Shown: positions 1-64,000 of the stretch, piece by piece
Layout of the letters: each line of letters begins with the position of its first letter
Numbering within the stretch: position 1 is the stretch's first letter
Assembly: GCF_000003815.2 (NCBI RefSeq)
Contig: NC_049984.1
Span: 26,153,338-26,217,337, forward strand
Source of the DNA: Branchiostoma floridae
Lineage: Eukaryota; Chordata; Leptocardii; Amphioxiformes; Branchiostomatidae
DNA: 64,000 nt
Reading direction: 5' to 3'
Notes under the pieces: model-generated
The model's input: only the letters and a program-made list of their open reading frames with translations
Database searches by the model: none
Told to the model about the DNA's origin: nothing
Translations under genes and position numbers: made by a program

Positions 1-324
1 CTACGTTCGCTGTACTGCCTCCCCATAAGTCTGAACCGTTCCTACTTGTCTACGTTACTTGTATTCTATCCATGCGTATAATGTATATTTTTTTTTCAAT
101 CAAAAGATATGCTTACTTTGCGAGGGGAGAAGTTCGCAATTCTTTTCAGAATGTGATTATGGTCCTCCCTGTCGTGGTGCTCTTAGTGGGTAATGGTGCC
201 TACTTCTGGTACATATAGGTCCTTAGTAAAGTCCTCTCCCTAATGCCCCTCCACCCTTGCTCGAAACCGTATGTTGCTCTAATGACCTCAGAATTTCCAG
301 TTCTGATTCCTGGATGTGGGGCCG

Positions 325-485
325 TCATGTGTGATATGTATACCCTTCTGGTATCAAATCGTTCCGTATGTGGTGAAGTGCGTCTTCAAAGGCCAGACTG
401 TCTTCTTCTTGCAAAAGGTGCATCTTCATCAGCACTTCATCCGGAACACATGTCTGTGTTACTGGTGGATGGGCAGGGTTGGCAT
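325..485 (-). CDS. terminal exon of an unrecognised gene
   Basis: On the minus strand a pyrimidine-rich tract ending in TTAG precedes a 53-codon open stretch that closes with a TGA at 325-327. The peptide is acidic and rich in Leu, Glu and His (for example LLQEEDSLAFEDALHHI) and ends EGYTYHT. It reads as a last coding exon because it has a plausible acceptor and its own stop. I do not recognise the family. The plus-strand frame over the same bases looks less protein-like. Orientation agrees with the other exons of this half of the window. Confidence 0.35.
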
Positions 486-778
486 CTAAGTTGAGCAACA
501 AAGCACATCAAAGTGATCAACACCATCCTCTAAAATGTCAGGACAGAGTTGCAGTTGTAAACACATAGCATTGAAATAAACCATGACAGGGTGTTGTTCA
601 TACTAAATGAATTTTTTCCGGTTGTTGGCATGTACAGCTTGCATGACAGTATTTCAAAATAGTATTTTTTTTTAATAATCAAGAAATGAAATCAGTTTGT
701 CAAACTTACAATCAATCTGCAGCATTTTCTTCAAATTAGCTTTGCTCATCCTATACACTTTTTCCCTGGCGTCGTGAA

Positions 779-1062
779 TCAGCTACCAAAGATGGAGAGG
801 CCGGGTGTCACCCTGGTGTCGTCGGTGTACTGAACATCAGTGACAGTTTCTAAATGGCAGAAGGCATACGTTTGAGGTTTACAAAATGGTCCCTCTGAGG
901 TCTCAGTGGAAGATACACAATAAAAAGAAAACATTAGAAATGTCCAAATAATGCAGACCATAGGCTCACATAAATTTATGAATAATGAAATAAAGAGCTT
1001 ACCAACATCTAGCAGTCCATAGAATGCCATCCCCGCTTTAAGGGTTTTGGTGTGAGGTCCTT
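779..1062 (-). CDS. two-exon 3' end of an unrecognised gene
   Basis: Two minus-strand exons join in phase. The first (1062-1003) follows an ACACCAG acceptor and ends at a GTAAGC donor. The second (894-779) follows ACCTCAG after a T-rich tract and ends in TGA. The junction leaves one base on the upstream side, completed by two downstream. The peptide includes MAFYGLLDV, then FCKPQTYAFCHLETVTDV and a short tail. No domain is recognised. Phase continuity and good splice signals support a real gene end. The 5' portion is not identified. Confidence 0.45.
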
Positions 1063-1195
1063 CTGGTGTACAGGAATACGTCCAAAATGATTATATTAAT
1101 AAACGTAACATTGCAATATGATAAGTAAAAATCAACATTAGGACAATACGTCATATGACAACATAAATAAATTGTGATTAAATTTAAAGTAAAAA

Positions 1196-1579
1196 CTACA
1201 TTATGAGCATCTTCTTCCGTGTCTTATGCATAATAGATGAACGTGGAAACACGGGCGATGTATTTGTCCTTCTCCACCCGCCCCTAGACCTACGTCCAGG
1301 CCTGGACGCTCCTCGTCCTGAATGAAGACATGAATAAATCAATACATGAATAAATTAATACATCAACACATGAATCAATCTCGAATAAATGCACAAATAA
1401 ATTAATAACAATACTAGTATCAGGGCTGAAATGCGTACATCGTTCAGGTAAAATACTTTAAACAAAATGTTTTATACTTTCAAAAATTACAACTTACGGG
1501 CCACTCTTCCATTGGCACGCCGGCCTCGTCCCGCCGCTGCCTGGCCAGGTGATGGCTGATGGTCCATTTGTTGTTGAAA
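1196..1579 (-). CDS. arginine/glycine-rich C-terminal exons, possibly an alternative tail of the GTF2I-like gene
   Basis: Exon 1579-1498 follows TTATACAG and ends at GTAAGT. Exon 1317-1196 follows CATTCAG and ends in TAG. Joined in phase they give a Gln/Pro start (FQQQMDHQPSPGQ) followed by RG-rich sequence (GRGRRANGRVA, RPGRRSRGGWRR), the composition of an RNA-binding RGG tail. The first exon is phase 0. It would splice in frame to a GTAAGA donor lying inside the last exon of the gene at 1810-2938. The tail could therefore be an alternative end of that protein, or a separate gene. Confidence 0.4.
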
Positions 1580-1809
1580 CTGTATAAAGATAAAATTTCA
1601 TCAACCTATCATTTATGTAAACGTTTAAAGCTGCCTTGCCATGTAGTTTCTTGCTATGTTCCATTCTAATGTAATATCACAATTTCTGTGACATCTGAAA
1701 GTTCTACTTTGATGTAAGACACACTTTTAGCCTGAAGAATATTACTAGCACTCAGACAAAATCAGAATGTTGTGGCATTTTATTCACAGAACATAATACA
1801 TGTACTTCC

Positions 1810-2938
1810 TTAACCTTTTATTGGAGTCCACTTTGACTCGCCTCGGACTTTGAACCAGTCCTTGCATGACAGCAGCAGTCTTACATTCTTCTTGGTCATC
1901 TCTCTTGGTTGTTTGAGGTTAAATCCCTCCGGCAGGCCCTCCACAACAACTGATCTCCTGCTCACTTGAGCATAAGGAAAGCCATTCTTTTCTGATGCAA
2001 GGTCTGAAATTATACAATCTGTGAGTCAGCTATTCCACATACAATGACATTCAAATATTCAAGAAGGACAAAGAATTTTAATGCTTTCAAATGCTATATA
2101 CTCAGTATTTATGTATGTCAAATTCAGTCAAACAACATGACAATTTGTATCATCCACAGGCAAGATGGTTTATTTATAGAAAACTCACATTGTAACAAGA
2201 AGCAGTGTTTGAAATACTTTTTTAACCAGGTTGTCCAGGCAAAAGCCAGATTGTGCCAACAACATTTCAGGTTGCCCCACTGTTAAGTTATTACTTTCTT
2301 CAAATCAGCCATTTGTCCTTTATCTTGTCTTCCCGTTACATGCAATCACTTTATCCTATCAAGAAATAAATACAAAACCTTATCCAGGTATGTGGGGGGA
2401 AACTGCAAACATAAAACCACCACAAACATTTCTGCAATGCCATTACTGACAGGCATGAAACATGTTACTTACGCCATGTGTTGTTGAGGAAGTCCCAGGC
2501 CTCTTCCTGCAGGTTACTCTCATCTTTGCCTGAAATTGAAATATAAATTTGTCGCATCAACCAACTTTCAACCTTCTGACTTTGTTACTAACACACATTT
2601 GCTAGTGTTAAATCTTATGTATATGTAGATCAGTTGCATGCCAATACTATTTGGGACGTTAGGTGTTTGATTCTTTTTTTTTTTCAATGTTGCATCATAA
2701 GCTGAATGTCTTCTAAACCACTTTGTTCACTTGTTTTAATTTTTTTTTGTTTTAAGTTCCTTATGCAAAACAACACTTTTAATATGAGTACTGTATATTC
2801 CTAACACTTTCCATACTTACTCTCTTTTGTGTGAGCTGTCACAAACTTCCACTCAATGTCAACATTTTCCTGCAGAAACCTGATCCCAGCATCTGTCCCC
2901 AGCCTCTTGGTCTTGTTTGTGTGGTGGTCCAATGTCAT
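1810..2938 (-). CDS. GTF2I-like repeat protein, three exons
   Basis: Exons 2938-2821, 2529-2473 and 2003-1810 join in phase through canonical GTAAGT donors and CAG acceptors, giving about 122 residues from an ATG at 2938 to TAA. The last exon carries the signature of a GTF2I-type repeat: VVVEGLPEGF, then a proline and a hydrophobic VRLLLSCKDWFKV helix. GTF2I repeats are DNA-binding modules of nuclear regulators. The length suits a single-repeat fragment, not full TFII-I, and an in-frame stop lies just upstream of the ATG, so the true 5' exon may differ. No frameshift is seen, which is unusual in this window. The family call rests on motif resemblance only. Confidence 0.55.
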
Positions 2939-3829
2939 GGCCAAGACCGCAACTTCTTATCTTTGACATCTGAACACAAATTTGATACATTTACTTTCCA
3001 TTCACAAACATCATACTCATCATGTCCTGTTATAATCACACTGTGACTGTAAATTGCAATGTCATATGTTAGCTATTAAGAAAAATGTACTGCTTTGTTG
3101 CTTTTTCAGAGGTGTCCAGCTACAAACTGGAAATTGGAAATATTTTTGGATTCTATGACCATTTGCAATTTACCAGATTTTGTGATAAAAAGTTTTGCAA
3201 TGAGTTGGAATCTACTGACAGGAAAAGAGGAATGTTCAATATTAAACCACGTGCATGATTAATGAATTCAATGCAGAGGACTTCTAGTAATTTAATCATC
3301 ATCATCATCATCGCGGGCTGCTTGCCCGGACCAAGTCCACCCTCTCCTACCAGACTTCTCTGTCCCCCATAGCAAGCAAGCAAGCTTGATGGTACTTACA
3401 CACGTATGCTGAGGGCTGTGCTCAACAAGTCATGGAAGCAACATCCTACCAAGGAACAGTTGTATGGCAATATTCCTGCCATATCAACCATCATCAGGGA
3501 GTAATTTAAAAACAACAGAAAAATAGGTACGTTCCAAATACTCAACTATTTCCATCATCTGCGTTGAGAGTTTGCCTCTCCTCTTCAGAGCAGTCAGTGG
3601 GCCCTGTGGATGTAGTCTTTGTACTCGGCTGTCTGGTTTTCTGTAATGCTGAGTTCGTCTGAAGGCTGGCACTCTGTGATGCTGAGTTCGATTGTAGGTA
3701 CACGTTCCCGTGTGACGCTGCATTCTGTTGTAGGTACATATTTCCGTGTGACGCTGCGCTGTGTTGCTGCTCTCCTTTTTTCTTCTGTGCCAACTGCTCT
3801 GCGGCTGCTGCAGCACGGGCACTAGTTTT

Positions 3830-4440
3830 TTGGGCACGCTTGCTACATCTTGAAGTTGGTGCTGTGGCTGGTGTGGGAGCTGTGGCTGCTGCAGCACGGG
3901 CACTGGTTTTTCTGGCATGCTTGCTACATCTTGAAGTGGGAGCTGTGGCTGCTGCTGCACGGGCACTGGTTTTTCTGGCACGCTTGATACATCCTGAAGT
4001 TGGTGCTGTGGCTGGTGTAGGAGCTGTGGCTGGTGTGGGAGCTGTGGCTGGTGTGGGAGCTGTGTGGCTGGTGTGGGAGCTGTGGCTGCTGCAGCACGGG
4101 CACTGGTTTTTCTGGCATGCTTGCTACATCTTGAAGTGGGAGCTGTGGCTGCTGCTGCACGGGCACTGGTTTTTCTGGCACGCTTGATACATCCTGAAGT
4201 TGGTGCTGTGGCTGGTGTGGGAGCTGTGGCTGGTGTGGGAGCTGTGTGGCTGGTGTGGGAGCTGTGTGGCTGGTGTGGGAGCTGTGGCTGGTGTGGGAGC
4301 TGTGGCTGCTGCTGCTGCACGGGCACTGGGTTTTTCTGGCACGCTTGCTACATCTTGAAGTTGGAGCTGTGGCTGCTGCTGCACGGGCACTGTTTTTTTG
4401 GCACGCTTGATACATCTTGGAGTTGCAACTGTGGGAGCTG
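3830..4440. repeat. minisatellite with nested units
   Basis: An 18-base unit (GCTGTGGCTGGTGTGGGA and variants) repeats many times inside a roughly 200-base higher-order unit, seen for example at 3881 and again at 4081. The interspersed segment reads GCACGGGCACTGGTTTTTCT. The minus strand gives a Pro/Gln/His-rich open frame to about 3484 and the plus strand a Gly/Val/Ala one. Both follow from repeat composition and neither resembles a known protein. Confidence 0.85.
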
Positions 4441-4932
4441 TGGTGTCTATGAAGCAATGGGTAGGAGATATCTGCTGTATATTGACAAGGAGTGCCCCCC
4501 TCGCAGCCTTAGTTGCTACTAATGGCAAAATGTCCTTCTTGACACACATCTGCCAACCAATCAGACCCTGCCTCTCCTAGGCCTCGTTCAGTCCTGTAGA
4601 ATGATATTTTACCACTTTCACTTCAATCAGTCGCAATTGGTAGTATACGTCATTCCCGGTCTGAGTCCAAGAAGTGACTTCATTGAGGTATCCATAGTTG
4701 TAGATATGAAACAAATTTGTCAGTTTTAAAAGTTGAACCAAAACACGGCTAAAATGATATGTTTCAAATATCCAGTAGAACATTGGGAGGAACAGATTAA
4801 ACAATTTTAAGCTTTTTATTTTACTTTAACCAATATGCACTGATTAAAAGAGATCAACCTGCCACACTTTGCAAAGGCACTGAGGAAGTAAATATGAAAA
4901 GTTGAGGATAAAGAAAAGCCTGACTTTCATTA

Positions 4933-5715
4933 CTAAGACTCTAATAGATTTGCATTGTCTATTATAGGTGGTCCATGGTACTGCTTATGGTAATGTAGTT
5001 TCGCCATGGTGGGGAAGCCATTGCCACAATGAGAAGGATGGGATTTGTCAGGCAGGTGAACAGTAGTGTGTTTCTGTAGTCCACATGTGTTACAAATGTG
5101 TTCCAACATCACATGTATGGCGTCTACATGTTTGTGGAGGCTGGAGTGATCGTCGAAGCACTTCTCACACCTGGTACACTGTACTCCCCTCGGTACCAGC
5201 GGTGGTGCCTGGCCTGCAAGCGTCTGCCGGTTGAATGGCTGGTCACATTCTTCACAGATGTGGGGCTCATCAGCTGTGGCCTTTTTTCCAATCGTTATCG
5301 GAATGCCATTGTCAATTTGAAGTTTCTGCAGAAGAATAGAGAATGTATGTCTTGGAGAGGATTCAGCTATGTTGTCGGACACTAAAAGTTTCATAGTTTT
5401 CCAGGAGTGGCCAAAACATGTTAATTCGGATCCGTATAAAACTATGGGCTTTACAAATTTATCAAAAAGATTTTTGCCTTTGGTATTGACATATTTTCCG
5501 TTAGTAACTGATTTTATTTTTAGAAATAGCTCTCTAGCTTTAGATTTTAAAAACTTTCTGGCCGTTTTAGACTTGCCCGAAGACGTTACCGGTATACCAA
5601 GATAAGTGTAGCTGTCCGTAAGTTTTTTTCTTCGCCATATAAAGATTTCTCTACCGCGCCTCGTTGTAACAGGTAAATATTTGCCGTGAAAGTTTAACGA
5701 AGAATTGCATGACAA
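4933..5715 (-). pseudogene. non-LTR retrotransposon RT C-terminus fused in frame to degenerate C2H2 zinc fingers
   Basis: A single 260-codon minus-strand frame has two parts. Residues ~1-145 match the region after the catalytic core of LINE reverse transcriptases (YLGIPVTSSGK, then a Lys-rich helix and KPIVLYGSEL). Residues ~150-250 are zinc-finger-like: a Cys pair ICEECDQPF without a clear His pair, a good C2H2 finger (CTRC ... HKHVDAIH) and a further finger missing one Cys (HCGNGF ... HYHKQYH). There is no RT active-site motif, so it cannot be an active polymerase. It is either a LINE copy that inserted beside a finger exon or a chimeric gene. A related RT piece lies at 7040-7175. Confidence 0.7.
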
Positions 5716-7039
5716 GGTAAGCCTTATTATATAATTATTAGCAGGCGGGTGCGACGTCGGTCAGGCTAAGCTAAATACGTTTAACTGATCATCTATATAT
5801 ATATAGATTCCTTATTAAAGCCAGCAAACTTTCCCAGCCTGTTTTGTGCTTTCACTGCACCACTTGCTTCTTTTTCTTTCCTTTGCCTTGAGAGAGGGAG
5901 TCAGGGAAGTATGGAATAGATGTGTTCTTATGACGAGATGTACGACACAACGGAGTGAAGAAAGATCCAGCAGTTTTACTTGATTTTGCATCGTTTACAT
6001 TTGAATAGAATTCTTGATATTTCATTTAGTCCTATTTATGTTATACATATTAATGTAAACACATCGGACAACTGATTTCTCAGAACGTAACATCATTTAA
6101 AAAAAAAACCTTTCCTGTTCAATGGATGTTGATGACGTGCTTCACGGAGCTCATGTGAAGCTCAACTGCTCCTCGCAGCTGGGTGATGATATTCGCCTTC
6201 TCTCGGCGGTTCACCTCCAGATACACGGTACCGGGAATCACGCACCCGAGCCTCTGTTTGCCTTGGGCTTTTCAATGCTCTCCCGGAACTCAGCTCCCCA
6301 TGCCTCCGCTGCTTCTTAGACGTAGACCAGCTTACGAAGGCGGCACCGGACACTGTTAATCACAAATGTCCGGTAGACCTCCTCCGTTACCGGCACACGT
6401 GGTCTGACGTGCTCCGGCAGGCGTTCCAGTGCTGGTCGTCCATCCTCATGAAGAAGTCATTCTTCATTCGCTGAACTATGATCCTCACTCACCGTGGCTT
6501 CCCTATTTTATTGTAGTCCCAGTTTTTAGCATGTAATTGATATCCATGTGTATTTGACGTATGTATCACATGTTCACAGCAAACCACACGGCGTCATTAA
6601 AAAGAGAAGTACATCCTTGGTTTCAGAATAATTTGTACCCACCCGGTAGTTTTCACATCTATCATGATCTATCTAATCAGGTCAAGTTTTACACAACACA
6701 GTTCAATATCGGATGAAATCACTATGTCCTCTTATCCCGATACTCTCCCATGTTTGATGTGCACATCAGATACCTGACGGACATACTTCCCAACATTTTG
6801 CTGTGTCGACCCTTTCAGAAGCATTTGGGAGTCTCCTTCTAATCTATGCTCGATGCAGGATACGACTCGTCTGACTTGAGGATCTGGGCAGAACGGGGGG
6901 CTTACCTGAAGTCGTCACTATGTCTTTTTAGCACATTCATAGAAGGAACAACGGGAGTCCCTTTGAATTTTGACCATGGGAAGAACTTTCCTGGGCCAAA
7001 ATTGATTACGTAAGTGCGAGTCCGACCAGAAGAAGGACT
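5716..7039. other. no recognisable gene
   Basis: AT-rich sequence with only short open frames on both strands (the longest is about 65 codons, near 6122-6353). I see no domain, convincing splice pair, terminal repeat or RNA gene. Confidence 0.5.
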
Positions 7040-7175
7040 TTTCAAATCGTTACCGGAATGATAATGTCAATTGGAAGAATAGAGAATACATTTCTTGGAG
7101 AGGATTCCGCAATGTTTTCGGCCACTGAAAGTTTCACAGTTTTCGAGGAGTGGTCAAAGCTCCTTTCGTTCTTCT
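7040..7175 (-). mobile_element. second fragment of the same non-LTR RT C-terminus
   Basis: About 130 bases are clearly similar to 5290-5425 in the same orientation. The minus strand encodes a diverged copy of the same segment (VKLSVAENIAESSPR against MKLLVSDNIAESSPR at 4933-5715). Internal deletions break the frame. This is an older, truncated copy of the same LINE family. Confidence 0.6.
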
Positions 7176-7254
7176 GCATTGTATCGGAACGACATAAGCT
7201 TGTTCAATGCGCTAAAACCTGTTTAAAAAGGGGGGAAAGTCTGTAAACTATAGT

Positions 7255-7560
7255 GCAGTCTAGTTTATTTGAGTCCAAGATTTCATCCAGCATTGTCTGT
7301 ATGTCCTTCTCCTTCCTGGCCACAGTTCGTTCTCTGGACTTCACATGACTGTTACATTTCTGCTGTAGGTCTGTGATGACCTGTCTTACAATCTGGTTGG
7401 TTTTGTGGACTGTTTGTGCTGACTGAAAGCTCTTGTTTGATTCTTCCGTCTGAAGCCTTTTGTTTATCTCACCTGCAGCTCATTCGTTGATGATGGTGTC
7501 CCAACCGACGGTAAGCAGGCCATCAACATCTGTCTTCCTCAGCACTGATGGTTACTTAGA
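7255..7560 (-). pseudogene. degenerate coiled-coil exon
   Basis: The minus strand is open for roughly 95 codons except for one TGA. It encodes a strongly charged heptad-like helix (for example VITDLQQKCNSHVKSRERT and EKDIQTMLDEIL). The stop follows TVGWDTIINE. I do not recognise the family. It is not obviously part of the neighbouring LINE ORF1 piece, although LINE ORF1 proteins do begin with coiled coils. Confidence 0.3.
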
Positions 7561-7844
7561 TACTACATAGTGATGTACAATTACAATAATACACTCACAC
7601 TTCTGAATTACAATAACCATTCAAAATAGTTAGGATTCCTGAGCCACAATGTTATTCAAAAAGACACTTGCATTTTGAGTTTCACAAGAGATGTTCGAAT
7701 AGGTACATAAATCATGAGCAACAATAAATTAGTCAACGAGTTCTTGGTTCATGAGTTCATACAACTTGACAGATCATAGTCCCAGAAAAAAGTTCAGAGA
7801 ATTCTTAGCATTCACAACACACAGGTATAACAAACCTGTTTAAC

Positions 7845-8360
7845 TTCCATGGAGTCCTTGGAGGTTTCAAGTACAATGTCCAAAGCGTCCACTTTCTTCA
7901 CAGTCTTGCCGTTTTCAAGAAGAAAAGCACATGTGTCCATAGGTGGAATCCAAATAGAGATCCTCCGGTCCTTGGCCTTGGATACCTCTGCGTCACGGTC
8001 AGGAACGAGTTTTCAACGGGCCTCCTGAAGTGGCCTCGGGAGATGCTCGTGCACGACGACGGAGCTGCCTATCTTCTCCCCTCGTAGTTTCCTCCCAGCA
8101 CGCAGGATAGAGTCCTGCTGTTGAAAGTTTACCAATCTCGCCAACATGGGAGGATTGGGTCGAGCCTGTGTTAGTTTAGAAAACCGATGCACGACTACAA
8201 GCGGGACCGCATCGTGTAGGTTTAGCTGACCGCAAATGAAGTCTCTAAAAAATTGCACTGAATCTTCGTCTTTGGTCCAAGTCAGTCCCCGAATAATCAG
8301 ATCATCCTTCATATGGAATATCTCTCGGCTAATAAACATGCTCTTATGCGCTCCCGGCAA
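7845..8360 (-). pseudogene. LINE ORF1-like protein fragment (RRM/CTD type)
   Basis: The minus frame 8360-8013 encodes 115 residues with the pattern of LINE-1-type ORF1 RNA-binding proteins: DLIIRGLTW, then FFRDFICGQL, a basic VVVHRFSKL segment, RPNPPMLARLVNF and ILRAGRKLRGEKIG, ending near LPRPLQEAR. After a frame change, similar-looking sequence continues to about 7845. ORF1p coats retrotransposon RNA in the cytoplasm. The frame break and lack of an adjoining ORF2 make this a relic. Confidence 0.6.
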
Positions 8361-8779
8361 ATGACACCTCAGGTACGCTTAACATTGTATGCTGGGTTTG
8401 TTATCTCCCGTAGCAGACTTGCACATAGACCAATTGCTTTTTAAAGTAAGTTGTCTCTAAATTCATGTTTTGTTACGTCTCGTTGCTCCTTCGTCTTTAG
8501 TGGGGTTATGGAACGATCATTAATTGCCGGGGTCTCAGTACACAAGGTTACTGTTATGTATTTTTGTTGATTTGTGTCAGAAGTAGGGGCGGGTCATTTT
8601 ATTTCGTACCTTATATATGTCTTGTTTCCAGCCTTTCTATTTCTTGTCGTCACTTTGGCGCTTTTTTCACTGGGAAATAAGCAGGAGAACGTTATGTTAT
8701 GAACTTTTATGAGATTATATTTAGTTCGATATATGACTGTTTGAATGTGGCCGTTATGGCCGTGTTTAGGGTATGTTCC

Positions 8780-9110
8780 GTCCCATTTCAATTTCAATTC
8801 ATCCCGAGGTTCTTTGATGTCGTTTATGGCCTTCACCTTCTCGGGGTCTGGCTTGACTCCCTCGGCTGAGTAGACCATTCCAATTTGCATAAACTTTCCT
8901 TGATTATACATTTTGCTGCATTCAGTTTGATGCCAGCTTGTCTGGTCTTCTCTATTGCTTCGTGCAGATGGAAGTCGAAAGCGTCATCTGTCTTTCCGTA
9001 CGCCTGTATGTCGTCCGCAATTCCGATTGATTGCCGCATCTTATGGTCAGACTTACCTGGAATTTCAAACCTCTCTCGGTACGTTCCTGGACAGCATAGC
9101 CACCTATTGT
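8780..9110 (-). pseudogene. Ty3/gypsy reverse transcriptase palm fragment
   Basis: The minus strand encodes GIADDIQAYGKTDD, the DD box of a gypsy-type RT, followed by a helix (LHEAIEKTRQAGIKLNAAKC). After a frameshift comes VYSAEGVKPDPEKVKAI, the conserved segment downstream of the RT active site. No protease, RNase H or LTR is found next to it. It is a short broken relic. Confidence 0.8.
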
Positions 9111-9399
9111 TAAGGAAAAATGGTGAATAGTTGTAATAAGGTACTGTTACGGCTTAAGCTTGGTCAATGGTGGTGTTACTGTTAGGCATGTTGCTTTCTC
9201 TCTGGATGGGCAGTACCCTTGTTCGACTTTCAAGACCATGTAACCTTGGAAAAAGAAAAAAAAAAGTTAGCGTTTGCTTTCGTGTGTAGAGGGGCGGTTC
9301 GCGATAGTCAGGGTCTGGATCAAATAAAGCAAAAAAATAAATCAGCTATACTGTGTGAAATAAAGCAATGAATGAAACTAGCTTTTATGTTGCAATTTT

Positions 9400-10048
9400 A
9401 AGACTTTATATCCGTACACAAAATAAAGCGCTTACCAACAAGCTTTCGATCAGTCCTCTGATCCTTCTCAAGTTGTAATGACCCAAAACCTAAGTCATTT
9501 CCGGAAGTGTGACGTCAGTAAAGGGTCAAAGGTGATTGGTAGCCGGTATCGGCCCCCGTCTCGGTTGAGGGAAGGTTGGTTGGCTCTGATGTAGATAGCC
9601 TCTTTCACTCACCTGAGAAAGTAATCCTGTTGGGAATCAATTATCTTCACCTTGTCGAAATTCACAGAGTGTCCCATGGATGTGTTGCGACAACTCCGAT
9701 GTTTTAACCGAGCTGGGCCGTCTATGTTCTAGAAACCTGGTTCTGAGAGCGCGGCTAGTTTCACCTACGTAAGATTCCTGACAAGGGCCACGAATATTTT
9801 GGCCTTGGCAAGGAATGTGATACATGAGACCACACTTTTCAGCCTTAGGAGTTTTGTCCTTAGATGCAACTAGATACTGTCTCAGGGTCTTGTTGAAAGC
9901 AGGTTTTGACTCCGTGCGTGTCGAAAATTCTCCTGAGGGCCTCTGAGAGGTCTTGTACGTACGGGAGTAGGACAAAACCTCTGTTAAGTTCATGGGGAGT
10001 GAAAGAGGCTATCTACATCTGAGTCCACCAACCTTCCCTCAACCGAGT
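9400..10048 (-). mobile_element. Penelope-like element 3' fragment with inverted flanks
   Basis: The segment contains a GIY-YIG endonuclease fragment (9637-9993, minus). Beyond it, at about 9420-9480, is minus-strand sequence of the kind often seen near Penelope-like endonuclease ends (GATCGAAAGCTTGTTGG). An inverted repeat of roughly 48 bases flanks the coding part: 9562-9610 and 9997-10048 pair with only a few mismatches. No RT domain is visible here, so the copy is 5'-truncated or rearranged. Confidence 0.65.
9637..9993 (-). pseudogene. GIY-YIG endonuclease domain of a Penelope-like retroelement
   Basis: The 118-codon frame carries the landmarks of a Penelope-type GIY-YIG domain: CGLMYHIPCQG (the GIY-like strand), SYVGETSRALRTRFLEHRR (the YIG-like strand and catalytic Arg helix) and SQHIHG. 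In Penelope elements this nuclease follows the RT and nicks target DNA. Upstream residues are a basic linker. No complete RT precedes it, so the copy cannot transpose by itself. Confidence 0.8.
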
Positions 10049-10379
10049 CTCGAATCAATAGTGTAAGTTTGTGGGCTTGCCACAGAAACTTTCGGTGGAA
10101 AGGCATATGAGCAATTTCAAGTATCAGTCTGAGATTCAACCTGAGTGATCAGTTATGTGATTTCTGCTGGTGTCTGATAAGATTTCTTTTTGAGAAAGTC
10201 ATTAGTGGTTGCGCTTCAATCTGGACTTGAAACAGAGAAGTTGATTGATGATGATTTGAGTCCAATACTGCCCTCTCCTGACAACACCTGTCCTATACTT
10301 CTACTGCTTTCACTCATGAGTCGTAGAAACCTACCACAAAACAAGTGCCATCCTAACTTCCAGAAGCGCTTTGTGATCG

Positions 10380-10916
10380 GAGAATACTGTATTTACTCTG
10401 AGAGCTGGTTTCTAAGCCATACCAGTGAACTACTGCTGGGACCCACGCTGTCGTCTACCCGGAGGGCAGGATATCCCTTGTACATCTCTGCCGAGGTGTA
10501 TGTGTACTTCCTCCCCGCACCCTTGGTCTTGGACGTCACCTGTTGGACCGGCAGCAAAGTCCCGCATCGCGTTCCGCAAGTGGAGGGCTGGGTGGACGGT
10601 CGGTGTCTTTTTTTGGCCAACTCCTCCATGGATCGGTTCATTTTCACATGCATCTCTTCATTCGCACGCCCCTTAACTGCTGCTTCTTGGCGACCCTCTT
10701 TGTGACGCTGGGAGACGCGGAGACCATCCTGTGACTATTGGTGATGCCCATCACGTCGGCGGCTGTCATCTCGGACTCACTACTGCTCCTCCGACCATCC
10801 AGCATATGCTGTCTCTTGGAGCTGGTGTATAGGAGATGGTAAATTATGCTGTATTTGCTCACAACTGTTGCCTGTCGAGTTCCTATTTGGTCTACCCTGT
10901 TTATAGGGAGTAACAA
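10380..10916 (-). CDS. unrecognised gene fragment related to a plus-strand copy at 62 kb
   Basis: Minus-strand frames encode a Ser-rich basic segment (DGRRSSSESEMTAADVMG, 10916-10644). After a frame change come SMEELAKKRHRP and a basic Thr/Tyr patch RKYTYTSAEMYKGYPALR (10653-10393). The last patch recurs at 62048-62130 on the opposite strand. The charged, low-hydrophobicity sequence suggests a nuclear or linker region. No family is recognised. Confidence 0.35.
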
Positions 10917-11179
10917 AATAACTAGTGTCTTCTAGCAAGTTGTGATACATGTATTTGGCAAATTATGACATTAGATTTAATACTTTTGCCTGCTGTCTAT
11001 GAGAATGTAAGTTGAAAAGTGCCTTTCTGTCCATTAAATAGTATGCTGCGATGCATTCCTTGGAGATGTCTGTCTATTGATCTGTCTCGGCTGTTGCACC
11101 GGAGTCAATCCAGGCTGTCCACCTAGTGGTCCAGCTTGGCCTGGAGAGCGAGTTCATACAGTAATGTTGGACATCGTTA

Positions 11180-11434
11180 TAGTCATGATCAGCGTTCATG
11201 TTGAGGATCAGCGTTCATGTTGAGAGGATCAGCATTCATTTCAGGATCAGGGGGGTCATATTCGGCCGGGATATAAATGACATCTTCGTTGCTGGGGTCG
11301 ATGTCGAAAGGGATGTCATGGAATGGGATGTAGGGAAAGTCAAACAGATCAGACGTAGGTTCTGGGTGAAGGTACAGAACGTCGTTGGATGCGAGGTGCA
11401 AGGCCTCAGTGGTAATGATGTCATCGGCGAACAA
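11180..11434 (-). CDS. acidic Pro/Asp-rich exon, unrecognised
   Basis: The 81-codon minus frame is strongly acidic and rich in Pro and aromatic residues (FDFPYIPFHDIPFDIDPS, EYDPPDPEMNADP). A small tandem repeat of about 20 bases near its end (11190-11240) duplicates the NADP segment before the stop. Composition resembles an acidic activation or linker region. No homologue is recognised. Confidence 0.3.
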
Positions 11435-11499
11435 CAGAACTGATGTTGGTACGTGATGGGTGACACTTCGTCACTCGTCTTCTAGCAATGTTTACTTTA

Positions 11500-12390
11500 C
11501 AGGCTTGTACTGCTGGTCATCCTTGGTGACTTAAGTAAAGGTGACATTGGGGACAACAAGGATGTTTCGTAGGCCGGTTTTAGCATGTGTAATGAAATAT
11601 CGTTCTGGAGTAGGTCTAGCCTTTCTTCGTCTTTGCGCTTGTTCATGAAGCGTAGTTTTTGAGGTTTCATCTCGTGTCGCTTCCCAGCTGTCCTGGGCTG
11701 CTTGAGGATGCGCCCCTCCTCCCATGTGCTGCCCACACCTTGCAGGGCAACTGGTCATAGCGCACTTCTATGTCAAAGCCCTTTCTCTTCGAAGTATTCA
11801 CTGTCTGTGGGGAAAATATAATTTGAGTTGTTTGTTACTGTGTGCATGTGCCTTCCTTTAAGATAACGTATACAAGTAATCACAGCACATTGCGTACATG
11901 TAGTCGCTATTTCAAGCATACATAATACAACACTTACACCGTAAATCCCCATCATGCTGCACGGCCAACCTTCCACCTAGACAGAAGGCCATTGTCCTGC
12001 GGCGCTTTTGAAGGCTCCACTGTGGCGAGGTTCGCTTTATCTGTGTAGCCTGCCTCTGCAGAGAGGGCCGCACGGAAGGTGTACAGATGGTCCTTCAGAA
12101 CGCTGGGAAGGTAAAAATTAGCATCGTTATGCAATATGCTAATCCTCTTGGCCAGGGTGTCTGGCAGGTCGCAGTACACTTTCCCCATGCGTGTCCTGAA
12201 GCTGCTGTTGGACGGCTGCTTCTGTCGGAGTTGTTGAAGCGCCAGGCGGTTGTGGCTCCCGAGCAACTTCTTTCGTTGGCCGGTGGAAGGTGTCCCCGTG
12301 ACTTCTTTTCGCCACCAAGGCTTTTTCGGCTTCCTCTACGAACTGCATCGACCTCTTCTCGGCTCATAACCATCTTCTCAATGGTTTAGC
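11500..12390 (-). pseudogene. unrecognised gene remnant with frame changes
   Basis: Around 12266-11952 a minus frame encodes a soluble helical stretch (FRTRMGKVYCDLPDTLAKR, LPSVLKDHLYTFRAAL). The preceding charged sequence (FVEEAEKALVAKRSHGDTF) is in another frame, so one shift separates them. A further piece at 11790-11530 reads RKGFDIEVRYDQLPCKVW and then a basic helix in a second frame. These look like decayed exons of one minus-strand gene. Function unknown. Confidence 0.3.
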
Positions 12391-12671
12391 CTATTCAGCA
12401 GAAAAAGACACCCAATCCAGCACAGCCAACCCCATGCGGAGGCCATAGTTGAGGTCTCTGAAAAAGTTCATTTTATCCACAGGAGTTATTGAAGGATTCG
12501 ACGTACAGTGTGTCCCCTAAACTGCTCGTCTGCTGCATCACATCATGTAAATTGAGTATGTTTCTGTTGCAATATACATAATCAGAACAGGTACAAGAAA
12601 AAGCAATGCCAGTTTACTTTGTCATCCCAACCTGCTTCTGAAGGGAAGACCTCCAGGCAGTCTAACAGGGG

Positions 12672-13130
12672 CTATATGGAGATCCAAGAAGTCCCCAAGG
12701 CAGGTGTGGTTTTCCACCCAGCGTGGGTTTCACACATGGTCTTTATCTTGGTCTTCGTCAGTGGCTTAAGATCAGCGGTATTCCTGTTTCCATTGCCTGT
12801 CCCTGTCGCTCTCTCCAGTTCGCGCAACCCTATGGAAATTGGATGCGCAACCATTCTCGACTCCGGCATATTTCTAGCACCATCCAAGCACTGTGCTCTG
12901 TAGTTGGCTGGGTTGTGATTCAGCATGCCATTATTCTTGTTGTAATTATTGTCATCATACCTCAGTAGTGCATATTCATTTTCCTTCATAGAGTTATGGC
13001 AAAGTCTGAACTTACCGGCATGTGAATTTTTTTCAGATGTTGGTGTAGTAATGTTAAAATTTGTTAGATATTTTTTTTCCAGCTTGTTGTCAAGTTGAGT
13101 ACAGTTCTGTGGTTTAAGCTGATCGGACAA
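12672..13130 (-). CDS. open frame of uncertain status
   Basis: A 152-codon minus frame rich in Asn, Thr and Lys. The first half (lysine/asparagine-rich) looks like translated intron. The C-terminal part (IGLRELERATGTGNGN onward) looks more protein-like and could be an exon. No family or convincing splice pair is identified. Confidence 0.15.
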   Translation of the reverse strand: MSDQLKPQNCTQLDNKLEKKYLTNFNITTPTSEKNSHAGKFRLCHNSMKENEYALLRYDDNNYNKNNGMLNHNPANYRAQCLDGARNMPESRMVAHPISIGLRELERATGTGNGNRNTADLKPLTKTKIKTMCETHAGWKTTPALGTSWISI

Positions 13131-15189
13131 TCTACTGCATAAATACCATTGATGTTGGATAGTATATTTGGATGAAACAAAATTACGTGGAGAATGACTG
13201 GTTTTGAAAAATCATTTTTTCCACACATTTGGAGTAAGAACGTTTGCACGGAAAAACCAGGTGGCATCATTGCAAAGTTTGCGCAAAGAATACTATTTCT
13301 TTACCTACAAATTTTACACCTTGTACTAATATTTCACAAAGAAGGTTAATATTTAATGTGGTTTAGTGAAGTGTCTGTTTGAGCAGTACGCTGTACGAAC
13401 TGGTTTGTATTCCTAGAAGAGTTCTTATATAATAAGAGGTCATTAGATTAGACTAAATAACGTTGACATGATTCCATTTCCCTTATGAAAAGTCATAGTT
13501 GAAAGTGATCACACATATTGTAACACGCTGTATGAGGCAACTCTGAAACTCACGAAACAAAACCAGTTTGCTTTTTCTGCATCATCACAAACCACTCCGG
13601 TTTGACAAACCCTACGTGAGCCTCTCAACCTCCAGACACCGAATACCCTCCTCCGACAAGATGTACACAAGTGCCGCCAGAAAATAGTTCATAACAAGAA
13701 GGGAGCATCCTTCGAATAAGAGCCCGATTTTAGATTGCTGGCATTATTTCCTGCTTTAGTATAATATTTGCCCAATGATTTAGAATAAATTACCTGTTCA
13801 CGGTAATTTATTTGCTGGTATACACCTGGGTACAGTTTGACGGCGGATGGATATGTAACAGTATTTCCCGTCGCACAGTCACGCAGCTTCAGTTGGAGAA
13901 GAAGGGCGGTGGCGAGAGGTATGTTCTACAGAAGAGGTTATTTTCCCTTGCAAATTGTCCTCTTATTTTTGCTATTATGTAGGATGAATATTTCTAAAGA
14001 TTGTGGTTGCTCGAATGTCTGTTTTGGTTAGGAACATCAATTGATTCTTCAGTATCCATTATCCTATGTTGTGTAAGGCAGCGTTTGGAATGTGTCTAGC
14101 CAGTAGCAACCAACACGCCAGTTTATCCATACCCTCAGGTTTTGTCCCGAACTTACAGGTTTTTTATGTTAGCCATGGTCATGTACTATGTCGACGATAT
14201 TGGTATGACAAATGTTTTTCGTCCGCAATTCCTGACAAAGTAACTCAAGAATTGAAAGTGTGAGGCCGACCGCGGCTGACATCTGTGATGGATTATCTTG
14301 TTTACGTGTTGCCGGTCCGGATCGGTCTACATTGCAATATTCTCAAACCTCGTTGAACATATCACACATCTTTTTTGTGTTTTTCCATTGTCTTAATGTG
14401 TTTCCAAACCATGAAGACATGTTTGTTTTTTAAGTGTTTATCGACCATATGTATCTACTGTCTCCACTTCTCTGTTGACTATAGAATACCAGCTTTTGCC
14501 AGAAACTTGAAGACATATCTATCGCGTCAACTGGCAAAAGAAAAATTGTTACAGAACTAATCTTGGTTCCTTATCTTTTATATCCTGTACAGAAGCTCCT
14601 GAGATGAGGCAACCATCTATCAACGCAATATACCGGTGCAGACCATATCAACAGAAGGACACCTCCGATAGAGAAGTGTCATGCTCTGGTCGACAAGGCC
14701 AATCTCTTTCTGAAAGGAAGTCAGCACAGCTTGCAACATCTGATCATAAAAGGAGGTTCCCAAAACAATATTTAACTTCAATCAAAGGTTACCATTGGTG
14801 GCAGATCAAATCGTGACACAACACTGATAAAATTTATGTTCAGTTATTGTGGCAGAACATCCAGCTTACTCAGGGTTTGTTACTATTAGTCAGGTCCATT
14901 GTTACAGCTGTCCAGCCTCTTGGAAACCCAGACTTCGGGGACTGTGCCTCTGGCTCAGTGGGGGCTGGTTCAGCTTAGTTAGATGGGTGTGTTGGATGTT
15001 CAAGTTGTAATTTTTTGGGAAGTAAACCCCTTCAATCAGTTGTCAGCAGCTGACGTAAAGAAAGGCACAAGACGAAGGTTCCCTCAAATGTCCTCAACAT
15101 ATTTTGGTTTGATGTGACATTTTAGAATGAGTAATGGAACATTGGCATGTGAGGTAACGATAAGGTCGGTTGTTGGAATTGGTTTTTCT
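13131..15189. other. no recognisable gene
   Basis: About 2 kb of AT-rich sequence with open frames under 75 codons on either strand and no domain I can name. I found no terminal repeats, RNA gene or tandem array. Confidence 0.5.
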
Positions 15190-15500
15190 GTTTTTTTGCG
15201 ATAGTCGAAACGTTCACCCCTCCTAGGTGGGTACCAGAGCACGACGTGGTCCAGTGTCCCCACTCGTAGGTAATACGAAGATTGTGGCAGCAGGAGTGAA
15301 GTTTTTCTGAAGTTTCAGTGCAGCTTTTCTGTATCTTCTCTGTTCAAGAGCTCGCACAAAGGGTGGGTCAGGCTGTTCAACCTCAGTTTTCTGAAATTCA
15401 TTCTGGAGGGCTTTGTTGCGCATCGCGTGCAGCTGGCTTATTGCGGCACCGTGTTCGTCAACCATCCTCCTTATGTCACAGGTTTCCTCTACCGGTACCC
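15190..15500 (-). pseudogene. SAP-like gene family, copy C, C-terminal fragment
   Basis: The minus frame 15465-15223 parallels the last exon of copy A (21316-23036). ISQLHAMRNKAL corresponds to IDRMNAMREEAL, and QPDPPFVRALEQRRYRKAALK to LPDPVWVHAFAQNRAIKAALE. The match resumes after a frameshift with YPPRRGERFDY against YPPGRGKRFDY. The central block of copy A (CIHQLLIADEWGNKDH) is mostly missing. It is a diverged, shifted paralogue in the same orientation. Family function is unknown. Confidence 0.55.
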
Positions 15501-16264
15501 GCTACCTGGTTCTTAGCGGCCGCTGCAATGTTCTTTTCAGGGCGTCTTTTTGTATCCGTATTTAGGTCGTTCCTGATAGGTTCAGAGGTGATGATTTGGT
15601 ATTCAGTAGAGCTACTGCCTCCGCGGCTTTGGCTCGGGTAGCTCCCCATACTTTGGTGTCCGTCTCCACTCAAATTTGGTCCGAGGTGTCATATAGAATT
15701 CCTACCTCTGCAGCCTCCAAATAACATGCGACAGGTTCCGTAACCTTCATAACATGTTTCCTTGACTTACAACCTTCTCGGTTAACTACCCCTACCCCTG
15801 GGTACAGTAGTGCCGGTGGGTTCAAACTCAAAGGCTGCTACACTGGTGGCATGCTTCACGACTACTTCCATTCGTTCTGGTGTTTGTTATCCACTCTTTC
15901 CTAGAGTATTTCTTGTCAAGTACAAGGCTCAGATCTACACATTTTGTCTGAATCTCAACTTTTTATTTTCTCAATGCTCTTCCACAATCATTCAATTTCT
16001 AACTGATTATGGTGACATGCTCTGTCAACACTTTTATGAGCCTACATTTATAACAGGGAAAATGTTTGCCTGGCATCTTTTCATGGGAAAGTGAGATACT
16101 TGCTGTTCTCATGAAAATGCTAAAAAAGGGTTATAGATAGCAATATAAAGATATAGATAATGCAAAGGTATACATATACATATCCTAGTTATACATATTT
16201 CAGTACTTCGTGTTGCTTACTCCGTGACAAACGTCACCTACGAATTTGAACCAGGACTAAAGAA

Positions 16265-16800
16265 TTAGAGATAAAAGGTCCACTTCAGGACCATTCCACG
16301 GCCCCTCCCATTGCCGGTGCCCCTGAGCACAGGGCGTCGGTCTGCTTGGGCCCAGTCGCGGCGGTCACCACAACCTCGGCCTCGTCCAACCGGCCGACCG
16401 CGATCATATAAGGTACTTCGGCGGCCACCACGCCCACGCCAACCGCGACCACGCCCACAATGGCTACTGCGAGAACGGCTCCGGCGTCTTCTGCCACGCC
16501 AAGCCTCGTCCTGGTGCTGGCTCTCTGCACAAATGGTGATGTTACTTAGGCACCATGCTACCTCTCTGGATACCCTCTCCGACTCCACTGATACTCCATG
16601 ATCCTTCAGAAGTCTTTGAGAAATACCATTTGGTAAAGATAATGACATTGCATGTGTAAGGGTAGAAGATGGAAAAAGAGTCAGGGAAGAAATTGATCAG
16701 TATTAAGAACAAACCTGCGAAGCTTTCGGTACTGGTTCCAGTTGAACCAAAGTTTGGCAGCATCAATTTGCAAGATATTTCTATATATGTTGCCCAAGCT
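16265..16800 (-). CDS. RG-rich C-terminal exon and a small upstream exon
   Basis: A short minus segment ending at a CGCAG^GTTTGT donor near 16716 encodes AAKLWFNWNQYRKLRR. Downstream, frame 16648-16265 begins with a helical stretch (ISQRLLKDHGVSVESER) and then becomes arginine/glycine-rich (RGRGWRGRGGRR, GRGRGCGDRR) before a stop. The tail resembles the RG-rich exons at 1196-1579. RGG tails commonly bind RNA, but this family is unrecognised. The plus-strand Pro/Arg frame is the complement of the same codons. Confidence 0.35.
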
Positions 16801-16825
16801 GTACATTTGACTTACATGCCCACTT

Positions 16826-17464
16826 TTAGGAATTTTCAGTAAGGAAGTTCATAATTTCCCGATAGTGATCTGCAAACGCATCAAGCTGGCCTCTAGGAAT
16901 TTGCCTGCCATTTTTTTCTTGTAGGTTTTTTTGTTGGTTCTTTCCTTTGCACTTCCAGTTTTCGAAGGGGAAATCAGGTTTCCCAGCATCGGCTAACTCA
17001 CGGTGGACAAGACAGAAACCAATGCATTGCTCCTTTAGGTGTTCTAGAAAAGGTTCACTCCCTCTAGACCACATGACCATGAAGTTAATGAATGTATCTG
17101 ACGCGGGTGGCATTCATCTGAAAATAGATTTGCATTTGTATTCAGATACAAACACTTAAAGTGCCTTAGAAAGCTGTTCATATGTCAGCTTACATTTGTA
17201 CCTTCGGCAGGTTTGTGGCTCTAACTTAGCCAGTTCAGGGTGCAGCTTGTGAGGTTCAATTTCAGGTACAACTACGACCTCCTCATCATGATCAGAATCT
17301 GAGCAGGTGTCTGTCCAGTGTCTGTCATGGCCTGATGATGAAGTGGAGGGAACTGAAAGTGATGTTTTCTTTTCTGTTTCTGCAGGATTGACTCTGATAT
17401 TTTGACTCACTTGAGTGTTTAAAGACATGTTGGGTTTGATGATTTGTCCTCGAGAGTCATGCAC
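16826..17464 (-). CDS. two-exon fragment of an unrecognised gene
   Basis: The upstream minus frame 17464-17156 is Ser/Asp-rich (DTCSDSDHDEEVVVVPEIE) and ends in a basic helix (CRRYKCKLTYEQLSKAL). About 50 bases later a TTTTCAG acceptor precedes frame 17113-16826. This has hydrophobic/charged sequence with FLEHLKEQCIGFCLVH and a terminal helix FADHYREIMNFL before the stop. Nothing identifies the family. Spacing suggests adjacent exons or a decayed continuous exon. Confidence 0.3.
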
Positions 17465-18152
17465 AAGTAGCGCTGCAATGGCAGGGTTTCGTGCCAGGAG
17501 ATGGCGATTAAGTCGGATACATTTGTTGTGTCTTCTCTATCGAGTGCTCCATAGACTTGGACACGTTCTTTCTATAGGTGAAGGCAGTGTCCTCAAACCC
17601 ATGTAACATGTTCTCAACTAGATCCTGCACGTCAGAATTCCGGTAGTCCAGTTTTCTTTCAAAACCACATTGACGCTGACGTCATACTCGCTAAAGTAGC
17701 GGTCGTCTTGCTCAAGGAAAGGCAACGTCGCCGACGTAAGCTTTGAACACGTGTCTAAGCGTTCCATGATCACTTACAGGGGATACAGTCTTAATTTCAA
17801 CCCCTGTGTAGCAAAACGTCTTCTCGAGCTAAAGCTAATAGTCTACATTAAATGCATTAAAGAGTGAGCAGATGAGGCTACCAAACGTGTCGTCTTCCGT
17901 GTATGTTTCATACGGGATTTCTCCCCTGTAGAACCCCTGTAGATTGCGTTCAGCTAAGAACTGTACAGATCACTATTGTTTATTTGTACATATTGTATAC
18001 GCCACACATGTGCATTATGGACATGTTTCTAGATCTGACACCGTATGTGGCATTGTTTATTATAGTAGGAAAATGGAAATATAGCTTCCTTTTCAATGTG
18101 ATGACAAACGAATGACTTAGCTTGTATAGTTGCCTAAACTTGGAATGAGAAT

Positions 18153-18651
18153 TTACTCAACATCCTCGTTTACTTTGACAAGGATACTAACCAGATCGTG
18201 CCTGTCCCCCAGATATTCAATTGCCAAAGCCAGTTGAGTAAGATATGTGGACCCGCCTTCAGGACAGCGGAAAGATGCGAAACTTGGAATGGTGGAGTAC
18301 CCGATGATGAAATCAGCCTCATCTGGGTATGCCACTATGCACGGTTCAGGGGTACTGAAGTAACTCCAGGAACCGTTTATTTTCTCCGACCCTGATATGA
18401 CTGCACAATTATTTGGGCTTGCCACTCAGGGACGGGTAGTTGTTGTTTGACCAAGTCGTTGATGCTGACAGGTATTTTATCAGATCCAGAAACATGCCCA
18501 TCGTCGCCGTGTGACAAATACATGCTACAAAACAGTCCAATTCTGTATGGTCCGCCCAACGAATATCGCAGAACACCTCGTTGATTTCAGCGTGGGTTAG
18601 GACAACAAGGGACCCTCAACCCAAGTTTGACGAAGATATAGATGCCTTTTT
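18153..18651 (-). pseudogene. caspase pseudogene (large and small subunit)
   Basis: After a TCTTTTCAG acceptor the minus strand encodes a caspase-like fold in three frames. These are a segment resembling the helix before the active site (LTHAEINEVFCDIRWADH), then LSHGDDGHVSGSD carrying the catalytic histidine, and after another shift the small subunit. That last part includes ADFIIGYSTIP, SFASFR and ILVKVNEDVE, followed by a stop. Caspases cleave after Asp and carry out apoptosis or inflammation. The active-site pentapeptide QAC(R/Q)G reads QSYQG, so the catalytic Cys is Tyr, and at least two frameshifts are present. It cannot be an active protease as assembled. Confidence 0.85.
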
Positions 18652-19015
18652 CTGAAAAGAAAAGACAATTTACACTTTAGGGGTATTGTAAACAAAACAA
18701 TCACTGTTGCAAAATGTTCTATACATAAAAAATGAAGCGGTACATATAGATGTCACAATGTATGCAAGCTTTGAAAGAACTAATCTACCGCATCTCATTC
18801 ATATGCCTGACGTATTCATCGTGGAGCCTCTGCTCCGTCCGGACCATCAAATTTGCCCTCCAGATAGGCGAGGTACGCCATGTCTTCCTGGAATTATTCC
18901 CAGGAGGCTTTCTAAGTTAAAGGTTTCACAACATATATACACAATGTAGCAAGAATTGGCATATGTTCATGTACATATGCATACCATACCATACAATATA
19001 TATCTTTCAACAATG

Positions 19016-19441
19016 TTAATAAAAATGTGCTTTTTGGTGTATTATCGGCCCAAAGTACTGGTAAGATGCGGGTTTGCCTTCATGGGGCATGACTGCACTG
19101 TGTTCCTCTGCAACAATGGTAATTCTCTCGAATAACTCAGTTTGTAACCTTCCTTCGGCGGATTCAATACAAATGTTTACGTATTCTCTGTTTGCTAGAA
19201 TGTCTGAATTCTTTCCATCTGATATGTCCTCCTGCGACGGCTGTATTGTAGGCGTGGCAGGCTTGTTTTCACTGACAGCATCCGATTCGTCAGATGACAT
19301 GGTGTAGAGGAAGGGCGTGTGGAGCGGGATTGAAGTTGTGATTGGAGACAAAGAAGCTTTACTCTCTTTTTCCCGAAAGCTGCAAAGAAAAATCCTTTTA
19401 TTAGTTGTTAAGTCCGATTTGAACAACGTAGAGTAAATCAA
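19016..19441 (-). CDS. hypothetical exon, acidic then helical
   Basis: A 141-codon minus frame whose middle reads as a soluble protein (SSDESDAVSENKPATPTIQP, then GRLQTELFERITIVAEEH). A further helical piece lies downstream on the same strand near 18790-18900 (MAYLAYLEGKFDGP), with a frame change inside it. No family is recognised. They may belong to the gene upstream of the caspase remnant. Confidence 0.25.
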   Translation of the reverse strand: MIYSTLFKSDLTTNKRIFLCSFREKESKASLSPITTSIPLHTPFLYTMSSDESDAVSENKPATPTIQPSQEDISDGKNSDILANREYVNICIESAEGRLQTELFERITIVAEEHSAVMPHEGKPASYQYFGPIIHQKAHFY

Positions 19442-19858
19442 GAAAAGACACAGAAAAAATCCTTTGATATTCCTTGCGTATGTTGCAACAGAGATATTTT
19501 AAAAACATTTCCACCTATTTCATGATTATTAAAATTCAATCTGTGTAGCTGGAAGACCCAGGTGGACAGAAACATGCCTACCCTCTTTTAATCTGTATCT
19601 AAAATAAATAGGTGAATGGACTCCTCTGATTCCTCGTCCACAGTATTTAATACTATCTTCTGGGATAAGTTGTGATGCCCTTTCTTGTGGCCAGGTAGCC
19701 AGCTTCAACTTTCATTCGGCAATTTAATTTTTGTATTGAAGGTTGTTAGATTCTTATAAAATTCCTGCGGATCAAGCCGATACATTGACCATACTAAGAA
19801 GTCGATTAGCACCTCTGTTTATTTGGGCAGTAAGTTGAAATATTGTACCGCAAATGGC

Positions 19859-20380
19859 ACAGTTCTCTTCTTCTTTCAATGATATCTCTGCCTCACTTTG
19901 TACACTATCCACCTGTGGTGTTACCTCTGTTTCTTGCAAATCTCTGTCCAATTGATTTCTGTCACTTTCTGTGTTGTTCCTAGTAATGTTATGTTGTGGC
20001 ATCCCAACGAACAGCAGTCGTTTCTTTCGGTCTTCCGTGTTTGTCGTATTTGACTGTAGCAATCAAGTTGGTTACCTTAAAACGACCTCGTGCCTCACTT
20101 CCCATTTATCAGGCATGCCTAGATACGCAGGACTATTTGTTCCTCTGGCCAGGAAACTAGTTTCTGATGGTCTGAATGAACTTATCTAAGTCTTGCGGTA
20201 AAAATGACTGCCATCTTTTCAAGAGAACATTCTCGCAACTGTTCTGGGTGTATGAATAATACCCTTACCAGACGAAATATACACAGGCCACCCAAATCAC
20301 TTCACTGCCATGAAAAGTGACAATTTTCCATCTATCAAAAGCACATTCGTCAGTCTGAGTGTTCACTTTCCTTGACGGCC
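19859..20380 (-). repeat. dispersed inverted repeat, copy 1 (partner at 52695-53222)
   Basis: About 520 bases match 52695-53222 on the opposite strand, by eye around 85-90 percent identical with small indels. In both copies the sense strand contains coding-like stretches (LPQDLDKF, LVSWPEEQIVL), each interrupted by stops. The coding look, high copy similarity and opposite orientation suggest a transposon ORF. The family is not identified with confidence. Confidence 0.75.
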
Positions 20381-20441
20381 TTTGACACCAATACAGTTTT
20401 TCCAGGCTTATTCATGCCAATGCGTAAGATCCCCTCTGACC

Positions 20442-20906
20442 TCACATTTGCTTACCACCATTGAACTTGGCATTCACGCTCATAAATTTCTCAGCTGCAT
20501 TACTTGTCTCATTTTCAATGAGCTTTGGACAAATTGACCATACCCTGTCTGAGCACTTCTGTTTAGCTGCCATCAAACCTTCAGGTAGTGAATCAAGCAG
20601 ATAAGATGACTCTCCATCTCTTGCTTCTTCTTCATCTTGCTGTGTATAGTCCTCCTTATTGACGTCTGGGACTAAACTGTCAACATGGCTCAGTTCAATA
20701 TTATCTGACAGTTGAGAATCAGGGTCTTCTACGGGTGAATCACTACTGGTGTACAGTACTGGTGTCCAGGTTGGTTCGTTGTCCTGTAGTTGTGTTGGTG
20801 GAATCAGGATTGAAATTCCTTGCAGTTTCCTCCAACACTGCACACACTTGCAGAGATGAATTTTAGAAAATATGCACAGCATCAAACATATATGCAGTAT
20901 CTCCAT
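20442..20906 (-). CDS. transposon-like protein fragment with an AEKFMSVNAKFNGGKQ motif
   Basis: The minus frame runs about 154 codons. It has an acidic middle (DSPVEDPDSQLSDNIELSHV) and ends in NAAEKFMSVNAKFNGGKQM. That last motif resembles a conserved stretch in animal transposon-associated proteins that often also carry a YqaJ-like nuclease. The resemblance is from memory of the motif only. It lies just upstream, in coding sense, of the repeat at 19859-20380 and could be part of the same element. Confidence 0.35.
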   Translation of the reverse strand: MEILHICLMLCIFSKIHLCKCVQCWRKLQGISILIPPTQLQDNEPTWTPVLYTSSDSPVEDPDSQLSDNIELSHVDSLVPDVNKEDYTQQDEEEARDGESSYLLDSLPEGLMAAKQKCSDRVWSICPKLIENETSNAAEKFMSVNAKFNGGKQM

Positions 20907-20993
20907 AAAAACACGTGATACAATTGAAGATGAATGTACGCTGTGGCAATACTTAGTGTGAAACTATGTCTTTCATCTGATCATTAGAAACAG

Positions 20994-21191
20994 TTACTTA
21001 GACAAGGCTGGACTCCTGGAAAATTGAACAATATCTTCATCATTAACCATCTGAATTAGCTGCAAACGTACGGACATGAACAAACAGCTGCCATCTGTAT
21101 TTGAGGGGCCACTGATATCATCATTTTTACTTTGCATAAATGTGTTGTAGACAATTGTTTTCTCTCTCAAACCCAATAAAGATCTGAACAC
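20994..21191 (-). CDS. hypothetical short exon
   Basis: A 65-codon minus frame (FRSLLGLREKTIVYNTF, then SVRLQLIQMVNDEDIVQF) ending in TAA. It reads as soluble protein but has no recognisable domain. It lies just beyond the stop of SAP-like copy A on the same strand. Confidence 0.2.
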   Translation of the reverse strand: MFRSLLGLREKTIVYNTFMQSKNDDISGPSNTDGSCLFMSVRLQLIQMVNDEDIVQFSRSPALSK

Positions 21192-21315
21192 CTATAAAAT
21201 ATACCATACATTTCTTCAGGTGTGGCTGTAGCTGTTAAATAGCTTTCTTGCAGCTGTTCCTTTGGCGGAGTATGCTTCTCACACCTCGACAACCTTTTGA
21301 AAATGACAGGATGAA

Positions 21316-23036
21316 TTATGTCGAACAACGCTGGTTGGACTCGCCTTCCACCCACCTGCCTGAGGGTGTGTCGGATGACATGCTATCGTCCAAGAGCAGG
21401 CGCTTCTCATCGCAGATTTGTTGTTCCAGCTTCTCCGCTTCCGCGCAATAATCGAAGCGTTTGCCCCTTCCAGGCGGGTACCCTGGGTATGGCCGGAGCA
21501 CAATGTGGTCCTTGTTTCCCCACTCGTCGGCGATCAGCAGCTGGTGGATGCACGGGTGCGGTCTCGTAACGCACCGTAGCAGTTCCATCAGTAGCTGGCT
21601 CTGTATTCGGCGTGCACCCCTACGGAATTGCTCCAGGGCGGCCTTTATTGCTCGATTCTGTGCAAAGGCATGCACCCAGACCGGGTCGGGTAGTTCAACA
21701 GCTTCAGCCTCTTGTTTCTGGAGGGCTTCCTCGCGCATTGCGTTCATTCTGTCTATCGCGGTACCCTGTCCTTCAATCTTTCCACGCACATCGTGGGCTT
21801 CGGGACGGATACAAAATTGTGACCCTTGTAATAAATCATCCAATAACATCAGCAATCACCTACCTGGAATTTGACGAAGCCGGGCCTTTTCCAGCTCCTG
21901 GCGCAGATCGGCGATGACCTCATCTCTGTAATTACAGTTGAGAGATGGGGCATAGCTGTCCTCATCTCCATCTGCTATACGCAGTGACAACCCCAAGAAA
22001 GCTCCCAACCCAACATGTGTTCCTGCTGACACGGCAGGGTCGACGACGCCTGCTCCGCCGGAAAGGGCTGCTGACACGGCAGGGTCGTCATCTTCTGCCC
22101 TGGACTGGGTTGGCACGGCAAAATACTTTTCTGCCATTAACTTGGCCGTTTCGGCCTGGCATTGTTCTGCCTGCTTCTTGACAGTACTTTTAGTCTTGCT
22201 TAAAAAAAAGAAGAAAAAAATTACACAATGAAAGATATACACAAGGATTTTGCACAAACATTATTCGACGAATGTTACTGTAAGCATTAAAAGAATTACT
22301 GGAGAAAGCAAGAAAACATCAAAGCTGGAAGTAACACCTGCACATTCAGGTAATAAACCTGTATGCATCCAAACTATTGCTTTTTCAAACTAACCCGCCA
22401 AATCTCTTGGATGTCCTCAACCTTGATTTGAGCACGTCGAGCGTTCCCATTGCTGCCAGGTAGTTTGACCTCCACAGTGGGAAATGTTAATTTGGAAGAG
22501 AGACGCTTGAAGTAAGAAATTTGAAAATATATGGGGAGTTAAAAGTTTCTACTATGTAATTTTAAAACAACTCACCATCTCTGAACCCGTGAGTTTCTTC
22601 AATGCGCCTTTTCTGTCTGAAACCCAATGGGGAACTTTGACTCCTCTGTTTTCCAGCAGGGCTTTTAACGTAGGCCCCTGTAGACTGTCAATGTGGACTT
22701 CGCCGGTGTTCTTTATGTCGTTGATGATGCTCGGGATTTTATCTGGCAACATCTTTAGTGCTCTCTTCAGTTCTTTTGCTACGTGAGAAAAAGAATATAC
22801 CAGTTTGCACACTCATATTTTTTCTATATGTATTATGTAATGTTACATAAAGATTTTGCTCATTGCGCTGTTGCGCAAAATCAAAATGTAAATGTAATGT
22901 CAGCAATACATTTGAATTTTCATATATACCTACAGTCGATACTCTACCTCCTCAGGTAGAAGCTGGTAAGGCCAACATCCCACATGGCTTTCTCCATCTT
23001 TGGAGCACAGTTATGGTTTATGGCCTATCCAATCAG
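21316..23036 (-). pseudogene. SAP-like, coiled-coil gene, copy A
   Basis: At least five minus-strand exons are visible. Exon 23036-22930 (KAMWDVGLTSFYLRR) has a TAG where copy B has Trp. Exon 22778-22576 contains a SAP-like helix pair (GPTLKALLENRGVKV). Exon 22469-22395 reads VKLPGSNGNARRAQIKVED. Exon 22198-21865 is helical with two copies of a DPAVSA repeat. A last exon reads to TAA at 21316 (AIKAALEQFRRGARR, ADEWGNKDHIVL). Donors and acceptors are mostly canonical. SAP-like motifs bind DNA. A paralogue lies on the opposite strand at 58391-59400 and a third C-terminal copy at 15190-15500. One in-frame stop makes this copy doubtful as a full gene. Confidence 0.6.
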
Positions 23037-24409
23037 CTAAAATATTATGCAAAATACACGTTCATGTCACAGAGTCACAGTGAAAAAAAACATGTCTACT
23101 ACAGATTTTTATCTATCTAATGAACATGGTACTAGAAAAGTAGATAAACTATTATGTATGAGTTCATACATGAGGTGCTAACAATCTCAACAACATACAT
23201 GTGTGAGAAGTTTTCCACCTATCCTGAGCTTCCTGGAAAATAAAGGTTTTTGAAGAAAGCTTTATTAAACATAAATGATGATACTTGCATTGCATTTTGG
23301 AAATGCATACAAAGTGTATTTCAACACAAGTCACATCGACAATTACATACATGTACATGGTATCGATGAGAATGTTCTCCCATGTGATCTTCATAACGGG
23401 CAGGTGAACTGGGCCGCTTTCTCATGGGTCAGAAGAGGGAATTCTGAAAAGTTTAAATTGTTACCCAGGTTAATGTACATAATCAATTCTTATAGGAAAC
23501 GTACATCAGAAGATCCTGCAATTTTTTAAGATGTCGTCCGTCTCCCATCACCCAGCACAGCTTGCTCGGGTTACTTAAGGCCTGTGACTAGATTGAGCTC
23601 CCTGGGGAGTAAAAAAGGGCGTGTCCCCGCAAGGTCACCAGGGTGATGGCACCGAACATGAATTTCGACATGTTATGGCCACATAATTCTGTGTCTGCCT
23701 GCAGAATTCTTAACAGAACTATACAGCATTCTGCAGATTTGACAAGTCCCTGGAGACCAATCGATGTTAGCTACATATCTTTTATGACCATGTTTGTCAC
23801 ACTTAGAAATATCATGGGTGTTGGTTAAAAATAGAAGGAGGTATCACAGGCTGTCCGGAATTAGAGTGTCTGTCCGGAATTTAAGTGTCGCCTGTTTCAT
23901 ACCACTTTATTCGAACAAGCTTCTCTTCTCCTTCAACTTCCATTTGCAGTCCATTCTGCTGAAGCTCTGCCATCTCCTCAAAAAAGCTCCAGCCTTGACC
24001 TGCTCTTCATAATCTTCTTTTCCTATATTTGGTGAACAATGTCCTTAGTGGCTTAGTCTAATTTACAGTAGCAAAAATGAAAACAGTTATGTTAACACAA
24101 GAAGAATTCTTTATACAGCTATATCAGTACCAGACTTCCCTACAAAGGTGTGATGAACATGTTATAAAATGGAACCTTTAATATGTGACAATATGTTGCT
24201 TATACTTTGGAGTAAGGTCTGATGTTTACATTGATGCTATTCTTTTCATTTGTCGTATTAGATCAAGTATACCTTGGCAATATATACTAGGAGCATTATC
24301 TTCTTCACATTCAATTCTGTTCTTTGTATTTTGAATAAAAAAATTACAAGGCATTTATATACACTAGCCTGACTTAAATCGTGCTCCTAGTGGTCGGCCT
24401 GACGGTGGG
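23037..24409. other. no recognisable gene
   Basis: Intron-like AT-rich sequence between minus-strand exons. A short direct repeat (GTCCGGAATT, about 20-base spacing) sits near 23860-23885. Nothing else identified. Confidence 0.45.
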
Positions 24410-24613
24410 TAGGGGTGGGAATTACGTACCGCTGTACAAAAACACGCAGTATTCTTCTCGTACAGTTCTCGGGCGAACTAGGGCCTCTTGAGTGATGCAG
24501 GCTATGACAGCGCCAGTGATGTTGTTCTTGGCCTGTGGTCTGCCATCCACTCCATACCTGAAGCAGATCTCAGATTCGTGGCCTTCCAGGAGGTGCCGGT
24601 TCTCTGGCATCAT
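24410..24613 (-). CDS. internal exon, unrecognised
   Basis: A minus frame reads through ENRHLLEGHESEICFRYGVD, then ITGAVIACITQEALVRP and EEYCVFLYSG, and stops at a good donor (CAGCG^GTACGT near 24428). The hydrophobic/charged pattern is that of a folded protein. It lies between the CLWC-motif exons at 25 kb and SAP-like copy A, so it could belong to either gene. No family is recognised. Confidence 0.35.
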
Positions 24614-25046
24614 CAGGTGTTATCATCTCTGGCATATCCGGATGATATCGCTCACACTCCTGGAGGCTGCATTTCCATCTCGTACCTGTAGGAGTTCAAC
24701 CGACACAAATGCAAAATAGTCCGTTCTAAAAGAAAGTCAAATAAGAACGCTTCTATGCTAATACAGTGAGGATAGCACAAAAAAAAAATATGTCACAATT
24801 TACACTTGTAAAGTGAAGTTTAAGAGGCAACGTAACATTACTATTGTTGACTGTGGTTCACAATGGTCAGTCATCTTCATGGCAAAATGAAATCCACAAT
24901 CCACATACAAATAAATTCATGTAGAATATTATGCACATGGAATAGACTAACATCTTAAAGGAGTACACTATGTATAATGTTCAAATTGAAGTACATTGTT
25001 CCCACCACCCTCCCCACCAGAACACTGTGTCTTTTCTGTTTTGTAG

Positions 25047-25880
25047 TTAATCAGAAATCAAATCACTTAATGTTGCCCTGATAATGTTATCTGGCAGATG
25101 CTTGAAGGATGGGCTGATCGTATATTTCTGCAGATCTTGTTTCGTATTTTGTATGCTTCGTTGGCACAAGTTGGCACAAGGTGCATTGTACAGCATCTTT
25201 CCTGGAGTGAACTCCGTTTCCCGACAAGCCCTCTTTCGTGGCGGTTCCCCATTCTCCAACTCTGCCAGCCTTTGCTCTAGGTCCTGAATACGCTGGCTCT
25301 TCTGTGCAGCCAGCTCTCTGGCTGCTCTCAGCTCAAGCTGCAAATTTTGTGACGATCCTTGCAGCTCGCGCACCTGCCTGTTAACTCTTAACTATTGTTG
25401 CGGTGAGATCTCTATTCTCTTGTGACAAGTTATTAATGGTGGTCATGAGGATATAAGGGTTTAGAACGCCTGGATACACAGCCATGGTGGAGTACACAAC
25501 CTCACCCTGGTTATTTTCGATCTCCTGAATGAAAAGCAGGTCAGGAACCACAACCTGTTAACAAATACATATGATTGCATAAGTCTGTGTGTGTTTATGT
25601 TGTGCCCAGGGCAGGGAATAGAAGAGTGTTCAATTTATGTCATAGTCATGGGAAATGTATTAACTTGCCTGTTCAATGGGCACGTCAAACATAACAGGGA
25701 CAACAGCGTTGTTGAACTCCTTGGCTAGTTTTAGCTTGCCCTTTCCATCTGTCATAAACTTGCGGTGGTCTTCTGCAAGGTTGGCCAAGGTCCTTGCAGG
25801 GATTCGCAGGCGTCTGTTGTCTGACTCTTTGTCTGGAATCTCTTGCAGTGTGATGAGACACCACAAACAGTAGTGGAAGC
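25047..25880 (-). pseudogene. gene with a CLWC motif, then coiled coil
   Basis: Exon 25880-25669 (HYCLWCLITLQEIPD, RIPARTLANLAEDHRKF, LAKEFNNAVVPVMFDVPIEQ) resembles a Cys-pair segment of animal transposase-like proteins with a CLWC...I motif. It ends at AG^GCAAGT, a typical GC-type donor. It joins in phase to 25554 onward (VVVPDLLFIQEIENNQGEVV, ILMTTINNLSQENRDL). Near 25385 a 7-base duplication (AGTTAAG/AGTTAAC) shifts the frame. The other frame then continues as a strong coiled coil (LELRAARELAAQKSQRIQ) and a short globular tail to TAA at 25047. The break makes this copy defective as assembled. Confidence 0.5.
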
Positions 25881-26634
25881 CTGAGGTAGAAATGAAACAG
25901 GACATACTTACTGACAAAGCTAACTTTGGTTACAGGGACCATGGTCACATGTTGTTACATATATTGTTGGACTTCAACAGCCTATGAAGATTTTCTCCCT
26001 TGTATGAGTACGTATGTGTAAGTTGGAATTACCCAGCCCAGTGTGTTAATTACGATCTAAGTGTAAGCATCGTGCTAGTGTCGATCACAATGGGTACTCT
26101 ATTGGAGCTCGCAAGTCCTACCACCAAACTTTAAATAGTCGTCCTATTTTTTGCCAGGTTGACAAGACTAGTATGTATAACTAGTTTTCCCTGTACAGGT
26201 ATTCAGCTCTATTGTAACTGATACAAGATGATACTTTCTTAGCGAAGGTGTTATTTGTCGGGAGTTTACATATTCTTTTTACTAATACTAAACAGGAATT
26301 GTACAAGAATTGAACATTTTGTATTTATTGCCTTTACAAATAATAACTTCTCCCAAAGCAGGTAGAAAGTGCGACTGTCCGGTACAACAGAATTATATTT
26401 ACGTTAGTTACATAACTGTCTATACTGGTAGTACTGGTATCTAGCTGTCAACTATATATCCACATGCCCATACTGTACTCGTCAAACCACTTCCGATTTC
26501 CACTGAATGAATTATTATTTGTTCTACTGAAAGCTTTGTGACGAAGAAAAACTCGTAACAATAAGTTATATCAATACATCTTGTCGGTGTAAGCCATATC
26601 TCATCTCAAAGCAGATGTGGGGACCGGAAGTCAC

Positions 26635-26890
26635 ACTTTATCACTGTAGCAGCCAATACATTTATTCCCAACAACTCTTACTCGATGTACTCTCACATTG
26701 TCACACTGCCAACTGATGGGTGGGATGGTCGACCTAGGAAACTGCATGTGCAGCTCTGGCCACCAGACATGCGAGACAGAAACCTGGTCCTTGAGGTGGA
26801 CACACCACCGGGCCAGGTCACTGACTGTGGTCTCATCTGTCTGGTGGCGGTATCCGCGGCCTGTCACAGGGACGTGCTCAGCTGGAGGGG
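26635..26890 (-). CDS. possible exon, strand uncertain
   Basis: A relatively GC-rich block. The minus frame (ETTVSDLARWCVHLKDQVSV, ending at a CATCGA^GTAAGA donor near 26680) looks like protein. The plus frame (LPTDGWDGRPRKLHVQLWPP) is also open. I favour minus because a good donor is present and neighbours share that strand. No domain recognised. Confidence 0.25.
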
Positions 26891-27140
26891 GCTATTCCTG
26901 CGATCTTAGAGACTATAGACTTGACGTACAGTTTCACACACAGCCTTGAACATCCCAGGCCTCCCATTGCTGTTCCTTTTCTACCAAGTCTTCGAGACTC
27001 ACTGTTGGTGTGTTTTCTGCCTCCTGTACAAACTGAGGATATTTCTTTCACCTGGTCGATGTTTGCAGTGTGTTTTTGGATGTTTCATTGTCTCTTAATG
27101 CCAACTATTTTCCCCTTAGCTTCTTAAAAGGTATAACGTT

Positions 27141-27360
27141 TCAAAGGCCAGTTGGTTGAAAAGTCTCATTTACGTGCCCTTTAAATTGTGCAAGAGCCTC
27201 TCTGTCGTACATCACGTAGAAGGGACTGTGCTTTGTTGTGGACTGTACTTTGGTTATCAGGGAAAAGAGTACAGCATCTAGCAGAGTGTCCTCCTCCTCT
27301 TCCAGTTCTGCTCTTAACTGGGCCATTATCTTGATCAGGGCTCTGTTTTTTTTTTTTTAA
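27141..27360 (-). pseudogene. retroelement integrase, end of catalytic core
   Basis: The minus frame has ALIKIMAQLRAELEEEED, then VLFSLITKVQSTTKHSPFYV and MYDREA. This is the pattern closing gypsy-type integrase cores (a helix, an aromatic VLF, then T..SPF.L.YGR.). A T/A-rich run lies just upstream. The first part of an integrase on the same strand is at 29945-30640, but other relics separate them, so they may or may not be one element. Confidence 0.7.
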
Positions 27361-27489
27361 ATAAGCTTCACCTTGCTTGCTCCTCTCTCTGGCCATGCAT
27401 TTGACAGTGGCAAAGCAACCTTGGCAATGTGTACCAATATTGGATACACATGTCCATAGGAAGTCTTCAGTTCGATGACTCCTGACACC

Positions 27490-27930
27490 ACTGAGTGGCA
27501 CTCCCTGTCATTGTGTCAGGATTTAGTTGGGACTTGTCATACTTAAACTTCCCCATTCTGCTCTGAGCTGATTCTGTTGCTCTTGTGAGTTTTGAAAGAA
27601 ATGGGCAGCAAGCACATCTACCTTGTCAGAGCCATAGCATCTGAGGTGAGGAGATTATGGTTTTGGTAGTGCCTCTAGATCAAAGATCGATAGGGCTGAC
27701 ATGGCTGGAAGGCTGCCCTCAAATCTTCTATCAATGTTTTGGCAAAGTACATATGTGTAATTTCGCTTAAGGCCTGCCACCTGGATTTCTCCATCATCTG
27801 TAAGGAAAATGCTTGTGTGTTTGAACTGTCCGTGCTGTGAGTGCAGGTCATCCTTGAGCTGTCTGCAGATGATGTTAGATTGTGCGATCTATTGTAGCTT
27901 GTCTTTGGCACTTCTAGTGACAATTTTTAT
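27490..27930 (-). pseudogene. hAT transposase central fragment
   Basis: Across two or three frames the minus strand reads DLHSQHGQFKHTSIFL, then NIDRRFEGSLPAMSALSIF, DLEALPKP, YGSDKVDVLAAHFF and NQLRAEWGSL. This order (an Arg-Phe helix, an 'A.s.l.IFD...LP' segment, 'YG...I..L..hFF', then an acidic EW) is typical of hAT-family proteins of the ZNF862 kind. Frameshifts and missing ends mark it as a relic. Confidence 0.55.
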
Positions 27931-28053
27931 AAGTAGCAGTAACATGCTCAAATACAATATACACTACTACTACTCCTGTCAGTCTATACAGACTACGAAA
28001 CTAAGCATACACAAAAAACAACAAAAACGAAATCTCCAGGTGACAGTAATGAA

Positions 28054-28317
28054 CTACAACCGACTAAGGAGCTGCAAGTAGATGTCCCTTGCTCCGACAA
28101 AGTCAAACTCTGCCATGTGGATCTTCGCATAGCTGAGCCTGATGAGCCGGTCTAGCTGACCAACGCCAAGGGGGTACGTTTTGATCCTGTTCCGACAGAA
28201 AAACAAGCGCTCTGCCTCATCATTACTGACCAGCAGGACAAGGCAGCAGCACATCAGTTGGAACAATTCTGGAAAACATGCATAGAGAAGAAACTCAGCA
28301 CAAAGCCACTGTCTCAT
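28054..28317 (-). pseudogene. hAT transposase C-terminal dimerisation domain
   Basis: The frame contains LLVSNDEAERLFFCRNRIKT, then a short spacer and QLDRLIRLSYAKI. This matches the hAT dimerisation signature (P.S...AER.FS...RIKT.....L..L..LS). It lies on the 5' side, in coding sense, of the central fragment at 27490-27930. The two are therefore separate insertions or a rearranged copy. Confidence 0.75.
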
Positions 28318-28433
28318 TGAAGTCAGTCTAATATAAAGTTTACAGTATCAACAGATGAACAAAAAAAATGTAATTTTCACTTACCACCAGAGATCCGCTT
28401 TTTATAAGCATTGCCAGTCTCATCGTGCTGACC

Positions 28434-28691
28434 TCACCACGCTAGCAAGGGACATGTGGTTTTATTAGTTCTGGCAATCGGTACTTGATAACCTTCTCTA
28501 TATTGATCTGTTTTACTGGATTCTATGAAGATAGTGACAAATTTCTCAGTAAATACAATGTTCTGGCACTTAATCTTGGCTGCCCCGTCGAACCTGAGAA
28601 AACCGGATAGGGCAAGACGTGACACCTCTTGATGTTGGTTAAGAATGGGAGCTATCTTTGAAGGCTGGTCTAAATGACTTCCATTGGTCAT
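28434..28691 (-). pseudogene. tyrosine recombinase fragment (Crypton/DIRS type)
   Basis: The 85-codon minus frame shows LALSGFLRFDGAAKI, where the Arg of GFLRF is the first catalytic Arg of tyrosine recombinases. It then shows FIESSKTDQYREGYQVPIAR, with the beta-hairpin Lys, and ends TTCPLL. This matches eukaryotic Crypton or DIRS recombinases. The C-terminal H-x-x-R and Tyr box is missing, so it is an inactive fragment. Confidence 0.75.
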
Positions 28692-29944
28692 TGCAGTGAA
28701 CCTCCTCTAATATTTTCTTTCCTTTGTAAAAACTGTTCTGTGGTGAGATTGACAACATTGAACGTAGTAGCTTCTTTCATACCTTATTCGACGTATGGGT
28801 TTCTTTGAGCAGAGGAAACAGGCTAAAAGACGCTGTTCAAGACCAAGTTCATTACATTAATTTGTTGACATTGATCTACTATCAGAGAAATTGTTCCATG
28901 TCACCATGAATAATTGAAAAATGAATAATGAATCAACCACATTGTAAGTAGAATTTGTACTGAGACCTATTTTGTATACATATATATTGTGATACGTACA
29001 TCTTTCAAGTGATAAAAATAGTCCACATACAATCTGTACTGAATTATCTTGACATCAAAAATGTTACTTTCAACAGAACCAATCACACTAGCCAAGAAAG
29101 AACGTTAGTTTGTTGGAAAACATACATGTACAAGTGTCCATACCTGTAGCACTAAAAACAATCCACATACAATCCGAGTAAGCATATGAAATTCAGAAAT
29201 CAGTGTGGTAGAGTTTGTTCCATAACCGTAGCTTCCCCTTCATCCACTCTGCCATGAGTTTGTACTTCAGTTTTCATAATAAATTCCTTTGGAAGGAAGG
29301 GAATGCATCGAATGATCTGCCAGGCACAATAGCAATAAGGTCAGCTCTTCTGTTTTCTTCCAACATAACCTTTACGTCATCCACTGTAGAGGCAGAGTGG
29401 TGGAATCCAGAAACCCGACTATGTCCAAGAAGTCTATCCTGGTTTTTCATTAACTGGTCAAGACAGTGCAGATTGCGGCTCACCCTGGATGCGCTGTTCT
29501 CATTCAGATTAGGCCCCATATTCTTAAGGAAACTCTTCGGGAAGTTATTTAGGTGCTCTAATCTGAGACCTAGGGAAATGCTACGCCCCCCCCCCCTGAC
29601 CTGTTGAAGAACCTATTCCAAGTTAGACTGTGAGCCATGTAGGGAGAGAGGATGGATGCAATCTGCTAATCTCCAAGCAGATTCCTCCGGTGGCATAAAA
29701 CAGTAACATAAGCTGGGGAAAGACTTCAGCCGGCAGAGGGGTAAAATTGGCCACCGCGTCCGACTGAGCACGATGCGACAGGACGCAAGTGCAGTGGGGA
29801 GGGGGGCGCTGACGTCGATTTACCCAACATTTCACGAAGCTACGGCGCCCGTTTGTTTGTAGTCTGAGATCGTCGCCGGTGACCGTTAATACACGTGCTG
29901 ATTATGTGGATATCTTTCCAAAATTTCAAGTTCTGTCTACATTT
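28692..29944. other. no firm gene; one small open frame
   Basis: Mostly AT-rich. A minus frame at 29274-29519 (DRLLGHSRVSGFHHSAS, then VMLEENRRADLIAIVPGRSF) reads like protein and may be an eroded transposon fragment, but I cannot place it. A run of C residues sits at 29586-29595. Confidence 0.3.
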
Positions 29945-30640
29945 TTACACGCCGATTTCTGGCGTCAAAAGTGACGAGCGTGGGTCCTTGACCAAGTTTG
30001 ATTGATTCAAGTTGGACCCTCTGTATGTAGGGACCCCGTGCCTACAGACCCAACCCCGGTAAAAACTTTCGGCAACTGAAGGGGCGGTGTCATTGACGAA
30101 AGGAAAGATTTCGACACATTTGGTGAAATAGTTGATCGCAACAAGGATGTATTTGGAACCCTGTTGGGACTTTGGGAGTGGACTGACTATATCCATGGCA
30201 ACGCTCTCAATAGGGTAGCCTACAACGCTTTCGTTGCCCTCCCTTAGTTTTCTGACATACCAAACACCCCCCTACACAGGCGTTGACATCAGCTGACAAC
30301 CCTGCCAATGAAAAGAGTTTTTGAGTCTTTCAACTGTTTTGTCGATCCCCAGGTGCCCACCCGGATCCGAGTTCACCATACGTAGTACAGAGGGGATTAA
30401 TGTGCGAGGGACTAAGAGTAGCAGGGCAGGTTCGGGGGTATCAGACTTAAAGAATTGTCGATAAAGAACTCCGTCCCGGTTCACGTGACGTCACGTGTCA
30501 AGGCCTGCCAGCCGGCGGCCACTGGTCTCACGCCCTGGGCCTTGTCTGACAAGTTGGCCAAGGATGGGGTCTTCGCGATGTTTGGCTGCCAAATCGATTG
30601 TAGAACACAGATCCGGCTGATTGGCAATACCAGAACGAAC
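29945..30640 (-). pseudogene. Ty3/gypsy integrase, zinc finger and start of catalytic core
   Basis: The minus strand encodes, across at least two frameshifts, an HHCC zinc finger (GHLGIDKTVERLKNSFHW, then CLVCQKTKG). It also encodes the start of the core: MDIVSPLPKSQQGSKYIL, NYFTKCVEIFPF with the usual Asp changed to Asn in YFTK context, and GVPTYRGSN. The upstream linker (EDPILGQLVRQGPG) is in a third frame. Integrases insert retroelement DNA. This one is broken and ends at 29945. Confidence 0.85.
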
Positions 30641-31118
30641 AGAGCTTGTTTGTTAATTGTTGACATGCCTTGCTTGGACGTTGCTTCCTCTTCCTGCACT
30701 GTAAGCATCTCCCTCAAATTAACAGTTCCAGTCGTTGTCAAGGAATGAACAATCCACTGCCTCTCTCAAATCCAACTTTTGTGTTGGAAATAGCAGTTCA
30801 ACTATTCCATACTGCCTTCTATCAACACAACTGAGCGTTATATAGTTTTATGGCTTCGTTTTAAATACACCCTTGGCACATTTTAATTATTTTATTTAAT
30901 ATTTCTCTGATCTTGGTGTCTAACCAGTTGTCGCTCTTACATATCTGCTAAACTTTTTGGCCTAACATGGATCAATGTCCCCCTATCTAATGTAAAGTTT
31001 GAGATGTTAATGATAAATGCGAAAGCCTATAAGCAACCAAAGGTACCAAGACGTGCTGCACAGGGCTCACGGGACTCTGCTGAGACATTGTACAAGCTAG
31101 TAAATTTAGAGATAATGT

Positions 31119-31437
31119 TTAATTTAATCTTAACACCACGACACCTCCTTCCATGGCCCCTCGCCCGCGCCGAACTACCTCATTTCCAGAATTGTCGACT
31201 TCATGGCCTGAGGCGGGCACATATTCGACAGGTCCCAAGCGGTGCCATGCCTTGTCCATGCACTTAACCCACACCTTGTTCATGAACCTGACCCACACCT
31301 CCCTCCTGAAGATGTATGAATTGCCAGCCACGCTTTCTGGATGAGCTGTTGCTTCGGTGCCCGTTTTCTGGGATTGGCAGCGTTCACTACAAAGTACACC
31401 GAGGTGAACTCCCTGTCCACGTGCTTGTTCTGCAGAA
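31119..31437 (-). CDS. terminal exon of an unrecognised gene, with a frame change
   Basis: After a TTTCTGCAG acceptor the minus strand encodes DREFTSVYFVVNAANPRKRA and PKQQLIQKAWLAI. A second frame then continues FRREVWVRFMNKVWVKCMDK and a Gly/Arg-containing tail (RRGRGAMEGG) to a stop at 31119. The two parts overlap in another frame, so one indel separates them. No family is recognised. Confidence 0.35.
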
Positions 31438-31825
31438 ACGCAAATATGACTAACGTTTTATTGTTGTAATAACATCGTGAACACTATGCATTTGTTTCTC
31501 TCTTCCTATATATTTGATATTAACCCTATCTAGACCGGGCTTTTTTGGTATACCTGGGACGGAGTGTAAAAAGCGAGTAAATTACCTAAAAACGCCAATG
31601 TTGTTGTCAGAAACAAATACATGTTGTGTCTGTCCACCATCTTGAATCGAGCGGAATTGTGGAATAAGCTTGCCTTGTAACTAGGCGACGGGATTTATTT
31701 CAATTCTATACAGCTTTAAATTGCAGGGACAAGGTGGGCGGGGCGTCAGCCAGGCTATCTCGCCGGTGACCGGGGGTGACCTATCTGGCAGGCCAGCCTC
31801 CAGGGGCATCCCAGGAGGACTTAGC

Positions 31826-32122
31826 CTAATGTGAAACTGTCACACGGCCTAATATACCAACCCCAGCTGCCGGGCTGGGGGGAAGTTTGTTATGGTGGCT
31901 TTGGTGGCGGCTTTGGTGGCAGTGGCAGCAGCAGTTTTTTTTTTGGTGCAGTTTCCACTTTTTGTCAATCTTCTTCTTTAGTTCGCTTCCGGCATAGCAT
32001 GCCATGCTTCTCTCATCTGCCGTCTTATTCCAGAATTCATAGTATCTCTTCATTCCGTCTGGAACTCCTAATTGATGGGAAAACAAATATCTCAATTCAT
32101 TCTTGCCATAATATATTTGCAT
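31826..32122 (-). CDS. hypothetical exon
   Basis: The minus frame starts with a hydrophilic helical segment (LGVPDGMKRYYEFWNKTADE, GSELKKKIDKKWKLHQKK) and then runs into low-complexity His/Ser/Pro sequence. The first 60 codons may be an exon. No domain recognised. Confidence 0.25.
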   Translation of the reverse strand: MQIYYGKNELRYLFSHQLGVPDGMKRYYEFWNKTADERSMACYAGSELKKKIDKKWKLHQKKNCCCHCHQSRHQSHHNKLPPSPAAGVGILGRVTVSH

Positions 32123-32339
32123 CTTCCATCTTTTTGTCTATACAAACTTAAAAACATACCAATATACAAGGGATGATCAATATGTTTGCGGCCTCACCCA
32201 AAAATAAGGTGTGCAACTATAATTTCTCATCATAATCATAAAGTACTTGTATGACGACTTTTATAAATGTGACCCAAAATTCACACCATTGTGATGATTG
32301 CTTTTCAGGCAATACCCAGTAATGTTAGGTGAGAGAGAC

Positions 32340-32595
32340 ATGGACATTTGAGTCCCGTTTCCCCGGTGATGCTGTCCTTGTTCTCTCCGGACTTCACCGT
32401 TTCCCCGGTGATGCTGTCCTCCTTCTCCTCTCCGGGCTTCACCGTTTCCCCGGTGATGCTGTCCTCCTCTCCGGACTTCACCGTTTCCAGGGTGGTGCTG
32501 TCCTCATTCTCCTCTCCGGACTTCAACGTTTCCCCGGTGATGCTGTCCTTCTCTGTGGACATCGCCATGTCCCTGGTGATGCTGTCCTCCATCAG
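32340..32595. repeat. tandem repeat encoding an acidic DSITGETVKSGEE motif (minus)
   Basis: Five imperfect units of roughly 45-60 bases (core CCGGTGATGCTGTCCTC) lie head to tail. On the minus strand they keep one frame and encode repeats of DSITGETVKSGEE, starting with MEDSITRD. A similar acidic repeat exon, with a different unit, occurs at 36850-37200 on the same strand. Confidence 0.75.
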
Positions 32596-32929
32596 GAAAG
32601 TAGTACGGGTCCTCTACAACGTTGTCTTTCTTGGTCATCTAAAAATAACAATGTGAAAGAAGATACAAATATATCAATAATGTCTTCAAAACAAAACTTG
32701 ACACGCATTTTCATGATGAAATTTGGCTTGTAAACTATGGTCCATTTTGCATGAGGAAAATTTCTGGTCACGCAACAAAGACATGTCAATGTCGCCCATC
32801 TTTGACATACTGTCAACTGTCTAGCCCGGCGCTTTGTCGGCACCTGCCTGCTGGGGTGCTAAATGTTCTACCAAAATCTGATCCCACGCTACTTCAAATC
32901 AGTCAAATATACACCGTGAGAGCCTCCCC

Positions 32930-33483
32930 CTAAAGACCCCATACAACTGATGGGACTGTGTAGTACATTCGACTGCTATCCTCCTCATATAAAGTGCCAA
33001 ACATCTAGGCGGCTGTGTATATCTTTTTTTGCAGTCTTTAGTTGTTTCAGGTCCTCATCACTCCACTCTAATACACACTGTGAGAGCCTCCTCATGAACG
33101 CCCCATAGAACTGGTGGGACTCTGTGTTACATCCGATTGCTAGCCTCCTCATAAAGTGCCAAACATCTAGGCGAATGTGTAGATCTTTTATGGCAGTCTT
33201 CAGCTGTTTCAAGTCCTCGTCACTCCACTCAAATACGCAGAGATAACCTCCTCATGAACACCTCACACAACTGGTGGGGCTGTGTATTGCATCCCATTGC
33301 AATGCTCATGAAGTGCCAAACATCTAGGCGGATGTGTACATCTTTCCATTTGTGAAACAACCTCAGGTCCAGGCTGCCTGTTGACAGTACACTGCAGGAA
33401 TCACTACAACAGTTGTCCAAAGACAGAATCACAGGAGGAGGGACCCCAGCTTCTCTATATCTCCTCATCAGTCCTTCAGCCAT
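32930..33483 (-). pseudogene. transposase-like protein with a triplicated RLDVWHFMRR module
   Basis: The minus frame from 33483 has GLMRRYREAGVPPPVILSLD, then DNCCSDSC and HIRLDVWHFM. This order is seen in animal DDE-like transposon proteins (RY...GVP.P...D..CC, then R.D.WHFMRR). The block carrying RLDVWHFMRRLAIGCNTE and FMRRLSQCVLEWSDEDLKQL recurs about every 160 bases, at roughly 33345, 33190 and 33030, each slightly diverged and with frame breaks. Tandem duplication inside a coding exon explains the pattern. Confidence 0.6.
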
Positions 33484-33769
33484 GTTTTTAAAACAACTTT
33501 ATTCATTAAAAAAAAAACAAGAACGCATAGGTAGAGCGTACCAGCATCCCCGTTCAGGAAGGCACATCCCGTCGTCATGTTTGCCAAGATTTTTGCCTGT
33601 ATTACGAATTAACAATAGAGTAGCTTCAGCTTGGAAGCTTACGTACAGATTTTCTATTTACGGCCAGCACACCAGTTTTTAAATAGGACGAGTATCCTAA
33701 TACAATCTCTTTCTAACTTGTTTTCACATCACATAATCATTTAAAGCGATAACTTCTGAAATATTGATT

Positions 33770-36700
33770 ACCTCCATCCCTTCAGAACTTTCTTTACAAC
33801 TGCTGGCCTTTCCCCAAAGGAGTTCAAGTAGAGCACCTCATGGGTCCCTGTATACACAGCCATGTAACATGGATGAAAGCAGGTGCTTGTGAATGAATGA
33901 ACGAATGAATGAATCCCAAGGTAATTTCAAGAATTCATAAAATGTCACAATTTTCTAAACCTTGTTAACAGAACAAACTTAATATAGCGATATCAACTTA
34001 CAACGAGAGTCCAGTGGTCTGTTTCATGTACTGCACCAATGACGACATCAGACTTCCGTACTTCCTCTCCAATCTGTACACGGAATTAATAAGTTAGCTG
34101 GCTGAAATTTCCAATGAATGCATCTTAAAGTATTGCAAGTTTGGTAAATATACAAATACACACATGTATAAAATCAGCTACTTTAATCAGAGAGCGCGAA
34201 GAAGAAATATATTTTTGAAAAGCTGACAACACAGATGGATATGAGTTAAATCAGGAAATGTAACATGTATATTCTTGGCTAATTACTTCGTAATAGATAA
34301 ACCTGCCTGCCTACCTGATAAACCCCTCATGTTATTTTACTGGTACCCACCCCAAGCGGTGAGCAGCACCCAAAGTGCCATGATTGCTTACCTTTTTGAT
34401 AGTTCCTGGAGAGTGAGACCTCCTTCGGTCCACTATCTTTGTCATCGTTTGAGAGTTTATTGAAGAATCTTGCATCCTGTCTATGGACAGTAAAAGAGCA
34501 AAATTGTTTTACCTTAGGCCATACCAATAGGGGATCGCGTGGTGGGATCGCGTGGCGCAGTGGCGGCATTCGTGCCTCGTGACCGAGAGGTTGTGGGTTC
34601 GAATCCGCCTGCGCGTCACCGATCTTGTGCCCTTGGGAAAGGCACTTTACACAACTTTCCTCACTATACTCAGGTGAAAATGAGTACCTAGCTTCGGCTA
34701 GGGCCGTCCCTCGGATAGGACGTTAAATGGAGGTCCCGTGTATGGGGAGAGTCACACGCGATGCGATGGTGCGGTGTGAGATGGAGCAAACCCTTCCGTC
34801 TGGAGTTGGTGATTCACTTCAAATCACCCGGCTGGAGGCCTGGCGAACCTCCATACCGTATCAGCCACACGAAAGGGTATGTCACCCCGTAAGGGGCGGT
34901 ATAACCCCGCCGTGACATGTGCGAACATGTGTGTGTATGGCGGCTTTGAAAAGGTGTTCATTGTCACCTGTTTCGCCATACCCTCCATATATCGTCATCG
35001 AATATGGAGAGTCCTAATAAATCATAAATCATAAATCAACCAATCTAATTTGTTGGTTCTCGGATTTTTTCAGAAAGAAGTTGGAGCGACAGGGCGAAAA
35101 AAAAAAAAAAAAAAAAAAAAACTGCAACAAGTCTGGATTCAGGTCCAGAGTTTCAGGTTGGTAATTCCAGACCTGAAACCATGGTATATGTGTTGCAGAA
35201 TACTTATCCAGTTACAATTACATGAAAAATTTGCATGTAAGCATACATTTTATATTTAATTTCAACAATACAAATGCAAAATAATGTGCAATCAGTATTA
35301 CAGAAGTACACACAGTAATAAAGCTTAACAGTTTTAATAAATCATCATAGTAAATCATTAAAAACTTTCAAAAAGGTTGAAAAACTTTTTCAGCATAGTA
35401 TAATGTCTAATGTAAGTTAGTAACAACAACAAGAAAATGACTTCATTTCACCTGTGCCTGAAACATCTGATTCATTATTCTCTTTGTGAAAGCTGCAGTT
35501 TAAGCAAAAAACGGTAGAGGCTCCTCATTTGCATGAAATTGCATCTCATTTACATACTTGTGACTGGCTTCATGCTTCCTTAGACGGCCATTTTGGTTTG
35601 CTGAATCGTCATTTTTCAGCACAAATTTCACGATCTATTGGTGGTTTTCGATGATTTACAACACAAAGGAAAACATAAGCAGGTGATAGTTGTTTTTGCA
35701 TGTCCAGTACTTGTTTCAGAAGTTTTGTTTAACTGAGCCGAAGTTTGTCCAACAACCTGTGCCATGTAACTCTCACGAACATGCAAATGAGTTCTCATGA
35801 ACATGCAAATACCCTCATGGCAATTTGAATTTTTATTTTTATTTTTAAATTGGGAAAAATAGAAGCGGCGATTCCGAGAACCAACAAATTAAATTGGTAT
35901 GGCCTTAGCATACTATGTACATAGTCGTGAATGAAATCATTTTGTACAATGCAATGATGACAGTAATTGCCATGGTTAAAAAGTAGAGGTATCATCATCA
36001 TCATAATTCATCCCGTTTTACACCGGTATAAATATTGAAAAATCCTAAAACTTTATAATCGTAGCACATATTTGATCAGAATACAGATGATAATTACATA
36101 GACCAATCCTGTCATGCACCATATCAAATGTATAAGATCCATGTTCTATTTCTAACACCTTTGGCTAAAACAGCACTAGTAGGACAGAACTTACACTTGT
36201 GACAAAATCAAATTTGATAAGACTGGTGATAAAAACAATTGCTATGGAGATTGCTCTATAATGCACATTGACCTGTAGAATAATATCTCATTTGGCTGTG
36301 AATACTGTTGTAATCTCTTTACAATCTTATAACTAAAACTTCACAATAAATCACCATATTTTTGACTGATAGACTTTAATTTATGATTATTTTGCATTTA
36401 ACATACCTCTGACTTTGCCTCTTCTACCACAGTGTGTAACAGAGCATCAACTATCTGCAATATGGAGACATAAAGTTAGTTTATCAAGAGTGCACTGCCT
36501 TGATAACTCGGAAACATAATGCTGGAAGCAATGTTTGAATCAACACACCTACATTAGTCTGTGTCATGTCATTTCAAGCTACATACTAGGAGAGCCTGTA
36601 ATACTTGGAAGTATGTCCTGTTATAATGTTACAGTGTTACACCACTCTTACGACTTAAAGATTAAGCCAGTGGTCTGCAATATAGAAAGCAAATGACAAC

Positions 36701-37222
36701 CCTTACCGAGTCAAGTAGCCATCCACATGGCCTCACAAGGGACAACAGTTCCAAGACCCGCAGTAAGAAGCGTCCCACCTCTCCCATGAAAAGGCCATTA
36801 CACGTTTCTTCTCCCCTGCGATCAGCTTTTAGCAAAGTCTCGAGCATTGCTGCCATCTCTTCCTCATCCACACCCATCTCCTCCTCATCCGCATCCTTCT
36901 CTGCAGACTTCTTCCCGTCCTTGCGTTCAGTGATCTCCTCATCCACACCCATCTCATCCGCATCCTTCTCTACAGACTTCTTCTCGTCCTTGCGTTCAGT
37001 GATCTCCTCATCCACACCCATCTCATCCGCATCCTTCTCTGCAGACTTCTTCCTGTCCTTGCGTTCAGTGATCTCCTCATCCACACCCATCTCCTCCTCA
37101 TCCGCATCCTTCTCTACAGACTTCTTCCAAACCTTCCTGTCCTTGCGTTCAGTGATCTCCTCATCCACACCCATCTCCTCCTCATCCGCATCCTCCGTCG
37201 ATGAGGTAATTCTTGCCAAATA
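33770..37222 (-). CDS. Ulp1-like (C48) cysteine protease gene, incomplete
   Basis: Minus exons: ~37222-36705 (acidic repeats, then RFLLRVLELLSLVRPCGWLL), 36456-36411 (IVDALLHTVVEEAKSE), 34476-34392 (DARFFNKLSNDDKDSG), ~34065-34015 (SDVVIGAVHETDHWTLV) and ~33880-33771 (THEVLYLNSFGERPAVV). The first two junctions are in phase; the third needs an alternative acceptor. The WLLDSIVDALL start, the DHW histidine and LYLNSFGE (Asn in place of the usual Asp) match the Ulp1 fold, which cleaves ubiquitin-like tags and also occurs in transposons. The exon with the catalytic Cys is not found; a transposase-like block lies where it would be. The third exon and the 34392-36411 intron flank the Harbinger-like element. 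Confidence 0.55.
34517..35904. mobile_element. PIF/Harbinger-like non-autonomous element interrupted by a SINE
   Basis: Terminal inverted repeats begin GGCCATACCAAT on the left and end ATTGGTATGGCC on the right. After removing the nested SINE the match continues through TAATTTGTTGGTTCTCGG. A 3-base TTA flanks both ends (34514-34516 and 35905-35907), the TWA target duplication of Harbinger-type transposons. The roughly 870 bases of element proper contain no transposase, so it depends on another copy. It lies in an intron of the Ulp1-like gene. Confidence 0.8.
34529..35038 (+). mobile_element. tRNA-derived SINE inserted in the Harbinger-like element
   Basis: The 510-base insert has a Pol III A box (TGGCGCAGTGG, 34553-34563) and B box (GGTTCGAATCC, 34596-34606). 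A body follows with CTTGGGAAAGGCACTTTAC, and a 3' tail of AAATCAT repeats. Both ends are bordered by ACCAAT (34523-34528 and 35039-35044), a target-site duplication. Insertion split the left inverted repeat of the host element, so the SINE is younger. It is on the plus strand, unlike coding relics on this side. Confidence 0.85.
36850..37200. repeat. in-frame acidic tandem repeat within the first Ulp1-like exon
   Basis: Five imperfect units of about 65-90 bases encode, on the minus strand, repeats of KDADEEEMGVDEEITERKD. Unit-length changes keep the frame open throughout (185 codons). The plus strand gives a Ser-rich frame that is simply the complement. Confidence 0.8.
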
Positions 37223-37413
37223 AGCTTAACACAAAAAATTTGGAAACTTGATTTTGATCTGTAATATCTCTATATATACTCTTTCATTTGTTGTGTACAG
37301 CCTTATCAAGCTTGTTTATTGACCCTTACAATGTTATTCCATTTGTTATGATCGTACATTAATCGTAGGGATTTCAGCAGTTTTGTTGTCCACTTGCCTG
37401 GTTAGCGTTGGTG
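37221..37413 (+). repeat. HECT gene intron segment, copy 1 (partner at 57556-57742)
   Basis: About 190 bases starting TAAGCTTAACACAAAAAA and ending TGGTTAGCGTTGGTG are nearly the same as 57556-57742. There the sequence is the start of an intron directly after a HECT N-lobe exon. Here it leads to the C-lobe exons. Similarity stops at both ends. Confidence 0.9.
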
Positions 37414-37750
37414 TTTGACCTTTTGACTTTAGAATAATGACAATTGTCACATCAGTGTAAAGAGTAATAAAAGTTTTACAATGATACATAATGCCGTATA
37501 ATTATCAGTTTATCTAGTAAACAAAGACGAATGACTGATAAAATTCATTATTATGAATTCTTGTGCTGTACTTGTAAGTCTTGAAAGCAAGTACATTTTA
37601 ATTATAGCTCCCCAATAGACTCATAAACACACCAACAAAAAATGTATTGGAATAGGACACAGACCGTGTGTCGCGTTTAATCACTTCTAAATCTCACCGG
37701 TGTGTTTTCAGCTGTAAAGTGTGTGATTGTCGAATTCGTTTTTGTTGCAG

Positions 37751-39444
37751 CTTGAAAAAGCATCTGAGGCAGACTTGAAAGACCTCCTGAGATCAGACAC
37801 AGGTATCGATATGACCAGTCTTGCAGGGTGGACAAAGCCAGCTGGAACCACCACGGTCGACGATGTCCCAGTCCTCAAGAGGGCGTTGTGTCTTCAGGAC
37901 ATAGTCATTTCCAGGATGGTAACTATAGATAACTCTTCTGTGCTTGCAACTACCATATTTTATTGATTAGAGTATACACATCAATGAAAATAAGCACCCC
38001 TGATGTGTGGCAAGTCTCAGACCAATCTGTGGGACTTGAACGCAAAATGGAAAATTTTGGATAAAAGTGCACACAACTTCTCCCCAATCATGAACTGGAT
38101 AAACTAAGATTAATGATTTCCTCTGTTCTCCCCATTGTCAATCACCACAAGTTCTAACAACAACATCAGTTTTGCATATGTCCTAGAACTGTAGCATCCT
38201 TGCTCTAGTTGAGGTCCTTGTACCATTGTCCATGCAATATTATCCCAAATAGAGTACACGTATGCACCCAAACTTTAGCAACAACTAACAGCATTTTTTC
38301 TGATTTTGAAAAGTTGAAAAGTGTGTATTCCAGAAAATATGGTACTGCATGGAAACTTGTAGGGTTTGGAGACTGAACTTCAACGTCCATATCTTACTCA
38401 GTAAGAGCTGTTCTTATGTCCAGACCAAATCATATGATAAAAATCCAGTCAGTTTCAGGCCCAGAGCTGCTTTTTTTATCTGACTGCAACCTGTATCATA
38501 TGTTTCCTTACAGTTATCACCCTTAATCGACTTCTCTGTTAGTAACACTCTGGGACTTGACCACAACTACAAGTTAAATGTGTTTGAACACTTCAACAGA
38601 TCTGTGATTGGGAATTAGGTGATTTTGGGAAACAACTATTTTTTTTTAATACTCTTCACTGCAGTCAGCAATTGAGCAGCTAAAGGAGGGGCTAAAGGTA
38701 CTTGGCCTCTTTGATGCCCTGGAGGCCGAGCCTCAGCTGCTGGTGTCACTTCTGTGCAAGGCCACAGAAGCCATCACAGCTGACTCCATGAGGGAGATGT
38801 GGAGGGTGAGCTGGGCAGCTGAAGGGGCCAACAGGAAGGAAAGACAGAAAGACGTGTATGAACGTCTCTCCAACTGGCTTGAGGAAATTGAAGATGGTTA
38901 GTCTGGTTTTATTACTAGTTTACAGAGCACTACACTCCAGAAGTGGATGGCAGTTTTTGTTTGATTGACATTGGAAAATTTGAACATATTTTAATGCATG
39001 TATATAAAAGATTCATAACCTGTAACACATGTGCCTTGGCCAAGAATTACAATACTAGGTGCTGCTGCTATTTACAGTTGAATTATTGAATATATCGTGT
39101 GATTGGAAGCCACCACCACCCGTTCAAAAGAACTGCAATCAATTTAATTTAATGTAATTTACAGTGGTACATTTTCTTTGTAACCATCCAGGCTCAGCTT
39201 GTATCTCCCTGAAGGACTTCCTCAAGTTCTTTACGGCATTTGAAACGAAGCCACTTAGGGATGGAGCCAGGAGCCCTCACTGACATTTAAGGAGTGTGCT
39301 GCTGGGTGCTCCTGCCTACCCGTGTCAAGCACGTGTTCTCTAATGCTAGTAATGCCAGAGCACATGGGCACCCTTTCGAACACCGAGTTTGGCCAAAAGA
39401 TGGAAGAAGCCATCATTGGTGGATCCGGTTTTGGTAGGGCCTAG
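37751..39444 (+). CDS. HECT E3 ubiquitin ligase (G2E3-like), C-terminal exons with a frameshift
   Basis: Exons 37751-37918 (LEKASEADLKDLLRSDTG), 38665-38896 (IEQLKEGLKVLGLFDALEAE) and 39192-39444 join in phase with good splice sites and resemble the C-terminal half of G2E3-like HECT domains. HECT ligases pass ubiquitin through a catalytic Cys. The last exon reads ISLKDFLKFFTAFETKPLRD, then hits TGA at 39281. Reading one frame over from about 39274 gives SLTFKECAAGC, LPVSSTCSLMLVMPEHM with the catalytic Cys codon at 39334-39336, and a GFGRA end at TAG 39442. One indel therefore separates the body from the active site. The N-lobe exon is absent here and an N-lobe copy sits at 57121. Confidence 0.8.
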
Positions 39445-40357
39445 TGCCCATGTGCTCCGGTATTTCTGTACATTCAAGAGATGCCATGTGCCACTTACAT
39501 GAAATGATATTTTCCTCAAGATCTAACTTCTCTGTCAAAGCAGTCATTTGCACAAGTCATGCCTGAAACCGTCCTGGACGGTTTAGGATTTGGACATGCA
39601 TAGCTTGTTACAGGGTAGAAAGCTTACATGTGGCGAGAGATTTTGTGGGAAGGCGTCTGATAGTTATGTTCATGTTTTTTCGTAATTGTAGTTGGCATAT
39701 AAAGATAGCTTTAGCTTCTATCAATATTATTAGTTGCTACTTTGACTTTTTCAGTGTCAAGTTAAGACTGCCATGGACACAAGATGTGTTGTGTGTGATG
39801 CACATTGACCAGAGGTGTGTAAGACTTTGGTAAAGTGAGTATTGCTCCTGTGGCCTCATTCATTGTTAGGAAAAGCGATGTGTGAAGTAAAGAGCCGAGT
39901 AAAGTATGACCAAAAATACTGAGGAAAGTATTGATTTAGCAGATCTTTACAGTTCAAAACAAACCGCTTTACCATAGTCAAGATTACTGTGCACGTGCAA
40001 GAGCTTAAGGGTATTGAATCACTCTATTTATTAGCCCCTGGTGCAAAGGGTAGGTTTTATTTACAAGGGAACAGCTGATTAATCTATCATGTAACATTCC
40101 AAAATGTCTTCCTTCTACTGTGGACAGAGTTGTGTGGACAGAGTTATGCTCAGGTTAAAAGTTTTATTAATAGAGGACAGTTTGTTACTCTAGTACCTTA
40201 CATTCCCTATGAGTTCTTAGAAAGTAGATTAAAATGTATTAAGACTAGTAAGCTCCAATGCTGTAGGTCACGAAACACATTTCACTTCATGATACTGCTT
40301 CTGTTGTGTTTTAGTGGCAGACTTTTTTCTTCTTTTACTACAGAATAGTTTGTCATG
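39445..40357. other. 3' flank of the HECT gene, no further gene
   Basis: Likely 3' untranslated and intergenic sequence. A perfect 14-base inverted pair (GAGCACATGGGCAC at 39358 and its complement near 39444) straddles the HECT stop region. Open frames are under 75 codons and look random. Confidence 0.45.
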
Positions 40358-40360
40358 TAA

Positions 40361-41402
40361 AGCCCCGGTCACAAAGCGCGTACGACTCCTTGCGATTCCT
40401 TCCGATGCGCAGGATAAGCGCAGTGCGTCGTAAGTCGGGGGAGAATCGGAAGCAATAGTTTAAGTATATAAAGCCGTGGTCACAAAGCGCGTAGTGCATC
40501 GTACGATGAGGTCATAAGAGCGTACCTGTGTCAATCGCAGTAAATCATAATAAATCGGGGAGCGTCGTATGGCGAAAAATAGAGCTGAAATGGATTTTGA
40601 ACATGTTCAAAATTTCGCTATCGTCGTAAGATTTTATTTGCCCCCATAGCAGAGTTCATTACGGCATTTTTGATTTATGATTTTTTAGCATGTTGTGATG
40701 GTTTCAGTTTTCCCTGATATTGTCGATATTGACGAAAAGGGGAAATATATCAGTCGCAACTGCCACAGTCGCAACCAGAGAACAGCGCGCCACGCACAGG
40801 TGATGCAGACAATTCTTTGATCGCTTCATGCACGTGAGTTTATAATTAGATCAAATCTCAGCTCTCGTCGGTCTTGGGTCAGTTTACCATAATCGTAATA
40901 ACCATGGGGACAACTCGAACATAAAGACAGGCTCTATGAGTCGGAAATATATATGATATAATGCTTATCATTTGATTTTTGTATGATGGCATCTTTTTGT
41001 TGATAGCATATCATGATACGATCTTCGAAAGAGCCTGACACGTAGAGCCGGCAAGCAGGCCGAGATAACCATACCAGCACTCGCGCTTGATTTGAACTTT
41101 TGCTTGTAATACTCTTGTTGTCATGGTCTTTTTAAATTTATTTTTACAGTTAAACATATTATAGGAAGGTATTTAACAGCTATGTCCACATCTTGTTGGT
41201 TAAAGAAGCACAAAAGCGGTCAGACGACTATACAGAAGAGACACAAGTGAAAAATCGTGCGACGCTGGAAAAATTTTAAACACCATCCGATGCGTTGCGA
41301 TGGCTTGCGATGCTTACGAATTTCTTGCGATGTACTGCGCTCATCGTACGATATGCGGAATAGTCCATCGCAAGGAATCGTACGCGCTTTGTGACCGGGG
41401 CT
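40361..41402. mobile_element. 1.04-kb TIR element, probably Harbinger-like and non-autonomous
   Basis: The left end AGCCCCGGTCACAAAGCGCG and the right end CGCGCTTTGTGACCGGGGCT are inverted copies that stay similar for about 35 bases. TAA flanks both sides (40358-40360 and 41403-41405), fitting a 3-base TWA duplication. A second, slightly diverged left end starts at 40471. No long open frame is present, so it does not encode its own transposase. Confidence 0.8.
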
Positions 41403-41405
41403 TAA

Positions 41406-42354
<949 letters not shown>

Positions 42355-42440
42355 AGTGGGGATCGACCCCACGATTCACGGCTGCAGAAGCAAATAGCTA
42401 CCTTCACACAGTGCCGTGGGCCGCTAGGCCACGGTGACAC
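42355..42440 (-). repeat. tRNA-like sequence (SINE head or tRNA pseudogene)
   Basis: On the minus strand an A-box-like TGGCCTAGCGG and a B-box-like GGTCGATCCCC are spaced as in a tRNA with an enlarged middle. Acceptor-stem pairing is not evident, so a functional tRNA is unlikely. It probably derives from a tRNA-headed SINE. Orientation is opposite to the coding relics on this side. Confidence 0.45.
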
Positions 42441-43103
42441 CTTTACATCATCTGGCGTGTGGAAGGGTTTCCTTAAATTGAGTGATCCATGTATTCATGC
42501 ATTCGTTGGTTGAACTAACCGCTTCTCTCACCAATAATTATCTTTAAAGAATGAAATGCAAATATTGACAGCTGAAATATCATTTATTGCGTTTTTTCGT
42601 GTGACTTTGTCAAGGCGTTTTGCTGTTAAGGCTAATCAACATAATCTATGTATATAACGGAAATCACTTTGTACTCTACTTTGTGAGAAGCTGACACAAA
42701 ATTTTAACCTGATACGATAAGCTTGATTATGTACTGCTCTACTCCGATAAATATGACCATATAAGTATATTTGAGTTTGATATAGCTAGAGTTTAACTAC
42801 TACGATGGCCACAACTGCTATAACATGCCATGAAGGTAGGTTTAAAAGGCTTGCGGCAGTAAGCATTGAACCAAAGACCCGCTTCTCCCGCCTCAGAGAT
42901 ATACACATACAGTATAAGTCCTATAGACTTACTAAAAACTCGTGGCCAACTTGAATTCATATCATCGCCAAGTTTCCCAAGACAAAACAGGTCTGTTCGA
43001 TTAGAGTATGAAATAACACAACGCAGAAACAAAATTCTGACGAAAGAAATGTAGTAAAGTACAAACAGAAATCGCCCCCCTGCCGGTACCGGTACAACTT
43101 ACA

Positions 43104-43228
43104 NNNNNNNNNNNNNNNNNNNNNNNNNNNNNNNNNNNNNNNNNNNNNNNNNNNNNNNNNNNNNNNNNNNNNNNNNNNNNNNNNNNNNNNNNNNNNNNNN
43201 NNNNNNNNNNNNNNNNNNNNNNNNNNNN
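43104..43228. other. assembly gap
   Basis: 125 ambiguous bases. Open frames drawn across it are meaningless. Confidence 1.
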
Positions 43229-43549
43229 TGTTATATTCCTTAGGTGGAAAGACTCCGTGCCATCTTGCTGGATCCATCTGTGTCTTTCATGTATCAGTTG
43301 TACTTACATGTTCCGACGTGTATGTCTACTTTTCTCTCTGTAAGTTGTTTTTTATTTCCTTGTATGTATATGTGAAAGTGGGCCCTATTGAAAACCAGTT
43401 TATCGAGGCTGAATAGGCTACCCAGGTGTTTGAAAATAAACAAACAAACAAACAAACAAGCAGCATGTTATAGCCGAGCTGTGACCCTTGACCCATAAGA
43501 TAAGGGACCATCCACTATACAGTGAGCCGTGGTCTCGGGAGCCCAAAGC

Positions 43550-43930
43550 CCAGTTCACCCTGCCTCGGAACGATTGGAACTGGGCTCGCAAGTGTGGGAA
43601 TCTGCCGCGGCACGCTTGGAAAACCCTGCCTCGGCCCGATTGGAACTGGGCTCGCAAGTGTTGGAATTTGCCGCGGCACGCTTGAAAAACCCTGCCTCGG
43701 CACGTTTGGAACTGGCCTCGGAAGTGTTGGAATCTGCTGCGGCACGCTTGGAAAACCCTACCGCGGCACGATTGGAACTGGGCTCGCAAGTGTTGGAATC
43801 TGCCACGCTGTTTGGAACTGGGCTCGGAAGTGTTGGAATCTGCCTCGTGACGTTTGGAATTAGGCTCGGAAGTGTTGGAATCTGCCTCGTGACGTTTGGA
43901 ATTAGGCTCGGAAGTGTTAGAATCATTTTG
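43550..43930. repeat. minisatellite, 66-base unit
   Basis: Units with the core GGAACTGGGCTCGCAAGTGT and CCGCGGCACGCTTGGAAAA repeat at 66 bases (for example starts near 43572 and 43638), degrading to shorter units to the right. The length is a multiple of three, so both strands give long repetitive frames (minus: Ser/Pro/Arg-rich). I see no reason to call either a protein. Confidence 0.85.
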
Positions 43931-43969
43931 TCCCAGTCGGCCACGGTAGTCTACACTTCGAAGGCAGGA

Positions 43970-44185
43970 CGCTACAACTGTTGAAGAGCTGGTTGGCGTC
44001 ATCAATCATAGTTACCCCAACACGCATACGGCGGAGTTCGACGCACTGGAGGATGTGAAGGGGTTTCTCGGCATCGTAAGCAACGACTTGGAGCAGCACA
44101 GCTGCACTCATGCCAACAGATTTACCAAGGGGCTTGAAGAGAAGCTTGTCCTCCAGTACATGGTATTTGCTATTCTGTTCTAGTG
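43970..44185 (+). CDS. short exon-like open stretch, unrecognised
   Basis: The plus strand reads [20 protein letters not shown], then [20 protein letters not shown] and a charged end before TAG. It looks like a soluble acidic protein piece. The minus strand is also open here ([20 protein letters not shown]), so strand is uncertain. The plus reading fits the orientation of the region. Confidence 0.3.
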
Positions 44186-44408
44186 ATGTCATCTTGATAT
44201 TTGTGACACAGTGACTAAGTGTTTTATTGGTATAGTTGTACTTGTAGCGCACGTAGTTTACCGGCTGCAGCGCACATGTGCCGGGGTGGTTTGAGAGAGG
44301 ACGGGCGAGAGCTTTCTGAGAATTTTGAGCACTCCCGATTTCACACCGGTGCATCTGTGGGTGTAGTTTGCTTGGCTGGCCTTCAGAGTTTTCCAATGCC
44401 TGAGCTGT

Positions 44409-45002
44409 GTGGCCAACACAACTGACTCTGTCTTATTGGGTGTAATCATAGATGATGTCACAGTAAATAACCAGCTAAGACCCCTGCTCTCTTCAATGGA
44501 AAATATAAGCAAAAGTTACAACTCTTCAGGTAAAATAAAAAAACAAAATCTGGAATCATCAACACAGCGCAAGCATAAAAAGAAACCTGAAGTAGACTTG
44601 TGCAGGGACATTCTTGAAGCAGTTCCAGAAGTTGCCCTATTTCTGTGCCTTTGCACACATCTGGAACTGCTTCGTGATGGAAAGCACAAGTTACACGAAG
44701 CACAGCACTGTTTTGATGTGTAGAAAGATGACATTGAGAAACAAAAAAAAATGTCCCAGGTTGCTTTTGCCAACAACCTTAAAAACAACCAAAATTTGAA
44801 AGGACCAAGTTCCGAAAAATCAGCATTGAAGCCATCAAAAATGAGTTAAGTGAAAAAAAAACTAGCACATGAGCAAGCCACAATAAAAATAGTAAACACA
44901 ACCAGAAGGCAGTGGACGAGCCAGCTAAATACACAAGTATCATGTTAGATGGAATGGACCAAACTTCAACATGTCTCCCCCTTTTTGGGAAGGGAACAAA
45001 GG
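44409..45002 (+). pseudogene. transposon-like protein fragment with an IMLDGMDQT motif
   Basis: The frame from 44409 encodes a Lys-rich linker and a helical end (DLCRDILEAVPEVALFLCL). Further on, after stops, a stretch just before 45002 reads KYTSIMLDGMDQTSTCLPLF and ends at a possible donor (CAAAG^GTACAT). The (I/L)DGMDQ...LP motif recurs in a widespread animal transposon-like protein family whose nuclease assignment I cannot state. Stops between the parts mark it as decayed. Confidence 0.4.
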
Positions 45003-46726
45003 TACATCTACATTGTAATTATTATATCTTAAATATTCACTTATTCATTGCAGACTTATGCCCCTAGGCCTAACACACATTGCTTTTACCATTGTGTGTC
45101 ATTGTGTGGCTAAGGAACCTGCTGCCTAAAGGAATGATATTTGATTGAATGCCGACATTTCATAGCAATGTAACATCTACTCTCATAGTTCTGCCGGGTG
45201 CCATATTACCACGGTGACGGTGACCACAAAACGTTGTTGTACAGAACTTGCATGCTGCTGTTGGGATCATGGTGCAACAGTACTATGTACACATGCACAA
45301 AATTCCGCGACGAAGGTTTACAAAAGCACATTCTGATGCATAACAAATAAACTGCATGTAAAACCCATGTACATGACAAACATACCATTGCATTAGCATT
45401 TCTTTGAGCGGGCCTTTGACTTGCGTGTGCTTATACTATACAATGTACTTAGAATTCTGAAATGTACTGGAACATCTTTGACCACCGATTGTACATTACT
45501 TGGCATGGATTTTCTTTAACATCGTGGAACAATAATGTAGCACAGCACATTCTGACATGACAACCACATGTAATTGACTTAGGTCACACGATGCACCAAA
45601 ACACGTATGAAATCACTAAGTATATTAAACTATACGTAGCACCATTGTTTAACTTATTTATCCGTGCATTTAATCATAAATCACTTCTTTGCTTCCAGGA
45701 TACAATCACCATCAAGCCACTCCCTATCTACATTGTAGGGGCTGTTTTTATTCCTGGAATCCAACATCTTCCCCCATGGGAACAACTTGACCCTCAATGG
45801 TCATGGTACTAAGTGGGAAAATGTTGTCAGAACCTGATGCTCTATTCAGTACATCACCAATGCCATCTACATGTACTCTATTCAGTACATCACCAATGCC
45901 ATCTACATGTACATGTAGCTGTGGGGTCAATGATAAAACGGCTTAAAACGATGCAGTAAAAAAAGGTGAAACCCAATACGAGTTCAAGACGGCACAAACC
46001 ATGTGGTATCTTGTGCAGATGTAAAGTTTGCATGAACAGTTATGGACTAAGAAATACAAAGGATAAAGGTGCCACTGGTGATGTTTTTTAAACTTGAAAA
46101 GAAGACAGGGGGCCTTGTGGACATCTTGCTCCATTTCCAAAATGAGTTTGTTTGGTTCATATCACTATCACGTACTCAGCTGCTCATGAAGATAACTATA
46201 AAGAGTGGTTATTTTGACGGAGTTATTAATCTGTTATTGAACAACAATACATAACAAAGCTGGAACAGCTTGTTGAGGCCTACAGTCGTCAACCTCAAGC
46301 AGTGATGCAGACTCCACTACATCCAACCGCTATAACTTGAGAAGTCAAGAACAAGCACCAATCTCAACTGTGTTTGGCACTGAGGGGCTCAAGTGGACAC
46401 CTCCGTGCTTCCCCGTCATAATGCTTGATTTTGTTACCGGCACACTGTCTTCAGAACACAATACACCTCTCATTCACCCTTCGACCGCAAAGTACTTTTA
46501 GAAACATCACAATACAAAAATAATGTACAATAACAAACTAAAATAAGTGATGTATTGTTGATGTCTCAGTTTTCCCAGGCAACTATTAGCTCCAGTGACA
46601 CTCTAGAAGAAACAGCATAACCTAATACAGAGAGTATTGATTGTGAAGATCAAAGGACACACGTCAGAATATTTAAAAACAACTGGGACAGCAACCTTTG
46701 CTGCGGACATCAAGGGGCTTCAGGTG
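45003..46726. other. no recognisable gene; one short tandem duplication
   Basis: AT-rich. A 36-base unit (CTATTCAGTACATCACCAAT...) is duplicated in tandem at 45842-45913. Nothing else is identifiable. Confidence 0.5.
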
Positions 46727-46772
46727 TGTTATGTGTGAGTCAACCCCCCCCCCCCCCCCTTCAAGTTTGTTT

Positions 46773-47150
46773 CAAGAGAACTTTCCAGTGGAACCGTTCT
46801 AGCGGCTTTCAGAGAAGACGCCCCAAACGCCTAAACAGCCTCGCAAAGACAAAAAAACAAACACGCGGAAGCAGCCGCCACGACGTACGAACACAACCGT
46901 CGTCCCAGTGGTCACCACAGCCCCGGTGGTCACCACGTCACCCGTCGTCACCACAACACCAGCCCCGCCCGTTGTCGTCACTTCCACTACCTCGACATCA
47001 ACTCTAACCACGCCCACGCTCATCGACGCGGCAAATAGAACAACTACTCCAGCTGTCACCTCCACGACACCGATTTCTTCTGTCGTCACCGCTGACCTCA
47101 GCGTACCCCCTGCCATCACATCAATAACGTAGACTGTTCCTGCTGTCGTC
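46773..47150 (+). CDS. threonine/proline-rich coding-like stretch
   Basis: The plus frame from 46908 (with open sequence upstream) is mucin-like: VVTTSPVVTTTPAPPVVVTS and similar repeats to a TAG at 47130. Such sequence is common in extracellular proteins and in spacer regions of retroelement polyproteins. In the same frame beyond the stop a short piece leads toward the RNase H block (CGRAFLKLKKY), so it may be the remains of the polyprotein. Confidence 0.35.
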
Positions 47151-47231
47151 TCTGCACTGGCCCTACCTCCAGCCAACTTGGATCCGCGACAGAACGCCCT
47201 TGCTTCCACCATTCTGGATTCCCCGCTTCCG

Positions 47232-47662
47232 ACGGACCATGAGGATTGCGGAAGAGCCTTCCTGAAGCTGAAGAAGTACTAAGCTCCACACCGGTGCTGA
47301 TCATGGCGGACCACACAAAGCCGTTTGTAGACTAGTGCAGTGATACAGGAATCGGAGCAGTGCTGTCTCAGGTGGATGATACGGGGCGAGATAGACCGAT
47401 GGCATACCGAAGTAAGAAGTTGAGTGAAACCCAACAGGAATGGTCCACCATCGAGAAAGAATGCTATGCGATTGTGTTCTCTGTAGAGCAGTTTCGGTAC
47501 TATCTGTATGGGCGGTCCTTCACGATTCAGACGGACCATAAGCCCCTGTCATGGCTGGCACAGGTCAGGGATCGAAACAGGAAACTTATGAGGTGGAGTT
47601 TCCATAAAAGGGACAAGGAAAATGCTAATGCAGACGCCCTCAGCAGGACATGGTCCGATTAG
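47232..47662 (+). pseudogene. gypsy RT C-terminus and RNase H domain
   Basis: The plus strand reads GRAFLKLKKY, then after a frameshift LSSTPVLIMADHTKPFV, a TAG, and CSDTGIGAVLSQ, RPMAYRSKKLSETQQEWSTI, EKECYAIVF, LYGRSFTIQTDHKPLSWL and ADALSRTWSD. This is the Ty3/gypsy RNase H run, including the D..D..IGAVL start and TDH box. RNase H removes the RNA strand during reverse transcription. A shift and a stop disable it. Confidence 0.9.
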
Positions 47663-47893
47663 AGAAATGTAGAGGTGATGTAAGTAATCGCCAGATAAGA
47701 TGACAGAGAACATACATGTAAGTAGAGGAGAATAGCTTTCTAGTCTAATCTTTACAAGTCAATGTATAGCTAGTGCGATCAATTTGTTAGCAAAGTAGTT
47801 GATGTAGACTCGTTACCAGTACTGACTATTTTCATTCATGTTAGACTTCAAGTTGTTAGAAATAACCCTGTGGTGTTAAGTTCTTGGGGGAGG

Positions 47894-48081
47894 TGTTATG
47901 TGTGAGTTAACCCCCCCCCTTCAAGTTTGTTAGATGGTAGGGCCCAAGGTGGGTCAGATAGAGGGGACAGCTGGACATGGGGAGTCTGTCAGGAACTGCT
48001 GTGAGGCCAGGACGTGAATAAAACGTGGAAAAGGATAAATCTGGTGTGCTGAATTCTTACTTCTGAACGAACCTTCTATCA
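47894..48081 (+). repeat. 3' LTR of the gypsy relic
   Basis: Begins TGTTATGTGTGAGT directly after the polypurine tract and ends near TTCTATCA, with an AATAAA signal at about 48018 inside. Only about 45 bases are shared with the left copy, so the exact right border is tentative. Confidence 0.6.
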
Positions 48082-49371
48082 AGGTAATCAGATGGCGGTA
48101 TTGATTTTTTATAAAAGGGTTTAGAAAATCATCTTAAACATACATTTCAACACTACATCATTGCAAATGATATTGCCATAAATGTTTAGCATGATAAGCA
48201 TAGGTCTGTGAATCTGTACTACAGATGAGAGACCAGTTATCATCGATCACGATGGACAACCAAGAGACCTGTAGAGTTAGCATTTGCATTTTATGGTCAA
48301 CCTGTAGGATTCCACAGTAACCATGCAGCATCCCTTCTGTTTAACAGCAATGACAGACAGGGTTGGCCCCTTCCTTTTCACATTTCAATGTTTACAAATA
48401 TCATTCATCAAAACATTTCAATGTTTGCATTGTCTAGAAAGAACCCCAGCAAAGCGCGCGGATCACTGCTTAAGTTGAATTTTGGCGTCAAAACCAAACA
48501 GTAAGGTAAAAGCCATTCTCACTTGATGATCCGGGATGGAAAGCTATCTGTGGGTGAAGAAGTAGTCCCTAGTTTTACAAGAAGGTGGTTATAGAAGATG
48601 GCTAGGTATTGAAGTAGTGTGGAAGGAAAGTGTCGCTACAAGAAATTCAGACTAAACTGCTACAGAAGCATGTACACCTCGGCCTTGTCAGACCACAGCC
48701 AAAAAGATGGATGGTGTAAAGAGATGGTGACCAGGTAGGTCAAAATTTGTCATTTTTTGATAGTCAACAAAATTGTAAAATCCTCAATTGTGACATTTCT
48801 CATAACTCGTGTATCATTCTCTGATAAGCGCATCATTCTCTTGTGCAAATATGCCAAAGTCGAAGTAGAAACTAAAACATTGCCCAGACCAGGGTGCTAT
48901 TTTTGTATACCTCAGTTCCGTCGTATGTTTAAGTGATTGCCTACTGGCACGAAGCGTCGGATGGTAGAGGATTCTCACAAGAACAGATGAAAGAGGCAAA
49001 TGGGCTATGCGGTCCTACACTCTGGACCAGTGGATGCCGTGGCATCGGGAACAGCCTGACCTGTCCATGATTGTCATCAACAGGTAGCTTTTTGTTAAAA
49101 TTTAGTATATTTGTACCTGGTCATTGGTGGTGTCTGGACTTGGTCTTGTCAACAATATGTTTATTTGACTATGTTTGATATGATTATCTCTGATTTTGTA
49201 ACTAAATGCAAGCGATGTATTAGCAAAAGTAGCTATCTAAATATGTAAAAAAAATTTAGTGTTTCAAATCTAGTTTGTTAACGATTTTTTTGCTAGGCTA
49301 ATTTTATGGTGACAGGAAAGCCCGGGAGGTTATGCCCGAGTGTGTTGTCAAGCTTGTGAGGCTTAAGTTGA
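48082..49371. other. no firm gene
   Basis: AT-rich intron-like sequence. A possible small exon at about 48985-49081 (MRSYTLDQWMPWH, then LSMIVINR) ends at an ACAG^GTAGCT donor, but no partner exon was found. Confidence 0.4.
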
Positions 49372-50048
49372 CATGCTGGATACGGGTGCCATAGTTACTG
49401 TAACTCTGGTGATGTGCGGGACACAGGTGACGTAGGAAGCCCCGGTGACGTGCTGGACACGGGTGCCATAGTTACTGTAGTTAACTCTGGTGATGTGCTG
49501 GACACAGGTGACGTAGGAAGCCCCGGTGACGTGCTGGACACGGGTGCCATAGTTACTGTAGTTAACTCTGGTGATGTGCTGGACACAGGTGACGTAAGAC
49601 ACCCAGTGATGTACTGGACCCTGATGCAGCAGAAAGCTCTAGATCTCCCCCTTTCAATGACTGGATATTTTACCGACATTGAATTCCAGAAAAGGACTCC
49701 TAGGTTCCCTCAACGAAAGGACAAATTCAAAAGGTAGGATGTTATCTCTATTTTAAGGAAATGATGATCATCACATATGTGGAGACCCATTTCTATTACT
49801 AACACTGACTACAAAATAGGCGCCAAGAGGATTTGAAGACAGGGGTGGATAAAAGTTTTGACACATATGAAGCACAGATATGCTATAGAAACCAAAGTTA
49901 CAAGACTGTTCTTGAAATGAAAGAGGAAAAGCTTGAATCCATGATTCCAGACTGGGATACCCTGTCCAATAAGGAAAACGCAAGAAAGAAGACGGTTTAC
50001 GCATTCACATGTGCTGCACACAAGGTGCAAAACATGTCGGAGAAATGA
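49372..50048 (+). CDS. two-exon fragment with 27-residue tandem repeats, unrecognised
   Basis: Exon one (open from 49414, donor AAAAG^GTAGGA at 49732) contains an 81-base tandem unit encoding GDVLDTG...IVTVVNSGDVL, present about 2.5 times. A unique part follows (LDLPLSMTGYFTDIEFQKR). Exon two starts at 49820 after AAAATAG and joins in phase. It encodes a soluble helical protein (TGVDKSFDTYEAQICYRNQ, VLEMKEEKLESMIPDWDTL) and stops at 50046. Phase continuity supports real exons. The first exon is not identified and no domain is recognised. Confidence 0.5.
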
Positions 50049-50139
50049 GTGAAGCATCAAAGTCCTTAAATATAAAGAGTCAAAGTCGCAGAGATGCCCC
50101 AAAAGAGCTTCGGTTCAGGAAGTCAAGGGGAAGACAGTT

Positions 50140-50440
50140 GTGTTGATGAACAATAAAACATCAAAACTGCAAAGAGTAAACATTGACCAGGTCAAAAAAC
50201 ACCCTGCTTGCCAGATACCCAATGATGAGATAGCTGGCACATCATGCATCATAAGTCAAGACAAGGATGATAAAGACAGCTACACGCCAAGTGCGACAGT
50301 GGCCAATGATGAGATAGCTGGCAAATCATGCATCATAAGTCAAGACAAGGATGATAAAGACAGCTACAAGCCAAGTGCTGCAGTGGCCAAGGAATCCGGG
50401 AGGGGCGCGGTCAGGAAGCCCTGGATCGCCCTCGCCAAAG
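50140..50440 (+). CDS. linker-like open frame with an 84-base tandem duplication
   Basis: The frame encodes NNKTSKLQRVNIDQVKKHP, a stretch resembling the C-terminal end of some retroelement integrases. Two near-identical 28-residue units follow (NDEIAGTSCIISQDKDDKDS and copy) at 50221-50304 and 50305-50388. The duplication keeps the frame. It runs into the hAT sequence in another frame. Confidence 0.35.
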
Positions 50441-50441
50441 T

Positions 50442-50940
50442 TTGCTGCTTGACTGTAAAACGCGCTGGAACAGTTCGTATGCCATTGTGGCTCGCTTTCT
50501 TGAACAATATCCTGCGGTTGTCGCAGCCTCCTTGGATGACAGGATAAAGACCAAGGACAGTCTCAAGAAGCTGCAGAGATGTAAGGATGAGCACATTGCA
50601 CAGATGGAAGGATTTGCCAGGGTCATGTTCAAGCCCTTCCAGATTACAGAGGCAATGTCTGCGGAGCGCCGTCCAACATGTGGCAAAGTTCTGCCAATGG
50701 TGGACAAACTGAGAAACCACCTGTGCACCCATGATGCAATTGACACTGAGTTCACTAAGAAGATAAAGTGAGTGATCTGGGAGGATCTGAAAACACGCTA
50801 CCAAGATCTAGAAGTAACAAACTTCTTCGAGGAGGCAATTGCGTTTGACTCAAGATTCAAAACTCAAACAGCAAAAGTCTGGGCTTCCAGCCTTCCAACG
50901 CCACATCCTATCAGGACTTCCAGCCTGAGAATGTTATGAG
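50442..50940 (+). pseudogene. hAT transposase fragment (ZBED-like)
   Basis: The frame opens with LLDCKTRWNSSYAIVARFLE, the D...TRWNS signature of hAT transposases, followed by LKKLQRCKDEHIAQMEGF, FKPFQITEAMSAE and LPMVDKLRNHL. After a TGA, in-frame sequence continues IWEDLKTRYQDLEVTNFFEE and IAFDSRFKTQTAK, matching the hAT 'A..LDPRFK' box with an intact-looking helix. No dimerisation domain follows, so the copy is truncated. Confidence 0.85.
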
Positions 50941-51116
50941 AACTTGAGTTGACTGATAAAACGTAAGCTGGTTACATAATTCACATGTCCAGCCATGACA
51001 AGAAGTAGATACTGAAATGCTGCTATGCGATGATTTCATAAAATTACTTCCCTGTTGTGAGTGCCAGTGCAAAACCTCATTCTTGAATGTTGTTGCATTT
51101 CTTACAATTACAGTTC

Positions 51117-51341
51117 TGATCGGTGCACCCTGGCGGCAAGTGGCAGTGCCAGCACCTGTAATCGCACAGGTCGATTCCTTTGAGTCCAATCCTTCAGACA
51201 AGTACAGAGCATCGAAAGTCAGAGCCCTGATGGATGCATACACAACAACACCGATGGTTCCGAGTCATACGGCCTAGGCCGTCTTGACCAGAGCAAGCTT
51301 AGCGCCATAAGGGGTGAGGTTTTAGAAATTATCAAGGTAGT
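51117..51341 (+). CDS. possible BEN-like domain fragment
   Basis: One frame reads YRASKVRALMDAYTTT. A second, starting a few bases later, reads DGSESYGLGRLDQSKLSAIR and GEVLEIIK up to a CAAG^GTAGTA donor. A helical 'ALMD' start and an 'LD..KL.AIR..V' end are reminiscent of BEN domains (DNA-binding). The frame change and lack of flanking exons leave this weak. Confidence 0.35.
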
Positions 51342-52694
51342 ATGAATAATTAGTCCATTTTGCCTTAAGTTTGTTCTAGATGATGTGATGATGTATACAT
51401 TATCATTTTTCTTCTTTGTTAAGTATACAATCATGTATGAAAAATGTGTAGGAAAGTTCGCTGGAATGCTACACACAAAAATGAGACAGTGCTAATTTTG
51501 TGGCTTTGGAGAGTATTACGTAATGTTCAAACTTCAACTCAAATATGTCAACAGATGAACGCTCTGAGAATTAATGCCAAATTCAATGAAGGTCGGAGTG
51601 ATAATAGGAATTTGGTGAAGTGTTCCAATTAAGTAATGTATTTATGCGTATCTCTCAAGAATACAGCAAGGAGCAAATGTAAAGGCCATCTCTTAAAGAT
51701 GATGTACATTGTATATTCTAGGGGGCAATGGAGTTCCATCCTGGAAGCGTCATTCAAATCCTTTCTGATTTGTGTTTTTGTTGAACAGGAGGTTTTTTTT
51801 ATTCAAGATGAGTATGTTTGATGCTTATAGGTTTTTATCCATTGTACGCACAATAAATACGAAGGAAATTTTTTTTAAGTATTTATACACTATGGCCGAT
51901 GAATATGTACCAACTCCATAAGGCCATCTTTCATTTGCAGATGGTGAGTCTGTGTACGTTTTAGGTGGTTCTAGTTGTTTAATGCAGGCAGGTTGGGAGT
52001 TAGCAGCACACCTTAATCAGATCTGTTTTAAGATTTCTGACAAGAATATCAATATTGTGGAGATCCGACAAGTAATGACCTCTAAATCTAGGATACAACC
52101 ACTATCAGGTGCTGATGGCTTTCTACATTATTTTTGGTGCACTGTATCTTTTCAAAATGAGCTGATGGACAAAGTAATCAAGATTTTCCTACAAGAAATA
52201 AAATGTACTCAACAGAGGCCTGAAAGGACAGCAATCGTCACTTGACTTCTGTCTAATCTCTCATCATTTAGTTTGAGCAGGAACAACTGTCATAACAGGC
52301 GGCATATCACTGGCACATCTACAATGTGTGTAATAGGACCTGGCAGACATCAGCTGTTCTCATGACAGAGGGGAGGGCCTACCACTCCTCTACACACATT
52401 GGCTCCACGCACCGACTTATCATCCTCAGTGGTCTTACTGTGGTAGGGAACGCCACCACCTACCATCCTCTATCACAGGCAGTAACTGTTGATGTTGACT
52501 TTAACACCACAATTTTTGTTAACATGACAGGAATCCCAGATGTGTATATTCAAAACCATACGGCTACACTTACTCACTGCATTTAGCGTGTCTTTGGTGG
52601 TTTGTGTCAGAAACAGTCTGTTTGTTCTGATGCAAACTTGAAAGAAATTAGTCATACTCTTCATTTCATTGACATCGCTTCATAGTCATTTCAC
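51342..52694. other. no recognisable gene
   Basis: AT-rich sequence with open frames under 100 codons. The frame at 51952-52245 looks partly protein-like but has no recognisable motif. Confidence 0.4.
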
Positions 52695-53222
52695 GCCGTC
52701 GAGGTAAGTGAACACTCAGGCTGACGAGTGTGCTTTTGATTGATGTAAAATTTACCACTTTTCATAGCAGTGAAGTGATTTGGGTAGCCTATGTATATTC
52801 CGTCTGGGGCGGGTATTATTTATACAACCAGAACAGTTGCGAGTCTGCAAATGCTCTCTTGAAAATATGGCAGTCATTTTTACCGCAAGACTTAGATAAG
52901 TTCACTCAGACCATCAGAAAACTAGTTTCCTGGCCAGAGGAACAAATAGTCCTGGCATATCTAGGCATGTCTGATAAATGGGAAGTGAGGCACGAGGTCC
53001 TTTAAAGGGAACCAAATTGATTGCTACAATCAAATACGACAAACATGGAAGACAGAAAGAAACGACTGTTGTTCATGGGGATGCCACAACATAACATTAC
53101 TAGTAACAACACAGACAGTGACAGAAATTAATTGGTGAGGGATTTGCAAGAAACAGAAGTAGCACAACATGTGGATAGTTTACAAAGTGAGGCAGACATA
53201 TCATTGGAAGAAGAAGAGAACA
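52695..53222 (+). repeat. dispersed inverted repeat, copy 2 (partner at 19859-20380)
   Basis: Similar over about 528 bases to the minus-strand sequence at 19859-20380. In this copy a 91-codon frame survives (NALLKIWQSFLPQDLDKF, IRKLVSWPEEQIVLAYLGMS, DKWEVRHEVL), so this copy preserves more of the coding sense. That supports a transposon ORF, but I cannot name the family. Confidence 0.75.
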
Positions 53223-53716
53223 TCAGGACAACATCATGACATCAGGACAAATGCAAAAACACAAAATGGACGCAGTTGAAGAAGACCACTCCACCTATGT
53301 CTACACCACTCCTTGACCAGCTGCCAGGTCTTGAAGCTGAAGTAGTGTTGGGAAAGGAGCATCTTGTTGAAGCATATGATAATCCTGGTTCACCATAATG
53401 GAGGATGACTGTTTAACATAAAAGTTAGTTTTAAGACTTCTTCCAAAATGCATATTCAGCACCTTCATGTACATCAAGGTAACACATTTCCTCCTGCCAA
53501 CAGGACCACACCACATGAAGGATTCCATAAACAATCCTTACATGGCTAAGAAGTTTGAGGGTTTGGACATGTATAGACCGGCAAGCTTGAAGCAAAATAT
53601 ATGGACGAGGAAAATGACAACAAGGAAGGACCGAATACACTTTGAGAATTCGACACGGCAGATCCAAACATCAAATAGCATAAAGAAGACACTGACCACG
53701 GAACAAAACAGCCTTT

Positions 53717-54106
53717 GTGCACGTGTTAGTGACGACTATGGTAGCGATGACCCTAATGAACCAGCCGCCAGCTGCCAAGTGTCGTAAACCAAAGGAAAAC
53801 GTTGATTCAACTTCGTATTACACACGTCACTTGCCAAAATTAGACCAGATTACATTCAATCGCCACCTCTGGAACACTGAGGATAGCCAGATCCTACAGA
53901 AATGACCTTACGAGATGATCAAGAACCTGAGGCAGGCAACAGAGGGTTTCGACATGCTGCGTATAGACAGTGGGTACCAGTGGTATCATGGCCGACTAGG
54001 GGAGGAATACTGGGTAATAATACCTAGTTGTGATGTCTACAGGATCAGGGACACTTTTCCGGATCCACAAGGTCAGTACACAGGTTTCATCGCAAACCGG
54101 CTGTAA
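53717..54106 (+). pseudogene. P2X7-type C-terminal (ballast-like) domain, one nonsense codon
   Basis: Two stretches in the same frame, separated only by TGA at 53903-53905, end with YWVIIPSCDVYRIRDTFPD, then GQYTGF. This matches the end of the P2X7 cytosolic 'ballast' domain (IPSC...R..FP...G.Y.GF), preceded by LRQATEGFDMLRIDSGYQW and GRLGEE. In P2X7 this zinc- and GDP-binding domain follows the channel. Here no channel segment is present and the upstream Cys cluster is not seen. Such domains occur without a channel in some invertebrate proteins. Confidence 0.75.
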
Positions 54107-54795
54107 GCACAACAGAAGGCAGCTATAAATACATTTTGTTTCAGAACATCATAACACTTGGAATGTGACAGTTCAAAGGGTAAAGTGCGATGCTAACCCT
54201 ATCTGTTAGCAATCTTACCGTTGAGGTATCAGAACTGGAGTATGTTTCTGTCCCTTCTTTAAGAAACATAATGGCAAGCAACTTTGCAAGCATATTGCTA
54301 TATGGTTTAATGTCCATGTTTTTCTTTTTAAACTAAATGTAGATGATTCTATTGCGTGGCCGATAGGACTAACAAAAAGTGAACAAAAGATGTCATGTCA
54401 ACAGCTGTTGTTGGGTGGATGGCTGGGCGCCTAGAGAAGGACAGGAAAGCCGTATGTGCAGGGTGTCGCAAGTTGTCAATCATTACACCAATGCTTTTTA
54501 TTTCTGTCAGTGGGCCCTGGATCACTCTTCAACACAATGTTGCAGAGATAACATTTTTCTTTCGTGCAAAACTCAGTTACATTGCAGTAAAGCCATATAT
54601 GAGTGATTTGAATTGCCGAAGTGCACAATTCAGGCCCACCATGTAACTTTTACCCTGGAGATCTTGACAGGTTGACAAGATGAAGGGCAGAGGCATTCCC
54701 ATGGCCCTCTAAACATAGTGTATAGGTGCATATTTTGACGTTCTGTATGAAGCTGAATAGGTACTTATAAATGGACCTTTGCACTTATAGTGTTA

Positions 54796-55206
54796 CTCAG
54801 GTTTTTCACCTTTAAACGTACGTCAAACTTTCTACCCAATGGCCGTTTCGATCCCACGAAGCAATTCACGCTACGTGACTTCAGAAGTCAGCACATCCTC
54901 TTACGTGTTCGCATACGCTGGTCCAAAACCCTGGTCAACCATATAATCGCTATGTCGAATATCCTTAACCTAGGACTGCGTCCGTCACTAGCCTCCTGGC
55001 TCATCGGTTGCTTGACGAATAGAAGTCAGAGGGTGCGTTATAAGAACACCTTCTCAGACTGGAAGAGTACAACATGTGGCCTCCTACAAGGGACGGTACT
55101 TGGCCCGATTATCTTTCTTGCTCTGATTAATAGTGCTGCCGAAAACGCAGTCTCCAGGCGATGGAAATTCGTCGACGACTTAAACCTAGTTACCAAGAAA
55201 GAATAA
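54796..55206 (+). pseudogene. non-LTR retrotransposon reverse transcriptase fragment
   Basis: The frame carries LVNHIIAMSNILNLGLRPSL, ASWLIGCLTNRSQRVRYKNT, a GLLQGTVLGPIIF box (usual G.PQGT.LGP) and WKFVDDLNL, the catalytic (Y/F)VDD. It resembles Jockey/CR1-like LINE RTs. Only motifs around the palm are kept and no endonuclease is visible, so it is a 5'- and 3'-truncated copy. Confidence 0.85.
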
Positions 55207-55617
55207 ATACATCAGATTCATCACTGCCACTAACTACTATACGAAGTGGTGGGTAGAGGCGTTCCCACTTACAGACAAATAAGCGATTTCTGTGGCTGCA
55301 TAATGAATAAGACGGAACGGCAATGGACTGCATTTGCGTTTTTCTGACGTTTTCAGACCCGTTCAGATATTAGATAAACGGTGTTTTCCTTGCATGTATG
55401 AAAAGAAACATTACGTGTCTTTGTAACGACACGGATTTCCAATAAACGCTGTTTTGGGTGTAAATATGGTCTATAATTTCTTTTCCCCGTCAGCTAGGTC
55501 GCAACCATAAACTCCGTTACTTGCTGGTTTCAAGGTATAAGTAAGCAGTGAACCTCGTAGTTTTGCCCACATAATAAATTATCATATAGCCAAGCGCCGC
55601 GGACCAATCAGAAGTTA

Positions 55618-55818
55618 GTGAGCGGTACAGGTGCCGAATTAGAAGATCTGGGCTCACCAGAACATCCCATTAGATACCCTGTTGCGATCGGACGACCCGG
55701 AACCAGAGGGGGGCAGAATGTTGCTAATGTGTTCGACCCTACCAATCCTATGCCGTTGAGTAAGAAAAAGCCACCAAAATTTCTAGCTGGCAGCTGTGGA
55801 TTGAAACGTTACAAGTGA
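55618..55818 (+). CDS. hypothetical small open frame
   Basis: 66 codons, Gly/Pro-rich start (ELEDLGSPEHPIRYPVAIGR) and basic end (LSKKKPPKFLAG). The upstream boundary is unclear. It could be the first part of the transposon-like sequence that follows. No domain recognised. Confidence 0.2.
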   Translation: MSGTGAELEDLGSPEHPIRYPVAIGRPGTRGGQNVANVFDPTNPMPLSKKKPPKFLAGSCGLKRYK

Positions 55819-55911
55819 CAATGTTGATCATGCTAGAGAACGAGCTATATAGAGCTTAAGAGTTAGTGGACTACCAATACCTGATAAAGGATTTATACGT
55901 TAAATGCTCGA

Positions 55912-56268
55912 GTGCAAGTGTTTAAGGATAAAAGATTCATCGGAACGATTGAGGAAAGTGTAATTGAAGAGATTGCTCCTCTGAATATTGGAGATAACCC
56001 TCAGGAAATTGATAGTATAACTGCAAATGGTTTGATTGTGGGAACGCAGGTAGTCAGCCGTTTTTACAAGTGTAATTCGTGTCGAAGGAAGATTCAAATG
56101 AATGAAGGAAAGGTACTGAACTGTGACTATTTCAAAATGAAGCAGCTGCGTAGCAAATCAAAGGAGGAGATGATTGTCAAATTTGTTCTGGATGATGATG
56201 GCAAACAACTGTATTTAATGTGTTTTTCTAATATTGTCAATGATATCCTGGACAATGGAGAGGACTAG
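55912..56268 (+). CDS. zinc-ribbon/OB-like protein fragment
   Basis: The 118-codon frame has a beta-rich pattern. It contains a Cys pair FYKCNSCRRKI followed about 16 residues later by LNCDYFK, in which the second Cys of the usual C-x2-C pair is Phe. It ends in a hydrophobic strand (GKQLYLMCF). The layout resembles replication-protein-A-like OB folds with an embedded zinc ribbon found in animal transposon-associated ORFs. It lies just upstream of a Harbinger fragment, but there is no proof they belong together. Confidence 0.4.
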   Translation: MQVFKDKRFIGTIEESVIEEIAPLNIGDNPQEIDSITANGLIVGTQVVSRFYKCNSCRRKIQMNEGKVLNCDYFKMKQLRSKSKEEMIVKFVLDDDGKQLYLMCFSNIVNDILDNGED

Positions 56269-56592
56269 CAGACGCCGAAAGGTAGTTCGGGAACGGAGGA
56301 GACCTATTAGTACGCCAAATTGCGCATGCTTCAGTTTTACTTCGACTTTATGGGAAGGGTTGTAAACGTTTCGTACTCCCAATTATGCTAGATGGATACG
56401 AATTCGGCCTACATCGCAATCTACGCCGATAGTCTGAAGGACGTCATCAAACGCAACATATGCGCGATAGGTACGCATCTCTGGATTCTTCTCACAGAAA
56501 ATGCGGTCAACGACATAAGTTCTACCTAACTGTTTAAAGAAGAATGGTCAGGGGATGCTTTCGTCGGGCTGTGCTCCAAGCCCTATTGTTTG

Positions 56593-56987
56593 CTTTGGCG
56601 CCGACGAATGAGATTACTATTAAAAAAGCAGATGAGAAAAGAATCCTCCACTACTACCGCCTGTCCCATGGTCGATGAGCGGTGGAAAACGCCTTTGGCA
56701 TCATGACTAAACCGGTAGAGGTGCTTGCTGACCACCATGCACCAGAAACCGAAACGTTGACACTATTATGTGTTTACATAGAGGGCCAGACGGAGAGGTT
56801 GAAGAAGGTGAACAGATTAAATTTGGAAAAAATCTCAAAGAAACCGCTTGCTTTTATCCATGAGAGGAAAAGTAGGGTATTATCTTGTCCCCAAACCAGT
56901 GAGCTCCGCCGCCGACAGCTGTCTATTGTTGAAACTATAAATAGCGCTGGGATGAATAGAATCGATTCTGTTGATGTAGGAGAATAA
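56593..56987 (+). pseudogene. PIF/Harbinger transposase C-terminal fragment
   Basis: After ILHYYRLSHGR and an in-frame TGA (56676-56678) the frame reads AVENAFGIMTKPVEVLADHH, APETETLTLLCVY. This is the conserved end of the Harbinger DDE nuclease (RLSRAR..VENAFG, then PE....V...LHN). The final acidic residue of the DDE triad falls in VENAFG (Glu). The tail continues as basic sequence to 56987. Confidence 0.75.
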
Positions 56988-57120
56988 ACGTTAGGGAATA
57001 GAACTATAGCCTAGCGTCTTTTGATCACGTAACTCAATTTATTTGATAACGGATCACATATTACCACCAATATATCGCAAATAGTTTGGGGAGGACGGTA
57101 CCAACCCCCAAAAATGCGCA

Positions 57121-57554
57121 GTCAACCTCAATGATGAAAAAACGTATGTAGTCCGGAGGGACAATGTTTGGAAATCACTAAAAGAAAAACTGGCTAACAA
57201 AAGAAAATACGATCCCTCCAAAAATGTGAAGGTCGTTTTTATTGGGGAGGAGAGCACACAGGAGTTACGAGGGCCAAGAAACGAAATGTTTCGCCTCGCC
57301 CTTCAGGGAATGTTTGAGAACAGCGGGCTTTTCGAGCCTAGCCCAGACGGCTACCTGCCCGGAAATTCCCCAGTGGCTTTGATCCAAGGGGAGTTTGTAG
57401 TGGCAGGCAATGCCATAGCCATGTCTGTGGTACACCTAGGGCCTCTACTAGCTGCTTCCATCCTGCCATTGTGGCAGCTTTGTCAGGGGAGAAGCTGCCA
57501 GACATGTCACACTTCAACCATGTCGACCCCGCCGTGGCAGCGTTTGTCGAGGAG
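57121..57554 (+). pseudogene. HECT E3 ligase (G2E3-like), N-lobe exon with a frameshift
   Basis: After a weak ATGCGCAG acceptor the frame reads RRDNVWKSLKEKLANK, VKVVFIGEESTQELRGPRNE (the conserved R of the HECT N-lobe), MFRLALQGMFENSGLF and NAIAMSVVHLGP. From about 57446 the coding sense moves to another frame, CFHPAIVAALSGEK, DMSHFNHVDPAVAAFVEE, ending at GAGGAG^GTAAGC (57554/57555). The intron that follows is the one at 37221-37413. The C-lobe exons are absent here. Confidence 0.8.
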
Positions 57555-57555
57555 G

Positions 57556-57742
57556 TAAGCTTAACACAAAAAAAGTTGGAAACTTGATTTTGATCTGTAT
57601 ATCTCAATATATACTCTATCAATTGTTATGTACATCTTTATAATGCTTGTTTATTGCCCCTTACAATGTTATTCCATTTGTTATGATCGTATATTAAGTA
57701 TTTCAGCAGTTTTGTCGTCCACTTGCCTGGTTAGCGTTGGTG
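57556..57742 (+). repeat. HECT gene intron segment, copy 2 (partner at 37221-37413)
   Basis: Directly follows the N-lobe donor. It shares the run AGCTTAACACAAAAAA, then AACTTGATTTTGATCTGT and CCACTTGCCTGGTTAGCGTT with the copy at 37 kb, with small differences. The two copies diverge abruptly after GTTGGTG. Confidence 0.9.
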
Positions 57743-58390
57743 AAACATAATTAGAAGGTAGCAAACATTGCTATTATCAATTGAAATTATCCGTTGAATG
57801 ACACTTAATTCATACCACAGACACCTATCCTACCAACAAGACAACCAGACGCAGCCCATGTGGAACGAATGCCACCTGCCATCAAGATTATGTCAACACA
57901 TGTCCAGCAGGTTAAACGCAACATACAGCGTGGTAAAATGCAGACATGGTGTGCAGGGGGCAAAACTGGCCATTATCCCAGTATGTAGGTGAGAAATGAA
58001 TTGTAACATTCTCTTCTTAAAAATACAGTGTTATTTCTGAATAGATCAATAGATGAATAGAACTCTTAACATGAATGCTGCACTCTCTCCATGGTATGAA
58101 ATATTATTTTTTCTTCCTATTTTTCTTCAGCCAAAACCATTGGTGGTTGTTGCGTGTAGGTGAAGGTACAGTACAGGCTTAAACCTTTAATAAACCGTTA
58201 ATAAAGAATGATAAAAAATATACTATAATTAATTTTGTGTACACATATTAGCAACATAAAGCAAGTAAACTGAAATGACAAATGAGCCTGTTCTACTTTT
58301 AAAATGTTAAGTAGCATCCAGCAATCTGTGTCATGTTTACTATACATGTATCAGAGAAATCTATAACAAGAGAACTTCTTATCTTTCAGC
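57743..58390. other. no firm gene
   Basis: AT-rich. A possible small exon near 57822-57990 ends at GTAG^GTGAGA. Its frames are short and match nothing I recognise. Confidence 0.4.
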
Positions 58391-59400
58391 TCATTGGCTG
58401 GGTTATTGACCAGAATGTCGCCGAGAAGTTGGGGCAAGCCATGAGAGATGTGGGGGTTGGGACGTTTTACTTAAGACAGGAGGGAAATACGCAGGGCACC
58501 AACACCTTCAAGTGTATGTCTTTGTCAGGTATGACATTTCTTCACATGTATAATGATCAAGCCCGCAAAACAAACATAAAAGCTAACCTGGTACAAGCTT
58601 AACTGTTGCAAAAAATATAATATTTGGATTACGTATAAATTGAATTGCAATTTGAACTATAAAGGACATAGATCTAATAACTGCAATTCACTTTTACCCA
58701 CAAAGAGCTCAAGAAAGCTATAAAGCTGCTGCCAGACAAACTATCAGATCATTGAGAATGTTGGCTTAACCAAAGAGGCGAAGATCGATAGTTTGCAGGG
58801 GCGGACGCTTACGGTCATCCTTATAGTAAAGCTTATAAAGTACCTGTTTTTGCCTCCCTACCATTTTGTGTAAATATATATGGTGAAGTTCAAATAAATA
58901 AATAAATAAATAACAGCAAAGGAGCAAAGGTTCCGCACAAGATCTCCGAGAGGAAAGCCCTCCTTAGGGAACTTCTGGGAGGAGCAGAAAGGGTGAGCTG
59001 TTTCAAAGTAGATGTTGTTCGACCCTTTTGATATTTGAAAATGTGCTGAACTAATGTGTATGGCTTCACATTTGAACCCGTTTTCTCCACATTTACTGTT
59101 TGCCCTATGTAGATAACACTACCTGGGAGGCCAGGTAATCGTGTACAGATCCGAGTGGCTGATGTTCAAGAGATTTGGCAGGTAAGTTGCAAAATTTGTA
59201 ATTGGGTAATTTCTTCTATAGAAAAAAGATCATTAATAAAACGCAGAACAAATGATAGAAACAAAAATTAGCGCAATGATTTATCTATACCATAATATAC
59301 TGCCCTCTTCACAGGAGTTCTCGAGGATTATGGACATGCTCAAGGACCCCATGCTCCATTACAACGATAAAGCAGCTGGAATAGATTGACTTTGAAGTGT
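58391..59400 (+). pseudogene. SAP-like gene family, copy B
   Basis: Exon 58391-58527 (LIGWVIDQNVAEKLGQAMRD, VGTFYLRQEG) follows CTTTCAG and ends at a GTATGA donor. A broken exon near 58702-58995 parallels the SAP-like exon of copy A (KELKKAIKLLPDK, then KGAKVPHKISERKALLREL) but has stops and an insertion. Exon 59113-59181 (ITLPGRPGNRVQIRVADVQE, ending GTAAGT) matches copy A's VKLPG exon, two codons shorter. A further exon begins at 59315 (EFSRIMDMLKDPMLHYNDKA) and meets TGA. Order and phases agree with copy A on the opposite strand. It is decayed. Confidence 0.6.
58811..58912 (+). mobile_element. LINE-like 3' tail inserted in an exon of copy B
   Basis: About 100 bases that have no counterpart in copy A interrupt the SAP-like exon. 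They end in a tandem AAATAAATAAATAAATAA tail, typical of CR1/L2-type LINE or SINE 3' ends. The exon sequence resumes immediately after. The insert is too short to encode protein. Confidence 0.6.
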
Positions 59401-59476
59401 ACTTTCGTCCAGACAACATTGTCTGTGAAAGGATCTTTGATGACAAGGCGTGGCAACAAATGAATCTGTCTTGTCT

Positions 59477-59620
59477 NNNNNNNNNNNNNNNNNNNNNNNN
59501 NNNNNNNNNNNNNNNNNNNNNNNNNNNNNNNNNNNNNNNNNNNNNNNNNNNNNNNNNNNNNNNNNNNNNNNNNNNNNNNNNNNNNNNNNNNNNNNNNNNN
59601 NNNNNNNNNNNNNNNNNNNN
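59477..59620. other. assembly gap
   Basis: 144 ambiguous bases, just after a SAP-like copy B exon. Confidence 1.
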
Positions 59621-59639
59621 AGTGTCATCCATGTACTAA

Positions 59640-60134
59640 ATGTGCCACCAACAACCACAAGGCTGTAACAGATGCGATAAACAAACACCTGTCGTCGTTT
59701 CTCTACTGCAATTCAACTTGAGATACTGGATTTACCTTTCTTCGTTCATTCATGAGTCAGCCAATTCATTCCAAAATAAAATGACATGTGGCATGTGGCC
59801 GTTGACATTAATCGTCTACAACCTGCCACCAGAGATAAGGACGCTCTTCAACTTGCTTCTGCTGGTCAGCACTATAGCAGGCATCGTTTTTTATTACTTT
59901 TCTCTAGTAAGTGTTACAGCACCCGCCTTATGTAAGTTATACGTCGCTGCCCACCGAAGTACAATGGCGTTTTCCCTAGAAATCGCAAGGTGGCAGTTCT
60001 TCACAGTAAAAAACAAACACAACATCCGGGCACTGACCGTCCCATCGTTCTCTTTTCCCGAAACTTCTTTTCGTCGAAGGGTTTGCAAAGTTTTCTTTGT
60101 CTCTCGACTTGGTGGTTTTTTCTGCTTTTCGTAG
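59640..60134 (+). pseudogene. transposase-domain fragment (CACTA/Tnp2-like)
   Basis: The frame contains GMWPLTLIVYNLPPEIRTLF followed by LLLLVSTIAG. This is close to the (S)(L/M)WP...(I/V)(N/Y)(E/N)LPP..R.....L.AG segment of Tnp2-like transposase domains in EnSpm/CACTA and related animal elements. Flanking residues look random, and the copy is short. Confidence 0.5.
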
Positions 60135-60332
60135 CGATTTACTTCTGTCCTTCTGGCACAGTGGGCCCTATATTAATAGGGACTGTTTAGTCTCCGTAGG
60201 TCACTTTGTGAAGTGTTATTTTTGCACATTTTTCACATTTGCTGTTTTCTCTTACAGCACGCCTTTTTCAGATTTCACGCGCTAGCTCAGGGCAAGTACT
60301 GTCTTGTCTAGCCAACGAGTTTACACTTTACT

Positions 60333-60791
60333 ATGAATCCTACCACGTCGTTTGAACCTGGCAAGATGATTCCGCCTGTATCTTATCTGCAGGCGGGGAT
60401 CTCTGGCGAGACACATCTCACTTACCAGATGGCCGGGAGTGGGATGTCACGCCATACGCAAACCCCTGCCACTTTTGGCACCAACAGTGCAGTACCCACC
60501 GCCGCCGCCAGTTCGCTGCCGGTCAGCATACTGGGAGCACCCGCAGCTGGTGTTTTTGCACCAGCAGGCGGCGGAGGCACTGGGGCGTTTCAGCCCAATC
60601 CTGCTCTGGCTACAGGTATGCCATGGAGCGTTTTTTCCGAGTTCAGTAGACTCGTGAATGACATGAGGTCGGCTTTGGACCAGTCCAATAGCCATTGGAC
60701 CATTGACCAATTACTCACGGCCTCTATCCCTGGACGGGGTTCAGGCATGATCACCGCCTCAAAGCTAAAATTTGTAGTGACTAGAAATTAA
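60333..60791 (+). CDS. Pro/Ala/Gly-rich gag-like open frame
   Basis: 152 codons from an ATG. The first half is low complexity (VPTAAASSLPVSILGAPAAG, then a Gly run). The second half looks folded (PWSVFSEFSRLVNDMRSALD, HWTIDQLLTASIPGRG). It sits 80 bases upstream of an RNase H end fragment, so a gag-like ORF of the same DIRS-type element is a fair guess. No signature proves it. Confidence 0.35.
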   Translation: MNPTTSFEPGKMIPPVSYLQAGISGETHLTYQMAGSGMSRHTQTPATFGTNSAVPTAAASSLPVSILGAPAAGVFAPAGGGGTGAFQPNPALATGMPWSVFSEFSRLVNDMRSALDQSNSHWTIDQLLTASIPGRGSGMITASKLKFVVTRN

Positions 60792-60857
60792 ACACTTCAC
60801 AGTGACAACACAACACACCACAGCACTGAGTCAAAACATGACTTCAGCATCGCAGAA

Positions 60858-61121
60858 CATCACATACCGGTGGCAGACAATAGACTAGCCGACTTCTTTA
60901 GTCGTTGGCACACGGAATCCAGATACCAAACGCAGTTCCGAGCAGCTACGGCTGGCGAGATACCGGTATGCCAGACCTGGTCCCAGTTTTCCCATCAATG
61001 GACCCTGAACGAAGAGAATAACATACTGTATGAAGCATTGTCCAAGCGTACTGCTACATCTTTTAAAGCACCAGTGAACAATAAGCACGATAATCAAACG
61101 CCATCACCCGTTCTTTGGTGA
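60858..61121 (+). pseudogene. retroelement RNase H end (DIRS/Ngaro-like)
   Basis: The frame reads HHIPVADNRLADFFSRWHTE, the closing helix of RNase H domains (H.PG..N..AD.LSR) with the extra Trp seen in DIRS-type elements. A short tail with QFSHQWTL follows. The rest of the RT is absent. Confidence 0.6.
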
Positions 61122-62047
61122 TAGTGCTGACACCTAATTTAAGCTCCGATTAGCCAAATCTAGCCTGTGCATATGGATATTACACTAAATTGCACTAGAA
61201 GACGCGGAGCCGAATGTGAACCTAAAATGTGAAATAATGATTTAAAAATGAATAAATGATCTTTAAATGTATTTCAGATTTTGTGCTGAAGATGGAAGTA
61301 AGACTGAGTGGACCGATGTACGAGGACTTTCACAGATGCGCAGGATCTTTGCCAACAAGTGCACTTCAGCAAGGGACTAGGTAGGTAGTAGGTAGGCACT
61401 TCAGCCTGCCGGGGCACGGAAAGAAAACTGCATGTCTAAAGAACAGCTAAGTTCTTTGACTTGATTCACTATTAATCGTCTTAATATTGGTATTTAAACT
61501 TGATACTGCACAACAACAATACTAGTACTGCCGACAAAGAATAACAACACTGTATTTTAAACATATTCTATCATTTATATTCTAACTCATACATGTGTTC
61601 AATTCCTGGTATTCTAACAGTTGGCAATGGCGACTGTCTTTGCAATACGGTCATGCTGCTGACTGGAAGTGACGACTGCACAGCAGTGCTGCGTTTGGGT
61701 GCCACAGTTTATGCCGAAATACAGGTACTTGTTAGGAGATCAAAAGAACTTGAAGTTTGACTCCTGCAAATGTAAATCTGAAACAATCAAGGCAACGATG
61801 CCACCAGAGGCATCAGAAGGCGTGCACCGATCACAAGAGACGGGCGAAGAAAACGACATCAACATAGGGGACACAGTCCTAGCTGAACGTTTTATGTATT
61901 CATCCGGACTGAGATGGCACGATTTTCTTTAATCATTGTACCGGTAGCAAGCGTGGAGTTATGATATTAGTTACAAAAGGCATAGTTGTACACGATTGCA
62001 TTAAAGACAATGATGGCCGATTGTTAATACTAAAAAAAGCGATCCGG

Positions 62048-62220
62048 TCCAAGAGCAAGGGGCGAAGAGGAAGTACAACCACACCTCAGCAGAGATGTAC
62101 AAGGGATATCTTCCCGTCAGGTAGACGGCGCGGTGCCCAGCACATGTAGCGTAGATGATTTCGGCGCGGGTACCGGGTCCAGCACATCTTGTGAGGATGA
62201 CCTCTACAATAGTCCGGCTC
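62048..62220 (+). CDS. plus-strand copy of the RKY-HTSAEMYKGY segment
   Basis: GAKRKYNHTSAEMYKGYLPV at 62060-62130 corresponds to RKYTYTSAEMYKGYPALR of the minus fragment at 10393-10545, with nucleotide similarity over about 85 bases. A 1-base difference changes the frame just upstream. The sequence continues in another frame with a Ser/Asp-rich stretch (SVDDFGAGTGSSTSCEDDLY). Role unknown. Confidence 0.45.
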
Positions 62221-62239
62221 CAAGTTACTAGTAATCTCG

Positions 62240-62425
62240 CGCTCCAAGCTCATCTCATGTAGAGGACGACGTCAGAATGTTAACGGACATGTTTCCGGGC
62301 TCCCTAGGCAGCCTGGGCCACAACGCTGTGATGGACATCAGGGCCAGGTCGCAGAGCATAGATAGTGCCCATAAGAACATTATTCGGATTCTACGGCCGC
62401 GCAGGTTGTCAAAGTTCTCGTTTGT
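62240..62425 (+). CDS. short exon-like stretch
   Basis: The frame reads VEDDVRMLTDMFPGSLGSLG and VMDIRARSQSIDSAHKNIIR before a stop. The 'ML..MFP' run recalls CUE/UBA-like ubiquitin-binding helices, but it is too short to be sure. A stop separates it from the hAT sequence that follows. Confidence 0.25.
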
Positions 62426-62911
62426 CGGGGTTTGACCAGGACTTCCAGAAGCCTCTCGTTGCCATGGGGAAGCTCCTCCTGGACGCGGCCAATGAAGTCA
62501 CGTCGTCTGTCTTTGGGAAAGACCTGGACCCTCCCAAGCTGACACGCCACCTCTTCATGCTGCCCGACATCATAGAGCAGGCACTTCCTAAGGTGAAGAA
62601 AGTGACGAGTATAAGAACCATTTTTTTCCGCAATGGCCACAGCCTCGCTGTCCCTCACATTCTCCCAAACCCACAAACTACTCCGGCTCTATCTCACAGT
62701 ACCCATCACTTACGCCACATCTGAGAGCACATTCTCCTCATTGAAGAGACTGCTCACATACCTCCGCTCCACAATATTAGAACAGCGACTGAACAACTGT
62801 ATGCTGCTGCACATCCACAAAAACATTGTTGATAACATAAACCTGACAGACATCGCGGCGCACAATGAGAAATGTGCTGTTCTATATGAAATTTTTCTAA
62901 CATTTGAGTAA
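62420..62911 (+). pseudogene. hAT transposase C-terminal part (ZMYM1-like)
   Basis: The frame 62420-62620 reads FDQDFQKPLVAMGKLLLDAA, LTRHLFMLPDIIEQALPKVK. After a frameshift near 62630 comes LLRLYLTVPITYATSESTFS, SLKRLLTYLRST and RLNNCMLLHIHKNIVDNINL, the hAT C-terminal dimerisation domain with its conserved ATSE..FS...R...YLR. The N-terminal catalytic part is absent. It is a decayed domesticated-type or transposon copy. Confidence 0.85.
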
Positions 62912-62979
62912 CGAGTGCAAATAATGCCCTTCCCTCCTGTATACTGCAAGACGATCAGCAAGACGTGAAAACTGACTCT

Positions 62980-64000
62980 CTGCTGACTTAATTAAGGTAT
63001 TTCAAATTCATTTGTAAACAGGAAGCATGAACTGCTTTTGTGAAATTTATGAATAGAGATGAACTACTTATCTTTTTCAGAAATTATGTCTACAGACTTG
63101 GTAAGGCACTTTACGCAAGGGGAAATAAATAATCCTCTTAAGAATAATTGTGACAAATAACCTTTACACCAACAACCACTTCACTGTGTTCTGTCTAGAA
63201 TGTGATATACATGAACATGAACATGGACATGACAATCCTTGACAATTGTCTATATCCCTTTCAGGCCTACAACAATCTGTGGACGACAATCTCTTCCTAC
63301 TACATCCTGATGAAAACACCGCACATCTATTAGGATGGATGTCGCAGTGTAGAATAGAAAATCCCATAAATACATAACCCTTGTGCAACATATATGTAAT
63401 GCTCTCTTTTGTCAGTGTTGAATGTGACAAATAACACTTCTATTGGAAATACTTCTACTGGAAATTCAATTTCAACTTCCAGCTTATAAAAGTTATTTTG
63501 TAATATTACTCCTTGTCTATAGATCAAACAAAACAACTTCCAAGGAAACCAGACACATGTAATCCGTTTTCTTAATCATTCAAAACCTTTTGTGCTATGC
63601 TAAAAAGGGTCGGATAGTGAGATTACAAGACTCGACTTCTGGACCCATCTCCAAATACTATGTAGCTTCATCAGTCATGGCCTGTTGCATGATGCTGTAT
63701 CATGACCCAGGGGCCACAGCTTTTGCAGGCAGTGCATTCTTCGCTGGTTAAGATATGGTAAGAAACAATGTCCTGTCAGCAGGGTGCCACTGAGGGAGGA
63801 CCATCTCACCGTATCTGGTCTTAAGCAGCTTGCGGAGTATTCCAATATGAAGTTTTGTATTCGTCTGTAACAGAAAATCTTTACACAGTGCCTGCTGCCT
63901 GTAATGAAGGCAATACAAAGGCACGAAGGAAATGTTATTGTTACAGTAATTCAACTTTAAGGAAACATTTGAAAATCAATATGAAACAGCATTTGCAGAA
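62980..64000. other. no recognisable gene
   Basis: AT-rich sequence with only short frames. No motif, repeat or RNA gene found. Confidence 0.45.

Follow-up and report, generated by a model that had tools for sequence, protein, structure and literature searches.

Opposite orientation of coding relics on the two sides of a junction in a duplication-rich region of a Branchiostoma floridae chromosome

We analysed a 64-kb stretch of Branchiostoma floridae DNA (the window), in which coding relics lie on the minus strand to the left of 37.2 kb and on the plus strand to the right (Pfam, six frames, E ≤ 0.01). Its features, in window coordinates, are as follows.

4933–5760, minus: open frame of 275 amino acids, presumably a LINE-like C-terminal region; a partial second copy at 7039–7161 is also minus
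8786–9153, minus: gypsy-type pol remnant (16 tblastn matches with 120 gypsy-type proteins)
16901–21619, minus: caspase-containing gene block (caspase domain at 18156–18341, Pfam 6.3e-8)
22395–23036, minus: exons named SAP-like A in the first-pass annotation (exon 22576–22778; the exon nearest 23.0 kb by reading)
25507–25878, minus: predicted exons upstream of SAP-like A, by reading (25506–25554 also from exon scans)
29274–29612, minus: DUF6589 C-terminal fragment (Pfam 5.4e-5, under the curated cut-off)
29936–30802, minus: gypsy-type integrase region with H2C2 zinc finger (61 tblastn matches, best 1.3e-20)
34390–37206, minus: predicted gene (exon 34392–34476 in two exon scans, 36407–36454 in one, 36704–37206 by reading)
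34.5 kb, plus: Pol III-type repeat, by reading
37207–37221, no strand: junction where the predicted minus-strand exon gives way to the plus-strand unit, by reading; homology to 57556 starts at 37221
37221–39280, plus: plus-strand unit (37221–37413 is 89% identical to 57556–57742; later exons near 37751–37915, 38665–38898 and 39191–39280, with a stop at the end, edges by reading)
42.4 kb, minus: Pol III-type repeat, by reading
43950–44162, plus: DUF7869 fragment
47243–47713, plus: gypsy-type RNase H region (tblastn 1.1e-56)
53978–54088, plus: P2RX7_C domain fragment (Pfam 2.5e-6)
54967–55221, plus: LINE-type reverse transcriptase fragment (RVT_1 0.0032, under the curated cut-off)
57085–57558, plus: exon with a donor at its end (84% match, covering 39% of the query, to a protein predicted from Branchiostoma floridae)
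58391–59474, plus: frameshifted SAP-like B exons, broken by an insert, up to the gap at 59477 (by reading; exon 59113–59181 scanned)
62666–62824, plus: hAT dimerisation domain relic (Pfam 4.3e-6)
63682–63777, plus: RING finger exon (Pfam 9.8e-7)

The labels LINE at 5 kb, Penelope, Ulp1, tyrosine recombinase and Harbinger come from reading of the sequence only.

The six-frame scan was strand-symmetric, with every frame translated, stops written as X and a Pfam cut-off of E ≤ 0.01, and the pieces were grouped by half and strand (42 left-minus, 42 left-plus, 30 right-plus and 30 right-minus). Left-minus pieces matched Integrase_H2C2 (two pieces, 3.9e-5, a grouped match whose position Pfam did not pin), Peptidase_C14 (6.3e-8), DUF6589 (0.0013) and, weakly, GTF2I (0.01). 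Right-plus pieces matched RT_RNaseH (1.5e-31) and DUF7869 (6.6e-8), and also RING, P2RX7_C, hAT dimer, Kelch-like and RVT_1 domains. We found no Pfam match at E ≤ 0.01 in the left-plus and right-minus groups, the best values being 0.022 and 0.018, respectively. The tblastn search with gypsy-type proteins gave regions at 8.8–9.2 kb and 29.9–30.8 kb on the minus strand and at 47.2–47.7 kb on the plus strand. Every Pfam match at this cut-off thus obeys the split at about 37.2 kb described in the first-pass annotation, but its counts of 17 and 14 fragments were not reproduced. Separate units number about 4 on the left and 7 on the right, plus predicted exons; this count of 11 leaves out the weak GTF2I and Kelch-like matches, both of which agree with the strand rule. 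Several of the fragments counted earlier resemble exons of multi-exon genes more than independent transposon insertions; as parts of a single unit, they would lie on one strand.

Near the junction the directions of the genes are predictions on which the scans disagree. Exons just left of 37.2 kb are predicted on the minus strand, and the exon scan gave 8 minus and 3 plus exons on the left and 4 plus and 2 minus on the right; a stricter scan gave 2 plus and 2 minus in the right half. In one scan 36,826–37,205 scored as a plus-strand exon as well, in the same place as the predicted minus-strand exon 36704–37206, which contains 69-bp repeats; substitution patterns of minisatellites were uninformative as to coding strand. 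A block boundary may fall at the strand switch: the amplified unit starts at 37,221, but the base skew changes sign only at 42.1 kb, and there may be a plus-strand exon to the left of the unit. A protein search with the left exon of the junction returned 50 candidates, none at E ≤ 10, PDB searches with the minus strand of 22.2–37.2 kb gave no match, and a PDB search with the left predicted gene gave a single chance match (E 0.29). Pfam did not confirm the HECT label proposed earlier for either exon set.

Base composition also divides the window. The A-minus-T skew is negative in 30 of the 37 left 1-kb blocks and positive in 16 of the 27 right blocks, with 0 of 20,000 block permutations as extreme, and it changes sign at 42.1 kb, not at 37.2 kb. 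This window has the strongest two-domain A–T skew (76,236) among 15 neighbourhood 64-kb windows, with non-overlapping ones reaching at most 39,558, and is therefore not merely typical; all comparison windows came from the neighbourhood, the control window on C8 being mostly N. Stretches of same-sign skew also flank the window, over 36 kb to the left and 52 kb to the right. GC skew as a replication signal was rejected, as it shows no step like that of A–T (two-domain statistics 6,838 and 76,236, respectively). Open reading frames of at least 80 amino acids were weakly asymmetric (59 minus versus 49 plus on the left; 39 plus versus 33 minus on the right), and the balance was reversed at 30 amino acids or more (379 minus versus 411 plus; 264 plus versus 286 minus).

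Repeats connect the window with the rest of its contig, C6. A 193-bp unit at the junction (37221–37413) has ten genome matches, four of them short or weak; the six strong copies (85–100%, itself included) all lie on C6 at 19.8–27.8 Mb, 4 plus and 2 minus. The caspase block at 16.9–21.6 kb recurs inverted at 99.8–105.7 kb (2.0-kb and 2.6-kb matches, 93–94%), a pair centred near 61 kb with its right arm outside the window, and all 7 genome matches of its DNA at 18156–18600 (itself included) are on C6 (26.17 minus, 26.26 plus, 26.45 plus) or on the small contigs C234, C384 and C245, with two copies on opposite strands of C234 about 4.5 kb apart. Further inverted matches join the flanks (−87 to −69 kb with 69–73 kb, 80–86%). 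SAP-like exons are paralogous across the halves, minus on the left and plus on the right; exon 22576–22778, which has an acceptor and a donor, has its counterpart at 58.7–59.2 kb. Few relics in the window have a counterpart across the junction. We thus found features of local segmental duplication, namely nearby low-copy blocks at high identity with copies in both orientations. An inverted duplication centred near 37 kb, as suggested in the first-pass annotation, was not borne out: self-blastn of the window (E ≤ 1e-3) found only a 527-bp (19,862–20,379 versus 52,695–53,221) and a 101-bp inverted match across 37 kb, and no long palindrome at the junction. Among genome matches, 11 of 33 for hAT and 28 of 70 for DUF7869 lie on C6 beyond 19 Mb. 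The DUF6589 fragment at 29274–29612 was absent from the 55 matches of its genome search; an intact DUF6589 frame of 2,762 amino acids lies at about −75 kb, on the plus strand inside a minus-skew stretch. C6 was also considered as a possible sex region; a sex-determining region reported for B. floridae lies on chromosome 16-20, at 0–3.1 Mb (PMC12500494).

In a genome-wide sample, neighbouring RVT_1, DDE_Tnp_4 and hAT places 3–60 kb apart were oriented the same way in 12 cases and differently in 11 (of 297 listed places 286 were typed; the other 11, each the second piece of an element, were left out), and at 3–100 kb the counts were 18 and 16, with 5 and 5 in the cross-family subset. We therefore saw no genome-wide rule of transposon orientation at this power, though RVT_1 alone leaned towards the same strand (6 same, 1 different at up to 110 kb; P 0.06). 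On C6 beyond 19 Mb, counting RVT_1 places on C6 only and joining nearby exons of the same family and strand, neighbours within 60 kb were weakly co-oriented (10 same, 5 different; P 0.15), as were cross-family neighbours within 80 kb (11 and 4, P 0.06); a runs test gave P 0.23. The orientation of repeat pairs tracked the local A–T skew at ±10 kb in 30 of 37 pair blocks (264 kb; 0 of 2,000 circular shifts as good), a match that depends on scale (23 of 37 at ±15 and ±20 kb, with 157 and 245 of 2,000 shifts as good). With loci strictly merged it held in 24 of 33 at 8 and 10 kb (P 0.022), 26 of 33 at 12 kb (P 0.009) and 20 of 33 at 15 kb (P 0.13), one extra edge contradicting its partner. Of the edges both of whose ends fall outside the window, 18 of 21 agreed at 12 kb (P 0.01), 15 of 21 at 10 kb (P 0.06) and 13 of 21 at 15 kb (P 0.16).

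We favour the explanation, with a probability of about 0.5, that two blocks meet here, each made up of decaying multi-exon genes and transposon relics that point one way, and that a local inversion or inverted duplication near 37 kb probably brought them together. Such blocks would arise in a duplication-rich, decaying compartment, and the inversion or inverted duplication would place them head to head. That event, and not independent landings, would then fix both directions, since pieces of one gene, or of one copied block, can only lie the same way round; true transposon relics would agree in part because some travelled with the blocks and in part by chance, the window having been chosen for its pattern. 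The presence of the 37,221 unit in both orientations on C6 and the inverted 4.7-kb block in the right flank support inversion or duplication. In the Chinese lancelet, inter-haplotype translocations and inversions make up 5.15% of the genome, about 30 times the human–chimpanzee value (PMC4284660). The pattern is striking but likely ordinary in origin.

The main rival, which we regard as possible but distinctly less probable, is chance with selection of the window: independent insertions on random strands, in a window picked from many for its clean split. It may explain the transposon share. A perfect split of 11 coin flips at any single breakpoint has a chance of 22/2048 (1.1%). The first-pass annotation called the pattern far from chance, but with about 8,000 such windows in the genome the split by itself may still be a matter of chance. 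Its premise that transposons land at random agrees with the genome-wide sample, cross-family pairs included, but several counted fragments resemble gene exons. Against chance, the A–T skew of the unannotated rest of the window flips too, from −0.059 on the left (about 7 standard errors) to +0.054 on the right (about 5), and RVT_1 neighbours lean towards the same strand. Repeat orientation and skew also vary together beyond the window, most clearly at 12 kb. An assembly artefact, in which allelic contigs of a highly heterozygous animal were scaffolded in the wrong order or orientation, is the least likely account. The right arm of the 93–94% inverted pair sits between N runs (73.0–99.8 and 107.7–110.7 kb) and could therefore be a misplaced allele, and heterozygosity is 3.2–4.2% in sequenced amphioxus species (PMC12500494); however, the window has gaps only at 43.1 and 59.5 kb, and none at 37.2 or 42 kb.

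Two readings invoke transcription. It is unlikely that two long host genes selected against transposons of one orientation within their introns. The divergent transcription units proposed earlier find partial support in the predicted exons, which diverge near 37 kb, although a plus-strand exon was scored at 36,826–37,205. Both Pol III-type repeats are antisense to the predicted exons, whereas the coding relics are sense to them, which speaks against such selection. Known intron bias removes sense insertions (PMC3517506, PMC5717806); orientation is tied to the surrounding unit there as here, but the coding relics here are oriented the opposite way. Non-exon DNA beside exons is moreover T-rich in sense (about 2 and 3 standard errors), whereas relic domains are A-rich in relic sense. 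Slightly more doubtful is a germline small-RNA (piRNA) source, the third explanation of the first-pass annotation, in which each of two transcription units would gather relics of a single direction and the transcripts would feed silencing. The relic-rich compartment, with its hAT and DUF7869 matches, and the flanking runs of same-sign skew (36–52 kb) would suit it, but relics and predicted gene exons share a strand, and none of the seven papers retrieved on piRNA clusters and transposable elements in amphioxus concerns such a locus by its title. A broader version, which we hold to be more improbable still, would make distal C6 (about 19.5–28 Mb) a graveyard of transposons and genes serving as a germline piRNA source, built of 30–60-kb one-direction domains with walls, such as that at 37–42 kb, at transcription or inversion boundaries.

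Among known systems, piRNA clusters are uni-strand or bidirectional, as in the flamenco type. The relics here, of many families, would resemble those of flamenco-type clusters in their long one-direction runs, a directionality that depends on scale within 264 kb and is weak at the megabase scale; they differ in lying on the same strand as predicted exons. Among the closest kinds are locally amplified segmental-duplication clusters with inverted copies, the "ampliconic regions". As in these, low-copy blocks of 83–97% identity occur in both orientations in one chromosome region and on small contigs; unlike in these, the copies are both short and decayed, with many transposon relics among them, and the junction has no long palindrome.

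If our favoured explanation is true, a pattern of relics on one strand in each half can stem from local blocks that were duplicated and flipped, without a genome-wide rule of orientation. One compartment of a lancelet chromosome would then strongly concentrate dead transposons and decaying gene copies, and would suit asking how such graveyards form and whether they supply small-RNA defence.

We translated both strands in six frames, with stops read as X, and scanned the products with Pfam in four groups (left and right of the junction at about 37.2 kb, minus and plus strand). At E ≤ 0.01, every match left of the junction was on the minus strand and every match to its right on the plus strand; the lowest E values on the opposite strands were 0.022 and 0.018. 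With tblastn matches to 120 gypsy-type proteins added, the relics are as follows.

1.9 kb, minus, GTF2I, weak (Pfam, E 0.01)
8.8–9.2 kb, minus, gypsy-type (tblastn)
18,156–18,341, minus, caspase (Pfam)
29,274–29,612, minus, DUF6589 (Pfam)
29.9–30.8 kb, minus, gypsy-type (tblastn)
43,953–44,162, plus, DUF7869 (Pfam)
47,339–47,599, plus, RNase H (Pfam)
47.2–47.7 kb, plus, gypsy-type, same place as the RNase H (tblastn)
52,308–52,712, plus, Kelch-like, weak (Pfam)
right half, each plus, P2RX7_C, RVT_1, hAT and RING (Pfam)

The strand split reported by the first-pass annotation is thus present in both searches; its counts of about 17 minus and 14 plus units shrink to about 4 independent supported units on the left and 7 on the right, and its HECT label was not confirmed by Pfam. 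These 11 units omit the weak GTF2I and Kelch-like matches, which also obey the strand rule. A perfect split of 11 units with the breakpoint anywhere has a probability of 22/2048. The length of open reading frames was a poor guide, agreeing weakly with the rule at 80 amino acids and disagreeing at 30. Three of the four best relatives of the gypsy-type sequence in the window were Branchiostoma proteins; with the B. floridae match of the exon at 57.1 kb, this makes a lancelet the probable source. Two Pol III-type (tRNA-like) repeats recognized by reading, at 34530–35121 (plus) and about 42350–42445 (minus), both run contrary to the rule; neither was called by ARAGORN or Rfam, and the former has a diverged inverted match at −89.8 kb (negative coordinates denote the left flank, those above 64 kb the right).

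Around the junction, the following exons were predicted or recognized by reading.

34,392–34,476, minus, predicted exon (two exon scans)
36,407–36,454, minus, predicted exon (one exon scan)
36,704–37,206, minus by reading, repeat-bearing exon; a rival plus-strand exon, 36,826–37,205, scored in one scan
near 37,751 and 38,665 and at 39,191–39,280, plus by reading, exons

The substitution pattern of the repeats in the 36,704–37,206 exon favours neither strand. The 193-bp segment at 37,221–37,413, with which the plus-strand unit opens, is 89% identical to 57,556–57,742, which comes after the donor of an exon at 57.1 kb that matches a predicted B. floridae protein; this places the start of the plus unit within intron-like sequence, at the junction itself. 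One splice-site threshold gave 8 minus and 3 plus calls on the left and 4 plus and 2 minus on the right, and a stricter scan gave 7 minus and 0 plus on the left and 2 of each on the right. Exon sequence is common to the two sets labelled SAP-like, A on the minus strand and B on the plus strand, the latter frameshifted and insert-bearing. Tandem arrays lie at 3.8–4.4, 32.4–33.3, 36.9–37.2, 43.6–43.9, 45.8–45.9, 49.4–49.6 and 50.2–50.4 kb. Many higher-scoring arrays have periods that are multiples of three (18, 36, 42, 45, 63, 66, 69, 81, 84 and 162), as would be expected if the repeats lay in coding exons; the 200-, 62-, 38- and 20-bp periods are exceptions.

We searched the genome (513.4 Mb, 431 contigs) for sequences from the window, which occupies C6:26,153,338-26,217,337. 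The 193-bp junction segment has six strong copies including itself, all at 19.8–27.8 Mb of C6, the contig that holds the window (4 plus, 2 minus), and four short or weak matches elsewhere. Caspase-block DNA (18156–18600) has copies at 83–97% only on C6 (outside the window at C6:26257336 and C6:26449228) and on the small contigs C234, C384 and C245. C234 carries two in opposite orientations, separated by about 4.5 kb; the copy on C245 is partial, at 83%, and the others are at 94–97%. C6 beyond 19 Mb makes up 1.8% of the genome and holds 11/33 hAT, 28/70 DUF7869 and 10/55 DUF6589 matches and 9/104 merged DDE_Tnp_4 loci; the best RVT_1 matches showed no concentration there (2 among the best 150). 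Decayed transposon-type domains are strongly concentrated at 19.5–22 and 25.7–28 Mb of C6. In the 100-kb flanks, self-comparison showed the caspase block (16.9–21.6 kb) recurring inverted at 99.8–105.7 kb (93–94%) and −87 to −69 kb partly inverted at 69–73 kb. Two runs of N at unrelated loci have near-equal lengths of 26,765 (right flank, 73047–99811) and 26,779 bases (contig C8), and are probably gaps of a standard size or sequence that was withheld.

The A-minus-T skew changes from negative on the left to positive on the right, and 42.1 kb is its best change point; GC skew showed no comparable step in the window. Listed relics, part of which were identified by reading, carry the strongest A–T skew (−0.142 left, +0.097 right); outside them it drops to −0.059 and +0.054. 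In non-exon sequence around the predicted exons (33–42 kb) its sign is reversed (about 2 and 3 standard errors). Skew was negative in 9/9 4-kb blocks from −88 to −52 kb and 13/13 from 112 to 164 kb, and mixed from −52 to 0 kb. For two-domain skew, the window was the strongest of 15 64-kb windows scored (76,236; best window without overlap of the change point, 39,558). Of the gypsy-type matches in the flanks, the one at 67.6 kb was plus, and those at −61, −47, 135 and 147 kb were minus. A plus-strand DUF6589 match at C6:26077746-26078840 (about −75 kb), in a stop-free 2,762-amino-acid frame, contradicts the skew rule by lying in a minus-skew stretch, whereas a second, minus, at about −2 kb fits it. 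Repeat-pair orientation agreed with local skew in 30/37 blocks at ±10 kb (0/2000 circular shifts as good) and in 23/37 at both ±15 and ±20 kb (157 and 245/2000). After strict merging to 14 loci, agreement was 24/33 for both 8 and 10 kb (P = 0.022), 26/33 for 12 kb (P = 0.009) and 20/33 for 15 kb (P = 0.13).

We examined relic orientation genome-wide using RVT_1, DDE_Tnp_4 and hAT matches (286 of 297 listed places), a sample rather than a census, in which no family had more than 150 candidates scored (150 of 4,467 for RVT_1, 150 of 165 for DDE_Tnp_4). Neighbours 3–60 kb apart lay on the same strand in 12 cases and on different strands in 11 (18 and 16 at 3–100 kb), and no general transposon orientation rule was seen in this sample. 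Taken alone, RVT_1 leaned towards one strand, with 6/7 neighbours up to 110 kb apart in agreement (P = 0.06). In the part of C6 past 19 Mb, where DUF7869 was counted as well, neighbours within 60 kb were 10 same and 5 different (P = 0.15), and cross-family neighbours within 80 kb 11 and 4 (P = 0.06; runs test, P = 0.23).

The absence of a rule from that sample, the amplified blocks in both orientations and the inverted copy of a left block in the right flank favour, as the source of the split, an inversion or inverted duplication that brought co-oriented blocks head to head, rather than any rule of targeting or selection. PMC3517506 and PMC5717806 describe a bias in introns against transposons in sense orientation, whereas the window relics show the opposite. 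The main rival, chance together with the selection of this window, seems less likely; it is strengthened, and the head-to-head arrangement weakened, by the plus-strand exon candidate at 36,826–37,205 and by the dependence of the skew–orientation result on scale. We put the probability of the inversion or inverted-duplication reading at roughly one half. Inversions and translocations between haplotypes are described as very frequent in the Chinese lancelet (PMC4284660), and four large heterozygous inversions are described in a B. floridae family (PMC12500494). If blocks were set head to head in this way, single transposon relics in the window may have inherited their direction with the blocks that carry them.
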